From Astropecten irregularis (lineage: Eukaryota > Echinodermata > Asteroidea > Paxillosida > Astropectinidae): DNA of 64,000 nucleotides. The DNA lies in contig OZ020244.1 of the NCBI GenBank assembly GCA_963971285.1, positions 10,044,001 to 10,108,000 on the forward strand, in the 5' to 3' direction. This document shows positions 1-64,000 of this stretch, piece after piece. Position 1 is the first letter of the stretch. Each line of letters begins with the position of its first letter. The translations under genes and the position numbers were made by a program. A model generated the notes under the pieces. It was given only the letters and a program-made list of their open reading frames with translations, did not search any database and was not told the DNA's origin.

Positions 1-305
1 CCACAAAGTCGATCTTTATAACTACTGTCGTTTGTTGTTAAAGGTGTATTTACATCGCTATTTATAATTGTTGTCAAGTCGTTCATTTTACTATATAACA
101 ACTTATAAATTTTGTTAAAGCAAAATAAATTATAACATAAGAAGCTTAAGTTTAAAGTGATAACAAACTTAATAATAACATCAACGTATTGTAGCATTGG
201 TGTTTTTTATTTATAACAAAATTAAAAATTGCTATAAATAACTTGATAGGTAGTTATTAGCAAATTTTTTACAAAATACAACAAATGATAACAAAAATTA
301 GGTTG
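1..305. other. AT-rich non-coding Polinton interior
   Basis: Strongly AT-rich sequence downstream of the ATPase stop codon. No reading frame resembling a known Polinton gene is visible. It is probably a 3' untranslated or intergenic part of the element. Confidence 0.5.
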
Positions 306-905
306 TTAATCAAAAACGTGATATGAAACTGGAGGTTCTGTGTTAATAACCAATTTACTATATTTTTTATCACACAAATGTTTTTTAATTACGTCTCTTT
401 TTTGATCACACACAACATCATTTTCATCTAATGCAATATCAAAACTCGTTTTATCTTTTGTATAAAACATCGCAACCCAACTTGTATTCTCACGATAGTC
501 TTTTAAAACCGAATTATACTTTTGTGTTAATAACCAACAGCTATGGTTATAATGCCTCCCAGAGAAAGCGATTTTGCTCAACGCACATGTTTTTTTTCGA
601 TATTTTATTTCCTGCTGACTCGAACAATCATCTATGATAAATAACGTTTTTATTCCATCTAAAATATTTTGATACAAATCTAGGGCTTCATTTAAAGTTA
701 TTTTTTCAAAGTCTAAATCACACAAATATACATTTTCATCCATTGATATCCAAAGCCTCGATAAATAAGTTTTATTTTTAAATAAGGTCGGGCAAACGAT
801 CGATTCAAATTTACCACGATATTCGGTTTCCAATAAATCTAAAATCCATTTAGTCTTTCCCGAGTTTGTTTTTCCTACAATTAAAGCACAATGACAAGAT
901 TCCAT
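306..905 (-). CDS. Polinton DNA-packaging ATPase (A32/FtsK-HerA type)
   Basis: A 199-residue ATPase expected to pump the element's DNA into a capsid. Walker A is GKTNSGKT at residues 11-18, right after a hydrophobic strand. Walker B is LFIIDD at 88-93. The segment AFSGRHYNHSCWLLTQ at 113-128 has the sensor-like SGRH and Gln pattern typical of A32-like packaging ATPases of Polintons and large DNA viruses. The length is near the usual short Polinton form. It lies 16 bp downstream of the capsid gene on the same strand, and this capsid-ATPase pairing is the usual morphogenesis module. The frame is intact. The start is the first ATG and places the P-loop close to the N terminus, as is normal. The assignment is firm; activity is unknown. 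Confidence 0.86.
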   Translation of the reverse strand: MESCHCALIVGKTNSGKTKWILDLLETEYRGKFESIVCPTLFKNKTYLSRLWISMDENVYLCDLDFEKITLNEALDLYQNILDGIKTLFIIDDCSSQQEIKYRKKTCALSKIAFSGRHYNHSCWLLTQKYNSVLKDYRENTSWVAMFYTKDKTSFDIALDENDVVCDQKRDVIKKHLCDKKYSKLVINTEPPVSYHVFD

Positions 906-921
906 TTATTTTAATAAGCTT

Positions 922-2184
922 TTAAAAAACTAAATTCTTAAAATTTCCATCCTCAATGGTTAATTGCGCATCCATGACCAAAAATACGAACATCGTTAAA
1001 TCTCCCGCTGTTTCAGCCTCTCGAGTCATCTGAATCTGGATTCCTCCTCCGTCGTTTAAACGTCTTCCACTTCCGTGTGCACTATTATCATCAGTTGAGC
1101 GAAAATCTAGCCACAGACCATATTTATCTTTATAGTAGTCAGCCATTTCTAGGCCCACTAAATTTAAATCTTTTACAATCGATTGACCATTTTCGGTATC
1201 GCTATCACCAAAAAATTTATTAACTTCTTGCCAGTGCTGATACTCAAACATACCTTGCGAGTAAAGTTGATTGGGTTTTCCTTCGACCGTAATGCTGGTT
1301 TTGCTAATGTGGGGGTTGTAAAATCTTTGAGGGTTTTTTACCGTTGGGTCTCTAAATAAGATTAAAACGCCTTTGAGACTTTTAATCGGTTGATTAATCA
1401 TAACGTTCCATAAGGTATCTGATTTGTTGATCGATCTTGTTTCTAAATTATGTACGTGATCAAAAAGATAGTATTTCATTCGTTTGTTTTTTAGCTCTTG
1501 TGTCAAATCTCGGTTAGTGACGACTTCGTATTCAAGCGTTAAATCTGAAATTGAATATTGGGCACTTGTATCCGAGCTATTAACGACTTTATCGTGATCG
1601 TTAAATGTTAATTCATACGTCAGGGGCTGCTTTAGACTGTTAGGATAAAAAGGATGATGTGCTGTTAAAAGCTCAATATCTAAAGGAATACAATATCGAT
1701 TACCAAACGCGTCGGCGATAGCTTTATCTTTTCCGCTATTATTTACGGCACTAGCATCTTCCGCGCCTAATCTTAATTTTGTGACGTTTTCTTTTTCAAG
1801 GCCTACATAAGCCATATTTCGTGTAATATAGGGATGCAGCCAGTTATCTTTAAAATTGTGAAAGACATCTGCATCGCGATAACTCACGATTGTGTTACAT
1901 TGAAGCCTAACATTGATTTCGCGTATTAAGTTACGGCATAAGTTGTTAAACACCGTTCGATTACCATCTGACCCTCCCTCTAACTCGAGTTTAAAAGCGA
2001 GTTTAGAAGTACCGGGTACGATAACATCGTCGGGCCCTAATTGCGGAAACTTAACGATGAGTTTTTGACCAGCCGCAATCGTGCTTGGATTATGAGTGAT
2101 TGACACTTCTCTTCGTTCACCTTTAATGGCTTTAGGGATTTTAAGACGCCTCATTGGGTTTAGTTTTTTACCGTAATAATTCAT
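922..2184 (-). CDS. Polinton major capsid-like protein (double jelly-roll type)
   Basis: An intact 420-residue protein that I take to be the double jelly-roll major capsid protein. Supporting segments are the LDIELLTAHHPFYPNSL region around residues 179-195, followed by QPLTYELTFND, and a second beta-rich half ending in MTREAETAGDLTMFVFLVMDAQL. The first half has the basic N terminus and the early NLCRNLIREINVRL segment common in hexon-like proteins of Polintons and virus-like elements. It is shorter than many Polinton major capsid proteins, so a different capsid role is possible. Its position beside the packaging ATPase supports a capsid function. It starts 57 bp from a divergently transcribed gene. 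No break is visible. Confidence 0.72.
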   Translation of the reverse strand: MNYYGKKLNPMRRLKIPKAIKGERREVSITHNPSTIAAGQKLIVKFPQLGPDDVIVPGTSKLAFKLELEGGSDGNRTVFNNLCRNLIREINVRLQCNTIVSYRDADVFHNFKDNWLHPYITRNMAYVGLEKENVTKLRLGAEDASAVNNSGKDKAIADAFGNRYCIPLDIELLTAHHPFYPNSLKQPLTYELTFNDHDKVVNSSDTSAQYSISDLTLEYEVVTNRDLTQELKNKRMKYYLFDHVHNLETRSINKSDTLWNVMINQPIKSLKGVLILFRDPTVKNPQRFYNPHISKTSITVEGKPNQLYSQGMFEYQHWQEVNKFFGDSDTENGQSIVKDLNLVGLEMADYYKDKYGLWLDFRSTDDNSAHGSGRRLNDGGGIQIQMTREAETAGDLTMFVFLVMDAQLTIEDGNFKNLVF

Positions 2185-2241
2185 AGTTCAAAAAAGTGTG
2201 TTTTTAATATATAAGGTTTTTAAATTAGTATAAATAAAAAG
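2185..2241. promoter_or_regulatory. Shared divergent promoter region
   Basis: The 57 bp between the two oppositely oriented start codons hold AT-rich TATA-like motifs in both directions, ATATATAAG and TATAAATAA. This short region must contain the start sites of both the capsid gene and the 140-residue gene unless transcription comes from outside. Inferred from spacing and base content only. Confidence 0.45.
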
Positions 2242-2664
2242 ATGGCAGGAATAGCAATGATGGTTGGCGGGGCAGTAGTAAATGCGTTAGCGTTTACCGG
2301 TAGTAACTTTTTATTTAGCAGTTTATCAAAACAACAAATTGACAAAGAACGAAAAAGACACGACTTAGCATTAGAAAAATTAGTGCGAGCCAAAGAAGAT
2401 TGGGAACAACAACGCGTTAAATATCTCGATTATTTGAATAAACGTATGGTACAACAAAAATTATCAGAAAGAACGTTTAGTAACGTAAACGAAGCGCTTA
2501 GAGTGTACAGCGAAATAACGGGTGAAAATTATGATTTAAAATTACTACCTAAACCAAAACTTAGCGATTTATATACTCCAAGTGATGATCAACAAATTAG
2601 AGAACTCGTGTGGGTATTAGGTGGTACAGCCGCAGTGGGATTCTTCATTTATAGATATGTATAA
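2242..2664 (+). CDS. Polinton small protein with hydrophobic ends and coiled coil
   Basis: A 140-residue protein with no recognised enzymatic motif. Residues 1-28 are glycine-, alanine- and phenylalanine-rich and hydrophobic (MAGIAMMVGGAVVNALAF at the start). Residues 30-75 are highly charged and predicted helical or coiled-coil (KQQIDKERKRHDLALEKL). A second hydrophobic segment, WVLGGTAAVGFFIYRYV, closes the protein at 124-140. This suggests a membrane-associated or minor virion protein with both ends in or near a lipid or capsid layer. It is divergent from the capsid gene, and its last codons overlap the start of the integrase frame at 2657, implying joint expression. I recall similar small proteins in other Polinton-like elements but have no established function for it. 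Confidence 0.6.
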   Translation: MAGIAMMVGGAVVNALAFTGSNFLFSSLSKQQIDKERKRHDLALEKLVRAKEDWEQQRVKYLDYLNKRMVQQKLSERTFSNVNEALRVYSEITGENYDLKLLPKPKLSDLYTPSDDQQIRELVWVLGGTAAVGFFIYRYV

Positions 2665-3717
2665 AATAAAAATGAGCGAGTTAAATAAAAAACAAAGAGA
2701 ACAGCTTTCAGGTTTGTTTTACAGTCCTAAAGGTTATTGGAAAGGTGAGGGTGCTGTCACGCAATTGCATAAAAAAACGGGGATTGATAAACAAAAAGTT
2801 AGATCTTGGTTAAAAAAAAACAAGCCGTTTGGCAAATTTATTTACCACCTCCTTCATATGTGCCCAGGCCGACGGCAATGTCGAGTGATTGGTTAGAACC
2901 AAATTACGTACATCAGTTAGATGTATTATACTTACCCTGGGATCTAGTTAAACAAAAAACGTTTAAATACGCGTTGACGGTCATAAACGTGGCAAGTCGG
3001 TATAAAGAGGCTGAACCCATAACTTCCAAAGTTGCCGGTCAAGTGAAAGACGCGATTATTAAAATTTACAAGCGTTCGCCTTTAACGTGGCCTAAATTAG
3101 CGCAAATCGATGCTGGAACAGAATTTAAAGGAGATTTTAAAAAGTTGTTTCAGTCTCATGGCGTAGAGATCAGCGTAGGTGTGCCGGGTGTGCATCGATC
3201 GCAAGGAGTGGTCGAAAGATTTAACCGAACCTTAGCCGAAAGATTATTCGGTCATCAATACGTGCAAGAAATGCTTCATCCGCAGGCGAGAAACGTTGAA
3301 TGGGCGGTGAGGTTGCCTCAGGTTATAAAATCTCTCAATGAAGAAACAACACGATTGATTCGAGATTCAGAAGATAAAGAAATCACTCCTACGCAAGCGA
3401 TCAAGTTAAAACGGGTTAAACAATTACCCTCATCGCCACAAAAAACAAACGTTAGTGATCTTCCGGCTAATGTTTTAGTTCGTTATTTATATCAACCGGG
3501 GGAACAAGAAGGAGGTACGGTGAGGAGGGCTACCGATCCCATATGGAGCGTTAACATGTATCAAATTGAAAAAAGAACGAGTCAATTTAAAATCATGAGT
3601 GGTAAAAAAGTTACTACAGGTCCTACGCTTTATTACTTAAAAGACGGACCCAAACGATCGTTTGTGAAAGAAGAACTTCAAATCGTTCCGGATGACACCG
3701 AATTGCCAGAATCTTGA
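2657..3717 (+). pseudogene. Polinton integrase (rve), frameshifted in an A9 run
   Basis: A retroviral-type integrase that would insert the element into host DNA. The N-terminal part runs from the ATG at 2657 (a second ATG is at 2672) in one frame. The catalytic part continues in another frame after a run of nine A at 2812-2820. The catalytic triad is visible: Asp in HQLDVLYLPWD, Asp in AQIDAGTEFKG, and Glu in QGVVERFNRT, with 34 residues between the last two. A C-terminal beta-rich segment (VLVRYLYQPGEQ onward) resembles the DNA-binding end of Polinton integrases. The break could be a genomic indel, a sequencing error in the homopolymer, or programmed slippage; indel or error is most likely. 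The gene overlaps the 3' end of the convergent polymerase gene by about 40 bp. Confidence 0.84.
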
Positions 3718-6700
3718 TATTTAATTTTTTTATTGCCAAATGCTAAAGTATTGATTCCATCGGATAAAATATATCTTTTTCCATCATAAGGACTCAATGA
3801 AGTTTTGGTTTTCACTTGCGTATAAATTTGATGTTTGTTAGATTGAATTATATTCATTTGATGTTCTTGAGATTGTTTATTTTTTAAACAATTATAAAAA
3901 TTTTCAAAGTTAATATTTTTTTCAGTCACGGTTTTTGTTATACCTTTAATTTTTTCTAACCTCTTTATCATCTTGTATTAAGATCACATACATTTTTGAT
4001 CTTAAACAAATGGCTTGTTTTACTACTTGGCCACCGTATTCATCTTTCATTTTTCCAATTACTTTTTTGTTTTAAGGGTCAAATAAAGGGTGAGTGGGTG
4101 AATAATTAGATAGATCGTAAAGTTCTGAGTCTCGTTTAATATCCTCGTAAACATCATCGGTTTTAACGATCAATAATAAACTATCGGTATCGGTATACAT
4201 GAGATTTATGTTATCGTTATATTTTTTCTTCAAGTGATTGTAATAAAAGTCGTACATAAAAGATTTGCATAAATCTAATATACTCACTCCATAATAGATG
4301 GGTTTATTTAAATACGTTTTTTCTTTATACCTTTCGAAGAAACCTATATTAGAATCTGTAAATTTAGTCGATGTTTTATAATTAGATTTGGATGCTAGTT
4401 TTAATACTTTTTTTACCGATAAATCGCTATCATCGTCTATAATAATATTTCCATCTATTCTATTTCGAACATTTTCCATTGTTTTACCAAAAACGGAATT
4501 GTTCATGAGTTTAAAAAAATCTTTTTCAAAATCTGATTTGGCTATTTTTCTGAGTTGTGTATTTTTATCGATGTAAGACCGCATCCAAGGTTTTTGCTTA
4601 AATCGTAAAACACGATGTACGCGCGTGAGTTTTAATCCTAGTTGTAAATACAGTTTTAACGTTTTATAATGAATGACATATTTTTTACGAGGTCCTAAAT
4701 GAGCGATGAGTCTGTCATCTCGCGAAGCTTTTTCTCCGCTAGATAACAATTCTTTTTGATAAGGGCTCAACCGTTCAGCCGATACGGTTATGTTCTCTGG
4801 GGCTAAGGGTAAGTCGTTGTGTAAGTCGTGAAGCTCTTTAGGATAGTCTAGATCTACTTCCAACATAAATCCGTAGTCGTTGTCATCGGCTAAACCTAAA
4901 ATATGATCGGTCGTAAAGTTAGCGACTTGGTAATCGGTTAACCATTTAAAATCGGCGTAGGGTAACGATTGACTCATTGCCCAACCGTATAAATTGTTAG
5001 CGTCTAAATAAAGTAAATAAGAAGATTCTTTTTCGGGGTCGTAATCTTTTAAATATTTATTGTTGGCTTTGTGATGCCTACAACTACCCACGCTAGAATA
5101 ACCACCTCTTTTACCTTTTTCAAAAAATAAATATTGTTCGATATCGGTTAAAAGTTCTAATTCTATTTTAGAATGCAGCAACAAAGCATCCCAAGACAAT
5201 CCCGGTGCCGTGAGATATTTCGCTGGATCTAAACGATAGGTTTTCTTACAAGTGGTTCTAAAGTTTTGAAACACATCGGCGAGTAATAACGTATCCGTGG
5301 TCACGTATAAGTCGTGATAATCACCTAGAGTTTTACAGTTGAAAGTTTTCCAAACCAACTCCGTGTGAGTATATTCTTCTCGCGTAATACCTTTGAGTTT
5401 TATCTTATTATAAAACTTTTCAATGGATGGTAATTGAGTTTCTTTAAATCTATCAAAGGAATCCATATATTCGTATGGATAACACTCCTTTTTTAATAAA
5501 AGATTAACATCATCCGTATTATAATCTTTAAAATGTTTTCTAAATAAATTAAATGCATCTTTAGGGCAAGCAGCGACTAATTTTTCTAAGGAAAAGCTCA
5601 TAAAATTAAACGAATCTATAAAACGGAGTTGACCTATACTAATACTTATGTATTTTTCCGAGTTTTGAGGAATGCAAAATATATTATCGAATACGTTTTT
5701 TTTCTTTTGATAATTATTTAATATACTTAAAACCTCTTTTAATTCATCGGTTTTAACATTTATTTTTTTATCGATTATTTTTAGTTTTTGATTAATTAGT
5801 TTTATTTTTTCTCTCTTACAACGTTCGCTTTTGATTGCTTTTTGGCTAATTTTTATATTAAGTTTCTTATCGAATGTAACCCCGTATTTTTCTTCAAACG
5901 TTTTTATTTTTGAATTATCACCTTTTCTTATATTTCGACGAAACTCGTTAAAAATTTCACGTTTTTCTTTTACGTATCTAATTTTTTCGCGGAGTTTTAT
6001 TTCTTGCGTTTCGAGTTTTTCTTTATACATCTCGATTTTTTCTATACGCGTTTTGATTTTTTTTTCTATACGCGTTTCGCGTTTTTTTATTTTATTATTT
6101 AACGTTTCGATGCAAGCGCTTACCCCCTGCATAATCAAATGACCGTCGTAATTTTTAAAATTGTGAAAAATGACCGGTATTTGTGTTCGATTTGTTATTT
6201 TAAGTTTTAGGTTACAATGTGCATGTGCAACTCGACGAAACTTTCCAGTGATGTGACAATGATCTTTAACTTTTCTAAAGTTATTAATTTTTTTACCGCA
6301 TTCTAAACACAAAAAATCTGTATAACCTTTACTGTTCGTGACCGCGTTTTTTTCTTTTTCGGATTCGGTTTTGGGTTCACGAGGTATCTCACAATTACAA
6401 TATAAAACGCTAGTTTGATATATTTCCTTTTCACAAATCCAACACTCGTTACTCGTCATTAATGATTCGTCAATCTCTTCGATCGGTTTAGGATTATTAA
6501 ATATTTTTTTAATTTTACGTTGTTCTTTTAACAATGAATTAATTAAATGCTCGCTAGCGTTACACCCTCTATAGGTTTTTTGCTTCATTAGTTTTCCATC
6601 AAATCTTACCACAACGTAAGAATAACCGCTGGGTTTATGAACGCTCAACTTTTGAGTTTTTTTCATCTTTTCTACATTGTATTTTTCTAAAATACATTCA

Positions 6701-8271
6701 AAATCCGCGTAAATCACAAACGGTGCATCTTGAACATTTTTAAAGTTTTTAAATTTTAAAATATTTTTATCTTCTTCTGGAAGGATGACTCTTGAAGGAT
6801 GAACGGTTAATCCTTGACATATTTCATCGTGAATTTTTAATTTTTGAGGTGTATAAAAATGAGATAGACATCTGTAACAAAAATATAATTTATGCCCATC
6901 TTTACTTGTACCATTGCTTAATAGGGCTGAAAAATTCTTAATCCAACAATAGTGCCTTTTTATTATTTTTTCTCCTTCTTCTTCTACCTCTCTAGTAAAT
7001 AATAATAGATTTATGTGAATGTCGTTTGTTTCTTTAGAGATATATAATGGATAAGGAAGTTCTTCTTTTTCATCATTACAATCTAACCCAAACACGTTAA
7101 TATTTAAATTATTTTGTTTTTCTATTTTAGGAATCTGCTTTAAAGGTGTTGGAAAATCTATACCGGTAAAGTCTAACCCATCATTTAACTTATAAGTACT
7201 GACTCTTTCATCGTGAATTCTGTATTTCGGGTTATTTTTTTTATTTTTTTTGATTTCATCCTTGTATAACCCTAACGCAGATCTGATAGCCCATCTAATG
7301 CATTGATCGTCGTCATTTTGTACGCTAACAACAGCCTTTTTATGTTTAATAAATGGCGTAAGTTCAATATATGAACTACCAGCAACATTGGTATATTTAA
7401 TCAAGTTCATATAAAACGCTAATATTTTATTTAAAGTTAAACCTGAGGGTCCAAAATCTTTTGATTCCACTACATTTATTAGCTCGTTAAAAATGTCATT
7501 AACCTTTTCATTTATTTCATCTTCCCTTAAAATAAGATGTTGTTTGGTTTGAAAAGTAAAATCATGTAATGAATCAGCCAAAACTTCGACTTTTATATAT
7601 TCAACTTTTATCCTAAATTCAAGCTTAAATTGACCTTTTTTTCTAAAGATCTTTGTTACTTCTTTAATCATATTTTTACGCTGATGTATAAAAAATGTAT
7701 TTAGATCGGAATATTGTCTTTGAAGAATTATTTCTAAATTTATAAGATTACCACGAAAAGATCTCACTTCTCTCCAGTTTGTCGCCTCACGAATTTCCTC
7801 CGATGATAAATTTTCTTTAATCGTTTTGATATAATCTCGTTTTAATACTTGTCCTCTTCGACCCGTTGAAACAACATTGAGGTTAAATTTTCTAGCTAAT
7901 TCTCTAAGTTCTTGATTATCTTTCTTTATTAAATTTTTAAATTGATTTGTAAACGTTTTAATTGCTTTGATATATTCACGTCTAGTGTGATCGAGCTTTT
8001 TAGATAAATCTAACCTAATATTATTATCTTGAACATATTGTTTTAATTTTAAATGATCCCATCTTTTATACCCACTCGGGGTGGGTTGTATGCGTGTAAT
8101 AGCATTAATATATTCACTTTTAGTATAATCCGTTTCTGGATCTTCTATTGGAATGTTGGTTTCTTCAACAAAATGTTTTAAGTTATCTTTTGTCCAATAG
8201 CTAAACCCCTTTGCAATAATTGGTTTTACCGTCTGCTCCGTCGTTTGCTGATTCGTTGTTTGATCAGTCAT
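3678..8271 (-). pseudogene. Polinton protein-primed DNA polymerase B, two C-terminal breaks
   Basis: Replicative polymerase of the element with proofreading and polymerase domains. The first 1399 codons (8271 to 4075) are open. Exonuclease motifs: YADFE (Asp523, Glu525), NYD (Asp709) and YVTTD (Tyr989, Asp993). Polymerase motifs: LDANNLYG (Asp1090), NSVFGKTMENVRN (Asn1258) and YTDTDS (Asp1361, Asp1363). The N terminus has short helical segments with a repeated WxxxxLKxxV pattern, and residues about 770-890 are Lys/Glu-rich and coiled-coil-like. A TAA at 4072-4074 interrupts the frame just after the last catalytic motif. A frameshift near 3950-3970 follows. The remaining C-terminal end, with its conserved DGKRYILSDGINTLAFG, is readable in another frame to 3681. 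Without the first stop the protein would be close to normal family length. Confidence 0.9.
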
Positions 8272-8368
8272 TATCCTTTTATTATAATATAAAATAATAT
8301 TATTTTTTCATTTTTTCATTTTTTCCCGATTTTTTTACTTTGCCCAGCCCAGATTGAACATCGAAAAC
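8272..8368. other. Probable Polinton right terminus and junction
   Basis: Upstream of the polymerase start, an AT-rich stretch with a TTTTTTCA-type tandem repeat ends in a T run plus ACT at about 8339, then composition changes. Read inward, the terminus would begin AGTAAAAAAATCGGG. The flanking gene's stop codon begins only about 30 bp away, so the element appears to have landed in or just after that gene's 3' end. The left terminus is not available for comparison. Confidence 0.35.
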
Positions 8369-11300
8369 TCAATTGGGCGAGAATTGGTATTCTCCCCCTA
8401 CTCCGAGCAACAATTTGTCAAAAAAGGTTGAATGCCCTTTGAAATTTACCTTGCATTTCCTCCCTCCTGGAAGATATGGGGTTCGCTTGAGAAAATCTCC
8501 CAGGACTTCCTCAATCTCGGTCTCTTTGGCGCCCTGATGTGTCGTTACGCAGGCTCCTGAAAGACAGAAAATAAATAGTTGTGTATGGTACTTTTCAAAG
8601 AGAATCAAAGAAGGGGATAAGGAATTGACAAATTGTAAAAAAACGAATATGCTTAAATTCTAGTTTTGGATAATGCAGAATGTTAACAATAACAAACTAC
8701 AGTTTGAATAAATGTGTAAGGCAGTTAGGTTGCTAGAGACCATCAATGTCCAATTGATCACCAATCATTGGGTGCATTCGTTTAGCTAACACGGGTCAGC
8801 CCTTACTGATCGTGTTTTACTGCACAAAACAAGCGAGAGATAGAGGACGAGGTTTACTGGTGTCGACCCGGGGGAGCTAAACGAATGCACCCCAAGTAAC
8901 TCTTCAGGTGAATCCAGAAACATATAAAAGTGATTTTGAAATTGGCTAATCATACTAATTGATCACTTACTGACAATGACTGGATAAAATCTGGTCGACT
9001 TCAGACTGCGCTTCCCCTTCCGCCCAAACACGTTGAAATCTGACCACAGATTATTAGACCCCAGCTTTTTCATTATGCGCCGACTTGTTTGGGCAATATT
9101 GACCCCGCCGACTAGACTCAGGTAGTTGATCTGAAATTAAAATTGCCATTATCAATTACAATGCTGCAGATTCTCACCCAAACGGGAGTAAACCTTCTCA
9201 TTTCCATACAGTACTATGAATGTTTCTCCTACTAAAACCTCACCGTGTCACCCTGATGCAGTAAATATTGATTTATCATTTGCAAAATTTACAGCCTTTC
9301 ACTTTTTTTTTAAACATGGCAATAAAGTAATCAAGGCATGTATAAATCAGAAACTCAGGATATTCTAGGTTTATATAATTAAAGCTGTACCAAAAGGAAA
9401 AACAAACATCACTTGAATGGATGACTACAGGGTCTATGCAATAGGAATATTAATGGCTTGAACATGTGCCAAAAAGAAATTGTTATATGGGGGCCTGTGA
9501 TTTTACACACTTCTTTTCACTGTTTCAAGGTTAAAGACAGGTTCTTTGGTTTGTATGCTTATTAGAATTTTCATATTCATGAGCAAAACTGTGATGTCAT
9601 ATGGGGACTTGAGAGCAGTAACCCAATTGATTTGTGCACAAAAAGTTGGGGTGTTTTATACTCAACTGGTGGTGTAATTCGTTTGCTAAACCATTTCTGT
9701 GGGTCAAGTTTTCCTCCTCATTTCTTATGTTTTTTCATTGTCATGTTTTTAATGCCAAGTTAGTATGCAAGTATTGTTTAACTTACCATTTTCTTCTTAA
9801 AATCTGACTCTGCGAGTCTCATTTCGAGCACGTCAAATTCCTGCATTGTCTTAAAGATGGAGAATAACGATTTGTGAAAAAATTAAACAAATACAAATCC
9901 TTGTTTATAAGACATATAAGAACCTTCTCATAATATTCAATGGGGCTGTTGTTTTTTCATTATTTAGTAATATTGGAAATAAAATTTGATAGTAATTGTC
10001 AATTCTTGGGACTATTTACCCAAACTGGCCGTGGGTGGCGCTATTTAAATTCATGTCAATGTGTGACGTAGTAGAGGGGATACGGTCCACGAACGAATCC
10101 CCTCGGTGCGCGGGAGTTGTATGGGATTTCCAATGAGTTTTGTGTACATGCGGTTTTTGTATGCTAAAACTGTCCGAATCACTGCCCGAATGATCATTAA
10201 TATCCGATTGGTACATTGATTCTTCATCGATGCTCTATTCCTACCAAGGACGGTCGCCATATGTATCATTTTCAACCATTTTACTTCGAAATGATTGGAG
10301 TGCATGTATTGCGTGTGGGAATGTAATATGCAACACACTGTGTATAAATAATTATAAGGAAAGCGAATCCCCTCTTCTACGTCACCAACTTGAGGAAAAG
10401 ATGAATATTCATGATATGTAAATGAACCAAAAACGGGCAAAGTCGAGAGAAAATTGATCATTCTTGGCGAATGTGGAACGGTAAAAGGTGGCTTAAAATT
10501 CACATCAAGAAACTTCAAAAAGTGAGGGTTTATTATATGTTTACCTTAATTGGAGCTAGGTGAAAAACATTTTACGTGAACATCTTATTTTTCGAAATCG
10601 TTGGAGCCCAGCTTTAACAGGTTCCAATAGGGGCTCCTGCAGGTCGGCAGGACCTACCCGTGTAGTTGCTGATGATTTGGCCAGGTTTGCCAGCATGTCA
10701 AATATCTGGGCCTGTACATCTTCCAGTTTCTGCAGTTTCTGCAGAACCTGCTGCTGAAAATTGTCTAGAGAAAAAGAGTAAAAAAATACATTAACAAATA
10801 AGGTTATTTTGGTAGCTAAGAAGAGCATATTGTGAATGATACGTATGACAGCTGTCCAACTATCGCAAATCAAAAACAGAAAATCTGTGTTTTACTGTTT
10901 TAAACAGAGCTCTATCTGCACGCATTAATACCAACACCAACTTTGCTGACCAGGCTCATATGTTGGAAGAATGGAATGCCATCCCCAAGCAAAGACCCAC
11001 AAGAACACCATGAGGCAACGGTGCCAAGTAGTCATTGACAAACATGGTGGCTACAAACATTATTAAACTGTCAATTTACTGTCTGATAAAGAATAAGTCA
11101 TGAAAGCAACATTTTTGCTGTTTTTGGAAAGGCATAATTTTTTATTCTTGTTGTGCTTATTAAGGGGTTCGATCTTTAGGGGGGGAACTTACTTTAAAAG
11201 TTGTATTCATATTGACAACTTCTCTCTCTTATATAAGTGTAGCATTTTGGTAAAAAAAAAAAGGAGTAAATTTTGTTTGTAGTTTATGCGGCTGTCATTC

Positions 11301-13473
11301 TTAAGGAGCAAGAAAATAATGTTCCAGCTTTATTAATTCATTTTTATGTTAATTTTCAATTTTGATGAAATGGTACATTATGCCCCCCCCCCTCTCCCCC
11401 TGGTTCTACATGTATTAGGGTTAAAAGATCATATGATTGCACAGCGAAGTCCAGCAAGATACGTGTGTTTCTAGCATCCTTCTAGCATAACATCTTAATT
11501 GGTATTCTGAAAACTACTTTAGAGGTACATTAAGTCCTGCGCATCCTCTGAAAACTCCTCCTTCCTTTCATTAATGTTATCCAATCAAAATTGATGTTAC
11601 GAAGAAAAGACACTTTAATACGTGCTCCAGCTGTAACAAAATTTCTCCAACGAGATCAGGCTCATGTATTGAAGAAATGTGCAATTTCTACATGTACAAT
11701 ACAAATTGATACGATGCGATATTTTGACTTTCCTTATTGCTTTCACCCTAAAATGCAGCAAAATTTGTTGAAATTGAAGGAACATTTGTCTTATTTAGGA
11801 TATGCATTAACCCATTTTAAAATACAAGACAGAATAAAGATGTTAAAAATGCAAAAAAGGGGTGAGCAGTGTCAATAAAAAAATTGTTAACTTATGATAA
11901 CCCTCAAGCAGTTTAATCTTTTGTATTTAAAGTGCCAAGTGTGTTTTCAGAATACCGACTTGCTAATCAACACCGAATTAAACGCCAATTTTGCTTTAAT
12001 TCAGAGTACTTCCCCAGACCTTCAGCAGGGATATGATGATAAATAGCTGAAAAGGGCTAATGTGTGGAAATTTTCCAGAAGAATTAAAGTATACCTTTTT
12101 GGTGTTAAACAACTTACCGGCATCACTGTCCGATTCACTTAGAAATCTCAATGGCGCATGCCTCTTCCTATAGCTGCTATCCTCATCTGCGTCAAGATTT
12201 GATGTTTCCTCCGCCTTCCTGGCAATTGATCTGGCTTTCTCATAGTTGCCTGTATGTAAACACAAATTACATGCAAAATGATAGAAAACATGCATGCAAA
12301 ACAGGCAATTCAGTCATACGGTATTAACAATTGGAACGGATCCTTTGATTACTACAGCAGTGAGCCAGTGAAAACCCATGTGCTTAGTGAAACTAAGGCT
12401 ATGCCAACATTACTTTAAACAAACAGAACTTTGCTTTATTCCTTGCTCATTTTTCCTAAATGGAATATCATATGAAAGGGCAAAAAATTAGCTTTTAAGA
12501 AATATGATTTTCTCTTTGAAAAGTAGATACCGCCTGCCAAATGACTTTTGATATTCCTCCTTCAAAGTGTTTTTATTCACTCATGTGTGACATATGCAGG
12601 TTCCGAGATGGCTCAAATGAAAGAGGAGGATCTAAGCTTTCCAGACACGTACCATTTATTAATAATTGTAATTGAGATATAACAAAACATCGATAATTCT
12701 CAGTTTCGTCTTATCTAGGGCACCCTTATGTATCTTACTAGTCACTTTCATCAACCGAATTTTGTGCCTCCCCCATGTCTGCTTGTCAGGTATTTCATGC
12801 CGCTTTGCTTTCGTGGTTTGCTGGTGACCTGGCCAGTAGCTGAACTGCTCCTAGATTTAAAAATAAAAAGATCTTTTCTTGTTAAATTGTTGTGATTAAT
12901 TTTAGAATAATTATTAAAAAAAATATAAAATTAATGACAACTGTTTACTAACAAATACAAATTGTATACATATGTTGAGAACCCCCCCCCCCCAAAAAAG
13001 AAAACCAAGGTTAGGTTGCTCTTGACAACAGATAGTTTTGTCTGAGGCTTGTCCGCAACATACACGTAGCAAATATTTTTTTCCTCTGCTGATGAACGTT
13101 TTTTGACATGGGTACCCATACATGTACATGTATATTCATAAATAAGTTTGCTTAAAATGCATCACTTGTGAATGACAGGTCAAAGTTAATTTTGAACCTG
13201 CATTTTCAATCATACACCCAATAGTCTTTGTTTGAGAGTTCTGGATGTCTGAGACGCAATGTACAGAGCTTAATAGTACAATTACAGTCCGCACAAACAT
13301 TTAGTGCTGTAGATTTTATCAGTGTTTCATTATGACCTCTGCATTGAATCACAGGATAAAAGAGACAAAATTGAAAGAAGACTTACCCCTCCTTCATTTA
13401 CAATCCATGATGCGGACACCAATGCGACTGCATCATCTTCATCTTTAAATGCCACAACTGCATATTCATTCAT
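8369..13473 (-). CDS. DUF4806-family protein, seven coding exons
   Basis: Predicted exons, in order on the minus strand: 13473-13387, 12850-12739, 12249-12118, 10764-10658, 9849-9787, 9130-8971, 8556-8369. Together they give 849 bp, 283 codons including the stop, with matching phases and GT/AG borders; the 3' border at 10658 is the least certain. Exon 1 encodes MNEYAVVAFKDEDDAVAL, a short beta-rich start. Exons 2-3 hold a FSYWPGHQ segment, then IRLMK and NYEKARSIARKAEETS, the usual N-terminal signature of these proteins, followed by an acidic linker. Exon 4 is a predicted coiled coil (QQQVLQKLQKLEDVQAQI). Exon 5 is EFDVLEMRLAESDFKKKM. Exon 6, YLSLVGGVNIAQTSRRIMKK to FNVFGRKGK, is the DUF4806 core, and exon 7 adds THQGAKETEIEEVLGDFLKR. 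Its molecular role is unknown. It lies downstream of a transposase gene on the same strand. Confidence 0.78.
8768..8895. mobile_element. Small MITE in the last intron of the DUF4806 gene
   Basis: About 128 bp bounded by inverted repeats: GGGTGCATTCGTTTAGCT on the left and its near-exact inverse on the right (one extra C/G). No coding capacity. The target duplication is not clear, so the superfamily is not assigned. Confidence 0.6.
9131..9786 (-). other. Intron of the DUF4806 gene
   Basis: No gene, repeat or conserved element recognised. Splice borders agree with the flanking exons: donor GTAAGT at the 9786 side and acceptor TTTCAG at 9131-9132. Confidence 0.5.
9850..10657 (-). other. Intron of the DUF4806 gene, low-complexity open frames only
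   Basis: Several short open frames occur on both strands but none has recognisable domains or supports a splice phase with the neighbouring exons. Treated as intron. A different 3' end for the upstream exon (a GTTAAA donor about 30 bp further on, or a GTAAAA donor beyond that) cannot be excluded. Confidence 0.4.
10765..12117 (-). other. Long intron of the DUF4806 gene with a Tc1-like remnant
   Basis: Apart from the transposase fragment at 10900-11066 and C-rich and A-rich simple sequence near 11240-11400, nothing recognisable is present. An open frame of 95 codons at 11591-11878 on the plus strand has no similarity that I recognise and is probably chance. Confidence 0.45.
10900..11066 (+). 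pseudogene. Tc1/mariner transposase C-terminal fragment
   Basis: Two overlapping frames resemble the end of Tc1-like transposases: MLEEWNAIP (matching the usual EEWxxIP) and then, one frame over, MRQRCQVVIDKHGGYKHY followed by a stop (matching the usual MxxRCxAVIxAxGGxTxY ending). The catalytic domain is absent and there is at least one frameshift, so this is an old inert relic inside an intron. Confidence 0.6.
12851..13386 (-). other. First intron after the start exon, DUF4806 gene
   Basis: Contains a ten-base C run near 12981 and TACATG simple repeats near 13120. No other feature seen. Confidence 0.45.
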
Positions 13474-14001
13474 CTGTTGAGATAAGAACACATTATGATT
13501 AAGCAATATTTCTTAATACATGTACTTCTTGCATGCAGTACAGAAAAGTGCCTGCATTGCTTCCTGTCAATTTACTTGGTTACATGTACATGTATGCTTA
13601 ACATCTTTGATTCAAAAAAGGTATCAGAGCAAAGGTGAAGAGTATAGATTGCCCACATACATGTACACGTAGCTCAAATTTGAATACATTTATGGCTCAT
13701 CTAAAATTGGATTTTTGCTGTGCACTTTAGTACACTGTACCTCAGATATTTGCATTGCGGTACATGGCTGAATATAGAGGAACACGGTAGCTAAAATAAC
13801 CAACCTACACCCATGTACATGCAAGGCACACAGAGTCATCTCCACTTAAGTCGAACTCTAATCAGTCAAATAATTGCACAATAAAACTGTTTCGGTATAA
13901 AACTGACCCCATAGAAAGTCAAACACATTTTCTTTGTACCCCAAATTTCAACTTCGCGAAGTTGACTGTATATTTTCTCATGTACTAATTTACCATTGAT
14001 T
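13474..14001 (-). other. Spacer between the transposase relic and the DUF4806 start exon
   Basis: The minus strand reads into a good acceptor (pyrimidine-rich tract then CAACAG) directly before the DUF4806 ATG, so an upstream non-coding exon is required. No coding exon is visible here. Confidence 0.45.
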
Positions 14002-15957
14002 TTACCAGCAATGCAACAATGCCATGAAGATGAACGTATTTCTGTCAACTTCGAACTTCAGTGCTTTCTTCTTCAGAGATTGGTGTGGGACCATCTGCAT
14101 GCTGGTATTGCGTTTGATAACTTTGTGGACACCAATTATTTTTGAGTCACAAGGTGAAGTGAAGGCATTTTCACTGTTGGTTTACACTCTACAAAGGAGA
14201 AGTTTGTTATCGTCTTCGCTGGTCTCATTGGTTTCCTCTTCTACCTCACAACATGAAGACTCACTAAGAATGTAGCAATTATCAGGTTTCTTTGTAGATA
14301 CAACAGAAGCCTTCGATGTTGATGCACTTCGAAATTGTTCGACCTCACACAATCTCTTGATTATTTGTACAACAGGTCGTTTGCCAGATCTCACTAGTTT
14401 TTTCATGTACTGGAGGTAATTCTCAAAAGGGAATGCAGCGCACGAGTTCAAGTCTCCAAATAGACGCGCTTCATCTGCCAAGTGGACCATACTGTGGACA
14501 TTGTATACAAGGAACTCCTGACCATACAATGCACATCCCTGGTCATTGAAGTACACCAACAGTTCTTCCGCAAATGCATGATATTCTGCAGTGAGCCTAC
14601 TGTTCACCAGAATACATGTAGCAACACTCAGCGCCATTAAGAGGTTGTATTGGACAGATGACAATACTCCTTTAAGGCAAACTTTCCCAGTGTACAGGAG
14701 AAACTGTCGTAGCTCTGTTGCCTTCCATCGATCTATCTCGGAGAGATGACGAGGCTTTCTTTGAAAGTCGTTAGTTATGGAGCCCCTTAGCCCCAGAAGT
14801 TTCTAGCTCACAATTTCCACATTAACAGCGACCAATTTGAAATTGAGCAATCTTCCCTTTCCGCGCATCCAAATAAGGATCAACTTCCTCATAACACCGA
14901 GGCATGATTGGTGCATGAAGTCAACTGGGGAACACTGAATCATATCGATTGGCAACTGGCAGAAAGGCGTATCACCATTATGGTGTTCTGGAGATTGCTT
15001 GGCCCGAAATGAATCATCTGTTCTTTTCTCCAAATTACTTGTCTCAGGGTACGTCATTCTGCCCTTCCATTCTCCTCTCTGTTTACACTTATCACATCCA
15101 TGGTATCCTGAATACAACTTAGTACCCTTCACCATGGCTCTAGCAGGAGCATCACAGACAATGCATTTAATGTGCACTTGGATTGCTTTCTCATCCACAA
15201 GGAGACCGTCTGTCATAACATTGCCTAAGTCCCTTATTGTGTCCTGAAGAAAATCAAGGTTTGAAGGTTTCGAAGGGCCATACGTTAAAGCCACTGGAAA
15301 GACGTGCACGGGTGAAGCATTTGTAATTGAACAAAGTATCGGCCATAAACTCTTTGATGTGTCCTTATGAAGTGGAATTCCGTCAATATTCATGCTTTGG
15401 ACAGTTGTTCATGAACTCCCAGGTATACATATTCCATTCCAGATGCAATGTCAGTCTCGACAGTCTTAGGAGTTTGGAGCAATGTACAGGCTGTGGTTGG
15501 TAAATCTGGGTGTCCATGCCTCTTTAAGATTTTTAGAAGACCATCAACAGCATTATGTTTAACTTGGTAGTCATTCGCCCATTTTGCCAACTCATTTTGT
15601 ACACTGATGTGCGGCTCCTCACCCGAGTGATCTGAATCATGTTCGTTCTCTGAATCCAAAGAGAAAATCGGATCTACATTATCAGAGTCAGAAGACAATG
15701 GGGTATCGGCGTTACCATCAGCCAAACTATCGCTTGAATCATCATCACTAACAGGAATGGGGTTGTCAAGTTCAATTTCCCTATCTGGCTCAAAGCGAAG
15801 ATCTTCTGCTCCATCTTCCACTACGAGAGCTTCTACGTCACTCTCACTACTGCTAGTTACAACATCGCGTCTATTTTTTCTCAATAAACGATGAGCCCTC
15901 ATCCATCTTTTGTTGTAATTCTTTCCTGACCATGATGCACACATTTTTGCGATCAAT
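14002..15957 (-). pseudogene. tnp2-like transposase (CACTA/EnSpm type), broken
   Basis: The exon opens with a clear acceptor (TATTCATTTTCAG) at 15958-15959 and an ATG at 15944. An N-terminal basic patch and a long Ser/Asp/Glu-rich region lead to the RNase H-like core. MNIDGIPLHKDT carries the first Asp and IVCDAPARA the second. YHGCDKCKQRGEW gives the inserted Cys pair, and MIQCSPVDFMHQSCLGVMRK follows. Next come FQRKPRHLSEIDRWKATELR, the later LYGQEFLVYNVHSMVHLADE segment and a C-terminal PCDSKIIGVHKV. This order is that of animal tnp2-type transposases. Breaks: a frameshift at about 15390-15393, TAG at 14803-14805 and TAA at 14182-14184; the last recognisable codons end at a stop at 14002. 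The gene cannot make full-length transposase. Confidence 0.82.
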
Positions 15958-17841
15958 CTGAAAATGAATATAAAAAAGTACGAGCACAATCTTCTTCCAA
16001 TCACCTCATGCGCACCAATTCTCTCCGGACATACGTCATCGCAAAGCGAGTCAAAGGTTAATTTATTGTCTACATAGCATGGTAAAGTTGGAAGCAAGTG
16101 GTCGGTCGGGGTCGGTCTGGTAAGAAACCTTTAATTTGCCCATATTTTAAATTTAAATTGTTAATCCTTTATACTCCTTATGCGTAAAAAGGTAACAAAC
16201 AGGATTAACCCCCTGCAATTTCCAATTTAGCTTTTTAACCCTCTAAAAAGCGCCCGTACTCAAACTTGAGGCATATTTTCATGTTTTTGGGATTACTGCT
16301 TAATCTATGGGCCAAATTTCGCTGATTTTTTTTTTAACCTATCTGTACCTTGGGTCACACCTGGGAAGTATATTTATGCATTATCTACCCTGAGTTTGTT
16401 CACCAGACAAACTAGCCCCTACAAAACTTGCCATCAGCCAAGCCCTGTTTGTTTGTGCACAAAATGTGTATCCCTTTGTGTATTACCACACACAACAGTG
16501 CTCATTTGTGAGGCACATTATTTTTTTGGACTACTGCTAAATCTCAGGGCCAATTTAGCAATACAGCAATTACAGTACTACACAGTCACTCTACTGCCAA
16601 GATTATGGTATCCATGGTTACTTAGAGTGGCACCACATTGACTCCCATATTTGGTAATAAAAAGGCTAATTGTCTGGAATGCAAGAAGATACTACTTGTG
16701 GGTGTGAAAAGATAAGCTTTTCTTGGAACATCCTGGAAACAGCTTGTAGAACTGTTAATTCCACTCCCTTTTCTATTGTTTGCTTCAGTGGGTGACACCC
16801 CCCTCAGTTCTAAATGTTTTCATTGGAAATCTGCACAGGACTGGGCTGGATTTAGACATACCTGTACATGTAAATGTACATGTACAAAGTATTATTATTG
16901 TTGGTAAATCAGTCATGGATCAATGTGTAAACTGCCAGAATGCTTCAAGCTTTGCTGTTTGGGTCCGGGGAAGTTCCATTCATCTAGTCAGTCCATTAGA
17001 AAAAGGATTGTGTCCCCAAAACACAGTTTTTACCCGTAATATAAAATTGCCTCATGCCTGACCTACATGTGCATCCCGACACTAAGTGTTTAACGGCGGA
17101 TCCCAGGGTTAAAATGTGAATTTTCGAGGGAAATCCATCTTTGTTTACACGTTCCTATACAGGGGTCTATAGTCAGCGTACCAGGCTCCGTGATGACAAG
17201 ACAATGCCATAATTAATACAAATATCATCACGGAGTCCTCTAGGCTAGCTTGATCTCCCATAGCTTAACAAAAAATTTTCAACATAAATTTATGTGCGTA
17301 CAGTATCCCTAAACACCAAAAGCTTAACGGAAAATTCGACCCAAAATTTACAAACTATTTTGTGCTAGAGTAAAAAACGTATGACCATTCACAATGAATT
17401 TGTTTGCTATTGATGATGAAAGAGTGTGGATTGATCTATAAAAAAATTAACAGTTGTCTTAATCAACTCTCATAATTTTCAGCCTGTCAGTGCCATTGAA
17501 AATGGTGTCTCGGACATTAAATTTTCCGTTAACTATGCCAACTATAGGTGATAGACGTTAGATTTTAACATATATGCCTTTTAATCGCTATTGCATGCAG
17601 CATGCTCATGATCAAGACACAATCTGACACTTACTTATACTGTTTTCTGTGTTGGCTGCACAGAAATTACCATGTGCTTACTGCTTAGATCTATGTAAAT
17701 ATGATGTAAAAATTAACCTGATTTGTTTTGATTGAACTCCATAATCATATGTCTGAATGTTTCTCCCATTATATGATAAATAATTCAGTATTGATTTGGA
17801 CTTCTTGCTTAATGAAATGTCTTTGTGATGTCTAATTGTCT

Positions 17842-18524
17842 AATTGATAGATGAAATTATGGTGAAACATTGCAGCAACTACCGCCACTCCTAGATCGTG
17901 AATTCCCCTGAATTATTTTTTTTTTTGATCCTCATACATCGGTTATGCTTGTGCAGTCTTATTTTTGCAATTGACCCACAACTTTTCGAGAAAAAAAAAT
18001 CAACTTTCTGGGCCACTCCACTTGAGGAAAGAATAATGTTATGAGTTCATTCATAAATTTTATAGTATGGGCAAAAGCATTATTGTATAGGGGTGTGCAC
18101 ATTGAAGGAGACATGAAAATCACGCATGCCACATGCACACCACACAGTAAGTGGGAGCCAGTCTCAATAAAAAAGAAAAAGCTTCAACAACTGGTATCTG
18201 CGCACTTAAGAGCCATTTCAATGCATGCAGCAACTGGGGGAACCAGTGAAGTAAAGTTGCACCCCTTCAGAAAATGGTAGATCCAATAATGCGCATGCGG
18301 ACTAGACAACTTCAAGCAGCACGTAAATATCGACATTTGGGCAAGTGGAGTGACACAGAATATCATTTTTTTTCTCAAAAACTTGTGGGTCAATTACAAA
18401 AATGAGACTGCACAAGCATAATCGATGTATGAGGATCAGGAAAAAAAAAACAATTTAGGGGAATTTACGATCTAGGAGTGGCGGTAGTGGCTGCAATGTT
18501 TCAACAAAATTTCATCTATCAATT
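17842..18524. mobile_element. Fold-back MITE with long inverted arms
   Basis: The left arm, beginning AATTGATAGATGAAATT, is matched by an inverted copy ending at 18524. The arms are roughly 150-170 bp and diverged by scattered substitutions and small indels. They enclose an unrelated core of about 350 bp. A degraded relative of one arm lies at about 56540-56705. Non-coding; superfamily unknown. Confidence 0.65.
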
Positions 18525-18633
18525 GTTGTTTTCAAAACCCATAGCGTTACGGCACCCCCAAAAGTAGAGTGCTTGACGGCTCACTGCGGAGTATTAAACT
18601 TAGACTTCTAAATCTCGAAGTAGGCTAGATCAG

Positions 18634-19135
18634 TAGGAACGTAAATCAAAATTCAAATCGAAACTTATCAGCTTACAGTTTTTTTGTCAAAGCCTGGAGA
18701 AGACTATCGCCGGGTCCCCGTGCGGTGACTCCTGGCTTTTTGCGGGATTTTTTTACAAAATCTCCGTGAACGACGTAGGAAGAGTGTCGAGCAGCCATGA
18801 TTGAACTGAAGGTTGCTATAGTTGCACTGTAACTAGACTCGTCCCTAGTCTTTTTCGTGTCGCTATGTACGTGTGTGCAGCATTCGGCCTCGCGCTGTAT
18901 GTACAGTGCAGTGCAACAGAAACCTTCAATCATGGCAGCTCCTCTTTTCCTACGTCGTTCACGGAGATTTTGTCAAAAAATCCCGCAAAAAGCCAGGATC
19001 GAGTTACCGCACGGGGACCCGGCGATAGTCTTCTCCAGGGACCAGGCTTTGTTAGCAATGACTGACCGATCATTGATGGAAAAATTGTGACAAAAACAAT
19101 AAGTTTCGAAAATTGAATTTTGATTTACGTTCCTA
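18634..19135. mobile_element. Fold-back element with ~190-bp inverted arms
   Basis: The left arm starts TAGGAACGTAAATCAAAATT and its inverse closes the element at 19135. The arms include a GC-rich segment (CGCCGGGTCCCCGTGCGGT) and are interrupted by small indels, with a spacer of about 100 bp. Open frames on both strands here are mirror images produced by the inverted repeat and are not genes. Confidence 0.65.
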
Positions 19136-19367
19136 GAAAAAGAATGTATAGCCTAGCTATACGTTGGGCCAAGAAGCGGAGGTACTCCAGTAGCACAATG
19201 GGGCGCTACATACATGTACATAGACCCCCTAGTAGGCCTACATGCAGACATGATCATGACACAATCTGACACTTTGATTTCAATGTTTTCCCACATATTA
19301 CACGTCTCAAATTCACTCCAAAACATTTAAACACCTAACAGATATCAAATTGTAAAATATCACTTAC

Positions 19368-19610
19368 CTTTGGTGTTGAAGTCTCACAGACACAGACATG
19401 CAGTTCAGGCAAACTTCAGGATTTCTTGATGAATGATACTAACTGTTAGGCCTAGCTCATGTCATGAAGAGGCGCGAACACAAACCGTATTCTATTTTGA
19501 ATGTAATTTTTGCGCAAGCGCGCGGCCGAGGGCATGCGTGCACCGTACGGTACCGCATGGCACGACGTGACGTCATCAATCGTGGGCGCGCGGTCTCGTT
19601 CGTTGCATGT
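19368..19610 (-). promoter_or_regulatory. CpG-rich promoter and non-coding first exon with splice donor
   Basis: On the minus strand a clear donor (ACCAAAG then GTAAGTG) lies at 19368/19367, after a stretch without a long frame, as expected for a 5' untranslated exon. Upstream, 19500-19600 is unusually GC- and CpG-rich. It contains a perfect CRE palindrome TGACGTCA at 19568-19575 and NRF1-like GCGCAAGCGC and GCATGCGTGC motifs. The donor is compatible with the acceptor of the transposase exon (15957) and with that of the DUF4806 start exon (13473). Start site and use are inferred. Confidence 0.5.
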
Positions 19611-19730
19611 GTATAAAAAGATAAGAAATTATTTGAAATTACCGGTAATAAAATTGAGTTTGTAAAATTATTAAAAACATGTTATTGTTATTTATTTGTT
19701 AAAAAAAATTCTTAGTTGATTTATTGAAGT

Positions 19731-20046
19731 GGACGTATATAAAACGTTCTGTAAACGAATATGTACAAAACCTTTATTTTGTAACGTCCATAGACGTTTT
19801 GTCAACGTCCTATATCAAACGTTCTGTAAACGTCCTATACCAAACGTTCTGTAAACGTCGTGTACAAAACGTGAAATTTGTAACGTCCAAAAAACGTTTT
19901 TTAAACGTTCTCAAAAACCTAAACTTTGACGTAAATGAGAAGTCCAAACTTTAACGTTATATAAACGTTTTTAAAACGTTCATTTAGGACGAAGACGTAC
20001 AGTACCTAAACAAAACGTTTTGAAAACGTTCTGTGTTTGCTGGGTA
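19731..20046. repeat. Array of ~20 ACGT-core motifs (AACGTT/ACGTCC)
   Basis: In about 310 AT-rich bases there are 20 ACGT cores, mostly as AAACGTTCTG, AAACGTTTT or AACGTCC, spaced about 10-20 bp apart. The array ends in CTGTGTTTGCTGGGTA. Because the core is palindromic, the sites can be read on either strand. Dense short subterminal motifs of this kind are typical of DNA transposon ends (in plant En/Spm they bind TnpA). The right edge directly abuts Helentron-derived sequence. Confidence 0.6.
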
Positions 20047-20563
20047 CGTGACTTGTGCATTGCCGTCAAACGATGAAAATGAAGAATTGAATGAGATTGT
20101 AAGCAGTGTTCAGCAACATAGTAAAAGGCATTCTAAATCATGTCGTAAGAAAGGAACATCATGTCGATTTAATTTTCCAAGGCCACCATCAAACAGGACA
20201 TTTATTGCCAATCTAGAGTTTATACCATTAGGTGAGAACCCTATGAGGATGATTTTGGAGATGATGAAGATGATATTTGGATGATTAGTAAAGTTGACCG
20301 GTATAAAAGCAAGACCAGACAAAGATGTATTTGATTCAATGTGCTTAGCTAAATTTTGCTCAGAGTATAGAGTAATATATAAAGGTAACGTACAAAAACA
20401 AAATTCCACAATCTATAAATTAGAGAATAATTTGGGACATGTACAAAAGCGCACCAGGACTGATCCAGCTATAATAAGATATCCAAGATTTTCAGTCACA
20501 AAATCTGGTAAACACTTGTTAAGTGTATTGACTTTGAAGGTACAAGAATACTTGGATCAATGA
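20039..20563 (+). pseudogene. Helentron Rep-region remnant
   Basis: Fragment of the Helitron/Helentron helicase-like N domain: [19 protein letters not shown], then [18 protein letters not shown] and [11 protein letters not shown], a segment highly characteristic of Helitron proteins. After a frameshift near 20285, LAKFCSEYRVIYK and RTRTDPAIIRYPRFSV follow, which normally lie further along the same protein. The HUH nuclease motifs expected nearby are not present, so internal deletions have occurred. The left end is cut by the ACGT array. Confidence 0.75.
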
Positions 20564-20579
20564 TGAGATGAGATGATAT

Positions 20580-21763
20580 ATCAGTGCTATTAACAGCTCC
20601 TACAGGTGTGGCTGCATTTCATGTTAATGGTGCTACTATTCACAGTGCATTTATCAATCCCAACAGATATGACTTTACCCTATCAGCCTCTTGGTGAAGA
20701 AAAGATCAGTACACTTCGTAACCTGCTCAGTCAACTGCAAATTGTGATCATAGATGAGATTTCAATGGTTGGTCAGAATCTACTCTATTATATTCATGGA
20801 CGTTTAAGACAGATAAAGCAATGTAGGAATCATAATCCCTTTGGAAATGTTAGTATACTGGCTGTTGGAGATTTTTATCAGTTACCTCCAGTGAAAGCAA
20901 AAGCTTTGTATCACAGTACTGTATCATGTGATCTGTGGAATGATAACTTCAAGATTGTTGAATTAGATAAGATAATGAGACAGAAAGAGAATGCAAAGTT
21001 TGCAGAGACAATGAATAGACTAAGAGTGAGAAAGAAACAGGACAAGTTGATGGAAGATGATATCAGAATGTTAAAGGGACGTGAAACAGGTGAAAAATGG
21101 AATGATGTTCTTCATATTTACCCAATTAAGCAAGAAGATGAACAGAATAATTATGATGATTCTACAAGCCAAACGCTCTGACTGTATATACATAGAAGCA
21201 AAAGATTATGAGATGAACTCTAGACAAGCTAATATTAAAAGAAAACCAGTGAACAATTCATCAGGATGCAATCACTGTTAGTTGGTGTTGGTTCGAGAGT
21301 CATGTTAACCAAGAATATAGATGTATCAGATGGTCTTGTTAATGGTGTTATTGGCACTGTAACACACATCGTAATGTCACATGATAAACCTGATGAACCA
21401 AAGTGTATCAAAGTGAAGTTTGATAATGCCAGGGTTGGAATGAAACTAAAAAAGAATACTGCATCATCTTCAAATGATAACGATAGTGTACCTATAGCTA
21501 TTCAAGAGGAAAGTTTTGGGAAAAAATGTGTTCGGCATCAGTTTCCACTTAAACTGTCTTTTACATGTACAGCACACAAAGTACAAGGATTGACAATGGA
21601 TAAAGCTGTAGTATGTCTTAATCGTACATTAGCTGCAGGTCAAGCTTATGTGAGTCTGAGTCGTGTTACATCATTAGAAGGTCTTGTCATTGAAGGTTTT
21701 GACCAGAAGCATATATATTGTAATGAAGCAGTAGCTGATGCCTTGGATAAGATGCCACCATAA
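20580..21763 (+). pseudogene. Helentron PIF1-type helicase, broken
   Basis: Starts inside the helicase: LLTAPTGVAAFHVNGATIHS (motif Ia region) is present, but the Walker A segment that should precede it is deleted. A frameshift near 20665-20690 leads to IVIIDEISMV (Walker B, motif II) and then ILAVGDFYQLPPVKAKALY (motif III). Another break near 21170-21270 leads to the C-terminal half, with GSRVMLTKNIDVSDGLVNG and HKVQGLTMDKAVVCLN (motifs V-VI) and YVSLSRVTSLEGL. The order is that of PIF1-like helicases of Helitrons. It cannot encode an active enzyme. Confidence 0.83.
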
Positions 21764-21784
21764 ATTAATGAAAATGATCTGAAT

Positions 21785-22279
21785 ATGACTGAGTCACCTG
21801 ATGGTATAACTATTATGATGCATAACATACAAGGATTAAGAGCTCATTATAATGATATGAAGTGTAAGAATCAAATGATGAAATCAGATATCATATGTTT
21901 AACAGAAACATGTACTGAAGATCAATTCCAGTATGATTTCCAACTTGATAATTACAGAAGCTACCATCAACCAAGATGTCTGTCTTATGATAGTTCCAGT
22001 CAAAGTACTAACATGCTACAGCAACAGTGTCATGGAGGTGTAACAGTGTATAGTAAAACAAACAGAACTATAAGTAGACTCATGCTGACTGTACAGAACA
22101 TTGAGTACATTGCATTCCATGTAATTGCCAACGTGTCATTAGCAGTTGTTGTTATCTATCGACCATCATCTTATATCCTACGGGATTTTATGTGTAATCT
22201 GCAAATTCTACTGAATGAAATCCACAAAGTATCAAATAGAGTTATTATAATGGGTGATTTTAATGAAGACAAAGAATAA
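21785..22279 (+). pseudogene. Endonuclease/exonuclease/phosphatase domain of the Helentron, truncated
   Basis: Directly follows the helicase, as in Helentrons, which carry an apurinic-like endonuclease at the C terminus. Visible motifs are MMHNIQGLRAHYNDM (N-terminal strand and Asn), SDIICLTETC (metal-binding Glu), GGVTVYSK and VIIMGDFNEDKE (the GDFN motif). The frame stops soon after GDFN, and the C-terminal part with the final catalytic Asp-His pair is missing. The fragment of 164 codons is open, so only the end is lost. A non-LTR retrotransposon origin is less likely because of the helicase next to it. Confidence 0.75.
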
Positions 22280-22351
22280 AGAATGTTTGACAGCGGTGTA
22301 TAGAATAGAGACTGAAATCATGGCAATGACACACAAATAACGTGTTAATAT

Positions 22352-22648
22352 ATGTACACATTTGATGAATCGCTTAATAAGTGGTATCAATTCTCTGCAA
22401 AGAATGTTGACAGTGATGTTGAGATTTCAGAGATGGGTATTTATCTGAATCATGAACATAAAGTACATTATAATGTTGTACTTTCTGTAAGTGCATTGTT
22501 ACATGATGTATCTGATCATACGGAACAAGATGCATGTGATGATGTACAAGTAAGTCCTGGGATAAGTATACACAGTGATCAAGAAGCTGAACAATGTGAC
22601 ACGCTATTGACAAATAAGGCAATAAAAAAGAAAGTGTCAGCTGTGTGA
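22352..22648 (+). pseudogene. OTU-like fragment associated with the Helentron
   Basis: Short open region whose segment MGIYLNHEHKVHYNVVLSV resembles the C-terminal catalytic part of OTU-type cysteine proteases, with His in HYNVV. OTU domains occur in some animal Helentron proteins, normally at the N-terminal side. Here the fragment follows the endonuclease and precedes the Lys/Tyr-rich segment, consistent with the start of a second head-to-tail copy. No catalytic Cys is visible. Identification is tentative. Confidence 0.45.
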
Positions 22649-22699
22649 AATACGCCATGCAAAAGAAGACCCAAGAGTGTAGAAAAGCATAGAAGAATA

Positions 22700-23107
22700 A
22701 TGAAAGAGAGAATGAAAGAAAAGCGGAATGCTAGTAAATGTATAATGGAAAATGATGTGACTGAAACTGGAAAGCGTAAGCACGAAGAGGATAATTTTGA
22801 TGAGATGAGGCAGACAAAGAAAACAAAGAATAACACATATCGTAAGGCAAAATATAAACAAGATGAGCAATACAGAGATTATGTCAGGCAGTCAGTTAAA
22901 TATGCTGGCAAAGAAAAATATCATACGAGTGAAAAATATAAATGTAAGAAAATTGATGAAAGTTACAAGCAAAAGTACAGAACCAATACTAAGTTTCAAC
23001 AACAGGTGAAAGATGCCAGCAGAAAGAAGTATAAAGAAAATACTGCTTTCAGAAATAATCTGATGAATTCAAGCAAATGGAAATATAAAGAAAATGATGA
23101 TTTTTAG
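22700..23107 (+). pseudogene. Lys/Tyr-rich repeat segment of a Helitron-type protein
   Basis: A 135-codon open stretch rich in Lys, Tyr and Glu with an imperfect repeat of about 16-18 residues (KYKENTAFRNNLMNSS and relatives). Such repeats are common near the N terminus of animal Helitron/Helentron proteins and may bind nucleic acid. The frame stops at 23105-23107, but the pattern (FRNHVKNESKCKQ) continues in another frame, so a frameshift has occurred. No complete gene remains. Confidence 0.5.
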
Positions 23108-23323
23108 AAACCATGTGAAGAATGAAAGCAAATGTAAACAGGATACTTCAATTGAAAGGCAACTCAAAATGAAAGTTAAATAATGATATGTGAATATTTT
23201 TGTCTGTTATGTGGCAGGTCTAAACTGAGAGGCTCCAGCACATAATACAATGTCTCAAGCAGATTAATATCAATGAAGACACAAGGCAATCAAATAATTG
23301 AACGTCGTTTACAATCTAATGTA

Positions 23324-24735
23324 CTTCTAGTGGGGTGACATCATGAACCCCAACCACCCTCGAGACTGTAACCCATGTGTACACCGTCTTCTGTGCTTCT
23401 AGTGGGGTGACATCATGACCCCACCCAACCTGAAGACTGTAACCCATGTGTACACCGTCTTCTGTGCTTCTAGTGGGGTGACATCATGAACCCCAACCAC
23501 CCTCGAGACTGTAACCCATGTGTACACCGTCTTCTGTGCTTCTAGTGGGGTGACATCATGACCCCACCCAACCTGAAGACTGTAACCCATGTGTACACCG
23601 TCTTCTGTGCTTCTAGTGGGGTGACATCATGACCCCACCCAACCTACAGACTGTAACCCATGTGTACACCGTCTTCTGTGCTTCTAGTGGGGTGACATCA
23701 TGACCCCACCCAACATGGAGACTGTAACCCATGTGTAACACTGTCTTCTGTGCTAATAGTGGGGTGACATCATGACCCCACCCAACCTGATGACTGTAAC
23801 CCATGTGTACGCCGTCCTCTGTGCTTCTAGTGGGGTGACACCATGACCCCACCCAAACTGGACTCTGTAATCCATGTGTACACCGTCTTCTGTGCTTCTA
23901 GTGGGGTAACATCATGACCCCAGCCAACCTGCAGACTGTAAATCATGTGTACGCCTTCTTCTGTGCTAATAGTGGGGTGACATAATGACCCCACCCAACC
24001 TGCAGACTGTAACCCATGTGTACGCCGTCTTCTGTGCTAAAAGTGGGGTGACATCATGACCCCACCCAACCTGCAGACTGTAACCCATGTGTATGCCGTC
24101 TTCTGTGCTAATAGTGGGGTGACATCATGACCCCACCCAATCTGCAGACTGTAACCCATGTGTACACCGTCTTCTGTGCGTCTAGTTGGGTGACATCATG
24201 ACCCCACCCAACCTGCAGACTGTAAATCATGTGTACGCCGTCTTCTGTGCTTCTAGTGGGGTGACATCATGACCCCACCCAATCTGCAGACTGTAACCCA
24301 TGTGTACCCCGTCTTCTGTGCTTCTAGTTGGGTGACATCATGACCACGCCAAACCTGCAGACTGTAACCCATGTGTACACCGTCTTCTGTGCGTCTAGTT
24401 GGGTGACATCATGACCCCACCCAACCTGCAGACTGTAAATCATGTGTACGCCGTCTTCTGTGCTTCTAGTGGGGTGACATCACGACCCCATCCAACCTGC
24501 AGACTGTAACCCATGTGTACACCATCTTCTGTGCTTCTAGTGGGGTGACATCATGACCCCACCCAACCTGCAGACTGTAACCCATGTGTACACCGTCTTC
24601 TGTGCTTCTAGTGGGGTGACATCATGACCCCACCCAACCTGCAGACTGTAACCCATGTGTTCACCGTCTTCTGTGCTTCTAGTGGGGTGACATCATGACC
24701 CCACCCAACCTGGACTCTGTAACCCATGTGTACAT
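23324..24735. repeat. 71-bp minisatellite, about 20 copies
   Basis: Tandem array with a 71-72 bp period; successive units begin at 23324, 23396, 23467, 23539 and 23610. The unit starts CTTCTAGTGGGGTGACATCA and contains an inverted pair GTGGGGT / ACCCCAC around a 9-nt loop. Variants include TGCTAATAG for TGCTTCTAG and CCCAACCACCC early in the array. The period is not a multiple of three, and frames on the minus strand are by-products. It begins about 220 bp after the Helentron relic. Confidence 0.93.
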
Positions 24736-24991
24736 CATGTCTACTAGCATGTCTAGTGCAGTGAACAATTTGACACAAAACAACTGTTTATTATACATAG
24801 TCTGCTGTTTTTCTTTTGTAGATTGACAACATTATACTTTTATCATTCTGCTTAATTCATTTAATAGTTTTAAATGAAACCTATTTACAATGATAAGAAT
24901 AATTGAATAGAAGAAAAAAACTGATAAAATTAACCATTGAAATAACCTATTTTTGAAACACACAACACCATATACATATTACTTTTGTACC
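24736..24991. other. AT-rich spacer
   Basis: No gene or repeat recognised between the minisatellite and the next MITE. Confidence 0.5.
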
Positions 24992-25365
24992 TTAAAGGGA
25001 TGGTACAGAACTGGTTTTTGCGACAAAACCGTTGCTGACAGTGAAAGCACATTATGTAATCCATCATAAACCTTAACTGACAAACCTGTAGAAGTTTGAG
25101 GACAATCAGCCATCTGGGTCACGAGAAGTTAGTGAAAACCTTTTTACACATTTTAGCGATATTATGCGTTCCGCATAATAAAACGCTTCGAAGCGATTTA
25201 TTCTAGGAAAATAGTTTCATTTATTTCTCAACGAATATGGCATTTCAGACAAAAACATTTCATGGGATGTTTTCTCTAATCATCACCATTATTCTGTGTA
25301 AGTTTTATGTGAATCTGTGATCTTGAAGTGTATTATGTCTTACCAATTCTGTACCATCCCTTTAA
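24992..25365. mobile_element. MITE with TTAA target duplication
   Basis: About 370 bp flanked on both sides by TTAA, with inverted ends AAAGGGATGGTACAGAACTGG on the left and its near-perfect inverse on the right. TTAA duplications are typical of piggyBac and Kolobok elements. Non-coding. Confidence 0.75.
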
Positions 25366-26579
25366 CTGAATGGATTTTGGATTTTGACAGACGAAAAGCT
25401 AAGCATGGCTAAATACACATGCAGCAGAGCTGCGAAAAATGCAGGAAAGAGGAATAATATGTTATCTTTGCTATTTTTTAAGATTGTTTTCACAATTTAT
25501 AGGCCTAGATAACATAGTGTGAAGGGGTCAATACATGATCAGTTTTACTGGATAGGGTCGATTTGGCTTTTCTAAGTTTAGCGAACAACAAATACTTAGA
25601 AAAGCTAAATTGATTCTATCCAGTGAAACTGATCATGTATTGACAACCTTCTTTGAATATCTCCCATCAGGGCGTCGTCTAAGATTCCCTTCATGCAAAA
25701 CCAATAGAAACAAATTTTCGTTTATTCCAGTAGCAATTCCACTTTTGAAATTTGAACAAATCAAATTAATGTAATGATACTTGCACTGTCACTTTTTAGG
25801 CACAAATGTTTTTCCTGTTTTAGGATATTTTATGTCATTTCACTAGCATCTTTTATACAGTATAAAACGTATAACATTTCTATGATTTTAATCAAGATAA
25901 TAGGCCCTATTCGGTTTGTATTTGATAGTTAATTAATTTTCTTTTTATTTGTTGTTGACCAGGTTTGTGACCAAGAGCACCTGTTTCCATTAATTGTCTA
26001 ACAATGTCAAAATATTGTGCTAATTACTTGTTCTTTGTTACCATTTGGATGATAAGAAACCTTCCAATTTATTCTTATTCTATGAAATTGGTGCTTTTTT
26101 TTCCCTTCATGTTAATTAAACACTAACATATTCCTGGGCATTTCAATTATTCAATTGGCCTATGGAATAAAGGCCTTATTTTAATCATAGGTTATTGCCT
26201 TGAAATGTTGCATATGGAACATGAATTTTTTGATCTTCAATATCACTTTGTGGCGTATATTTTATTGTTGTCCTTTGAAGCTTGCTCATGTCTCATACAA
26301 AATGTTAATTCTACCGGTATGCTATGATAGGCATACTGCACAGCTCTATAAAAACCAGAGGCATACTGCATACAGCTCTATAAAAACTTGTAATTTCGAT
26401 CTACGTGTACACGAATCAGTTTTTTTGTAAATATTTTAACATACCAATTCTAACATTAACTGAAGATAAATTGAATCCCGATTTCACACTTTACAAACAA
26501 TGGGTTTACTCGCTTTCAACTATAACTGTTTTGCTATATTCAACAAAATCAGAACCGCAAAGACCCACAACAGTTCTAA
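25366..26579. other. Non-coding region with one long hairpin
   Basis: Apart from the hairpin at 25527-25644 no feature is recognised. Short frames near 26200-26600 show no domain. Confidence 0.45.
25527..25644 (+). repeat. 118-bp inverted repeat able to form a fully paired RNA hairpin
   Basis: Two 51-base arms beginning GTCAATACATGATCAGTTT enclose a 16-base loop. The arms differ at five positions. All five become G-U wobble pairs in plus-strand RNA, so the transcript could pair without a single mismatch. It could be a small MITE or a hairpin RNA source. No flanking gene is visible. Confidence 0.7.
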
Positions 26580-28487
26580 CTAGACATTGTGATTGTGGTA
26601 ACAACCACTAGGTGTTCGGGGTCTCATTTCGTAGTGGAACTGTTATATTAACGTATGTTGGAATATATGTGATCAATCATCCCTCATATGATGGCATATT
26701 GAAACACATGTACACATAAACTGCGTGACTGTACAAATACTTTGATCATGTTGATTGCTTATTTGTACTGTACATTGACTGACTGATTATCGGAAATGGC
26801 GTCACCTTTAAATATATATAATATTGTCTGGACAATAATTTTAAATATGATGTAAATATGTTGCAGTTTTATTTTGTTTGATTAAGACATATGGTTTAAA
26901 AGTGACCATATCTCAACGTAAAAAAACCCCTTAATTTTAACCCATAGATTTAGTTGCAGTGTTTATGGAACACATTGTCATTTGACAAAATGATGTTCAA
27001 TACTCCGCAACCTACATCGATAGCATTTCGATTAAGATTTGGTGCTGGTATTTAATGATGTATAATAAGATTTACGTGCAAATATCTATGACAAGATGTA
27101 AACAACTAAACAAAGTTTTAAAATAACGCAATTGGACATTACATGTACATGTACATGTATGTTCTGCACAGTGAATTATGTACGAATATATATAGTGTAT
27201 GGGAAATAGAGTCAATCGATCATCATTTTTTTTGTAAAAGACCATATTTTCACGTAACACATGTACACGTATGTGTACAAAGTTAACAGGCTAATGTGAG
27301 AAATATTTAAAAATTCATATAAAATCAAGAGATGCCGTAAATGTTCACTTTACATCTACGCTGTAGGAACTTTGTCTGGGCCTTTGTTTGGTTAAAATTC
27401 ACTGTTCAAAAGTGTATGAGGTGTATTAAACTCTTGTGTTGAGGCTATCATGTGTTTCCACTGAGACAATGTAATGATTCACTTTCCAATCACCTTGCAG
27501 TAACTGCCATCTGGTAGTAATCAGAGTCTCTTGTAATCAAATCAGCACTGAAGCAAGCAATTAGTTAGTGATACCTTAAGTGGTTGAGTAAACAAATTGA
27601 TTGAAAGATCTGATAAGAAGTTCTATACCATGGAGGTATACATGTATATACATGGCATCACCTTTAAATATATATAACATTGGTCTGGACAATAACTTCC
27701 GGTTAATTCATCACAAGTAACTGAACATTTACAGACGTCATTGAATGCATGCAATGTAAATACTTTGCAGTTTTCACTGATGTACGTCATGTAATAACTG
27801 AGTAAACAGTATTTGAATAATTAAGTCATTTTCCCTTTAAAAGAGCATAACTTCCGGTTGAATGACGTCACAATTTTTAAACTTCACATACATGTCAAGG
27901 TGCATTTGTGCTTCACACCCACGCAATTTAGCAGAAATTCATTGTTTACTTTCGGATTACGTAATCACTGTATATCTGTAACCAACCGTAGAGGGCGCTA
28001 TATAGCTCGCATGACGTCATCATTTATATTTTCTGAAATTCCAAGACCTTCTCTATCTTTTAGCCAAATATACTTTATGTGCCCAAATCCTTCCGTTTTC
28101 GAGTTATTTTGAGTCAAACTTCAACTTCCGGTAACACCGGAAGTGAAGGTCATTTGTACACAAGACTGAATATATTAATTGTTCAAATTTACGTGTTGAG
28201 TAACATATTCTAATATCAAAATCGTAGGTCATGCGGGTCTTAAGTTATGGAGCACTAAAGTTTTTCCTAAAAACGCGTGTAATTTGATACCCGATGACGT
28301 TATCATGACGTCAATCTTCTAAATACAACTTGGCATCATGACCGAAGTTCCCACCAAGTTTCAAGTCAATGTCTTGTAACTGTCATATAGAAGTCCTGCT
28401 GACAAGTTTGGGAAGAACAAAATGGAAAAAAAAAAGATTTCGAACAATAACAATAGGTGTTCGGCTTGAACCCGAACACCTAAAACA
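26580..28487 (-). mobile_element. R1 repeat, long form (copy A)
   Basis: Non-coding 1.9-kb unit. In element orientation (minus strand) it opens with the hairpin AGGTGTTCGG-loop-CCGAACACCT near 28480. It closes with CCGAACACCT, a GGTTGT/ACAACC hairpin and AATCACAATGTCTAG at 26580. It contains the ETS palindrome at 28124-28144 and CRE motifs near 28310. An insert of about 850 bp (about 26805-27655) is flanked by direct repeats of TCACCTTTAAATATATATAA and a following CTGGACAATAA. Confidence 0.8.
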
Positions 28488-29440
28488 CTAGACATTGTGG
28501 TTGTGGGAACAACCACTAGGTGTTCGGGGTCTCATTTCGTACTGGAACTGTTATGAGAATGTCTGTTGGAACGCATGTGTGGCATATATAAATACACTTA
28601 AACTGTGTGACTGAGCAAATACTGATCATGCTGAGTGCAGTGTATTCGTATATATACACTGACTTATAGCGTATAGAGAATGGTGTCACCTTTAAATAAC
28701 GTAAAATTGCCCGGACGATAACTTCCGGTTAGTTAACCACAAACAACTGAAAATAAATTTGCAGAAATCATCAAATGCGTACCATGTAAACATTTTGCAA
28801 TTTGCACCGATGTACGTCATGTAATTACCGAATAAACAGTATTTGAATAATTACATCATGTTTCCTTTAAAAATGCATAACTTCCGGTTGAATGACGTCA
28901 CAGATTTCAAACTTCACACATATGTCAAGGTGCATTAGTTCTTCACACTCACCAAATTTCTGGATTACGTAATCACTGTATATCTTTAATCCACCATAGA
29001 GGGCGCTATACAGCCCGTATGACGTCATCGTTTATATTTTCTAAAAGCTTAAGACCTACTCTGTCATTTACCCAGAGAGGTATTATGTGCCCAAATCCTT
29101 CCGTTTTCGAGTTATTTTGAGTCAAACTTCAACTTCCGGTAACACCGGAAGTGAAGGTCATTTGTACACAACACTGAATATATTAATTGTTGGGATTCAC
29201 GTGTTGAGTAACATATGTCAATATCAAAATCGTAGGTCATGTGGTTCTCAAGTTATAGAGCACCAAAGTTTTTCCTAAAAACGCGTGTAATTTGATACCC
29301 GATGACGTCATCATGACGTCAATCTTCTAAATACAACTTGGCATCATGACCGAAGTTCCCACCAAGTTTCAAGTCAATATCTTGTAACTGTCATATAGAA
29401 GTCGTGCTGACAAGTTTGGGAAGAAGAAAAATGAAAAAAA
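28488..29440 (-). mobile_element. R1 repeat, short form (copy B)
   Basis: A 953-bp unit lacking the 850-bp internal insert. Same 3' end (AATGTCTAG on the minus strand), ETS palindrome at 29132-29152 and tandem CRE near 29305. The 5' hairpin is missing: the unit ends in an A-rich stretch where the next copy begins. Confidence 0.8.
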
Positions 29441-31248
29441 CTAGACATTGTGATTGTAGTAACAACCACTAGGTGTTCGGGGTCTCATTTCGTAGTGGAA
29501 CTGTTATATAAACGTATGTTGGAATATATGAGATCAATCATCCCTCATATGATGGCATATTGAAACACATGTACACATAAACTGCGTGACTGTACAAATA
29601 CTTTGACCATGTTGATTGCTTATTTGTACATTGACTGACTGATTATAGGAAATGGCGTCACCTTTAAATATATATAATATTGTCTGGACAATAATATGAT
29701 GTAAATATGTTGCAGTTTTATTTTGTTTGATTAAGACATATGGTTTAAAAGTGACCATATCTCAACGTAAAAAAACCCTTAATTTTAGCCCATAGATTTA
29801 GTTGCAGTGTTTATGGAACACATTGTCTTTTGAGAAAATGATGTTCAATACTCCGCAACCTACGTCGATAGCATTTCGATTAAGATTTGGTGCTGGTATT
29901 TAATGATATATAATAAGATTTAGGTGCAAATATCTATGGCAAGATGTAAACAACTAAACAAAGTTTTGAGTCACGCAATTGGACATTACATGTACATGTA
30001 TATGTATGTTCTACACAGTGAATTAGGTACGTGTGGTGTATGGGAAATAGAGTCAATCGATCATCATATTTTTTGTAAAAGACCATATTTTCACGTAACA
30101 CATGTACAGGTATGTGTACAAAGTTAACAGAATTATGTGAGAAATATTTTAAAATTCATATAATCACAAGAGATGGCATAAATGTTCACTTCACATCTAC
30201 GCTGTAGGAACTTTGTATGGTTAAAATTGACTGTTTAAAAGTGTATGAGTTGTATTAAACTCCTGTGTTGAGGCTATCATGTGTTTCCACTGAGACAATG
30301 TAATGAAGCACATTCCAATCATCTTGCAGTGACTGCCATCTGGTACTAATCAGAGTCTCTTGTAATCACATCAGCACTGAAGCAAGCAATTAGTTAATGA
30401 TGCCTTAAGTGGTTGAGTAAACAAATTGTTTGAAAGATCTGATAAGAAGTTATATACCATGGAGTTATATATACATGGCATCACCTTTAAAAATATATAA
30501 CATTGTCTGGACAATAACTTCCAAATAATTCATCACAAGTAACTGAACATTTACAGACGTCATTGAATGCATACAATGTAAATACTTTGCAGTTTTCACT
30601 GATGTACGTCATGTAATTACTGGGTAAACAGTATTTGAATAATTAAGTAATTTTCCCTTTAAAAGAGCATAACTTCCGGTTGAATGACGTCACAAATTTT
30701 AAACTTCACATACATGTCAAAGTGTATTTGTGCTTAACACTCACGAAATTTGGCAGAAATCCATTGTCTACTTTTGGATTACGTAATCACTGTATATCTT
30801 TAACCAGCCGTAGAGGCCGCTATATAGCTCGCATGACGTCATGGTTTATATTTTCTGAAAGCCCAAGACCTTTTCTATCTTTTAGCTTAATACGTTTTAT
30901 GTGCCCAAATCCTTCCGTTTTAGAGTTATTTTGAGTCAAAATTCAACTTCCGGTAACACCGGAAGTGGAGGTCATTTGTACACAACATTGAATATATTAA
31001 TTGTTCAAATTCAGGTGGTGAGTAACATATGTCAATATCAAAATCATAGGTCATGTGGTTCTCAAGTTATAAAGCACCAAAGTTTTCCTAAAAACGCGTG
31101 TAATTTGATACCCGATGACGTCATCATGACGTCAATCTTCTAAATACAACTTGACATCATGACCAAAGTTCCCACCAAGTTTCATGTCAATATCTTGTAC
31201 CTGTGACCAAGAAGTCCTGCTGACAAGTTTGGGGAAAGAAAAAAAAAA

Positions 31249-31281
<33 letters not shown>

Positions 31282-31339
31282 CTCTAACAATAACAATAGG
31301 TGTTCGGCTTGAACCCCAACACCTAAAAAAAAAAAAAAA
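29441..31339 (-). mobile_element. R1 repeat, long form (copy C)
   Basis: Very close to copy A, including the internal insert and its flanking direct repeats. ETS palindrome at 30946-30966, tandem CRE at about 31118-31136, long A runs at 31240-31280 and the 5' hairpin near 31300-31325. Confidence 0.8.
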
Positions 31340-31752
31340 TAGACATGTGGTTGTGGGAACAACCACTAGGTGTTCTGGGTCGATGTCGTAGTGGACTTGT
31401 GACGCATCACGCATGTGATCAATCAAATATACTTATCATGCTGATTGCTCGTAAAGTAAACTGACTGCTGTTCATTATGTGTCACCTTTAATGTGCAAAA
31501 TTATCTTGATGATAATTTCCGGTTTGTTCATCACAAACAACTGAGTTTTAATTATAGAGGTTTTTCAATGCGTACGTTGTACATATTTTGCAATGTTCAT
31601 CGATGTGCTGTACCGTGATATGTAATTACCCAGTAAAAGCCATTTTCATAATTATACCTTTAAAAGAGCATAACTTCCGGCCGGATGAATGACGTCACCA
31701 CTTTCAAACTTCACAAACATGTCACGGTGAACTTGTGCTGCACAACTGAAAA
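31340..31752 (-). mobile_element. R1 repeat, truncated (copy D)
   Basis: Only the 3' part of a diverged copy: the GGTTGT/ACAACC hairpin, the CACCTTTAA segment, an ACTTCCGG motif and a CRE near 31690. Similarity fades at about 31750. Confidence 0.65.
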
Positions 31753-34149
31753 ATTATACTCACTTCATATCAACCTGCACTGGTTGATCGGTACATACAT
31801 TGGTACGGCATACTGAAAGTGAATTCTTTCCAGATTTTCCTATAACTTATAGGGTATTAAGATGGTAATGGTAGAAACATACTGTGAAATTGTTCTACGT
31901 AACCTAAGTTTGCTTCAGTGATACATGTACAGTTAGAGTCAAATGTCCCTAAAAAAATATACATTTTCATTCAGATGGTCTCCTTGATAATATATTTTTT
32001 GGAACAAACCAGGGATTTTCTCATTTCTGATTAGTTTTTGTACAAAATATGTTATTCATTGGACGTTATTCTTTCGTATAAAAGAATGTTTGTTTTTTTT
32101 TTGCACAAAAAAGGGGAAAAAACCCAATCCTGACCCATCCAATGATGTAATATCTTCAGTAGCAACACTACTAATAATCCATATAAGGGATTTCCATGAG
32201 ACTTACACCGTGCTGCATTTTATTTTCATGGATTTTTCCCCAATGTCATAGTTTACCCAGGAAATGAAATGGTACAATACATATAATTTGTCAACCTGCA
32301 TGTGACAAGGAGTTTCTTGATTAAAAATGAATGAAAGTCCAAGGAAGCCCTTAGCAGAGAAATTTCCACGGCTCATTGTTTGACACTAGTTTCAATTTCA
32401 CAATTTTTGCCCTCAAAAACTTAGTAATTTTTAATCATCAAAACAACGTCGGTGAAGAAAACTAGCTGAAGTTTTTATTAGTTGAAGGCATTGGGATTAA
32501 AATAATTACAAATGTGACAGTAAACCGAAACTGTGTCCATTTTGAGTGTGATTGTTTAGATCATATTTTGTTTAGTATAATGATATTAATATAAAGATAG
32601 AGGGATTAAATATATTTACTCGTTGTTAAAAGAATAAAAAGATTGATCAGGATGAAGTGAGGAGCTGCTGATCGAGTCATTTACAGCAGTGTTGAAACAA
32701 ATTGCCAAGTGTTTGTTGTCTCGATTCAGTCTTCTTCCTCAATCCTTGATGTTGGTAAACCCGAATTTCACAATACTGACAAACCCTGCGTCTGGCACGA
32801 GATACAAAACTGTACAATTTCAAGGGAATACAAACTCAGCTGAGCAAATTATGCCGTATCCTTCTTATTTATGTTTTGCCTGTTTAACCTTACAGACTGA
32901 GGAAACAAAAAAACTAAAATAACAGAAATAAATAATTTATACTACATGATACAGTGTGACACCATTTTTAATTCAATCTCAATTTCTGCTCTTTCACATG
33001 AACCTCACATAAACTCGAAACAAACTGTCATCTCATGTACGTCACTACCCCTCTCTTGCCGGGGTTTCATTTCACAAGTGTCCGGCATTGCCTTTTATTT
33101 TCATGTCTCTGGCTTTCATGGGATATATATAAGTAGTGAACATCGGGATTCCGACCATAAACTTTGATCTCCATCACTTTTGCAGGATGTAGACTTTGTT
33201 CTTTCCAAATAACCACGGTACCATGCAGACTTGTTCAGATTTTAATGTTATTAATATGAAGTTAGATTTACTTCAAACATATACACAGATTACTGTGTAT
33301 TTCAGTGGGTATTTTACAACATGATGTAGAAAACCACGGTTGCCGAATTATTGTACCATGGAATACCAGAATTTCATTGCATTTGGTCAAAAAACATGAA
33401 GCAAGGAGTTTTAAACGTGCTATATTATACTCCTGAGGCCTAGGCCTATAAACAAAAATCCACACTGTACACACTGTATGTACAATGTATGCATGCATGG
33501 CACAGTACATACACCTGTACACTGGCAATATAAAACACACGAGCCGGCCGTGGGAAAGTATAATTACACGTACACTACTATGCAGCTATCTCTGTGTGTT
33601 GCCCTTTTGACCCGGCCATTGCCATGGTAGCTGACCACAGGCGCAGCCTTGCACGATGTGCATGCTACAGCACGTACGTACATTGATAATACTGACTGAC
33701 ACGTGACAGGTTATTTGCAGTGATGTTCGATAGAAGAGAGGCCCAGGCCCTGACGGGACGTGAATTAGGCTGATATTTCCTACTTCACAAGCCAAGGTTT
33801 GTTTGTTGTTTTTTGTTAATCGTTATATTAGACTTTCACTGAGTCACATGATATAAAGTTGAATGTGGAACATTGTGTCACGGAAGTACTTGCCTGTTTG
33901 CAGTGCCAGTGGCAGTGTTCCCGTTTTGTGCCGTGTTTCTATCAATGTAGCCTAACGTTAGGCCCAGTAGGCAGTACGCTAGGCCTAATCTTCTCAACCA
34001 TGCATGACAAGAGATCGATATTGTTCTGGCATGCTATTGGTCTGTAGTTTGTTAGTAACGTCAGAGCCGCTCTATGGTCGAAGCAGGCCTGTTTGGAATT
34101 GATTAGATTGTGTTTGAATGAACTTTTGACATTGGTAAGAGGAAGTTAG
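31753..34149. other. Non-coding region
   Basis: A partial copy of repeat R3 lies at about 31795-31990 (CCTATAACTTATAGGGTATT and following). The rest contains only short frames without domains. TAGGCCTA-type motifs and TACATG repeats are frequent near 33430-33980. Confidence 0.45.
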
Positions 34150-34700
34150 GGGGATTGTGATTAAGCTGGATCCCAAAAACACTTTGATTTAATATTTAAA
34201 AATGGCTACCGCTGCATTCGAAGTGTATAATTGTAGGTCAAAAAACCCTAAAATCTCACTTTTTAGATAAGCTACACAAGTTTTCACACCTTAGATTGAA
34301 TTTCATCATGACTTGCATCAAATAAGTTAACTCTTGGAGGAAATAACCCTGTTTCCGTCATGGCCGTCAGTGGAATTCTTTCCCACGAGGCCATTTTGTC
34401 TGGTCTGGTATAATAAAGACCCAACAGATGACATGGATGAAGAGTCCTCAAAATGTCAGAGTGGAAACCAGACTAAATTCTCGTCTGCGGCCGTTCGTGC
34501 GGCCGTTTTCGGGGTTTTTTTTTACCCCATATTTTCCCTCAAAAATCAAAGGCCTGCCCTCTTTCCACAATATTAACCTTGCTTCATGTATGTTAATAAT
34601 GTAGAAGAGGACACCCTCAATGTATATTTGGGTAAGTTACTTTTCAAAAAGTAGCTTTCTTATTTCCTGTAGTTTTGGGACCCGCTTAATCACAATTCCC
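34150..34700. mobile_element. hAT-like MITE with 8-bp target duplication
   Basis: A 551-bp non-coding element with inverted ends GGGGATTGTGATTAAGC, flanked on both sides by GAAGTTAG (34142-34149 and 34701-34708). An 8-bp duplication is characteristic of hAT transposons. Confidence 0.8.
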
Positions 34701-34708
34701 GAAGTTAG

Positions 34709-35006
34709 CATGGGATGACCAATTTTGCTGTGCAGTATTACTTTCACACTGAAGTTGGGGACGTATGAGTTATTATACTAATTACCAGGGGTCTAGTTTT
34801 CATTTCTTTTGTTAGTGGTCCCGTTGTGTAGGCCTATGGCCTACACATCTAGACTACTACTATAGTACTAGTAGGCCTACTGTACTGCTTTGCAAATATT
34901 TGCTTCAAAATGTTTGGATGATGTTTGATTGACAGGCTAGGCATATATTGTGTTGTTAGCACACATTTAATCTTGTATTGTTGTATTTGTATGCTTTGTC
35001 TTTTAG
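34709..35006. other. Sequence upstream of the two-exon gene
   Basis: Intronic by inference, because it ends in a splice acceptor. Contains TAGGCCTA motifs and no other feature. Confidence 0.4.
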
Positions 35007-38000
35007 ATGTCTTCATTGAACTTGAAAATTTTGAGTGATACATGCCAACGTGGTAAAACGTTGATGACATCAGCAATAAGTGACAAAGATGAAGTGATGG
35101 ATGTTCTGGTGTTAAATGATCTTGAGAGACTTTCATCCAAACTGGTGGCGAACAGATTTGTGAAACTCACAAACTATAGTTTACAAGATAGACCAAATAA
35201 AAGGGTAGTCAAAGTTACGGGAAAAACAAGGGTAAGTTAATGATTGTGTATTACTAATTAATGTACAATTTCATTTCACTTGTTGATGTATGTTGATTGC
35301 TGAATTCACTGCAGTGTATTTGTTCATTAGCTGTTCCGACATTCTCGGAACAGGTATTGTTTTTGTGCGCATTTTTCATTATTCCTTCGCACTTTTTGCT
35401 CCCATAGCTTTGTGCATTAAGTTTTGTCAGAATTCCCCTTGTGGCATATTATATCTTGTCTTAATTCTCTTATTTTTCTTACACCACTCTGTGTTTTATT
35501 CCAGATCCTTACTTTTTCATGAATATTCATAAGTAGTAACCTTCTTTTACAGTTCACCGCCCTGGGCCATGGCTTTCTGCACTAACTTTCACTATTTTGT
35601 TTATGAATAGAACCCTCCAACCTTCTGGCTTGGTCCTAAATTCCTATGGCTTTGTTTCTTTGTGCTTGCCTATCTTTTGTTGGTGTTCTTATGAATGAAG
35701 TGGGGTTTTGGGTGTAGATAAGGTATTACATGTAAGGCGTGTAGGCAGAGCTCTTGCTGTCCTTCAAAGAGGAAGGTTGTGCACTACCGATTGAATCTTA
35801 TAGAATGAAAGATAGAGAGACTTGAATTTTGCCAGATCACCAGAGCCGCGTTCTGCTGTTGTGCTGCCTTTTGCTAGGCTACTTCTTTGCTGAAGCAGAT
35901 ATTTCTGCAGCCTGCTAAATTTATTAGCAAGTTTTGATTGAAGCACAAATAGACCGACAGAGCGGCTAGATCTGCAATCAAGATCTTCAACAGCAAGAAA
36001 ACCGTAAGTAAATTTTTGTGTTCATTTTACATTTGTTAAGATGAATTAAGGAGCTTAAGTTTTGAATGTTAGAAACCCCACGTTGTGTTTGCGCTTTGAT
36101 TTTGATATTTATTGTCTGATTAATGACCTTGACTATACTTTAGCATTTTCCTTTCGATTTAAAAGAGATATGTTTAGCAATATAATTTAGTTACCTTGAG
36201 ATTATTTGTATGTATTTTGGCCAACTCCTTTAAACCATAGATGGTCCAATTTGGTATGCCGGTGATGTCCGCCACAGACAATCTCCGAGCTAGCTAGGCG
36301 ATAACCGAAGTCCACTTTGCAGCCAGTCGTAGAGAACGACAGAGTGCGCTCCTTTGTCACCCGGTAGAGTCGAGCCCTGACGTGCGACGCATGTGCCTCG
36401 CCAAGTGCAAGCCGTGAGCATGGACTGAGCTCGAGCCGATAACCAAACAGTTATTAGGCCTAAACGGTGGGAAATTTATTCAGTATGTGCTGAAACGATG
36501 TTTCACCCACTCGTACCTGTTTGAGGAATTTTAAGGAATGTGTATTTTAATGTAAGTGATGTGTTTTTTTCTTTGCACCTTGTTACACTTGTAACTTATA
36601 CTTAGTCATTGATGTGTTTTGCTGTATTTCAGGAGAAATTGACATGAGACGGGTAGATTTAAGGTAAACCCTGTTTGTATTGAAATCTTTTGAAAAGTTG
36701 TGACAAATACATGTATACTTGTCTTGATGCCAGAGTAGTCTTTTGAGGGGTTAGCGAACTTTTGCGAGGTAAATTCGTAGTATTGAATTCCGATTCTGAG
36801 TATAGTTTTGATGATTTACGGGAGAAACCCAAGTTTGATGTGTCACTGACTAGAAATCGCTGGCAACCTAAATTAAACCTCATTTAAATTTGTGGGATCC
36901 TAATTATTGCTGTAGCCGTTGTTATTATTACCTTTTTTGCTGTCATAATTATTATTACTAATGATCATGCAACTCGTGCCCTTTTTGGGTCTTGACAGAG
37001 GAAACACTTATTTACAAATCCTCTTTTGCCCTTTAACAATCTAATTTGTACATAAATAAGTTTGTGATATGATTAAATTAAACTGTTTATTTTGTGATAA
37101 GAATTTTTCTGTTTGGACATTGTAATCATTCAGTAGTCTGCATGTTGTTTCATCCTACTTTCCTGGTCACAGAATTAGGCTCTTAGGGTAACTGTGACAA
37201 GTTTGTTTATTGCTTATCTCTTCTTAGCTTCTTCTGATCAGCTTAGATGAAGTATCATTTGAAAGCTTATAAGCTAACGGTTGATAAAAATCATGATTTA
37301 AAAAAATAAAATGGATTTATTTGTATTTAAATCGTTTTTTTTTATATTTAAATTAAATTCTTAATTGTTTTTATGTAATAACATCTTACTGTCATAACAT
37401 TTTGCTTAAAAAAAACACATAAATGCTGCCAAATTGCATCTTGTCGCTAGGGCATTGTAGGTCATTAAAATGTAGCCAAAAAACCAAAGCAACAAAAAAC
37501 AGAAAATTACTGACAGATCACTACAGGCATGCTGTACTGTATTCTTGTTGATGGGATGTTTAAGACCACATAAAGATGTTTCATGGCTTGCAGTTGTACG
37601 TACCAGTGGTCCATTTGCATCTCATGTGTATAGAGCTAATAATGACAGTATTAATGTGCAAAGTCAAGATGTAGTGATGTACACAAACAAAAGTTAATTC
37701 TGTGCAGTACATCTATGTATTAATATAATGTGTATACATTACAAGTAATGCTGTACACATAATTTGCTTCAGAATACTGCCTAATTTTTCATGCATACAT
37801 ATACAGTATGTGTGTACATACTGTACATGCATGCGTATTTTGTACAGTAAAAACTAATGTAAAAACACAACATAAACTGTTTTAAGACACCCTGTTGTAG
37901 TGGAAAAATTAAGCCAAAAGTTAATGGAAGTATTCTTTCAGTAAGATATTCTGTTTAAAAAAAAATCAAGAAATAATGAAAGAAATCATTATTGATTTTT

Positions 38001-39000
38001 TTGAGCGATTTATTTGATTTTTTCCCATTTATTTAAATCAATGATTTAAATCGAGTGATTTAAATCAAACAATCCTGTAAGCTAAGGATCATTCTGGCAC
38101 CGAGTTGGAAAAAAATCTTAATTAATTAGCCACGTGACAGTCATTTAAATATTTAATTAGAAAATTTTGTTAGCAGTATATCTCGAGAAGGGTAAGTGCT
38201 ACGGTAATGATTCTTTTTGCGAAAGCTTTGTTATATCTTTTAGTTTGTGGATGCTGCCACAATATTTACGTCATCATGACGTCATCAAAAAAGCTGATTT
38301 TTTGGTTATTGGTATATCTCGATAACAGTATAAGTGCTATAGTAATGATTCTTGTTACAAAAGCTTTGTTATATCATGTAGTTGTGCATGCTGTGCCACA
38401 AAATTTACAATGATGTCATCATGACATCATCAAAAAAGCTGATTTTTGGTTAGCAGTATATCTCGAGAACGGTAAGTGGTACAGTAATGATTCTTTTTGC
38501 AAAAACTTTGTAATTTCATGTGGTTGTGCAAGCTGTCACAAAATTTTCCATGTCATCATGATGTCATCAAAAAGGATGATTTTTTGTTTGCAGCATATCT
38601 CAAGAATGACAAATGCTGTGATAATGATTGTTTATAAAAGCTTTGTTACATCATGTACATGCATGAGTGTGCTGCCATGAAATTGACCGTGACGTCACCA
38701 TGACGTCATCAGAGTTTATAAAGCTGATTAAATAAGTCGGAACAGCTTCGTGTTCGTCTATGAACAATTAATTGTCTAGTTTGATTTGCCATTGTCATTT
38801 GTATGTTGTGTTGTTGTTCAATTGCATTCTGTATTGTGATGATTTCTCCAAATGTATTGTTTCAGATCTTTGTTACATCAGAGTTTGATGTAGACGAAAG
38901 AGTAATTGATGAGTTTAATAATGCTCCATCGATAAGAGTGGCAGATGCCATATCTTCTTCACCAATTCGGAGATTCTCTATTCGAGGGCGTGCTGTGAAT
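35007..39000 (+). CDS. Unrecognised spliced gene, two coding exons (partial)
   Basis: Exon 1 is 35007-35231, preceded by a pyrimidine-rich acceptor ending TTTTAG directly before the ATG and followed by GTAAGT. Exon 2 is 38866-39000, with acceptor TTGTTTCAG and donor GTAAAT. Both are in phase 0 and give 120 codons: MSSLNLKILSDTCQRGKTLM, later VLVLNDLERLSSKLVANRFV, and IFVTSEFDVDERVIDEFNNA in exon 2, ending in RFSIRGRAVN. The pattern of a beta-rich first part followed by a second strand-rich part vaguely recalls OB-fold single-strand DNA-binding proteins, but I do not recognise the family. A non-coding exon upstream is implied, and further exons must lie downstream, perhaps beyond the assembly gap. 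The intron of 3.6 kb holds an R2 element. Confidence 0.6.
35329..38780 (+). mobile_element. R2 repeat interrupted by insertions, inside an intron
   Basis: Opens with the degenerate 5' hairpin CTGTTCCGACATTCTCGGAA and closes with GTCGGAACAG, a decayed GTGTTCGT hairpin and TTGTCTAGTTT. The segment up to about 35420 and the segment from about 37195 join to the R2 consensus; 35421-37195 is foreign and contains no recognised gene. A hAT-like element interrupts the second part. Four internal monomers of about 140 bp follow at 38160-38720. Confidence 0.7.
37278..38077. mobile_element. hAT-like non-autonomous element within R2
   Basis: 800 bp flanked by the 8-bp duplication TAAGCTAA (37270-37277 and 38078-38085), which is unique R2 sequence before insertion. 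Ends resemble each other in inverse orientation (GGTTGATAAAAATCATGATT against GATTTAAATCAAACAATCC). AT-rich and non-coding. Confidence 0.7.
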
Positions 39001-39274
39001 GTAAATATATATTTCATATTCAATAATGATGAATTTATTATATTTGTAAATGTTGCTTATGTTGTACATCACAATGATTCTTGGGAAGAGGATCCATGAA
39101 AAAGTTGTTGTGATTGAATTAATTTTTATATTGTTTGGTCAGGTATATTATTGATGTTATCGTTTTGCATATGTAATTTAACTGTGCTATTATATGTTGA
39201 ATTGTAAGCATTGTTTTGTAATATTCTGCTGTTTGGACAAACCGGTATTGCATTATTCTGACATGGTACTCCCC
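39001..39274 (+). other. Presumed intron after exon 2
   Basis: Follows the GTAAAT donor. No further coding exon recognised. Confidence 0.4.
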
Positions 39275-39640
39275 TTAAAGGTAGTATCATACTTTGGTAA
39301 GAAACCGAAACAGAAATCTTCACAGATTTACGTATAACTTACAGGGTATGAAGATGGTGGTGGTAGAAACATACCGTTAAAAGTTTTCTGCCTGAAATGG
39401 TGTATTTTTTCCAGAAATTTGTAAAACAACGACCGCAAATCTTTTTGATCTTTTAAAAGGTCAAAAATAAAAGAGAAAAGACTTAAGAAATACTGTGGCC
39501 ATTTTTCACTGTTTTCTCAAAAAGTGGGCACCGTATGGGACTGAAATTTTCACAGATGACTTTTACTGTATCTTCTATGATATTTTTGCCCATGAATCTG
39601 CATTTGTTTGACAAAAACCAAAGTATGATATTACCTTTAA
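39275..39640. mobile_element. R3 MITE (TTAA target)
   Basis: 366 bp including TTAA at both ends, with inverted ends AAAGGTAGTATCATACTTTGG and CCAAAGTATGATATTACCTTT. Relatives lie at about 31795-31990, 54915-55225 and 56758-57078. Non-coding. Confidence 0.75.
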
Positions 39641-39673
39641 ATAATTTATGTGGTTTTTTTTAATGCTGTTATT

Positions 39674-40595
39674 AGCTGTTCTGACATTGCCGATTTGGAA
39701 CAGTTTAAGTTTTTGTTCAGGTTTGTCATTATTATTTCTTTGCAAAATACCCATAGCTGTAGTGCAGTGATTTGTTTATTCATAATGTTTTCTAATCTTC
39801 TGATTTAGCTAATATGAGGTTTCTCATAGAAGCTTATAAGCTGAATATGTTATAAAAAGACTGAGTTTGTAATCATTCTTAATTAATTAGGCATGTGACA
39901 GTCATTTGAAAAGTTAATTGTAAATTTTGTTGGCAGCGTATCTTGGGAACAGAAAATACTACGGAAATTATTTATTTTGCAAAAGCTTTGTTACATCATG
40001 TACATGTACATGCTGCCATAAAATTGAGTGACGTCATCATGATGTTATCAAAACGTCATTAAAAAAAAAATCAATTTTCACTTCATGTTTTAAACAGTGT
40101 CTGATTGTCATGAAACTTGGTAGGTGTGATATCTGTGCTACTGCCCCAAAACTGTGTTTAATGACATCATCGGAACTTGAATTATTAACTGTTTTGTATT
40201 TTTTCGTTCCTTTTCTTCAGAATTAAATCTTCTAATGTGAAAACGGTGAAAATTTCCAAAAATGGAAATTTGTATATGCAATGACAAAAGGAATTATTAA
40301 AACATGACATTTTGGCCTCAAGTTTCCAGAAGGAAAGGAAAACAATCGTTCCACATCGCGCTTCCGTCATTACCATAGTTACGGATATAAACTATGCTGT
40401 TTGACATGGAAAAGTGTAGAACCCATCATCTGGAGGGTGTTTAAAGCAGAGCTGAACTTCATGGCTTCAGTTACTGATTTTTTTGTTGCATTAATTTTCG
40501 GTTTGATTAAACTTTTGGAGAATGCTTAGAGCCTATAATGGTTATTATTTTAGTCGGAACAGCTTTGTGTTCGTTTACAAACAAAAATGTCTAGT
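39674..40595 (+). mobile_element. R2 repeat, diverged copy
   Basis: Begins AGCTGTTCTGACATTGCCG and ends GTCGGAACAGCTTTGTGTTCG followed by AATGTCTAGT. One clear internal monomer with ATGACGTCATCATGA-like sequence near 40030; much of the interior is diverged or replaced. Confidence 0.65.
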
Positions 40596-40902
40596 TATAT
40601 GCTGAATTTATATTGGCCATAGGGTGCCCCTTTTTAATTCTGTGGTTCTCATTTCCGACCGACCCATATTTTGGGCTCCAACCGAAGAAAAAAAAAACTT
40701 TTTCTTTTGCCGCCGACCCTGTCAGAATGGCATAATATAAAAAAATGTGAAGAAAAAAGAATTCCCAGATTTTCTGGAGACAAAATTTGTCTCCAAAATT
40801 TCTGTGATTTTTTTTTTTTGGCCAATACACCTTCAATTTTTATACTTTTTATCACTGAAATAATACAAAAATATTCAAACGCGATTACAGTGAATGCAAG
40901 CC
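40596..40902. other. Non-coding sequence before the gap
   Basis: Contains an imperfect inverted repeat around TTTTCTGGAGACAAAATTTG / CTCCAAAATTTCTG. No gene seen. Confidence 0.4.
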
Positions 40903-41102
40903 NNNNNNNNNNNNNNNNNNNNNNNNNNNNNNNNNNNNNNNNNNNNNNNNNNNNNNNNNNNNNNNNNNNNNNNNNNNNNNNNNNNNNNNNNNNNNNNNNN
41001 NNNNNNNNNNNNNNNNNNNNNNNNNNNNNNNNNNNNNNNNNNNNNNNNNNNNNNNNNNNNNNNNNNNNNNNNNNNNNNNNNNNNNNNNNNNNNNNNNNNN
41101 NN
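40903..41102. other. Assembly gap (200 N)
   Basis: A run of exactly 200 undetermined bases, probably a placeholder of arbitrary length. The flank on the right begins inside an R1 copy. Confidence 0.99.
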
Positions 41103-41489
41103 TCCGTTTTCGAGTTATTTTGAGTCAAACTTCAACTTCCGGTAACACCGGAAGTGAAGGTCATTTGTACACAAGATTGAATATATTAATTGTTGACATT
41201 TACGTGTTGAATGACATATGTTAATATCAAAATCATAGGTCATGTGGTTCTCAAGTTATAAAGCACCAAAGTTTTTTCCTAAGAACGCGCGTAATTTGAT
41301 ACCCGATGACGTCATCATGACGTCAATCTTCTAGGTACAACTTGGCATCACTACCAAAGTTCCCACCAAGTTTCAGGTCAATATCTTGTAACAGTCCTAT
41401 AGAAGTCCTGCTGACAAATTTGGGAAGAAAAAAATTAAAAAAAAGAAAACTCGAAACAATAACAATAGGTGTTCGGCTTGAACCCGAAC
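41103..41489 (-). mobile_element. R1 repeat, part right of the gap (copy E)
   Basis: Begins inside R1 at the position of the ETS palindrome (41135-41155) and includes the tandem CRE at about 41308-41326. It ends in the 5' hairpin at the inversion point. Confidence 0.8.
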
Positions 41490-41511
41490 GTTCGGGTTCA
41501 AGCCGAACACC
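41468..41511. repeat. Perfect 44-bp palindrome at an R1 head-to-head junction
   Basis: Half-site GGTGTTCGGCTTGAACCC plus GAAC is followed at once by its exact inverse, with the centre between 41489 and 41490. The symmetry extends seven more bases on each side with one mismatch. It is formed by two R1 5' ends facing each other. Confidence 0.93.
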
Positions 41512-42543
41512 GATTGTTAGGTGTTCGGGTTCAAGCCGAACACCTATTGTAATTGTTCGAGTTTTATTATTTTTTTTTTCCATTTTTTTTCTTCCCAAAC
41601 TTGTCAGCAGGACTTCTATATGACGGTTACAAGATATTGACTTGAAACTTGGTGGGAACTTCGGTCATGATGCCAAGTTGTATTTAGAAGATTGACGTCA
41701 TGATTACGTCATCGGGTATCAAATTACACGCGTTTTTAGGAAAAACTTTGGTGCTCTATAACTTGTGAACCACATGACCTACGATTTTGATATTCACATA
41801 TGTTACTCATCACGTTAATCTCAACAATTGTTATATTAGTCATGTGTACAAATGACCTCTACTTCCGGTGTTACCGGAAGTTGAATTTTAACTCAAAATA
41901 ACTAAAAAACGAAAGCATTTGGGGAAAAAAACTCTGAGGCTAAAAGATAGAGAAGGTCTCTGGCTTTCAGAAAATATAAACGATGACGTCATGCGTGCTA
42001 TATAGCGCCCTCTACGGTTCATTAAAGATATACAGTGATTACGTAATCCAAAAGTAAACAACGGATTTCCGCCAAATTTGGTGACTCTGAAGCACTTATC
42101 AACTTAGACATGTGTGTGAAGTTTGAAATTTGTGACGTCATGCAACCGGAAGTTATGCGCTTTTAAAGGAAACATGATGTAATTATTCAAATACTGTTTA
42201 TTCATTAATTACATGACGTACATCAGTGAAAATTGCAAATTGTTTACATCGTACGCATTCGATGATTTTTGCAAATGTTCAGTTGTTTGTGATTAACTAA
42301 CCGGAAGTTATCGTCCGGGCAATTTTACATTATTTAAAGGTGACACCATTTTCTGTACGCTATCAGTCAGTGTACATATAATACGAATACACTGCACTCG
42401 GCATGATCAGTATTTGCTCAGTCACACAGTTTAGTGTATTTCAATATGCCACACATGCGTTCCAACAGACATTCTCTTAACAGTTCCAGTACGAAATGAG
42501 ACCCCGAACACCTAGTGGCTGTTCCCACAACCACAATGTCTAG
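41490..42543 (+). mobile_element. R1 repeat, short form (copy F)
   Basis: Two consecutive 5' hairpin copies (GTTCGGGTTCAAGCCGAAC), then the standard short body. ETS palindrome at 41861-41881. It ends CCGAACACCTAGTGGCTG and ACCACAATGTCTAG. Confidence 0.8.
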
Positions 42544-43508
42544 TTATTGTTCGAGTTTTTTTTTTCTTTTTTTTCTTTTTCTTCTTCCCAAACTTGTCAG
42601 CAGGACTTCTATATGACAGTTACAAGATATCGACATGAAACTTGGTGGGAACTTCGGTCATGATGTCAAGTTGTATTTAGAAGATTGACGTCATGATGAC
42701 GTCATCGGGTATCAAATTACAAGCGTTTTTAGGAAAAACTTTGGTGCTTTATAACTTTAGAACCACATGACCTACGATTTTGACATTGACATATGTTACT
42801 CAACACGTGAATGTCAACAATTAATATATTCAGTCTTGTGTACAAATGACCTTCACTTCCGGTGTTACCGGAAGTTGAAGTTTGACTCAAAATAACTCGA
42901 AAACGGAAGGATTTGGGCACATAAAACCTCTCTGCGAAGAAAGATAGAGTAGGTCTTAAGCTTTCAGAAAATATAAACGATGACGTCATACACGCTGTAT
43001 AGCGCCCTCTACGGTGGATTAAAGATATACAGTGATTACGTAATCCAATAGTAAACAACGGATTTCCGCCAAATTTGGTAAGTGTGAAGCACTAATGCAC
43101 CTTGACATGTGTGTGAAGTTTAACATCTGTGACGTCATTCAACCAGAAGTTATGTGTTTTTAAAGGAAACATGATGTAATTATTCAAATGCTGTTTATTC
43201 GGTAATTGCATGACGTACATCAGTGCAAATTGAAAATTGTTTACATCGTACGCATACGATGATTTTTGCAAATCTTCAGTTGTTTGTGATGAATTAACCG
43301 GAAGTTATCGTCCGGGCAATTTTACATTATTTAAAGGTGACACCATTTTCTATACGCTATCAGTCAGTGTACATAATACGAATACACTGCACTCAGCATG
43401 ATCATTTGCTCCGTCACACAGTTTAAGTGTATTTCAATATGCCACACATGCGTTCCAACAGACATTCTCATAACAGTTCCAGAACGAAATGAGACCCCGA
43501 ACACCTAG
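42544..43508 (+). mobile_element. R1 repeat, short form (copy G)
   Basis: Lacks the full 5' hairpin. Tandem CRE near 42688, ETS palindrome at 42855-42875. It ends at CCGAACACCTAG without the terminal hairpin. Confidence 0.78.
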
Positions 43509-45254
43509 TTTTTTTTTCATTTTTCTTCTTCCCAAACTTGTCAGCAAGACTTCTATATGACAGTTACAAGATATTGACATGAAACTTGGTGGGAACTTCG
43601 TTCATGATGTCAAGTTGTATTTAGAAGATTGACGTCATGATGACGTCACCGGGTATCAAATTACACACGTTTTTAGGAAAAACTTTGGTGCTTAATAACT
43701 TGAGAACCACATGACCTACGATATTTATATTGACATATGTTACTCACCACATGAATCTCAACAATTAATATATTAAATGTTGTGTACAAATGACCTTCAC
43801 TTCCGGTGTTACCGGAAGTTGAAGTTTGACTCAAAATAACTCGAAAACGGAAGGATTTGGGCACATAAAACCCGTTAGGTAAAAGATAGAGTAGGTCTTG
43901 GGCTTTCAGAAAACGCTGTATAGCGCCCTCTACGGTGGATTAAAGATACGCAGTGATTACGTAATCCAAAAGTAAACAACGGATTTCCGCCAAATTTAGT
44001 TAGTGTGAAGCAATAATGCACCTTGATATGTGTGTGAAGTTTAAACATTTTTGACGTCATTCAACCGGAAGTTATGCTCTTTTAAAGGGAAAATGACTTA
44101 ATTATTCAAATACTGTTTACTCAGTAATTACATGACGTACATCAGTGAAAACTGCAAAGTATTTACATTGCATGCATTCAATGACGTCTGTTAATGTTCA
44201 GTTACTTGTGATGAATTAACCGGAAGTTATTGTCCAGACAATGTTATATATATTTAAAGGTGATGCCATGTATATAAACCTCCATGGTATATAACTTCTT
44301 ATCAGATCTTTCAATCAATTTGTTTACTCAACCACTTAAGGTATCATTAACTAATTGCTTGCTTCAGTGCTGATGTGATTACAAGAGACTCTGATTACTA
44401 CCAGATGGCAGTTACTGCAAGGTGATTGGAAAGTGAATCATTACATTGTCTCAGTGGAAACACATGATAGCCTCAACACAAGAGTTTAATACACCTCATA
44501 CACTTTTGAAAAGTGAATTTTAACCAAACAAAGGCCCAGACAAAGTTCCTACAGCGTAGATGTAAAGTGAACATTTACGGCATCTCTTGATTTTATATGA
44601 ATTTTTAAATATTTCTCACATTAGCCTGTTAACTTTGTACACATACGTGTACATGTGTTACGTGAAAATATGGTCTTTTACAAAAAAATATGATGATCGA
44701 TTGACTCTATTTCCCATAAACTATACTGTATATACGTACATACATGTACATATAATGTCCAATTGCGTGACTCAAAACTTTGTTCAGTTGTTTACATCTT
44801 GCCATAGATATTTGTACGTAAATCTTATTATATACAATTAAATACCAGCACCAAATCTTAATCGAAATGCTATCGATGTACATGTAGGTTGCGGAGTATT
44901 GAACATCATTTTGTCAAATGACAATGTGTTCCATAACACTGCAACTAAATCTACGGCTAAAAATTAAGGTTCTTTTTACGTTGATATATGGTCACTTTTA
45001 AACCCTATGTCTTAATCAAACAAAATAAAACTGTGATCATATTTAAAATTATTGTCCAGACAATATTATATATATTTAAAGGTGAAGCTATTTCCTATAA
45101 TCTGTTAGTCAATGTACAGTACAAATGTGTTTCAATATGCCATCATATGAGGGATGATTGATCACATACATTCCAACATACGTTCAAATAACAGTTCCAC
45201 TACGAAATGAGACCCCGAACACCTAGTGGTTGTTACCACAATCACAATGTCTAG
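43509..45254 (+). mobile_element. R1 repeat, long form (copy H)
   Basis: Contains the internal insert of about 850 bp in the same position as copies A and C. The ETS palindrome is at 43799-43819. The full 3' end, with the hairpin GGTTGT/ACAACC variant and ATCACAATGTCTAG, closes it. Confidence 0.8.
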
Positions 45255-45404
45255 TTTTTTATTTCAGGTATTTTTGAAGGTTTAACTTGAGTTATGAAAT
45301 TCTGCCCGGTTTCAGAGTGTCCACACGATCATTCTTTTTAACGTTCTTCCAACTTTAACCGTTTCGACGACATCGTGATGACATCGCGGTCATTTTCCCT
45401 GTCG

Positions 45405-45926
45405 GTATGCACAACTACAGAACTTTTTCAACAAGAATCATTTCCGTAGAAATTTTGGTTCTCAAGATACGCTGCGAACAAAATGGCCCAATCCCGATTT
45501 TTTCAAACACCACATATTTTCATGGAAGGATACACAACTACAGAATGTTGCAACAAGAATCATTTTCATAGCGATTTTGATTCTACGAGACAACGCTGCG
45601 AACAAAATAGCCCGAGCCTGATTGTTTAAACACCTCAGACGATGTTTTCTATTTTACTTATAACGCGCGAGGCTGCTATTTCTGTGATACAGTGTCTGCA
45701 TTACTTGCTACCGCGATACACACGTAAGTTCGTATCTCAAGCCAGGGTTATGAAACATAACACAAACTGGACCGCATGATAATTTTCGTGGCTGCATGCA
45801 CAACAACATGATAACAAATCTTTTGTAAAAAGAATCATTACCGTAGCACTTACCGTTCTCGAGATATACTGCTAACAAAATTTACTAATTATATATTCAA
45901 ATGACTGTCACGTGGCTAATTAATTA
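45405..45926 (-). mobile_element. R2 fragment, inverted
   Basis: Inverted R2 monomers, recognised by AAAAGAATCATTACCGTAGC, CGTTCTCGAGATATACTGC and the flanking GTCACGTGGCTAATTAATTA. No 3' terminus is seen. Confidence 0.6.
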
Positions 45927-46036
45927 GCTGTTCCGACATTTCGGATGTCGAAACAGGTTTAGTTTTTGCTTAGATTTTTATTAGCTGTTCCGACATTTCG
46001 GATGTCGGAACAGGTTTAGTTTTTGCTTAGATTTTT
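45927..46036 (+). repeat. Two tandem R2 5'-terminal units
   Basis: The 5' hairpin CTGTTCCGACAT-TTCGG-ATGTCGGAACAG plus GTTTAGTTTTTGCTTAG repeats with a period of about 50 bp directly before a longer copy. One has a mutated arm (GTCGAAACAG). Confidence 0.75.
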
Positions 46037-47257
46037 AGCTGTTCCGACATTGCCGATGTCGGAACAGGTATTGTTTTCGTTCGAATTTTTCACTATTATT
46101 ATTCTTTATCGTCCAGATTTTGTTTATTGTTTATCTCTCCTTAGCTTCTTCCGATCAGCTTAGATGAGGTATCTTCTGAAAGCTTATAGGCTAAGGATCA
46201 TTCTGACACAGAGTTGTACAAATTCTTAATTAATTAGCCAAGTTACAGTCATTTGAATATTTAATTAGTAAATTTTGTTCGCAGCATATCTCGAGAATGA
46301 TAAATGCTACGGACATGATTCTTTTTGCAAAAGCTTGAATATATCATGTAGTTGTGCATGCTGCCACGAAAATGACCATGACGTCATCATGAAGTCATCA
46401 TGACGTCATCGAAGTCGAAATTTGTGCTTCCTATTTAAAGATAAGTAATTTGTTGATTTTTGTCTACGGTTACTTCTAAAATTTACTAAAAATTATGTGT
46501 CGGAGAATTTTACATTGAGATGGATTAACTGATGGAATTGCTACGTGAAACATTAAAAACTGATTGTAAAAAAAACACCTTTTAGGCCTTATACTTCAAA
46601 AAGAATGAATAAACTCCCGCTTTGTGTGACGTCTCGTGACTATGGCTTGAGATGCGAAGATACCCGTAGATCGCGATCGGGGTCGATAGAAGCACAGCAA
46701 TAGCACCACCAAGCATTTGAACTTATTGTGACAAGTGACAGAGGCTGCATCCGGCGGAATCTGTTAGAGGAGGTCTCCGTTCCATGAAATTGACCGTGAC
46801 GTCATCATGACGTCATGAAAAAGGCTAAATTTTGTTTGCAGCATATTTCGAGAACCACAAATACTATGGTAATGATTCTTTTTGCAAAAGCTTTGTAATA
46901 TCCTGTAGTTGTATGCTGCCACGAAATGTACCGTGACGTCATCATGACGTCATCAAAAAAGCAGATTTTTGGTTAGCAGTATATCTCGAGAACGGTATTT
47001 TTTTTTTGAAAAAGCTTCGTTATATCATGTGGTTGTGCATGCTCTCACGAAATTTACCATGACGTGATCATGACGTCATCAAAAAAGCTGCTATGGTAAT
47101 GATTAAATCTTTTTGCAAAAGCTTTTTTAGATCCCCTAGATATGCATGTTGCCTTGGAAATGACAGTGACGTCATCATGATGTCACCAGAGCTTATAAAG
47201 CTGATCAAATAAGTCGGAACAGCTCCGTGTTCGTCCACGAACACTTAAATGTCTAGT
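46037..47257 (+). mobile_element. R2 repeat (copy d)
   Basis: A complete element: 5' hairpin with TGCCG loop, body with monomers carrying TGACGTCATCATGACGTCA, and 3' GTCGGAACAGCTCCGTG plus the GTGTTCGT/ACGAACAC hairpin, then AATGTCTAGTT. A non-monomer segment at about 46430-46780 appears inserted. Confidence 0.78.
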
Positions 47258-47337
47258 TATTATTAGCTGTTCCGACATTTCGGATGTCGGAACAGGTTTA
47301 GTTTTTGCTTAGATTTTTATTATTATTAGCTGTTCCG

Positions 47338-48198
47338 ACATTTCCGATGTCGGAACAGGTATTGTTTTCGTACGGATTTTTCATTATTCCTTCGCTCTTT
47401 TTGCTCCCATAGCTTTGTGCACAAAGTTTGTTTATTGTTTATCTCTCCTTAGCTTCTTCTGATCAGCTGAAATGAGGTATCATATGAAAGCTCATAAGCT
47501 AAGGAACATTCCGGAACGGAGGTGTTAAAATTCTTAATTAATTAGGCACGTGACAGCTCATTTGCATATTTAATTAGTCAATTTTGTTAGCAGCGTATCT
47601 CGAGAACCACAAGGGCTACGAAAATGATTCTTTTTCCAAAAGCTTTGTTACATCCTGTAGTTGTGCATGCTGCCACGAAATTTACCGTGACGTAATCATG
47701 ACGTCATCAAAAATGCTGATTTTATTATTAGCAGCATATCTCGAGAACGATAAGTGCTACGGTAATGATTCTTTTTGTAAAAGCTTTGTTACATCATGTA
47801 GTTGTGCATGCTGCCCCGAAATTTACAGTGACGTCATCATGACGTCATTTAAAAAAAGGTAATGTTTGGTTAGCAGTATATCTCGAGAACGGTGAGTGCT
47901 ACGGTATTGGTTCTTTTTTTAAAAGCTTTGTTAGACCCTGTAGATTTGCATGCTGTTGTGAAATTAACTGTGACGTCATTATGACGTCATCAAAAGGCAT
48001 AATTTTTGTTTGCAGCATATCTTGAGAATGACAAAAGCTATTGTAATGATTCTTTTCGCAAAAGCTTTGTTAGAAACTTTAGATGCACGCTGCTTTGTAA
48101 ATGACCGTGACGTCATCATGACGTCATCGGAGCTTATAAAGCTGATCAAATAAGTCGGAACAGCTCCGTGTTCGTCCACGAACACTTAAATGTCTAGT
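47338..48198 (+). mobile_element. R2 repeat (copy e), best-preserved
   Basis: Full-length example of about 860 bp. Internal monomer landmarks at 47589, 47730, 47872 and 48011 give a period of about 141 bp. Each monomer has CTCGAG or CTTGAG, AATGATTCTTTTT, AAAAGCTTTGTTA and the tandem CRE. A solitary 5' unit precedes it at 47265-47337. Confidence 0.82.
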
Positions 48199-48990
48199 TA
48201 TTATTATTATTCTTTATCACCCTCTAAGCTTGTTAACAGCTTATCTCTTCTTAGCTTCTTCTGATCAGCTTAGATGAGGTATCATATGAAAGCTTATAAG
48301 CTAAGGATCATACTGGCGCTGAGTTGTAAAAATTCCTCATTAATTAGGCACGTGACAGCTCATTTGCATATTTAATTAGTCAATTTTGTTAGCAGCATAT
48401 CTTGAGAACGACAAAGGCTATGAATATGATTCTTTTTGCAAAGGCTTAGTAGCATAATGTAGTTGTGCATGCTGCTAAGAAATTTACCGTGACGTCATCA
48501 TGACGTCATCAAAAATGATGATTTTATTATTAGCAGCATATCTCGAGAACGGTAAGTGCTACGGCAATGATTCTTTTTGTAAAAGCTTTGTTACATCATG
48601 TAGTTGTGCATGCTGCCCCTTAATTTACAGTGACGTCATCATGACGTCATCAAAAAAGGAAATTTTTGGTTTATATCAGTATATCTCGAGAACGGTAAGT
48701 GCTACGGTATTGGTTCTTTTTGTAAAAGCTTTGTTAGACCCTGTAGATTTGCATGCTGTTGTGAAATTAACTGTGACGTCATTATGACGTCATCAAAAGG
48801 CATAATTTATGATTGCAGCATATCTTGAGAATGACAAAAGCTATGGTAATGATTCTTTTCACAAAAGCTTTGTTAGAAACTGCAGATGCATTCTGCTTTG
48901 TAAATGACCATGACGTCATCGGAGCTTATAAGTCTGATCAAATAAGTCGGAACAGCTCCGTGTTCGTCCACGAACACTTAAATGTCTAGT
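48199..48990 (+). mobile_element. R2 repeat (copy f), no 5' hairpin
   Basis: Begins at ATTATTATTATTCTTTATC inside the 5' region, runs through four monomers and ends in the normal 3' terminus. Closely related to copy e and head-to-tail with it. Confidence 0.8.
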
Positions 48991-50020
48991 TATTATTATT
49001 ATTCTTTATCACCCTCTAAGCTTGTTAACAGCTTATCTCTTCTTAGCTTCTCCTGATCAGCTTAGATGAGGTATCATATGAAAGCTTATAAGCTAAGGAT
49101 CATACTGGCACTGAGTTGTAAAAATTCCTCATTAATTAAGCACGTGACAGCTCATTTAAATATTTAATTAGTCAATTTTGTTAGCAGCGTATCTCGAGAA
49201 CCACAAATGCTACGAAAATAATTCTTTTTCCAAAAGCTTTGCTATGTCCTGTAGTTGTGCATGCTTCCACGAAAATGACCGCGACATCATCATGACGTCA
49301 TAAAATTGCCCATTTTTAAGCCCTATGTCAGAGCAATAGAGCATAGGCCTGTGTGTAGAGGTGTGTGTGTAGTGTGTACACGTATATGTACTAGCTGTAT
49401 TACTGTATACAGTTATACCAATTTGCAGCTGGGATTGTTCATCTCAAGTGATCAGAGTCTGAGGAATGTGCTGTTATGTAAGAGGTAGACCAGCAAGTGC
49501 ATGACCATGCACTGTTGTCACGGTAACAATTGATGTGTTAGTATTCAAGCGCATAAAAGCATACATAGTACAGGCTCACTTTCATGGCCCCAGTTTACAT
49601 GCTTATTTCTTTCGATTAATTAGTCAGTTCATGGTTAGTTTGATATTATGGAAATGACCATGACGTCATCATGACATCATCAAAAAGGCTGATTTTTTGT
49701 TAACAGCATATCTCAAGGACAAATGCTATGGTAATGATTCTTTTTGTAAAATTTTTGTTACATCATGCACTTGAGTATGCTGCCATGAATTGGACTGTGA
49801 CGTCATGATGATGTCATCAAAAAGGATGATTTGTTTGTTTACAGCATATCTCGAGAATGACTAATGGTATCGTAATGATTCTTTTTTGTAAAGCTTCGTT
49901 ACATTACATGCTGCCATGAAATTGACCGTGACGTCATTATGACGTCCTCGAAGTTTATAAATCTGATCAAATAAGTCGAAACAGCTCCGTGTTCGTCCAC
50001 GAACACTTAAATGTCTAGTT
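48991..50020 (+). mobile_element. R2 repeat (copy g) with an insertion
   Basis: Same start and end as copy f. About 49311-49640 is unrelated to R2 (includes a GTGTGTGT tract) and splits the monomers. Confidence 0.75.
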
Positions 50021-50320
50021 AAGAATATTTTTCAACTCAGTGCCAGAATAATTGTAAACTTATAAGCTTTCATATGAGACCTCATCTAAGCCGATCAGAA
50101 GAAGATAAGAAGAGATAAACAATAAACAAAGTATAATTATAATAATACAAATCAGAACAAAAACAAAACCTGTTCCGACATCCGAAATGTCGGAACAGCT
50201 AATAAAAATCTAAGCTAAAACTAAACCATCCGAAATGTCGGAACAGTAATCAGAACAAAAACAAAACTTGTTCCGACATCGGCAATGTCGGAACAGCTAA
50301 TAAAAATATAAGCTAATTAT
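50021..50320 (-). mobile_element. R2 5' ends, inverted
   Basis: Inverted R2 5' region with three hairpin units (GACATCCGAAATGTC and GACATCGGCAATGTC types), one of them lacking its outer arm. The BEL/Pao relic begins directly after it. Confidence 0.72.
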
Positions 50321-50324
50321 TAAA

Positions 50325-53300
50325 ACAGCAAATTATTGCATTTGTTGAACTTGTCTAAGGTTGAGTTAGAAGTGTTCTGTGGAAATCCTTTACACTACCA
50401 TCAATTTGTTAGTGCGTTTGATGTTAATGTAGACAAAATCTGTGAAGATGGTGATCTAAAATTATCTAGATTGATGCAGTATACGGAAGGTAGCGCTAAA
50501 GAAGCTATTAGAGGTTGTCTATTGATTGGAGGTAGTAGTGGAAATGCTAACGCACGTTCTATCCTAGATAAACGCTTTGGTGATCCACATTTAGTGACTG
50601 AACGCGTCGTAGGAGAGTTAAAGTCTAGTAAGCAAGTAAGATCTCCTCAATATATATTAGACAATTAGCCGATGATATGCAGAATGCGCTGCCTGTACTC
50701 TCTAAATTGAACACATTGGATGAAGTTAACCCACAAGCAATGATACTTCAAATAATTAGTAGATTTCCTAACTATGTTCAGTTAAGGTGGAGAAAACTTG
50801 CTCTCAAGTCTAAGGATGATGATGGTCATTACCCTTCATTTAGGAAATTGGCTGAAATTGTAGCACTAATTGCCAGTGAAGTGAACGATCCTGTTTACGG
50901 CACTGCGTTTCCTAAACGCTCAGATAAGTTTAAGGGTGAACAAAGGGGATCCTCTGCAAGCCTTTCTGCATCATTATCTCAATCCAAACCTGAGAATTGA
51001 AAGCAACCGTCTAACAAGAAAACAGGGTCTTTGAAATATAAGTCATACGCTAAGCCTGAACCTCCATATGTACTTTGTTGTCAGTTACATCGTTTATGGC
51101 ATTGTGAACAGTTTAAACGTATGAGCCCTAAGAAAAGATTGTATGTTGTTATTCATCATAAATTGTGCCATAATTGCCTTCTAGCATCTCACGTCACTGA
51201 AAATTGTGGTAAACGTTCTGTATGTAGTGTTCAGGGTTGTGGTCAAACACATACAATGTACATTCACTGTAATAAGGATACGTCACCAGACATTAAAGTG
51301 TCTAACGCTAGTTATTTCGATGATAGAGCTACACACATGCATATAGTTCAGGTAACGGTTAATGGTGGATGTAAGGCTTTTACCATGCTTGATAGTGGAT
51401 CGAGTAATTCATTCTGTTCTAGAGCCCCTTATTAGACGATTGGGAATTACGGGTAAATTGCATGAATGTAAACTCAGTAATTTGAATAAGTCGGGCACAC
51501 AGATTTCCGAGATTGTCAATTTAATTATTTCCTCTGAATCGGGTGAAACATTGAAATAAGCAGCAGTGTATGAAGTTGATGAAATACCAGCTAAGAACGC
51601 ACCCATCGACCTAGCAGCTCACGCCTACCTCGGTGGGATAGGCCCTATGCCAGCTTATGAACGCCATGATGTAGTAGTTGATTTGCTCATAGGTCAAGAT
51701 AACGCCGAGGCACTCATACCGATAGAAGTTAGACGAGGAAGCTCAGGGCAGCCTTTTGCTGTGCGTACCTTATTGGGGTGGTGCCTTTAATGAACGGTCC
51801 CCTATGAATGTGCCTAGTCGTAGAGTTGTATCTAATTTTATTTCGGCCACATCTATCAATGATGACGTTTCTCGTTTATGGAAGCTAGAAAATGATGGAA
51901 TTGAGCTTGTATGTATCCTGGTCACAACATGATAAATCAGTGATAGCTTTGTGGGATCAACAACATAGGAAGGTTGGTAGTCATTACGAACTCCCAATTC
52001 CATGGAGTGATAGATCAGAACCTCTCCCTAATAATTTCATGGTAGCCAAATCTAGGTTAGACTCCTTGCATAAAACGCTCAAGAGAAATGACCTGTATGA
52101 TAGATACAACGCCGAGATAGTTAAACTTGAAGACAAAGGATATGCAGAAGAGGTTCCTGAAAGCGAGTTAATCAATGTAGATAGAATTTGGTATCTTCCT
52201 CATCACGCTGTAATTACAGAAAAGAAACCAGGCAAATTGAGAGTAGTCTTTGATTGTGCCAGCAAGTTTAAGGGAAAGTCCTTGAACGAACGCTGTTTGA
52301 TGTTAATGTAGACAAAATCTGTGAAGATGGTGATCTAAAATTATCTAGATTGATGCAGTATACGGAAGGTAGCGCTAAAGAAGCTATTAGAGGTTGTCTA
52401 TTGATTGGAGGTAGTAGTGGTTATGCTAACGCACGTTCTATCCTAGATAAACGCTTTGGTGATCCACATTTAGTGACTGAACGCGTCGTAGGAGAGTTAA
52501 AGTCTAGTAAGCAAGTAAGATCTCCTCAATATATATTAGACAATTAGCCGATGATATGCAGAATGCGCTGCCTGTACTCTCTAAATTGAACACATTGGAT
52601 GAAGTTAACCCACAAGCAATGATAATTCAAATAATTAGTAGATTTCCTAACTATGTTCAGTTAAGGTGGAGAAAAGGTTACAGAAAAGAAACCAGGCAAA
52701 TTGAGAGTAGTCTTTGATTGTGCCAGCAAGTTTAAGGGAAAGTCCTTGAACGAACGCTGCTTACAGGGTCCCGATATGATTAATAAACTTTTGCCAGTCC
52801 TCCTGCGGTTTCGGCAACACAGTATAGCTATTCAGGCAGACATAGAAGTGATGTACAATCAAGTTAGAATTCCGACTAGGGATCGTGATGCATTAAGATT
52901 CCTTTGGTATGCTGATGATGAATTGAAATATTATAGAATGACATCTCACTTATTTGGGGGAGTGTGGTGTGCATCAAGCTCTGCATATGCCTTGCAGAAA
53001 ACTGTTTATGACATTCCTACTGCTCACCCTCTGGTCAAGAATGCTTTGAAAAGATCATTTTATGTAGATGATTTACTCTGCTCGGTTGCCACAGAAACTG
53101 AAGCTGAAACCATAATCCGTGAAACTCCCCAAACCCTGTCAAATGGCGGTTTTAATCTAACCAAGTTTGTTGTTAATAATGATCAGTTGCTTAGAATAAT
53201 ACCTGAGGAATGTAGAGCCAAGGAGTTTTGTGAGTTGCGTTCTCAATCTGAAAGTAAGGCCTTAGGAATTAGATGGAAAGTTTCATCAGATGAATTCTTT

Positions 53301-53865
53301 TTCACAGCAGGACAAGAAGTAAGATGCTTAGTATACTATCGTCCATTTTTGACCCTCTTGGTTTATTAGGTCCCCTGGTGCTTGCTGGGAAATTACTTTT
53401 CCAGGGAGCGACAGCCCGTAAACTGTCATGGGATGAAGCCATCCCCTTAGATTTAGAGAGAGAATGGAATATTTGGATTTAATCTTTGCATATCTCTGTT
53501 GGTCACTTGAGGTTTCCCCGATACATTAAGCCACATGATTTTGACGATGCTGCATTAGAACTTCATCATTTTTTAGACGCCAGCTCGCAAGGTTATGGCT
53601 GTTGTACCTATGTGCGGTGTGTTAATAAGTTTGGTGAAATCCATGTAGAATTGGTCATGAGTAAGAACAAGGTAGCTCCGCTAAAAGTGTGTACTATACC
53701 ACGTTTAGAATTGCAGGCCGCTGTTTTGGCTTTCAAGTCTGACACGTTGTTGAAACGAGAATTGGATCTAGATTTCGCCCGCACATATTTCTGGACAGAT
53801 TCTGAAATTGTCTTAAAGTACATCAGAAATGACCGAGTTCCCTTTGGAGGTTTTCGGTAATTTTT
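50325..53865 (+). pseudogene. BEL/Pao retrotransposon relic (gag, protease, RT, RNase H)
   Basis: Gag: EVFCGNPLHYHQFVSAFD and ILDKRFGDPHLVTERVV (DUF1759 type), then Cys/His knuckles (CHNCLLASHVTENC, CSVQGCGQTHTMYIHC). Protease: MLDSGSSNSFCS, active-site Asp at 51391-51393. [22 protein letters not shown] to [14 protein letters not shown] and YVDD at 53061-53072. RNase H: HHFLDASSQGYG, TIPRLELQAAV and WTDSE. The order and motifs are those of BEL/Pao. Breaks: a frameshift near 50660, TGA at 50998, a frameshift near 51425, TAA at 51557, a frameshift near 51785, a 380-bp gag duplication inside RT, a frameshift near 53330 and TAA near 53480. The integrase is absent, the sequence ends soon after WTDSE, and no LTR is visible at either end. 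Confidence 0.88.
52213..52762 (+). repeat. Gag segment duplicated into RT, flanked by an RT repeat
   Basis: 52296-52675 copies gag 50417-50796 (380 bp, three differences noticed). It is followed at about 52680-52762 by a repeat of the 82 RT bases that precede it (52213-52295). The RT frame therefore restarts upstream after the insert. Junctions share short matches such as AGAAAA and TTTG. Confidence 0.92.
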
Positions 53866-55890
53866 GGTAGGACTAGGAGGTAGAGGCTTAGTGTTTCGAT
53901 TTGGTGACTTTTGGAGATTGAGACATTCTGAAGTCTCTTTCCACGCACGGGAGAAAAAAAAAGAAGTAAAGTGACATTTTGTGTGAGCCTATTTCCTATG
54001 CGAGACACAACTTCAACTGGTCATTTACTGCTTGTCAAATTGAATCAAGCCCTGAACAGTTCTTAACACATACAAGTGTCCCGTGCATCACTGCTATTCT
54101 GTCATTATTTAATAAGAACACATTTTGTAATAAATCCCTGTGAATCTGCACATAAACAGCGGTACCGCTGTAATCTTCAACGCATTGAACTACGGCTGTC
54201 TCCTGTCAGCTGATTAAAAGGTCTTTATTTTTACACGAATTTGCTATACAACATTTTGTAAATTCCATAAACAGTCGTCTGATGCGCAAAACGAAAGAGG
54301 CTCTCAGAACTTTGAAACTAACCTTTGAAATCTTTCAAAAAGTACTCATAAGCTACTGTTTTGGACCGTCCATCATATTATTTTGCCATTTTTATATTTT
54401 TTTACATCTTAAAACTCTATTTATAATTAGTCCCTCCAGATGGTACCGACAAATCGGCTGGCCCATGGACTACATCATCGAACAGGTCATTGTAGTCTAC
54501 GATGATCATCCACTCCAGATAGCGGTGTGGAAGTCCAGATATATACTTTAAAACGGAAATAAAAATAATCAAAGACAGAGGTATTCTGTGTGCAGCTCGG
54601 GATCAGCGCACACGTTGATGCAGCGTTTTGAATGCGGAGGTTTTATTCAGAGTACATTTTCGAAATATTTCTCGTACATCCACAACCAAAGGTGGTATTT
54701 TTGGAAATGTTGAGGTACATTATGCTTAGGCCTACATGAAATTCGACTGCATTACTGTTGACATGATCTCGGCACTGGATTTACCTTACAGCGATGTGTC
54801 GTGGGACGGCCGTGGGGCTGATGCTTCGTGCGGCCGGTCAACATTTCACGCGGGCACGCTACTTTCACTGTGTGTGCCTCGTTGCACGGAAACTTTTCTT
54901 GTTTAAATGGTATAGGCCTAAGTACCCAAACAGAAATGTTCACAGAATTTTACGGATAACTTCCAGGGCATGTAGATGGTTGTCTTAGAAATATACCGTG
55001 AAATTATTAATTATTTCCGTCTGAAATGGTGTATTTATCCAGACAATAGTAAAACAAAGACCCCCCCCCCCCTCCCCCCACAAAAGTTTTGATCTCGGGG
55101 TAAGATCAAAACCATTCTTGGTTTTATAAGAAAAATTGAGTCGGGTTTTCGCTATTTTCTAGTGAATCAGTTGTCTGATTGAGCTCATATTTTCACAGGC
55201 TTTCTGCAATGATGAATGTACCGCAAGAATACAAAAGGTATAAAAAGGTTCAGTATAGGTTCACTTTTGTTATGTCCCCTGACAACGATTAACGGTTTCA
55301 TTTGTTTGCTAATTTTGCAAAATTGTTTTCAAAACGAAAATGTACTACGATCTGGTATAAATTGTTGTTTGCGGCTATCCTGCTAATATTGAGTGCCACT
55401 TTTGCATGGCTAAAATGAACGACTGTTGAATTGAATTCAATGCTTCACGGAGGCATCAAAGTGAAATTCAATGACGCGGGTTTCAACAAAGGAGGCAAAA
55501 TCAAGTGAACACGGGACGAATAGGCCGCACATTTGCCGAAAATTACAGGGAATTCCTATATTAAAACATGTTGTTTACTTAATTAGGCGCAGTCAGAACA
55601 ATTGTTAGGCTTTTATCAATTAAATCGATTAGTATTTAGTATTATGTCGTTTTTCTAGTTCCTGATATAACCGTAATCATTTAAGTTCCTCATATTAAAA
55701 AGAAATGAAAGAAAGAATTAAAAATGTTTGTAGCCTTTGTCACATACATGGCGGGAAAAACTAATAACAAATAGTTTTGCAGCTACTGAGTCAGCTTGCA
55801 ATATATTTTTGTGATCAATTCTACATGTGAATACTTTAAAGAAACACTTGAAATTGTACTCTTTTATACTGCAGACTTATGCTGCAAGGC
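53866..55890. other. Non-coding region
   Basis: A partial R3 copy lies at about 54915-55225, interrupted by a C-rich tract at 55061-55080. The rest has only short chance frames. Confidence 0.45.
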
Positions 55891-56256
55891 AATAAGCCAT
55901 TTGCGAGTTAAATCTGAATAGTATCTGGTACATAGACTTCCTTCACTGCATATAAACACCCCAATTTGAATTTCCCAGACTAAAGACTCTGTTGCTATAT
56001 CACATGATTCGGGGCAAGCTTTTGCTTAGTTACATAACAGACGTCTTGCACCAATGCACTGTTCATAATGGATAAGAATGGCACAAAGGAACCAGACCAC
56101 TCTAGAGACGGGTATCACTATGCAAAAGCTTGCCCAGAATCACGTGATATAGCAACAGAGTCTTTAGTCTGGGAAATTCAAATTGGGGTGTTTATATGCA
56201 GTGAAAGAAGTCTGTGTACCAGATACTATTCAGATTTAACTCGCAAATGGCTTATT
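55891..56256. mobile_element. Snap-back element, 135-bp arms 97% identical
   Basis: Left arm 55891-56025 and right arm 56122-56256 are inverted copies with four mismatches in 135 and no indels. The spacer is 96 bp. Non-coding. The open frame across the right arm is incidental. Confidence 0.85.
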
Positions 56257-57363
56257 CCCGTCAAGCACCTTTTTTAAAGCGTGGATGATCCATGCACTTC
56301 CTATTGTATATTAACCAGGGCAAGATCAACCAATAAACAAGTTTGTTTGCATTCAGCTTGGATATAACATAACCCCTATGGTCAATGCAGCACACAATGC
56401 GCACAGTCCATTTTGTTCTTGCTATGATACTTAATGTATTTTGTCGTTGGAAAATGAGAGTACTTTTTCAAAATGATTGAATGGGGCATCCTTTGCATAA
56501 TTATTGTAACTGACAAAATGTACATTTCACTTTACAGGGAGCTAAAGTTTGGGTGAAACATTGCTGCACCTACCTCTTTACTCTTGGATCATGATTGTTT
56601 AGACCTGATCCTCATATAGATCGGATATATTTCTATCTCCATGCTCATACACCCGTTATGCTTGTATTCTCATTTTTGTAATTGATCCACAACTTTTCGA
56701 GAACAAATTGACCGTAGGAGAACGGTACTACGAATCTCTTACGTTAACTCTGCATGATTTAAAGGCACTATACTTTTGTGACATACTGAAACAGACTGAA
56801 TCTTCACAGATTTACCTATAACTAAATGATGGTGATGGTAGAAACATACTGTTAAAATTTTTTGCCTGAAATGCTGACTTATCCAGAGTAAAACCAATGA
56901 CCAAGAAGCATTTTTGATCTCTTAAAGATACAAGATAAAATGGTGAACAGATTTTTTTTCAAATACTGTGGTCGTTTTTCACTGTTTTCTAAAAAACGGT
57001 GGGCACCGTCGTCGACTGTTACTGTATCTTCCTTGATCAATGAATCTGCATTTTGGACAAAAACCAAAGTATGATAAATTTGTTGTGATTTAATTCACCA
57101 TCAGAATGATTCTGCCGCTGATCTTGCGAAATGCACCTTGTATTTGTAAGTGCGTAACGAACGTTACTAGGAGTCGAGAACAATTCAAGACATAATACAC
57201 GTGCATCATAAGTTATTTCTAGGGTTAATTCTAAAATTTACTTAAAATCATTTGTTGGAGAATGTTACATTGCGATTGAAGTAACTGATGGAATTGCTAC
57301 GTGAAACATTAAAAACCGATTGTTAAAATACACCTTTTAGGCCTTATACCTAAACAAGAAAGA
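56257..57363. other. Non-coding region with MITE fragments
   Basis: Fold-back MITE relative at about 56540-56705 (GTGAAACATTGCTGCACCTA and TTGATCCACAACTTTTCGAG) and an R3 copy with eroded ends at 56758-57078. A segment at 57230-57350 resembles the non-R2 part of copy d at about 46480-46600. Confidence 0.5.
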
Positions 57364-58348
57364 ACTAGATATTTAAGTGTTCGTGGACGAAAACAGAGCT
57401 GTTCCGACTTATTTGATCAGCTTTATAAGCCATGATGACGTCATGATGACGTCACAGTTAATTTGATAGCAGCAAGCACATCTACAGGATCTAACAACCA
57501 ATTTTACATAAAGAACCATTACCGTAGCACTTACCGTTCTCGAGATATGCTGCTTATAATAAAATCAGCTTTTTTGATGACGTCATGATGACGTCACAGT
57601 AAATTTCGTGGCAGCATGGACTCTAACTACATGATGTAACTAAGCTTTTACAAAAAGAGTCATTACCGTAGCACCTACCGTTCTCAAGACATGCTGCGAA
57701 TAATTAAATCAGCTTTTTTGATGACGTCACAGTAAATTTCGTGGCAGCATGGATAACTACATGATGTAACTAAGCTTTTGCAAAAAGAATCATATTCATA
57801 GCCTTAGTCGTTCTCGAGATATGCTGGTCACAAAAATGACTAATTAAACACGCAAATGAGCTGTCACGTGCCTAATTAATTAAGCATTTTTATAACTCAG
57901 TGTCAGAATGATTCTTAGCTTATAAGCTTTCATGAGAAACTTCATCTAAGCTAGTTAGAAGATAAGAAAAGATAAGCAATAATTGAATCATTACCGTGGC
58001 ACATGTCATTTTGGAGATATATGTTAATACAAAACAGCCTTTTCATGACGTCATGATGACGTCACGACCAATTTAATGACAGCATGCACATCTTCATGAT
58101 GTAAGTAAGCTTTTGCAAAAAGAATCATTTTCGTAGCATTTGTCGTTTTTCAGATATGCTGGCCACAAAATTTACTAATTAAATATGCAAATGAGTTGTC
58201 ACGTGCTTAATTAATGAAGAATTTTTACAACACAGTGCCATAATGATCCTTAGGTGATAAGCTTTCAGAGGATACTTCATCTAAGCTGATCAGAAGAAGC
58301 TTAGAAGAGATAAGTTGTAAACAACCTTAAAAGGTGATACAGTATAAT
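57364..58348 (-). mobile_element. R2 repeat, inverted (copy i)
   Basis: Minus orientation: 3' terminus AACTAGATATTTAAGTGTTC at 57364, then monomers with inverted tandem CRE (GATGACGTCATGATGACGTC) and two R2 5'-flank segments (GTCACGTGCCTAATTAATTA). It appears to be two truncated copies fused. Confidence 0.72.
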
Positions 58349-59723
58349 AACTAGACATTTAAGTGTTCGTGGACGAACACGGAGCTGTTCCGACTTATTT
58401 GATCAGCATTATCAGCTCTGATGACGTCATGATGACGTCACAATCATTTCCAATGCAGCATGCATTTCTAGATGATCTAACGAAGCTTTTGCGAAAGGAA
58501 TCATTATATACTATAGCTTTGGTCATTCTCGAGATATGCTGCAAATATAAATTATACCTTTTGATGACATCATAATGACGTAACAGTTAATTTCACAGCA
58601 GCATACATATCAACAGTATCTAACAAAGCTTTTACAAAAAGATCCATCACCGTAGCACTTACCGTTCTCGAGATATAATGCTAATCTTAAAATTAACTTC
58701 TTTGATGACGTCATGATGACGTCACAGTAAATTTTCTGGCAAAATGCAGAACTAAATGGTGTAACTAAGCTTTCGCAAAAACAATCATATTCATAGCCTT
58801 TGTCGTTCTCGAGATATGCCGGTTACAAAAACAACTAATTAACTATGCAAATGAGCTGGCACGTGGCTAATTAATGAAGGATTTTTGTAATAGTGTGAGA
58901 ATGATTCTTAGGGGCCGTCCATAAAGTACGTACGCACGAAATGCCGACTTTTTTGACCCCCCCTCCCCCTCTGTACGCATGGCGTACGCAGTGGTCCCAA
59001 CCCCCCTCCCCCCCTGTACGCATACGCATTCCACATTAGGTTTTTCACTTCTCGTGGTCCCTTGCTTTAGCATCATTAAAATGTCACCGTAATCCGGGCC
59101 GTTGCCGTTATTGGGACGTCACTTTCAAATCCTGAAATGAATGACTAAAGTTTAACAGGTTTTTATACATTTACAGATGGATTTTACTATTTTTTACCAT
59201 GTTGAGTAAGAAAAAAAAGGAAAAACAAAACAATCCCGGTGCTTTTTTCACGTTTTTTACCTCTCTTTTCGCGCGATAATGCTATGCAAATTTTTCGTTT
59301 GCGTACGGTACGCATTGGCCTTAACCCCCCCTCCCCCCCTGTACGCATGGCGTACGCATCAGTAACAACCCCCCCTCCCCCCCCCCCCCCCTTCGTGCGT
59401 ACGTACTTTATGGATGGCCCCTTAGCTTATATAAGCTTTCCTACGATACCTCATCTAAGTTATTAATCACAAGAAGATAAGAAAAGATAAGCAATAAGAA
59501 TCATTACCGTGGCGCATGTCGTATTCGAGATATATGCTTCTTAAAAACGACCTTTTGATGACATCATGATGACGGCACGAACAATTTAATCGCAGCATGC
59601 ACATCTACATGATGTAACTAAGCTTTTGCAAAAAGAACCATATGATACCTCATCTAAGCTGATCAGAAGAAGCTAAGAAGAGATAAGCAATAAACAAACT
59701 TTGGGTGATAAAGTATAATAATA
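58349..59723 (-). mobile_element. R2 repeat, inverted (copy j), split by a MITE
   Basis: 3' terminus at 58349 (AACTAGACATTTAAGTGTTC, then the GTGTTCGT/ACGAACAC hairpin). Several monomers follow. The Harbinger-like MITE at 58911-59421 interrupts the R2 sequence CTTAGCTTATAAGC. Confidence 0.75.
58911..59421. mobile_element. Harbinger-like MITE, 3-bp TTA duplication
   Basis: 511 bp with inverted ends GGGGCCGTCCATAAAGTACG and the matching inverse, near-perfect over about 30 bp. Flanked by TTA on both sides (58908-58910 and 59422-59424), and R2 continues on both sides. Both halves carry C7TC5-like runs, G-rich on the minus strand, beside GTACGCATGGCGTACGC palindromes. Confidence 0.82.
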
Positions 59724-60641
59724 ATTAGACATTTTAGTGTTCGTGGACGAACACGGAGCTGTTCCGACTTATTTAATCAGCTTTATAAGTTCTGATAACG
59801 TCACGCTCATTTTCAAAGCAGCATGCTATTTAGAGGAACTAACAAAGCTTTTGCAAAAAGAATCATTACTATAGCATTTGTCGTTCTCGAGATATGCTGC
59901 AAACAAAAATTCAGCCTTTTTGATGACGTCATCATGACGTCACGGTCAATTTCATGGCAGCATACTTTTGTACATGACGTAACAAACCTTTTACAAAAGG
60001 AATCATTACTATAGCATTTGTTGTTCTCGAGATATGGTGCAAACCAAAAATCAGCCTTTTTGATGACGTCACGGTCAATTTTATGGCAGTATACTCTTGT
60101 ACATGGCGTATCAAAGCTTTTAGAAAAAGAATCATCACCTTAGCATTTGTCGTTCTCAAGATACACTGTAAATAATACAACAGCCTTTTTGAATTTTCGT
60201 AGCAGCAAGGACATCTACAAAATGTAACAAAACTTTTACAAAAAGGAATAATTAGCTTTTTGACGACGTCACGCTGACGTCATTTTCGTGACAGCATGTA
60301 AAACTACATGATATAACAAAGCGTTTGCATAAAGAATCATGTCCGTAGCATTTGTCGTTCTCGAGATATGCTGCGAACAAGATTTCCTAATTAAATGTTC
60401 AAATGACTGTCACGTGGCTAATCAATTAATAATTTGTACAACGCGGTGCCAGAATGATCCTTAGCTTATAAGCTTTCATAGGATACCTCATCTAAGCTGA
60501 TCAGAAGAAGCTGAGAAGAGATAAACAATAAACAAACTTACTGCACAAAGCTATGAGAGCAAAAAGTTCGAAGGAATAATAATAATGTAAAATCCGAACG
60601 AAAACAATACCTGTTCCGACATCGGCAATGTCGGAACAGCT
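59724..60641 (-). mobile_element. R2 repeat, inverted (copy k)
   Basis: Complete from 3' terminus at 59724 to the 5' hairpin at about 60611-60640 (CTGTTCCGACAT-CGGCA-ATGTCGGAACAG, as read on plus). Contains five monomers. Confidence 0.8.
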
Positions 60642-61314
60642 AATAATGCAGAGCGTTAGGCCGTGTCTAAAACAAACTTCCACCGTGAGGGATGGCGTGT
60701 ATTATCACCCCCCCCCCCCTAATATTTTGAGGTTGAATGTCATTCAATTTTATTGTATATAAATATTTCATGATCCTTGTTGTTTTGTTAGTCTTTGCAT
60801 TGAATTTGTACTGTTTAATTCTTCTGAATATCGTTTTTAATGCTCTTAAATGCGACTTTTCGACTCTGTTTTTATGAAAAAGTGTCTGGTTTGAGAGGGG
60901 GGTATTTCACCTCCCACAGCCTCCACCGGCTCGGTTGCTTCGCTCCCTCGCATAGGACACCAAATCACCAATCTTCTCCCCCAATCATGAACAGAAACCA
61001 GAGCGTATAATGGTGCATTTGAAGAAGGCCGCGTATACGTACAAGTACTATTGTCGATCCTTTTGTTATTGTTTGTCAAGGTACCGTATATTGCAGGGAG
61101 CCTATAGAGAGGTGTAATGAATAATACATATTTTGCTGGAAGTTAAAACAAACAGTACAATACGCATGCTATAAACAAATAAAAACATTCAAGGCACTTT
61201 CATTTACGATAAAAAAATAACACGACATTGCGTGACTTTGATCACCTTTTTTTCCCTTATGTATCTACCGCGATCTAACCCTTTTTTTTCTGATGCTTAA
61301 AGTTAGGAGGGCCT
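60642..61314. other. Non-coding region
   Basis: One C10 tract at 60706-60718. No gene or repeat recognised. Confidence 0.45.
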
Positions 61315-61350
61315 GACGCGTTTCGATCCTAGCAGGATCTTTCTCAAAAG
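61315..61350 (-). ncRNA. Possible hammerhead-ribozyme remnant of the Penelope-like element
   Basis: On the minus strand a GATCC-TGCTA-GGATC hairpin is followed by GAAACGCGTC. This resembles stem II, the GAAA box, a minimal stem III and a GTC cleavage site of the small hammerheads known in Penelope-like elements. The preceding box reads TTGAGAA instead of CTGANGA (two mismatches), so it is probably inactive. It lies about 310 bp beyond the last coding codon of the element. Confidence 0.4.
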
Positions 61351-61662
61351 CTAAAATGACAAAATACACGAACATGCAAGTGAAGGAAGCATACATAAAA
61401 TGGATCAGAGGATATGGACAAAGGGAAGGGGTGGTAGGAGAGTCAGGGTGGGTTAGATAGGTCAAACAAAGGGTGGGGGTCAGATAGGCAAGATCAAAGG
61501 TAACAGACTACAAAAGGATTGGAAGGAGTGGTCCTGGGGTGGGGGATTAACAAAGGAGTTAATTAGAGGATTGGAGATCAAGATGGGCAAGAGGAAGGAG
61601 AGGAATACAAAAAGCAGGAGGTACCTGTGGATGAATGAAAAGGAGATAAGCAAACAAAAATA
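61351..61662 (-). other. 3' untranslated region of the Penelope-like element
   Basis: Purine-rich on the plus strand, no coding potential, between the GIY-YIG stop and the ribozyme-like motif. Confidence 0.5.
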
Positions 61663-63820
61663 TTAGTCATTGCCTTCCTGGAGGTTTAGTCCATTCGGCT
61701 GAATTGTGCGTAATTTCTTAATCCAAACTTTCTCCCTGCTCAGCCGGACCAAGTCTCTGCGTAGGCCAAGTGATTCAATGCCCTGCAAGATCATATCAGA
61801 CATTGTGTGGTTAGGGAGATTGAAGTGAAAACCCACTGGGGTGTCAAGTTTCTGAGTTTTGACTGTAGACCTGTGACCATAGAAACGTTTCGTGAGAGTG
61901 TTTTTGGTTTCACCCACGTACTGTATGTTGCATACCCTGCAAGAGATGAGATAAATGACATTAGATGTAGTGCAGGTAATATTCCCTTTGGTCTTATGGG
62001 TGGAGCCATTGCCTGTGAAAGAATCAGACTCATGGATATGGTGCTGGCAGACTACGCATCTCGAGTTACATTTGAATGTGCCATGCTGGATTGGGAAGAG
62101 ACATTATTAGTGGGTGGGACCTCAGCCCTGACGGAGGTTGCGGGGACGTCTGTAGGCCAAGATGGGCTTTTCTGGGATAGCCCCGAGGAGACGGTCTGAG
62201 GTGTGAAGAATGTGATGGTTATCATTAGTGATTCTGCGTAATGGGGGAAGAGAGGGATGGAAAGTAGTCACAAGAGCAGCTTTGTTATTAGTACAAGTAT
62301 CATCGCTAGGGGCTTTCTCTTGGAGAACTGCCGCTCTGGGAAGAGCACGAGTTCTCTCAATGGCACTCCGCACCCTGCGAGAGCTGTGGCCTCTTGCAAC
62401 TAAGTGTTTCTTCAGTTCCTGTGTGTGTTTGGAGAAATCAGTGTCATTAGAACAGATTCGTCTGAGTCTGAGGGCCTGACTATATGCTATGCCTGTCTCA
62501 CAGTGCTTGGGGTGGCAGCTGGTGGCATGGAGGTACTGGTGGGTATCTGTGGGCTTAGAATACAGGTCAGTGATTAGTGTGTCCTCTTCCTTGCGGATGG
62601 TGACATCAAGGAAGTGGGCCTCATGGTGAGAGACTTCTGCTGTGAATTTGATAGTCCTGTGGAAAGAATTGATGTGGTTAATGAAAGAACCTAAGCTTTT
62701 CTCATCTCTGGTCCAGATAAAGAATATATCATCAATGTACCGCCACCAGATCCAGGGGCGGCAAGGTGCTGAGGCTAGCATGCGCTCTTCAAGTTCTGAC
62801 ATGAAGATGCATGCAAAGGAGGGGGCCATGCGGGTTCCCATTGCTGTGCCATGTACCTGTAGATAGTGTTTATCCATGAAGGAGAAGTTATTTTTGGTAA
62901 GTACAAGTTTCATGAGAGATTCAAGATCACGGATGGGAGGTGTGGTGTGCCCACCCCTGGACAGAGCCGATGCACAGGCTGCGATGCCTTCCTCTTGAGG
63001 GATATTAGTGTAGAGGGATGTGACATCAAAAGTCCCAATGATAGCTGTACTGGGGACATGGTGCTTGACCTGTTCAAGTTTGCGGAGGAAGTCAGGAGTG
63101 TCATGAGTATACGAGGAGATGCGAGGAACCAAAGGCTTGAGAAAACTGTCAACGAACAGAGAGATGCGCTCTGTGGGTGAGCCATTGCCTGATACGATGG
63201 GTCTACCAGGGTTACCAGGTTTGTGTATCTTGTGCAAGATATAGAACCTGGCTGCTCTACAGTTGATAGGAGAGAGAAATTTGTGAGCTTTTTTTGGTCA
63301 TCCAGAACCTGTTGTATCTGTTGAGAGAATCTACCTGTGGGGTCGGAATCAAAACATGAATATACGGTGTCATTATTAACATGGCGGAGGACCTCGTCAA
63401 TGTACTGCTGTCTATCCATGATGACCACTGCTGAGCCTTTATCTGCTGGTTTAATGATAATGTCAGTGCGGGAGCGTAGGGACCTTAGTGCCTGACACTC
63501 AACACTGAGGAGGTTGATCTGAGTTTTCTTGAGAGAGAGATCAGTGTTAGTGGCTTTTGAGGTGACAACTTGAACATATGTTTAAAGGGCTGGGACTCTG
63601 TTCTTCGGAGGTATCCAGGAGCTTTTCACCCGAAATGGTTCTCGTTCCATGGCAGCAGAGTCAAGAAAAAATTCTTGCAACCGGATCCTGCGATAATGTA
63701 ATAATGTGAGATCTTGGCTCAGTTCAGTCTGATTCACTGTGAGAGGAGTGGGACAAAAATTGAGTCCTTTAGAGAGAAATTTGTGCTCAGCACTGGTTCT
63801 ATTAAAAATATCGTCATTGA
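61663..63820 (-). pseudogene. Penelope-like element: reverse transcriptase plus GIY-YIG endonuclease
   Basis: N-terminal part (63820-63240, several frames): FLSKGLNFCPTP, RRIRLQEFF and IIIKPADKGSAVVIMDRQQY, all typical. RT core, open for 371 codons from 63237: HKIHKPGNPGRPIVSG, GTFDVTSLYTNIP, HGTAMGTRMAPSFACIFM and RYIDDIFFIW with the catalytic YIDD at 62736-62747. After a pair of offsetting frame changes between about 62130 and 62075, a Cys/His segment (KCNSRCVVCQHH) leads to the GIY-YIG nuclease: NVIYLISCRVCNIQYVGETK, then FYGHRS, ending at 61663. Other breaks: a stop near 63590 and a frameshift near 63290. The domain order is that of canonical endonuclease-bearing Penelope-like elements. 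Confidence 0.9.
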
Positions 63821-64000
63821 AACACTATTCTTAAACTATCTACCAAGTTTGATGTCAGCCCGATCATTCTTAACTGCCCTTAGTAATAGTAGATTTCACA
63901 TGATGATTTTCGTCGATATAAATTAAAAGCCACAACGTGGTCTTTTTTTTTTACAAACTTTGAATGAAAAACTCCGACACGTCTTGCTAGGTGAAGAGTC
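63821..64000. other. Sequence upstream of the Penelope-like element
   Basis: No further coding similarity seen. Ends with the window. Confidence 0.4.

Follow-up and report, generated by a model that had tools for sequence, protein, structure and literature searches.

HINEs, the non-autonomous relatives of Helentrons, have been described from Metaseiulus and Culex and, as DINE-1, from Drosophila; together with their Helentrons they show a palindromic 5' subTIR, an inverse subTIR with a hairpin near the 3' end, a TT target without larger duplication, and partners with Rep, helicase and endonuclease (Thomas et al. 2014, PMC4067079). Cg_HINE of the oyster Crassostrea gigas combines a flank carrying the subTIR and its inverse with a microsatellite, central repeats of ~140-180 bp, a 3' subTIR with a palindrome and a preference for TT; no autonomous partner could be assigned to it, and comparison with 10 Repbase Helentrons left 11 oyster HINEs without an assignable relative (PMC7492417). 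Helitron2 elements have asymmetric terminal inverted repeats with hairpins at both ends, are without endonuclease as described, use TTTT followed by T or C as target, and in some cases (Helitron-2_CRe, Helitron-1_DR) carry RepHel in the opposite orientation (Bao and Jurka 2013, PMC3627910). In FoHeli of Fusarium oxysporum, a few examples show self-insertion, with multiple 5' termini for a single 3' terminus and under 200 bp of 5' sequence duplicated (PMC5148889).

The repeat families R1 and R2 of the present window (the whole stretch of 64,000 nucleotides that was analysed) share the traits listed above for HINEs and their Helentrons, and we are nearly certain that they belong to the HINEs, as non-autonomous relatives of two Helentron lineages that the same genome contains. 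They differ from the HINEs of Thomas et al. (PMC4067079) by paired TGACGTCA motifs and by dense self-nesting. The ORFs of both partners oppose the terminal polarity, as in the Helitron2 elements named above, whereas Thomas et al. reported this for one family, Helentron-Da-40A.1. R2, with monomers of 141 bp, is close in plan to Cg_HINE. Unlike that element, however, R1 and R2 have partners in the same genome, so that two families of an often orphaned class are tied to theirs. Their asymmetric inverted repeats and hairpins at both ends are shared with Helitron2, whereas their target is TT and they end in CTAG. Stacked 5' ends with duplicated pieces below 200 bp recall FoHeli, but here self-insertion is frequent in the loci read, and it lands in the element's own T-rich 5' flank. 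The copies in the window, with the Helentron remnant, are as follows.

20594..22279, plus strand: decayed Helentron coding remnant (PIF1 helicase, 2B domain, Exo_endo_phos endonuclease)
23382..24889, plus strand: 71-bp tandem array downstream of the remnant, ~93% similar to that of Helentron C1:8719440
26578..28481, minus strand: R1 long form, 1904 bp; 5' hairpin 28455-28481, 3' end 26578
28486..29438, minus strand: R1 short form, headless (without 5' hairpin)
29439..31324, minus strand: R1 long form, 1886 bp
31325..31840, minus strand: decayed R1-like copy, 3' part
35329..38781, plus strand: R2 copy with foreign inserts
39674..40596, plus strand: R2 copy, diverged, both ends present
41103..41493, minus strand: R1 5' part, head to head with a second R1 5' end; truncated by an assembly gap (N, 40903-41102)
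41519..42545, plus strand: R1 short form inserted into a second R1, in its 5' flank; empty site ATTGTT^ATTG
42546..43508, plus strand: R1 body, headless; 3' end stops at inner CTAG, without 3' hairpin
43509..45256, plus strand: R1 long form, headless
45270..45925, minus strand: inner part of the outer R2 copy, which the nest 45926-50020 interrupts
45926..50020, plus strand: R2 nest with five 5' starts (45926, 45983, 46037, 47265, 47328) and four 3' ends (47258, 48199, 48991, 50020)
50021..50298, minus strand: 5' part of the outer R2 copy, its 5' hairpins stacked
57363..60641, minus strand: R2 cluster with one 5' start (60641) and three 3' ends (59723, 58349, 57363)

Both families begin with TT|AG and a hairpin, and end with the inverse subTIR, a hairpin of their own and CTAG|TT. 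With at most one mismatch, AATGTCTAGTT occurs at 14 sites in the window (shuffled sequences: mean 2.4, largest 7), every one of which is a 3' end, five of R1 and nine of R2; AGGTGTTCGG has 12 exact sites against 0.07 expected, and AGCTGTTCCGAC, again with at most one mismatch, 25 against 0.12. The 5' hairpins have z of -6.7 for R1 and -7.7 for R2, the 3' hairpins taken alone have z of -4.0 and -2.8, respectively, and longer 3' pieces gave -0.9 for another R1 copy and -2.2 for an R2 piece. TT precedes all 13 listed 5' starts, a count that excludes two damaged starts near 41490 and 50249, as well as 18 of 18 R1 and 33 of 33 R2 starts outside the window. The 16 listed 3' ends comprise the 14 AATGTCTAGTT sites, the shortened R1 end at 43508 and the decayed R1-like end at 31341; CTAG is present in 14 and TT follows 14. 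Thus, end anatomy, hairpins and the placement of AATGTCTAGTT bear out the common asymmetric terminal architecture that a preliminary description of this DNA had ascribed to both families, and the palindromic 5' subTIR, its inverse near the 3' end and the 3' hairpin of Helentrons and HINEs are all present.

That description had also called for a genome-wide collection of copies, for an autonomous Rep-helicase element with the same ends, and for empty sites. In the genome (475.7 Mb) we counted 911 exact R1 and 892 exact R2 3' ends, against 5 and 3 for the reversed controls. Helentrons of ~19-20 kb in the same genome bear ends of one or the other type: R2-type ends bound the units C1:8709549-8729216 and C1:8622399-8641604, and R1-type ends bound a unit from C1:4866368 to about 4885276, both ends having been read in all three and the interiors in part. 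Such partners contain a Rep match; those copies that were scanned also showed PIF1, endonuclease and OTU domains. The set of Rep, PIF1 helicase and C-terminal endonuclease is pieced together from separate copies, with the Helitron_like_N domain in one (L021) and PIF1 plus Exo_endo_phos in a single frame of another (L055). The Rep motif YFYRVEFQQRGSPHTH, found in three Rep pieces, agrees with the Helentron signature of Thomas et al., namely motif 2 with S between G and P and F/Y-x-R before. By count from the list, 94 of the 149 Rep matches in the genome fall within open frames of 3,000 aa or more, which makes transposition testable. A third lineage has the same terminal architecture. A fourth Helentron, at C1:7607099, showed no 5' end in the stretch examined. 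Of the 11 Rep matches that C1 contains below 8.75 Mb, 5 lack all three types of 3' end at the expected place. Reading Helentron ends in the direction of the ORF failed, the ORF being antisense to the terminal polarity. A presumed 3' end of the window Helentron near 24757 (CATGTCTAGT) was likewise rejected: the short match is within chance and, with the ORF antisense, the position is on the 5' side. The decayed Helentron of the preliminary description is present, but it is more than a neighbour, since a Helentron with R2-type ends has a matching 71-bp array. Searches for related loci with two Helentron pieces, pattern scans of viral contigs and one pattern run over the genome contigs gave no result, and eight loci first taken for another family (L001-L008) are one old R2-like insertion copied within a larger repeat.

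Empty sites were sought at 11 joins. Two nested copies (joins d and e) gave clean ones with nothing duplicated beyond the ambiguous TT, a state in which duplication of TT and insertion between the two T are indistinguishable. Joins b and c aligned with gaps around an ATT run, f lies inside a poly-T run, g matched its own flank only, and the remaining five (a, h, i, j, k) yielded no real empty site. Together with the copies and partners, the two sites support the earlier assignment of R1 and R2 to two non-autonomous Helitron2/Helentron families. Canonical Helitron1 elements begin with 5' TC, end in CTRR, insert between A and T and lack a 5' hairpin; CTAG in R1 and R2 is compatible with CTRR, yet both families start with TT|AG, carry a 5' hairpin and use TT as target. 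The ends fit Helitron2, but the partners carry an endonuclease, and they are therefore placed with the Helentrons inside the Helitron2-like group. Cut-and-paste MITEs have symmetric TIRs and target duplications of fixed length, neither of which is seen in R1 or R2. Being short, non-coding, numerous and furnished with inverted repeats, the two families could pass at first sight for MITE-like derivatives of a cut-and-paste transposon; yet these repeats are asymmetric, the empty sites show nothing duplicated beyond TT, and the same-ended elements carry Rep, PIF1 and endonuclease domains, which leaves such an origin barely conceivable.

By analogy with the family, the Helentron Rep would nick at the element end, the PIF1 helicase would peel off one strand, the 3' subTIR, hairpin and CTAG would mark termination, and the strand or circle would be joined into a TT target. 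Landing inside resident elements would be frequent because every element has, directly inward of its 5' hairpin, a T-rich, ATT or CTT stretch where new copies often seem to settle; nests with stacked 5' ends and headless bodies would result, to be moved or duplicated later as composites. The head-to-tail clusters look mostly like self-insertions into this stretch, for which Fusarium Helitron2 offers a precedent, followed by tandem or composite spread. They could instead be rolling-circle concatemers formed by terminator bypass, or tandemly duplicated units, with little self-insertion. Tandem Helitron arrays in bat and silkworm have been ascribed to end bypass (PMC4067079), the cluster 57363-60641 with its one 5' start and three 3' ends is unexpected under plain nesting, one locus (L009) is a regular alternating array, and exact CTAG-TT-AG occurs at some junctions elsewhere; L009-L020 are a biased sample, chosen where 3' ends stand close together. 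Against this alternative, 7 of the 16 window 3' ends are continued by a headless 5' flank that they join at a T-rich or ATT run, removal of the nests 45926-50020 and 41519-42545 restores an intact older copy, and adjacent bodies in one cluster can differ in subtype. We therefore regard an origin mainly by concatemers or unit duplication as possible but unlikely. The preliminary description had read the head-to-tail copies as fitting rolling-circle spread; self-insertion with later tandem or composite spread explains them better than concatemers alone, and the nests point to self-targeting of a T-rich landing strip as the way in which Helentron clusters and stacked 5' ends arise.

The bodies of R1 and R2 had been called unrelated, and beyond one motif this stands: with the motif masked, no significant similarity was found between them (75 of 1000 shuffles score as well), and a same-strand homology suggested by a TATCTCGAGAACCACA-like box fell with it. 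Common to both is the paired TGACGTCA, each site being a full cAMP-response element (CRE). In animals, the CRE is a docking site for cAMP-responsive gene regulators. All but one of the 70 window sites fall within R1, R2 or the R1-like copy, against 0.84 expected in all, 20 of the 69 being pairs with a 3-bp spacer. Genome-wide, TGACGTCA-N3-TGACGTCA occurs at 6,901 places (control 5), and 41 of the 52 first-listed pairs, on C1, are close to ends of these elements.

There is a slightly better than even chance that the pairs are functionless, having been captured early and multiplied with the elements, as copy number alone would multiply any motif. Within the R2 monomer, the block that holds the motif scores 0.85 against an average of 0.73, only 18th of 114 windows and behind a motif-free block; in another local alignment, cut near the motif, it came second, and we dropped the idea that it is the best-conserved block. 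Three observations sit less easily with this reading: the 3-bp spacing is retained in R1, R2 and the third lineage, even though the bodies of the first two cannot otherwise be aligned; spacing 3 accounts for 6,901 pairs, whereas spacings 4-14 have 439 among them; and CpGs are kept in 50 of 70 cells inside the motif versus 43 of 105 outside, the cells not being independent. More speculatively, the Helentrons and HINEs, which have spread several thousand exact CRE pairs, may rely on CREB/ATF/CREM-type factors for their expression, e.g., in the germ line, and may thereby have sown candidate cAMP-responsive sites across the genome. Given the fixed centre spacing of 11 bp, about one helical turn, two bZIP dimers could sit on one face. 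An open-access literature search found no report of paired CREs in Helentrons. Should the pairs be bound by their factors, a composite transcription-factor site with constant spacing would have been distributed by a rolling-circle element; DINE-1-like elements that supply binding sites of the dosage-compensation complex in Drosophila miranda offer a precedent (PMC4067079).

The asymmetric terminal plan that the preliminary description had attributed to the repeat families R1 and R2, namely, a 5' hairpin and, near the 3' end, an inverse arm followed by a separate hairpin, is borne out by the layouts and hairpin statistics of both. In element orientation and flanked by TT on either side, R1 reads AGGTGTTCGG-loop-CCGAACACCT ... 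CCGAACACCT-hairpin-CAATGTCTAG and R2 reads AGCTGTTCCGAC-loop-GTCGGAACAG ... GTCGGAACAG-hairpin-TTAAATGTCTAG. The 5' hairpins lie far outside the range of shuffled sequences (z -6.7 for R1, -7.7 for R2); the 3' hairpins are convincing when taken alone (z -4.0 and -2.8) and weaker in longer pieces (z -0.9 in another R1 copy, -2.2 in R2). The window contains 9 R2 3' ends and 5 R1 3' ends with the full signature, as well as a shortened R1 end at 43508 and a decayed R1-like end at 31341, and all 14 window sites matching AATGTCTAGTT with at most 1 mismatch are R1 or R2 3' ends (chance mean 2.4). R1 comes in 2 forms, of 1.0 kb and 1.9 kb, and the R2 interior consists of tandem ~141-bp monomers, 35 of which were aligned. 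The long R1 form has ~310-370 nt in common, at about 70%, with DNA adjoining the ends of a third lineage, a further Helentron lineage of the same terminal architecture found elsewhere in the genome. The expected genome-wide copies are also present: counting exact matches only, there are 911 R1, 892 R2, and 1,502 third-lineage 3' ends (reversed controls 5, 3, and 0, respectively), and 2,443 matches to AATGTCTAGTT alone (control 356). At 43497-43510, an R1 3' end halts at an inner CTAG and has no hairpin, reflecting either a deletion between 2 CTAG copies or an inner site serving as terminator. At 41467-41512, two R1 5' hairpins are fused head to head, with the outermost bases missing from each.

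The Rep-coding elements with the same ends that this family assignment had anticipated were recovered as ~19-20 kb Helentrons, with R2-type ends at 2 Rep units and R1-type ends at 1. Ends sought in the direction of the open reading frame (ORF) were not found; the opposite polarity gave paired ends.

Autonomous Helentrons on contig C1
Rep C1:8719440, R2-type: 5' end 8709549, 3' end 8729216, both R2-type
Rep C1:8632086, R2-type: 5' end 8622399 (five R2-type hairpins, stacked), 3' end 8641604
Rep C1:4876751, R1-type: R1-type hairpins 4866368 and 4866435, R1-type end (variant CTCTAG) near 4885276

The tails of the C1:8719440 and C1:8632086 units are 93% alike over 1641 nt and resemble R2 only in about the final 300-365 nt (95% over 297 nt in one, 93% over 299 nt in the other); in the genome-wide list, no exact R2-type 3' end falls inside either unit. 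At 4 further places predicted from the array period, all 4 stretches contained a 3' end, 1 to ~490 bases off. Below 8.75 Mb on C1, the match lists show, for 6 of the 11 Rep matches, a 3' end of one of the three kinds on the expected strand at a distance of 8.4-9.4 kb, and for 5 none of the three at the expected place; no 5' end was found in the stretch fetched for a fourth Helentron (C1:7607099). Most likely, the Helentron protein would serve the ends of R1 and R2 in trans; this and every other step past anatomy we infer from the family (literature: PMC4067079, PMC7492417, PMC5148889, and PMC3627910). Adjoining Helentron ends at 2 fetched loci (L059 336-891 and L060 3165-3816, ORF orientation) are tandem ~129-bp units with a ACTTCCGG...CCGGAAGT hairpin, to which the CTTCCGGTGTTACCGGAAG palindrome of R1 is similar.

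Across the genome, 150 of 154 candidates for Helitron_like_N were scored, giving 149 matches; by a count of those listed, 94 fall in frames that stay open for 3,000 aa or more. There was no match within the window. All 3 Rep pieces printed carry YFYRVEFQQRGSPHTH, in agreement with the Helentron Rep signature of Thomas et al. (PMC4067079). At one locus (L055), PIF1, PIF1 2B, and Exo_endo_phos endonuclease domains share one frame, ~4.7 kb from a Rep match, and at another (L056), Rep is preceded by DUF6570 and OTU. On contigs C11, C14, C15, C20, and C30, same-orientation Rep matches recur at ~20 kb intervals, marking complete Helentrons clustered in tandem. In the window, the decayed Helentron carries PIF1 and endonuclease; because it has a 71-bp array in common with C1:8719440 (93% over 860 nt), it is probably what remains of an element of the R2-type lineage. 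The PIF1 piece of this decayed element shows 77% identity to an unnamed protein and 53-60% identity to proteins assigned to Argopecten, Scophthalmus, Ptychodera, and Amphiura, an animal thus being the likeliest host.

Because R1/R2 copies sit inside one another, paralogous empty sites could be sought, and 11 joins were tested. Omitting the nest at 45926-50020 restores an older minus-strand R2 with no gap where the flanks meet (11 matches span it, and the 6 displayed are 84-91% identical), and omitting 41519-42545 recreates the 5' flank of an R1 copy (5 matches span it, one of which aligns only to the next hairpin); a clean empty site was absent at the 9 other joins tested in the window. Both clean insertions add AG...CTAG and one TT, and nothing more, so that the predicted insertion between 2 Ts (T^T) and a TT duplication look alike, an ambiguity over flanking Ts also raised by Thomas et al. 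(PMC4067079).

Eleven of the 16 window 3' ends run into R1/R2 DNA: 7 enter a headless copy at its T-rich 5' flank, 3 reach a 5' end across a short T-rich spacer, and 1 meets an opposite-strand copy. The other 5 do not, and one of these, the R2 end at about 57363-57365, runs into a separate repeat. Of all TT sites, 4.1% fall within 5' flanks (7 of 16 observed, binomial 1.7e-6), and the excess is weaker for R1/R2 DNA overall (11 of 16 against 35%, 0.006), the copies not being independent in either case. Twelve further loci, picked for their clustered ends, supply another 54 ends: 30 lead into a headless flank and 20 into a 5' end, whereas the remaining 4 do neither. Neighbouring 5' ends are stacked at <200 bp in 8 of 14 R1 pairs and 16 of 25 R2 pairs, resembling the several 5' termini that accompany one 3' terminus in Fusarium Helitron2-like elements, which that study attributes to self-insertion (PMC5148889). 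Given the headless-flank landings, the stacked 5' ends, and this precedent, the clusters appear to have arisen mainly by self-insertion into the landing strip that the element itself carries, overlaid by tandem or composite amplification; the latter is required because the array at fetched locus L009 is regular and the cluster at 57363-60641 has one start and three ends. The separate repeat also interrupts an R2 copy at 46401-46782, and the part bordering the R2 end at 57363 spans 57218-57364 (87% over 148 nt). Another R2 copy holds a MITE-like insert (58918-59410) with long inverted, G-run-rich ends (GGGGCC...) and TAAG-like flanks. An old insertion resembling R2, embedded in a larger repeat, is present in at least 8 copies toward the beginning of contig 1 (L001-L008, C1:0.16-0.75 Mb).

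The R1 and R2 bodies, initially described as unrelated, are indeed otherwise unalignable but have in common pairs of TGACGTCA, which we take to be the full cAMP-response element, a binding site of CREB/ATF factors. In the window, 69 of 70 sites lie inside R1, an R1-like copy, or R2 (0.84 expected in all), and 20 exact pairs have a 3-bp spacer, with none at spacers 0-2 or 4-7. Across the genome, pairs at spacing 3 number 6,901, versus 5 for the reversed pattern, and those at spacings 4-14 combined number 439 (control 38), triples among them; the window and fetched sequence, from loci mostly selected for R1/R2, contain 136 pairs with spacing 3 and a single pair for each of the spacings 0, 7, and 14. 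Among the first 52 pairs listed on C1, unselected and forming 15 clusters, 41 pairs (12 clusters) lie at most 2.5 kb from a 3' end of one of the three lineages (3.5% for random positions), and one of the remaining 3 clusters (4866620) sits a short way in from the R1-type Helentron's 5' end. No pair was found in the 2 kb on the 5' side of one locus. In the third lineage, the first ~550 nt from the 5' end include 2 pairs at L058. At least one exact TGACGTCA is present in 27 of 35 R2 monomers and an exact pair in 14 of 35. CpGs are retained in 50 of 70 cells in the motif versus 43 of 105 outside, and the motif block averages 0.85 versus 0.73, yet ranks 18 of 114; this conservation mildly favours constraint on the motif.

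Elsewhere in the window, a row of long ORFs (306-8307) presumably resembles a Polinton/Maverick-type element, judging from the ORF list only; the integrase-like ORF at 2803-3717 matches rve weakly, under the curated cut-off. A row of minus-strand ORFs at 14182-16130, one with a DUF4218 match, is probably a transposase remnant. Retroelement-like DNA contains a 300-bp direct repeat (50416-50715 and 52295-52594, 99% identical) beside a weak reverse-transcriptase match (52665-53369), and a second RVT_1 match lies at 62122-63297.
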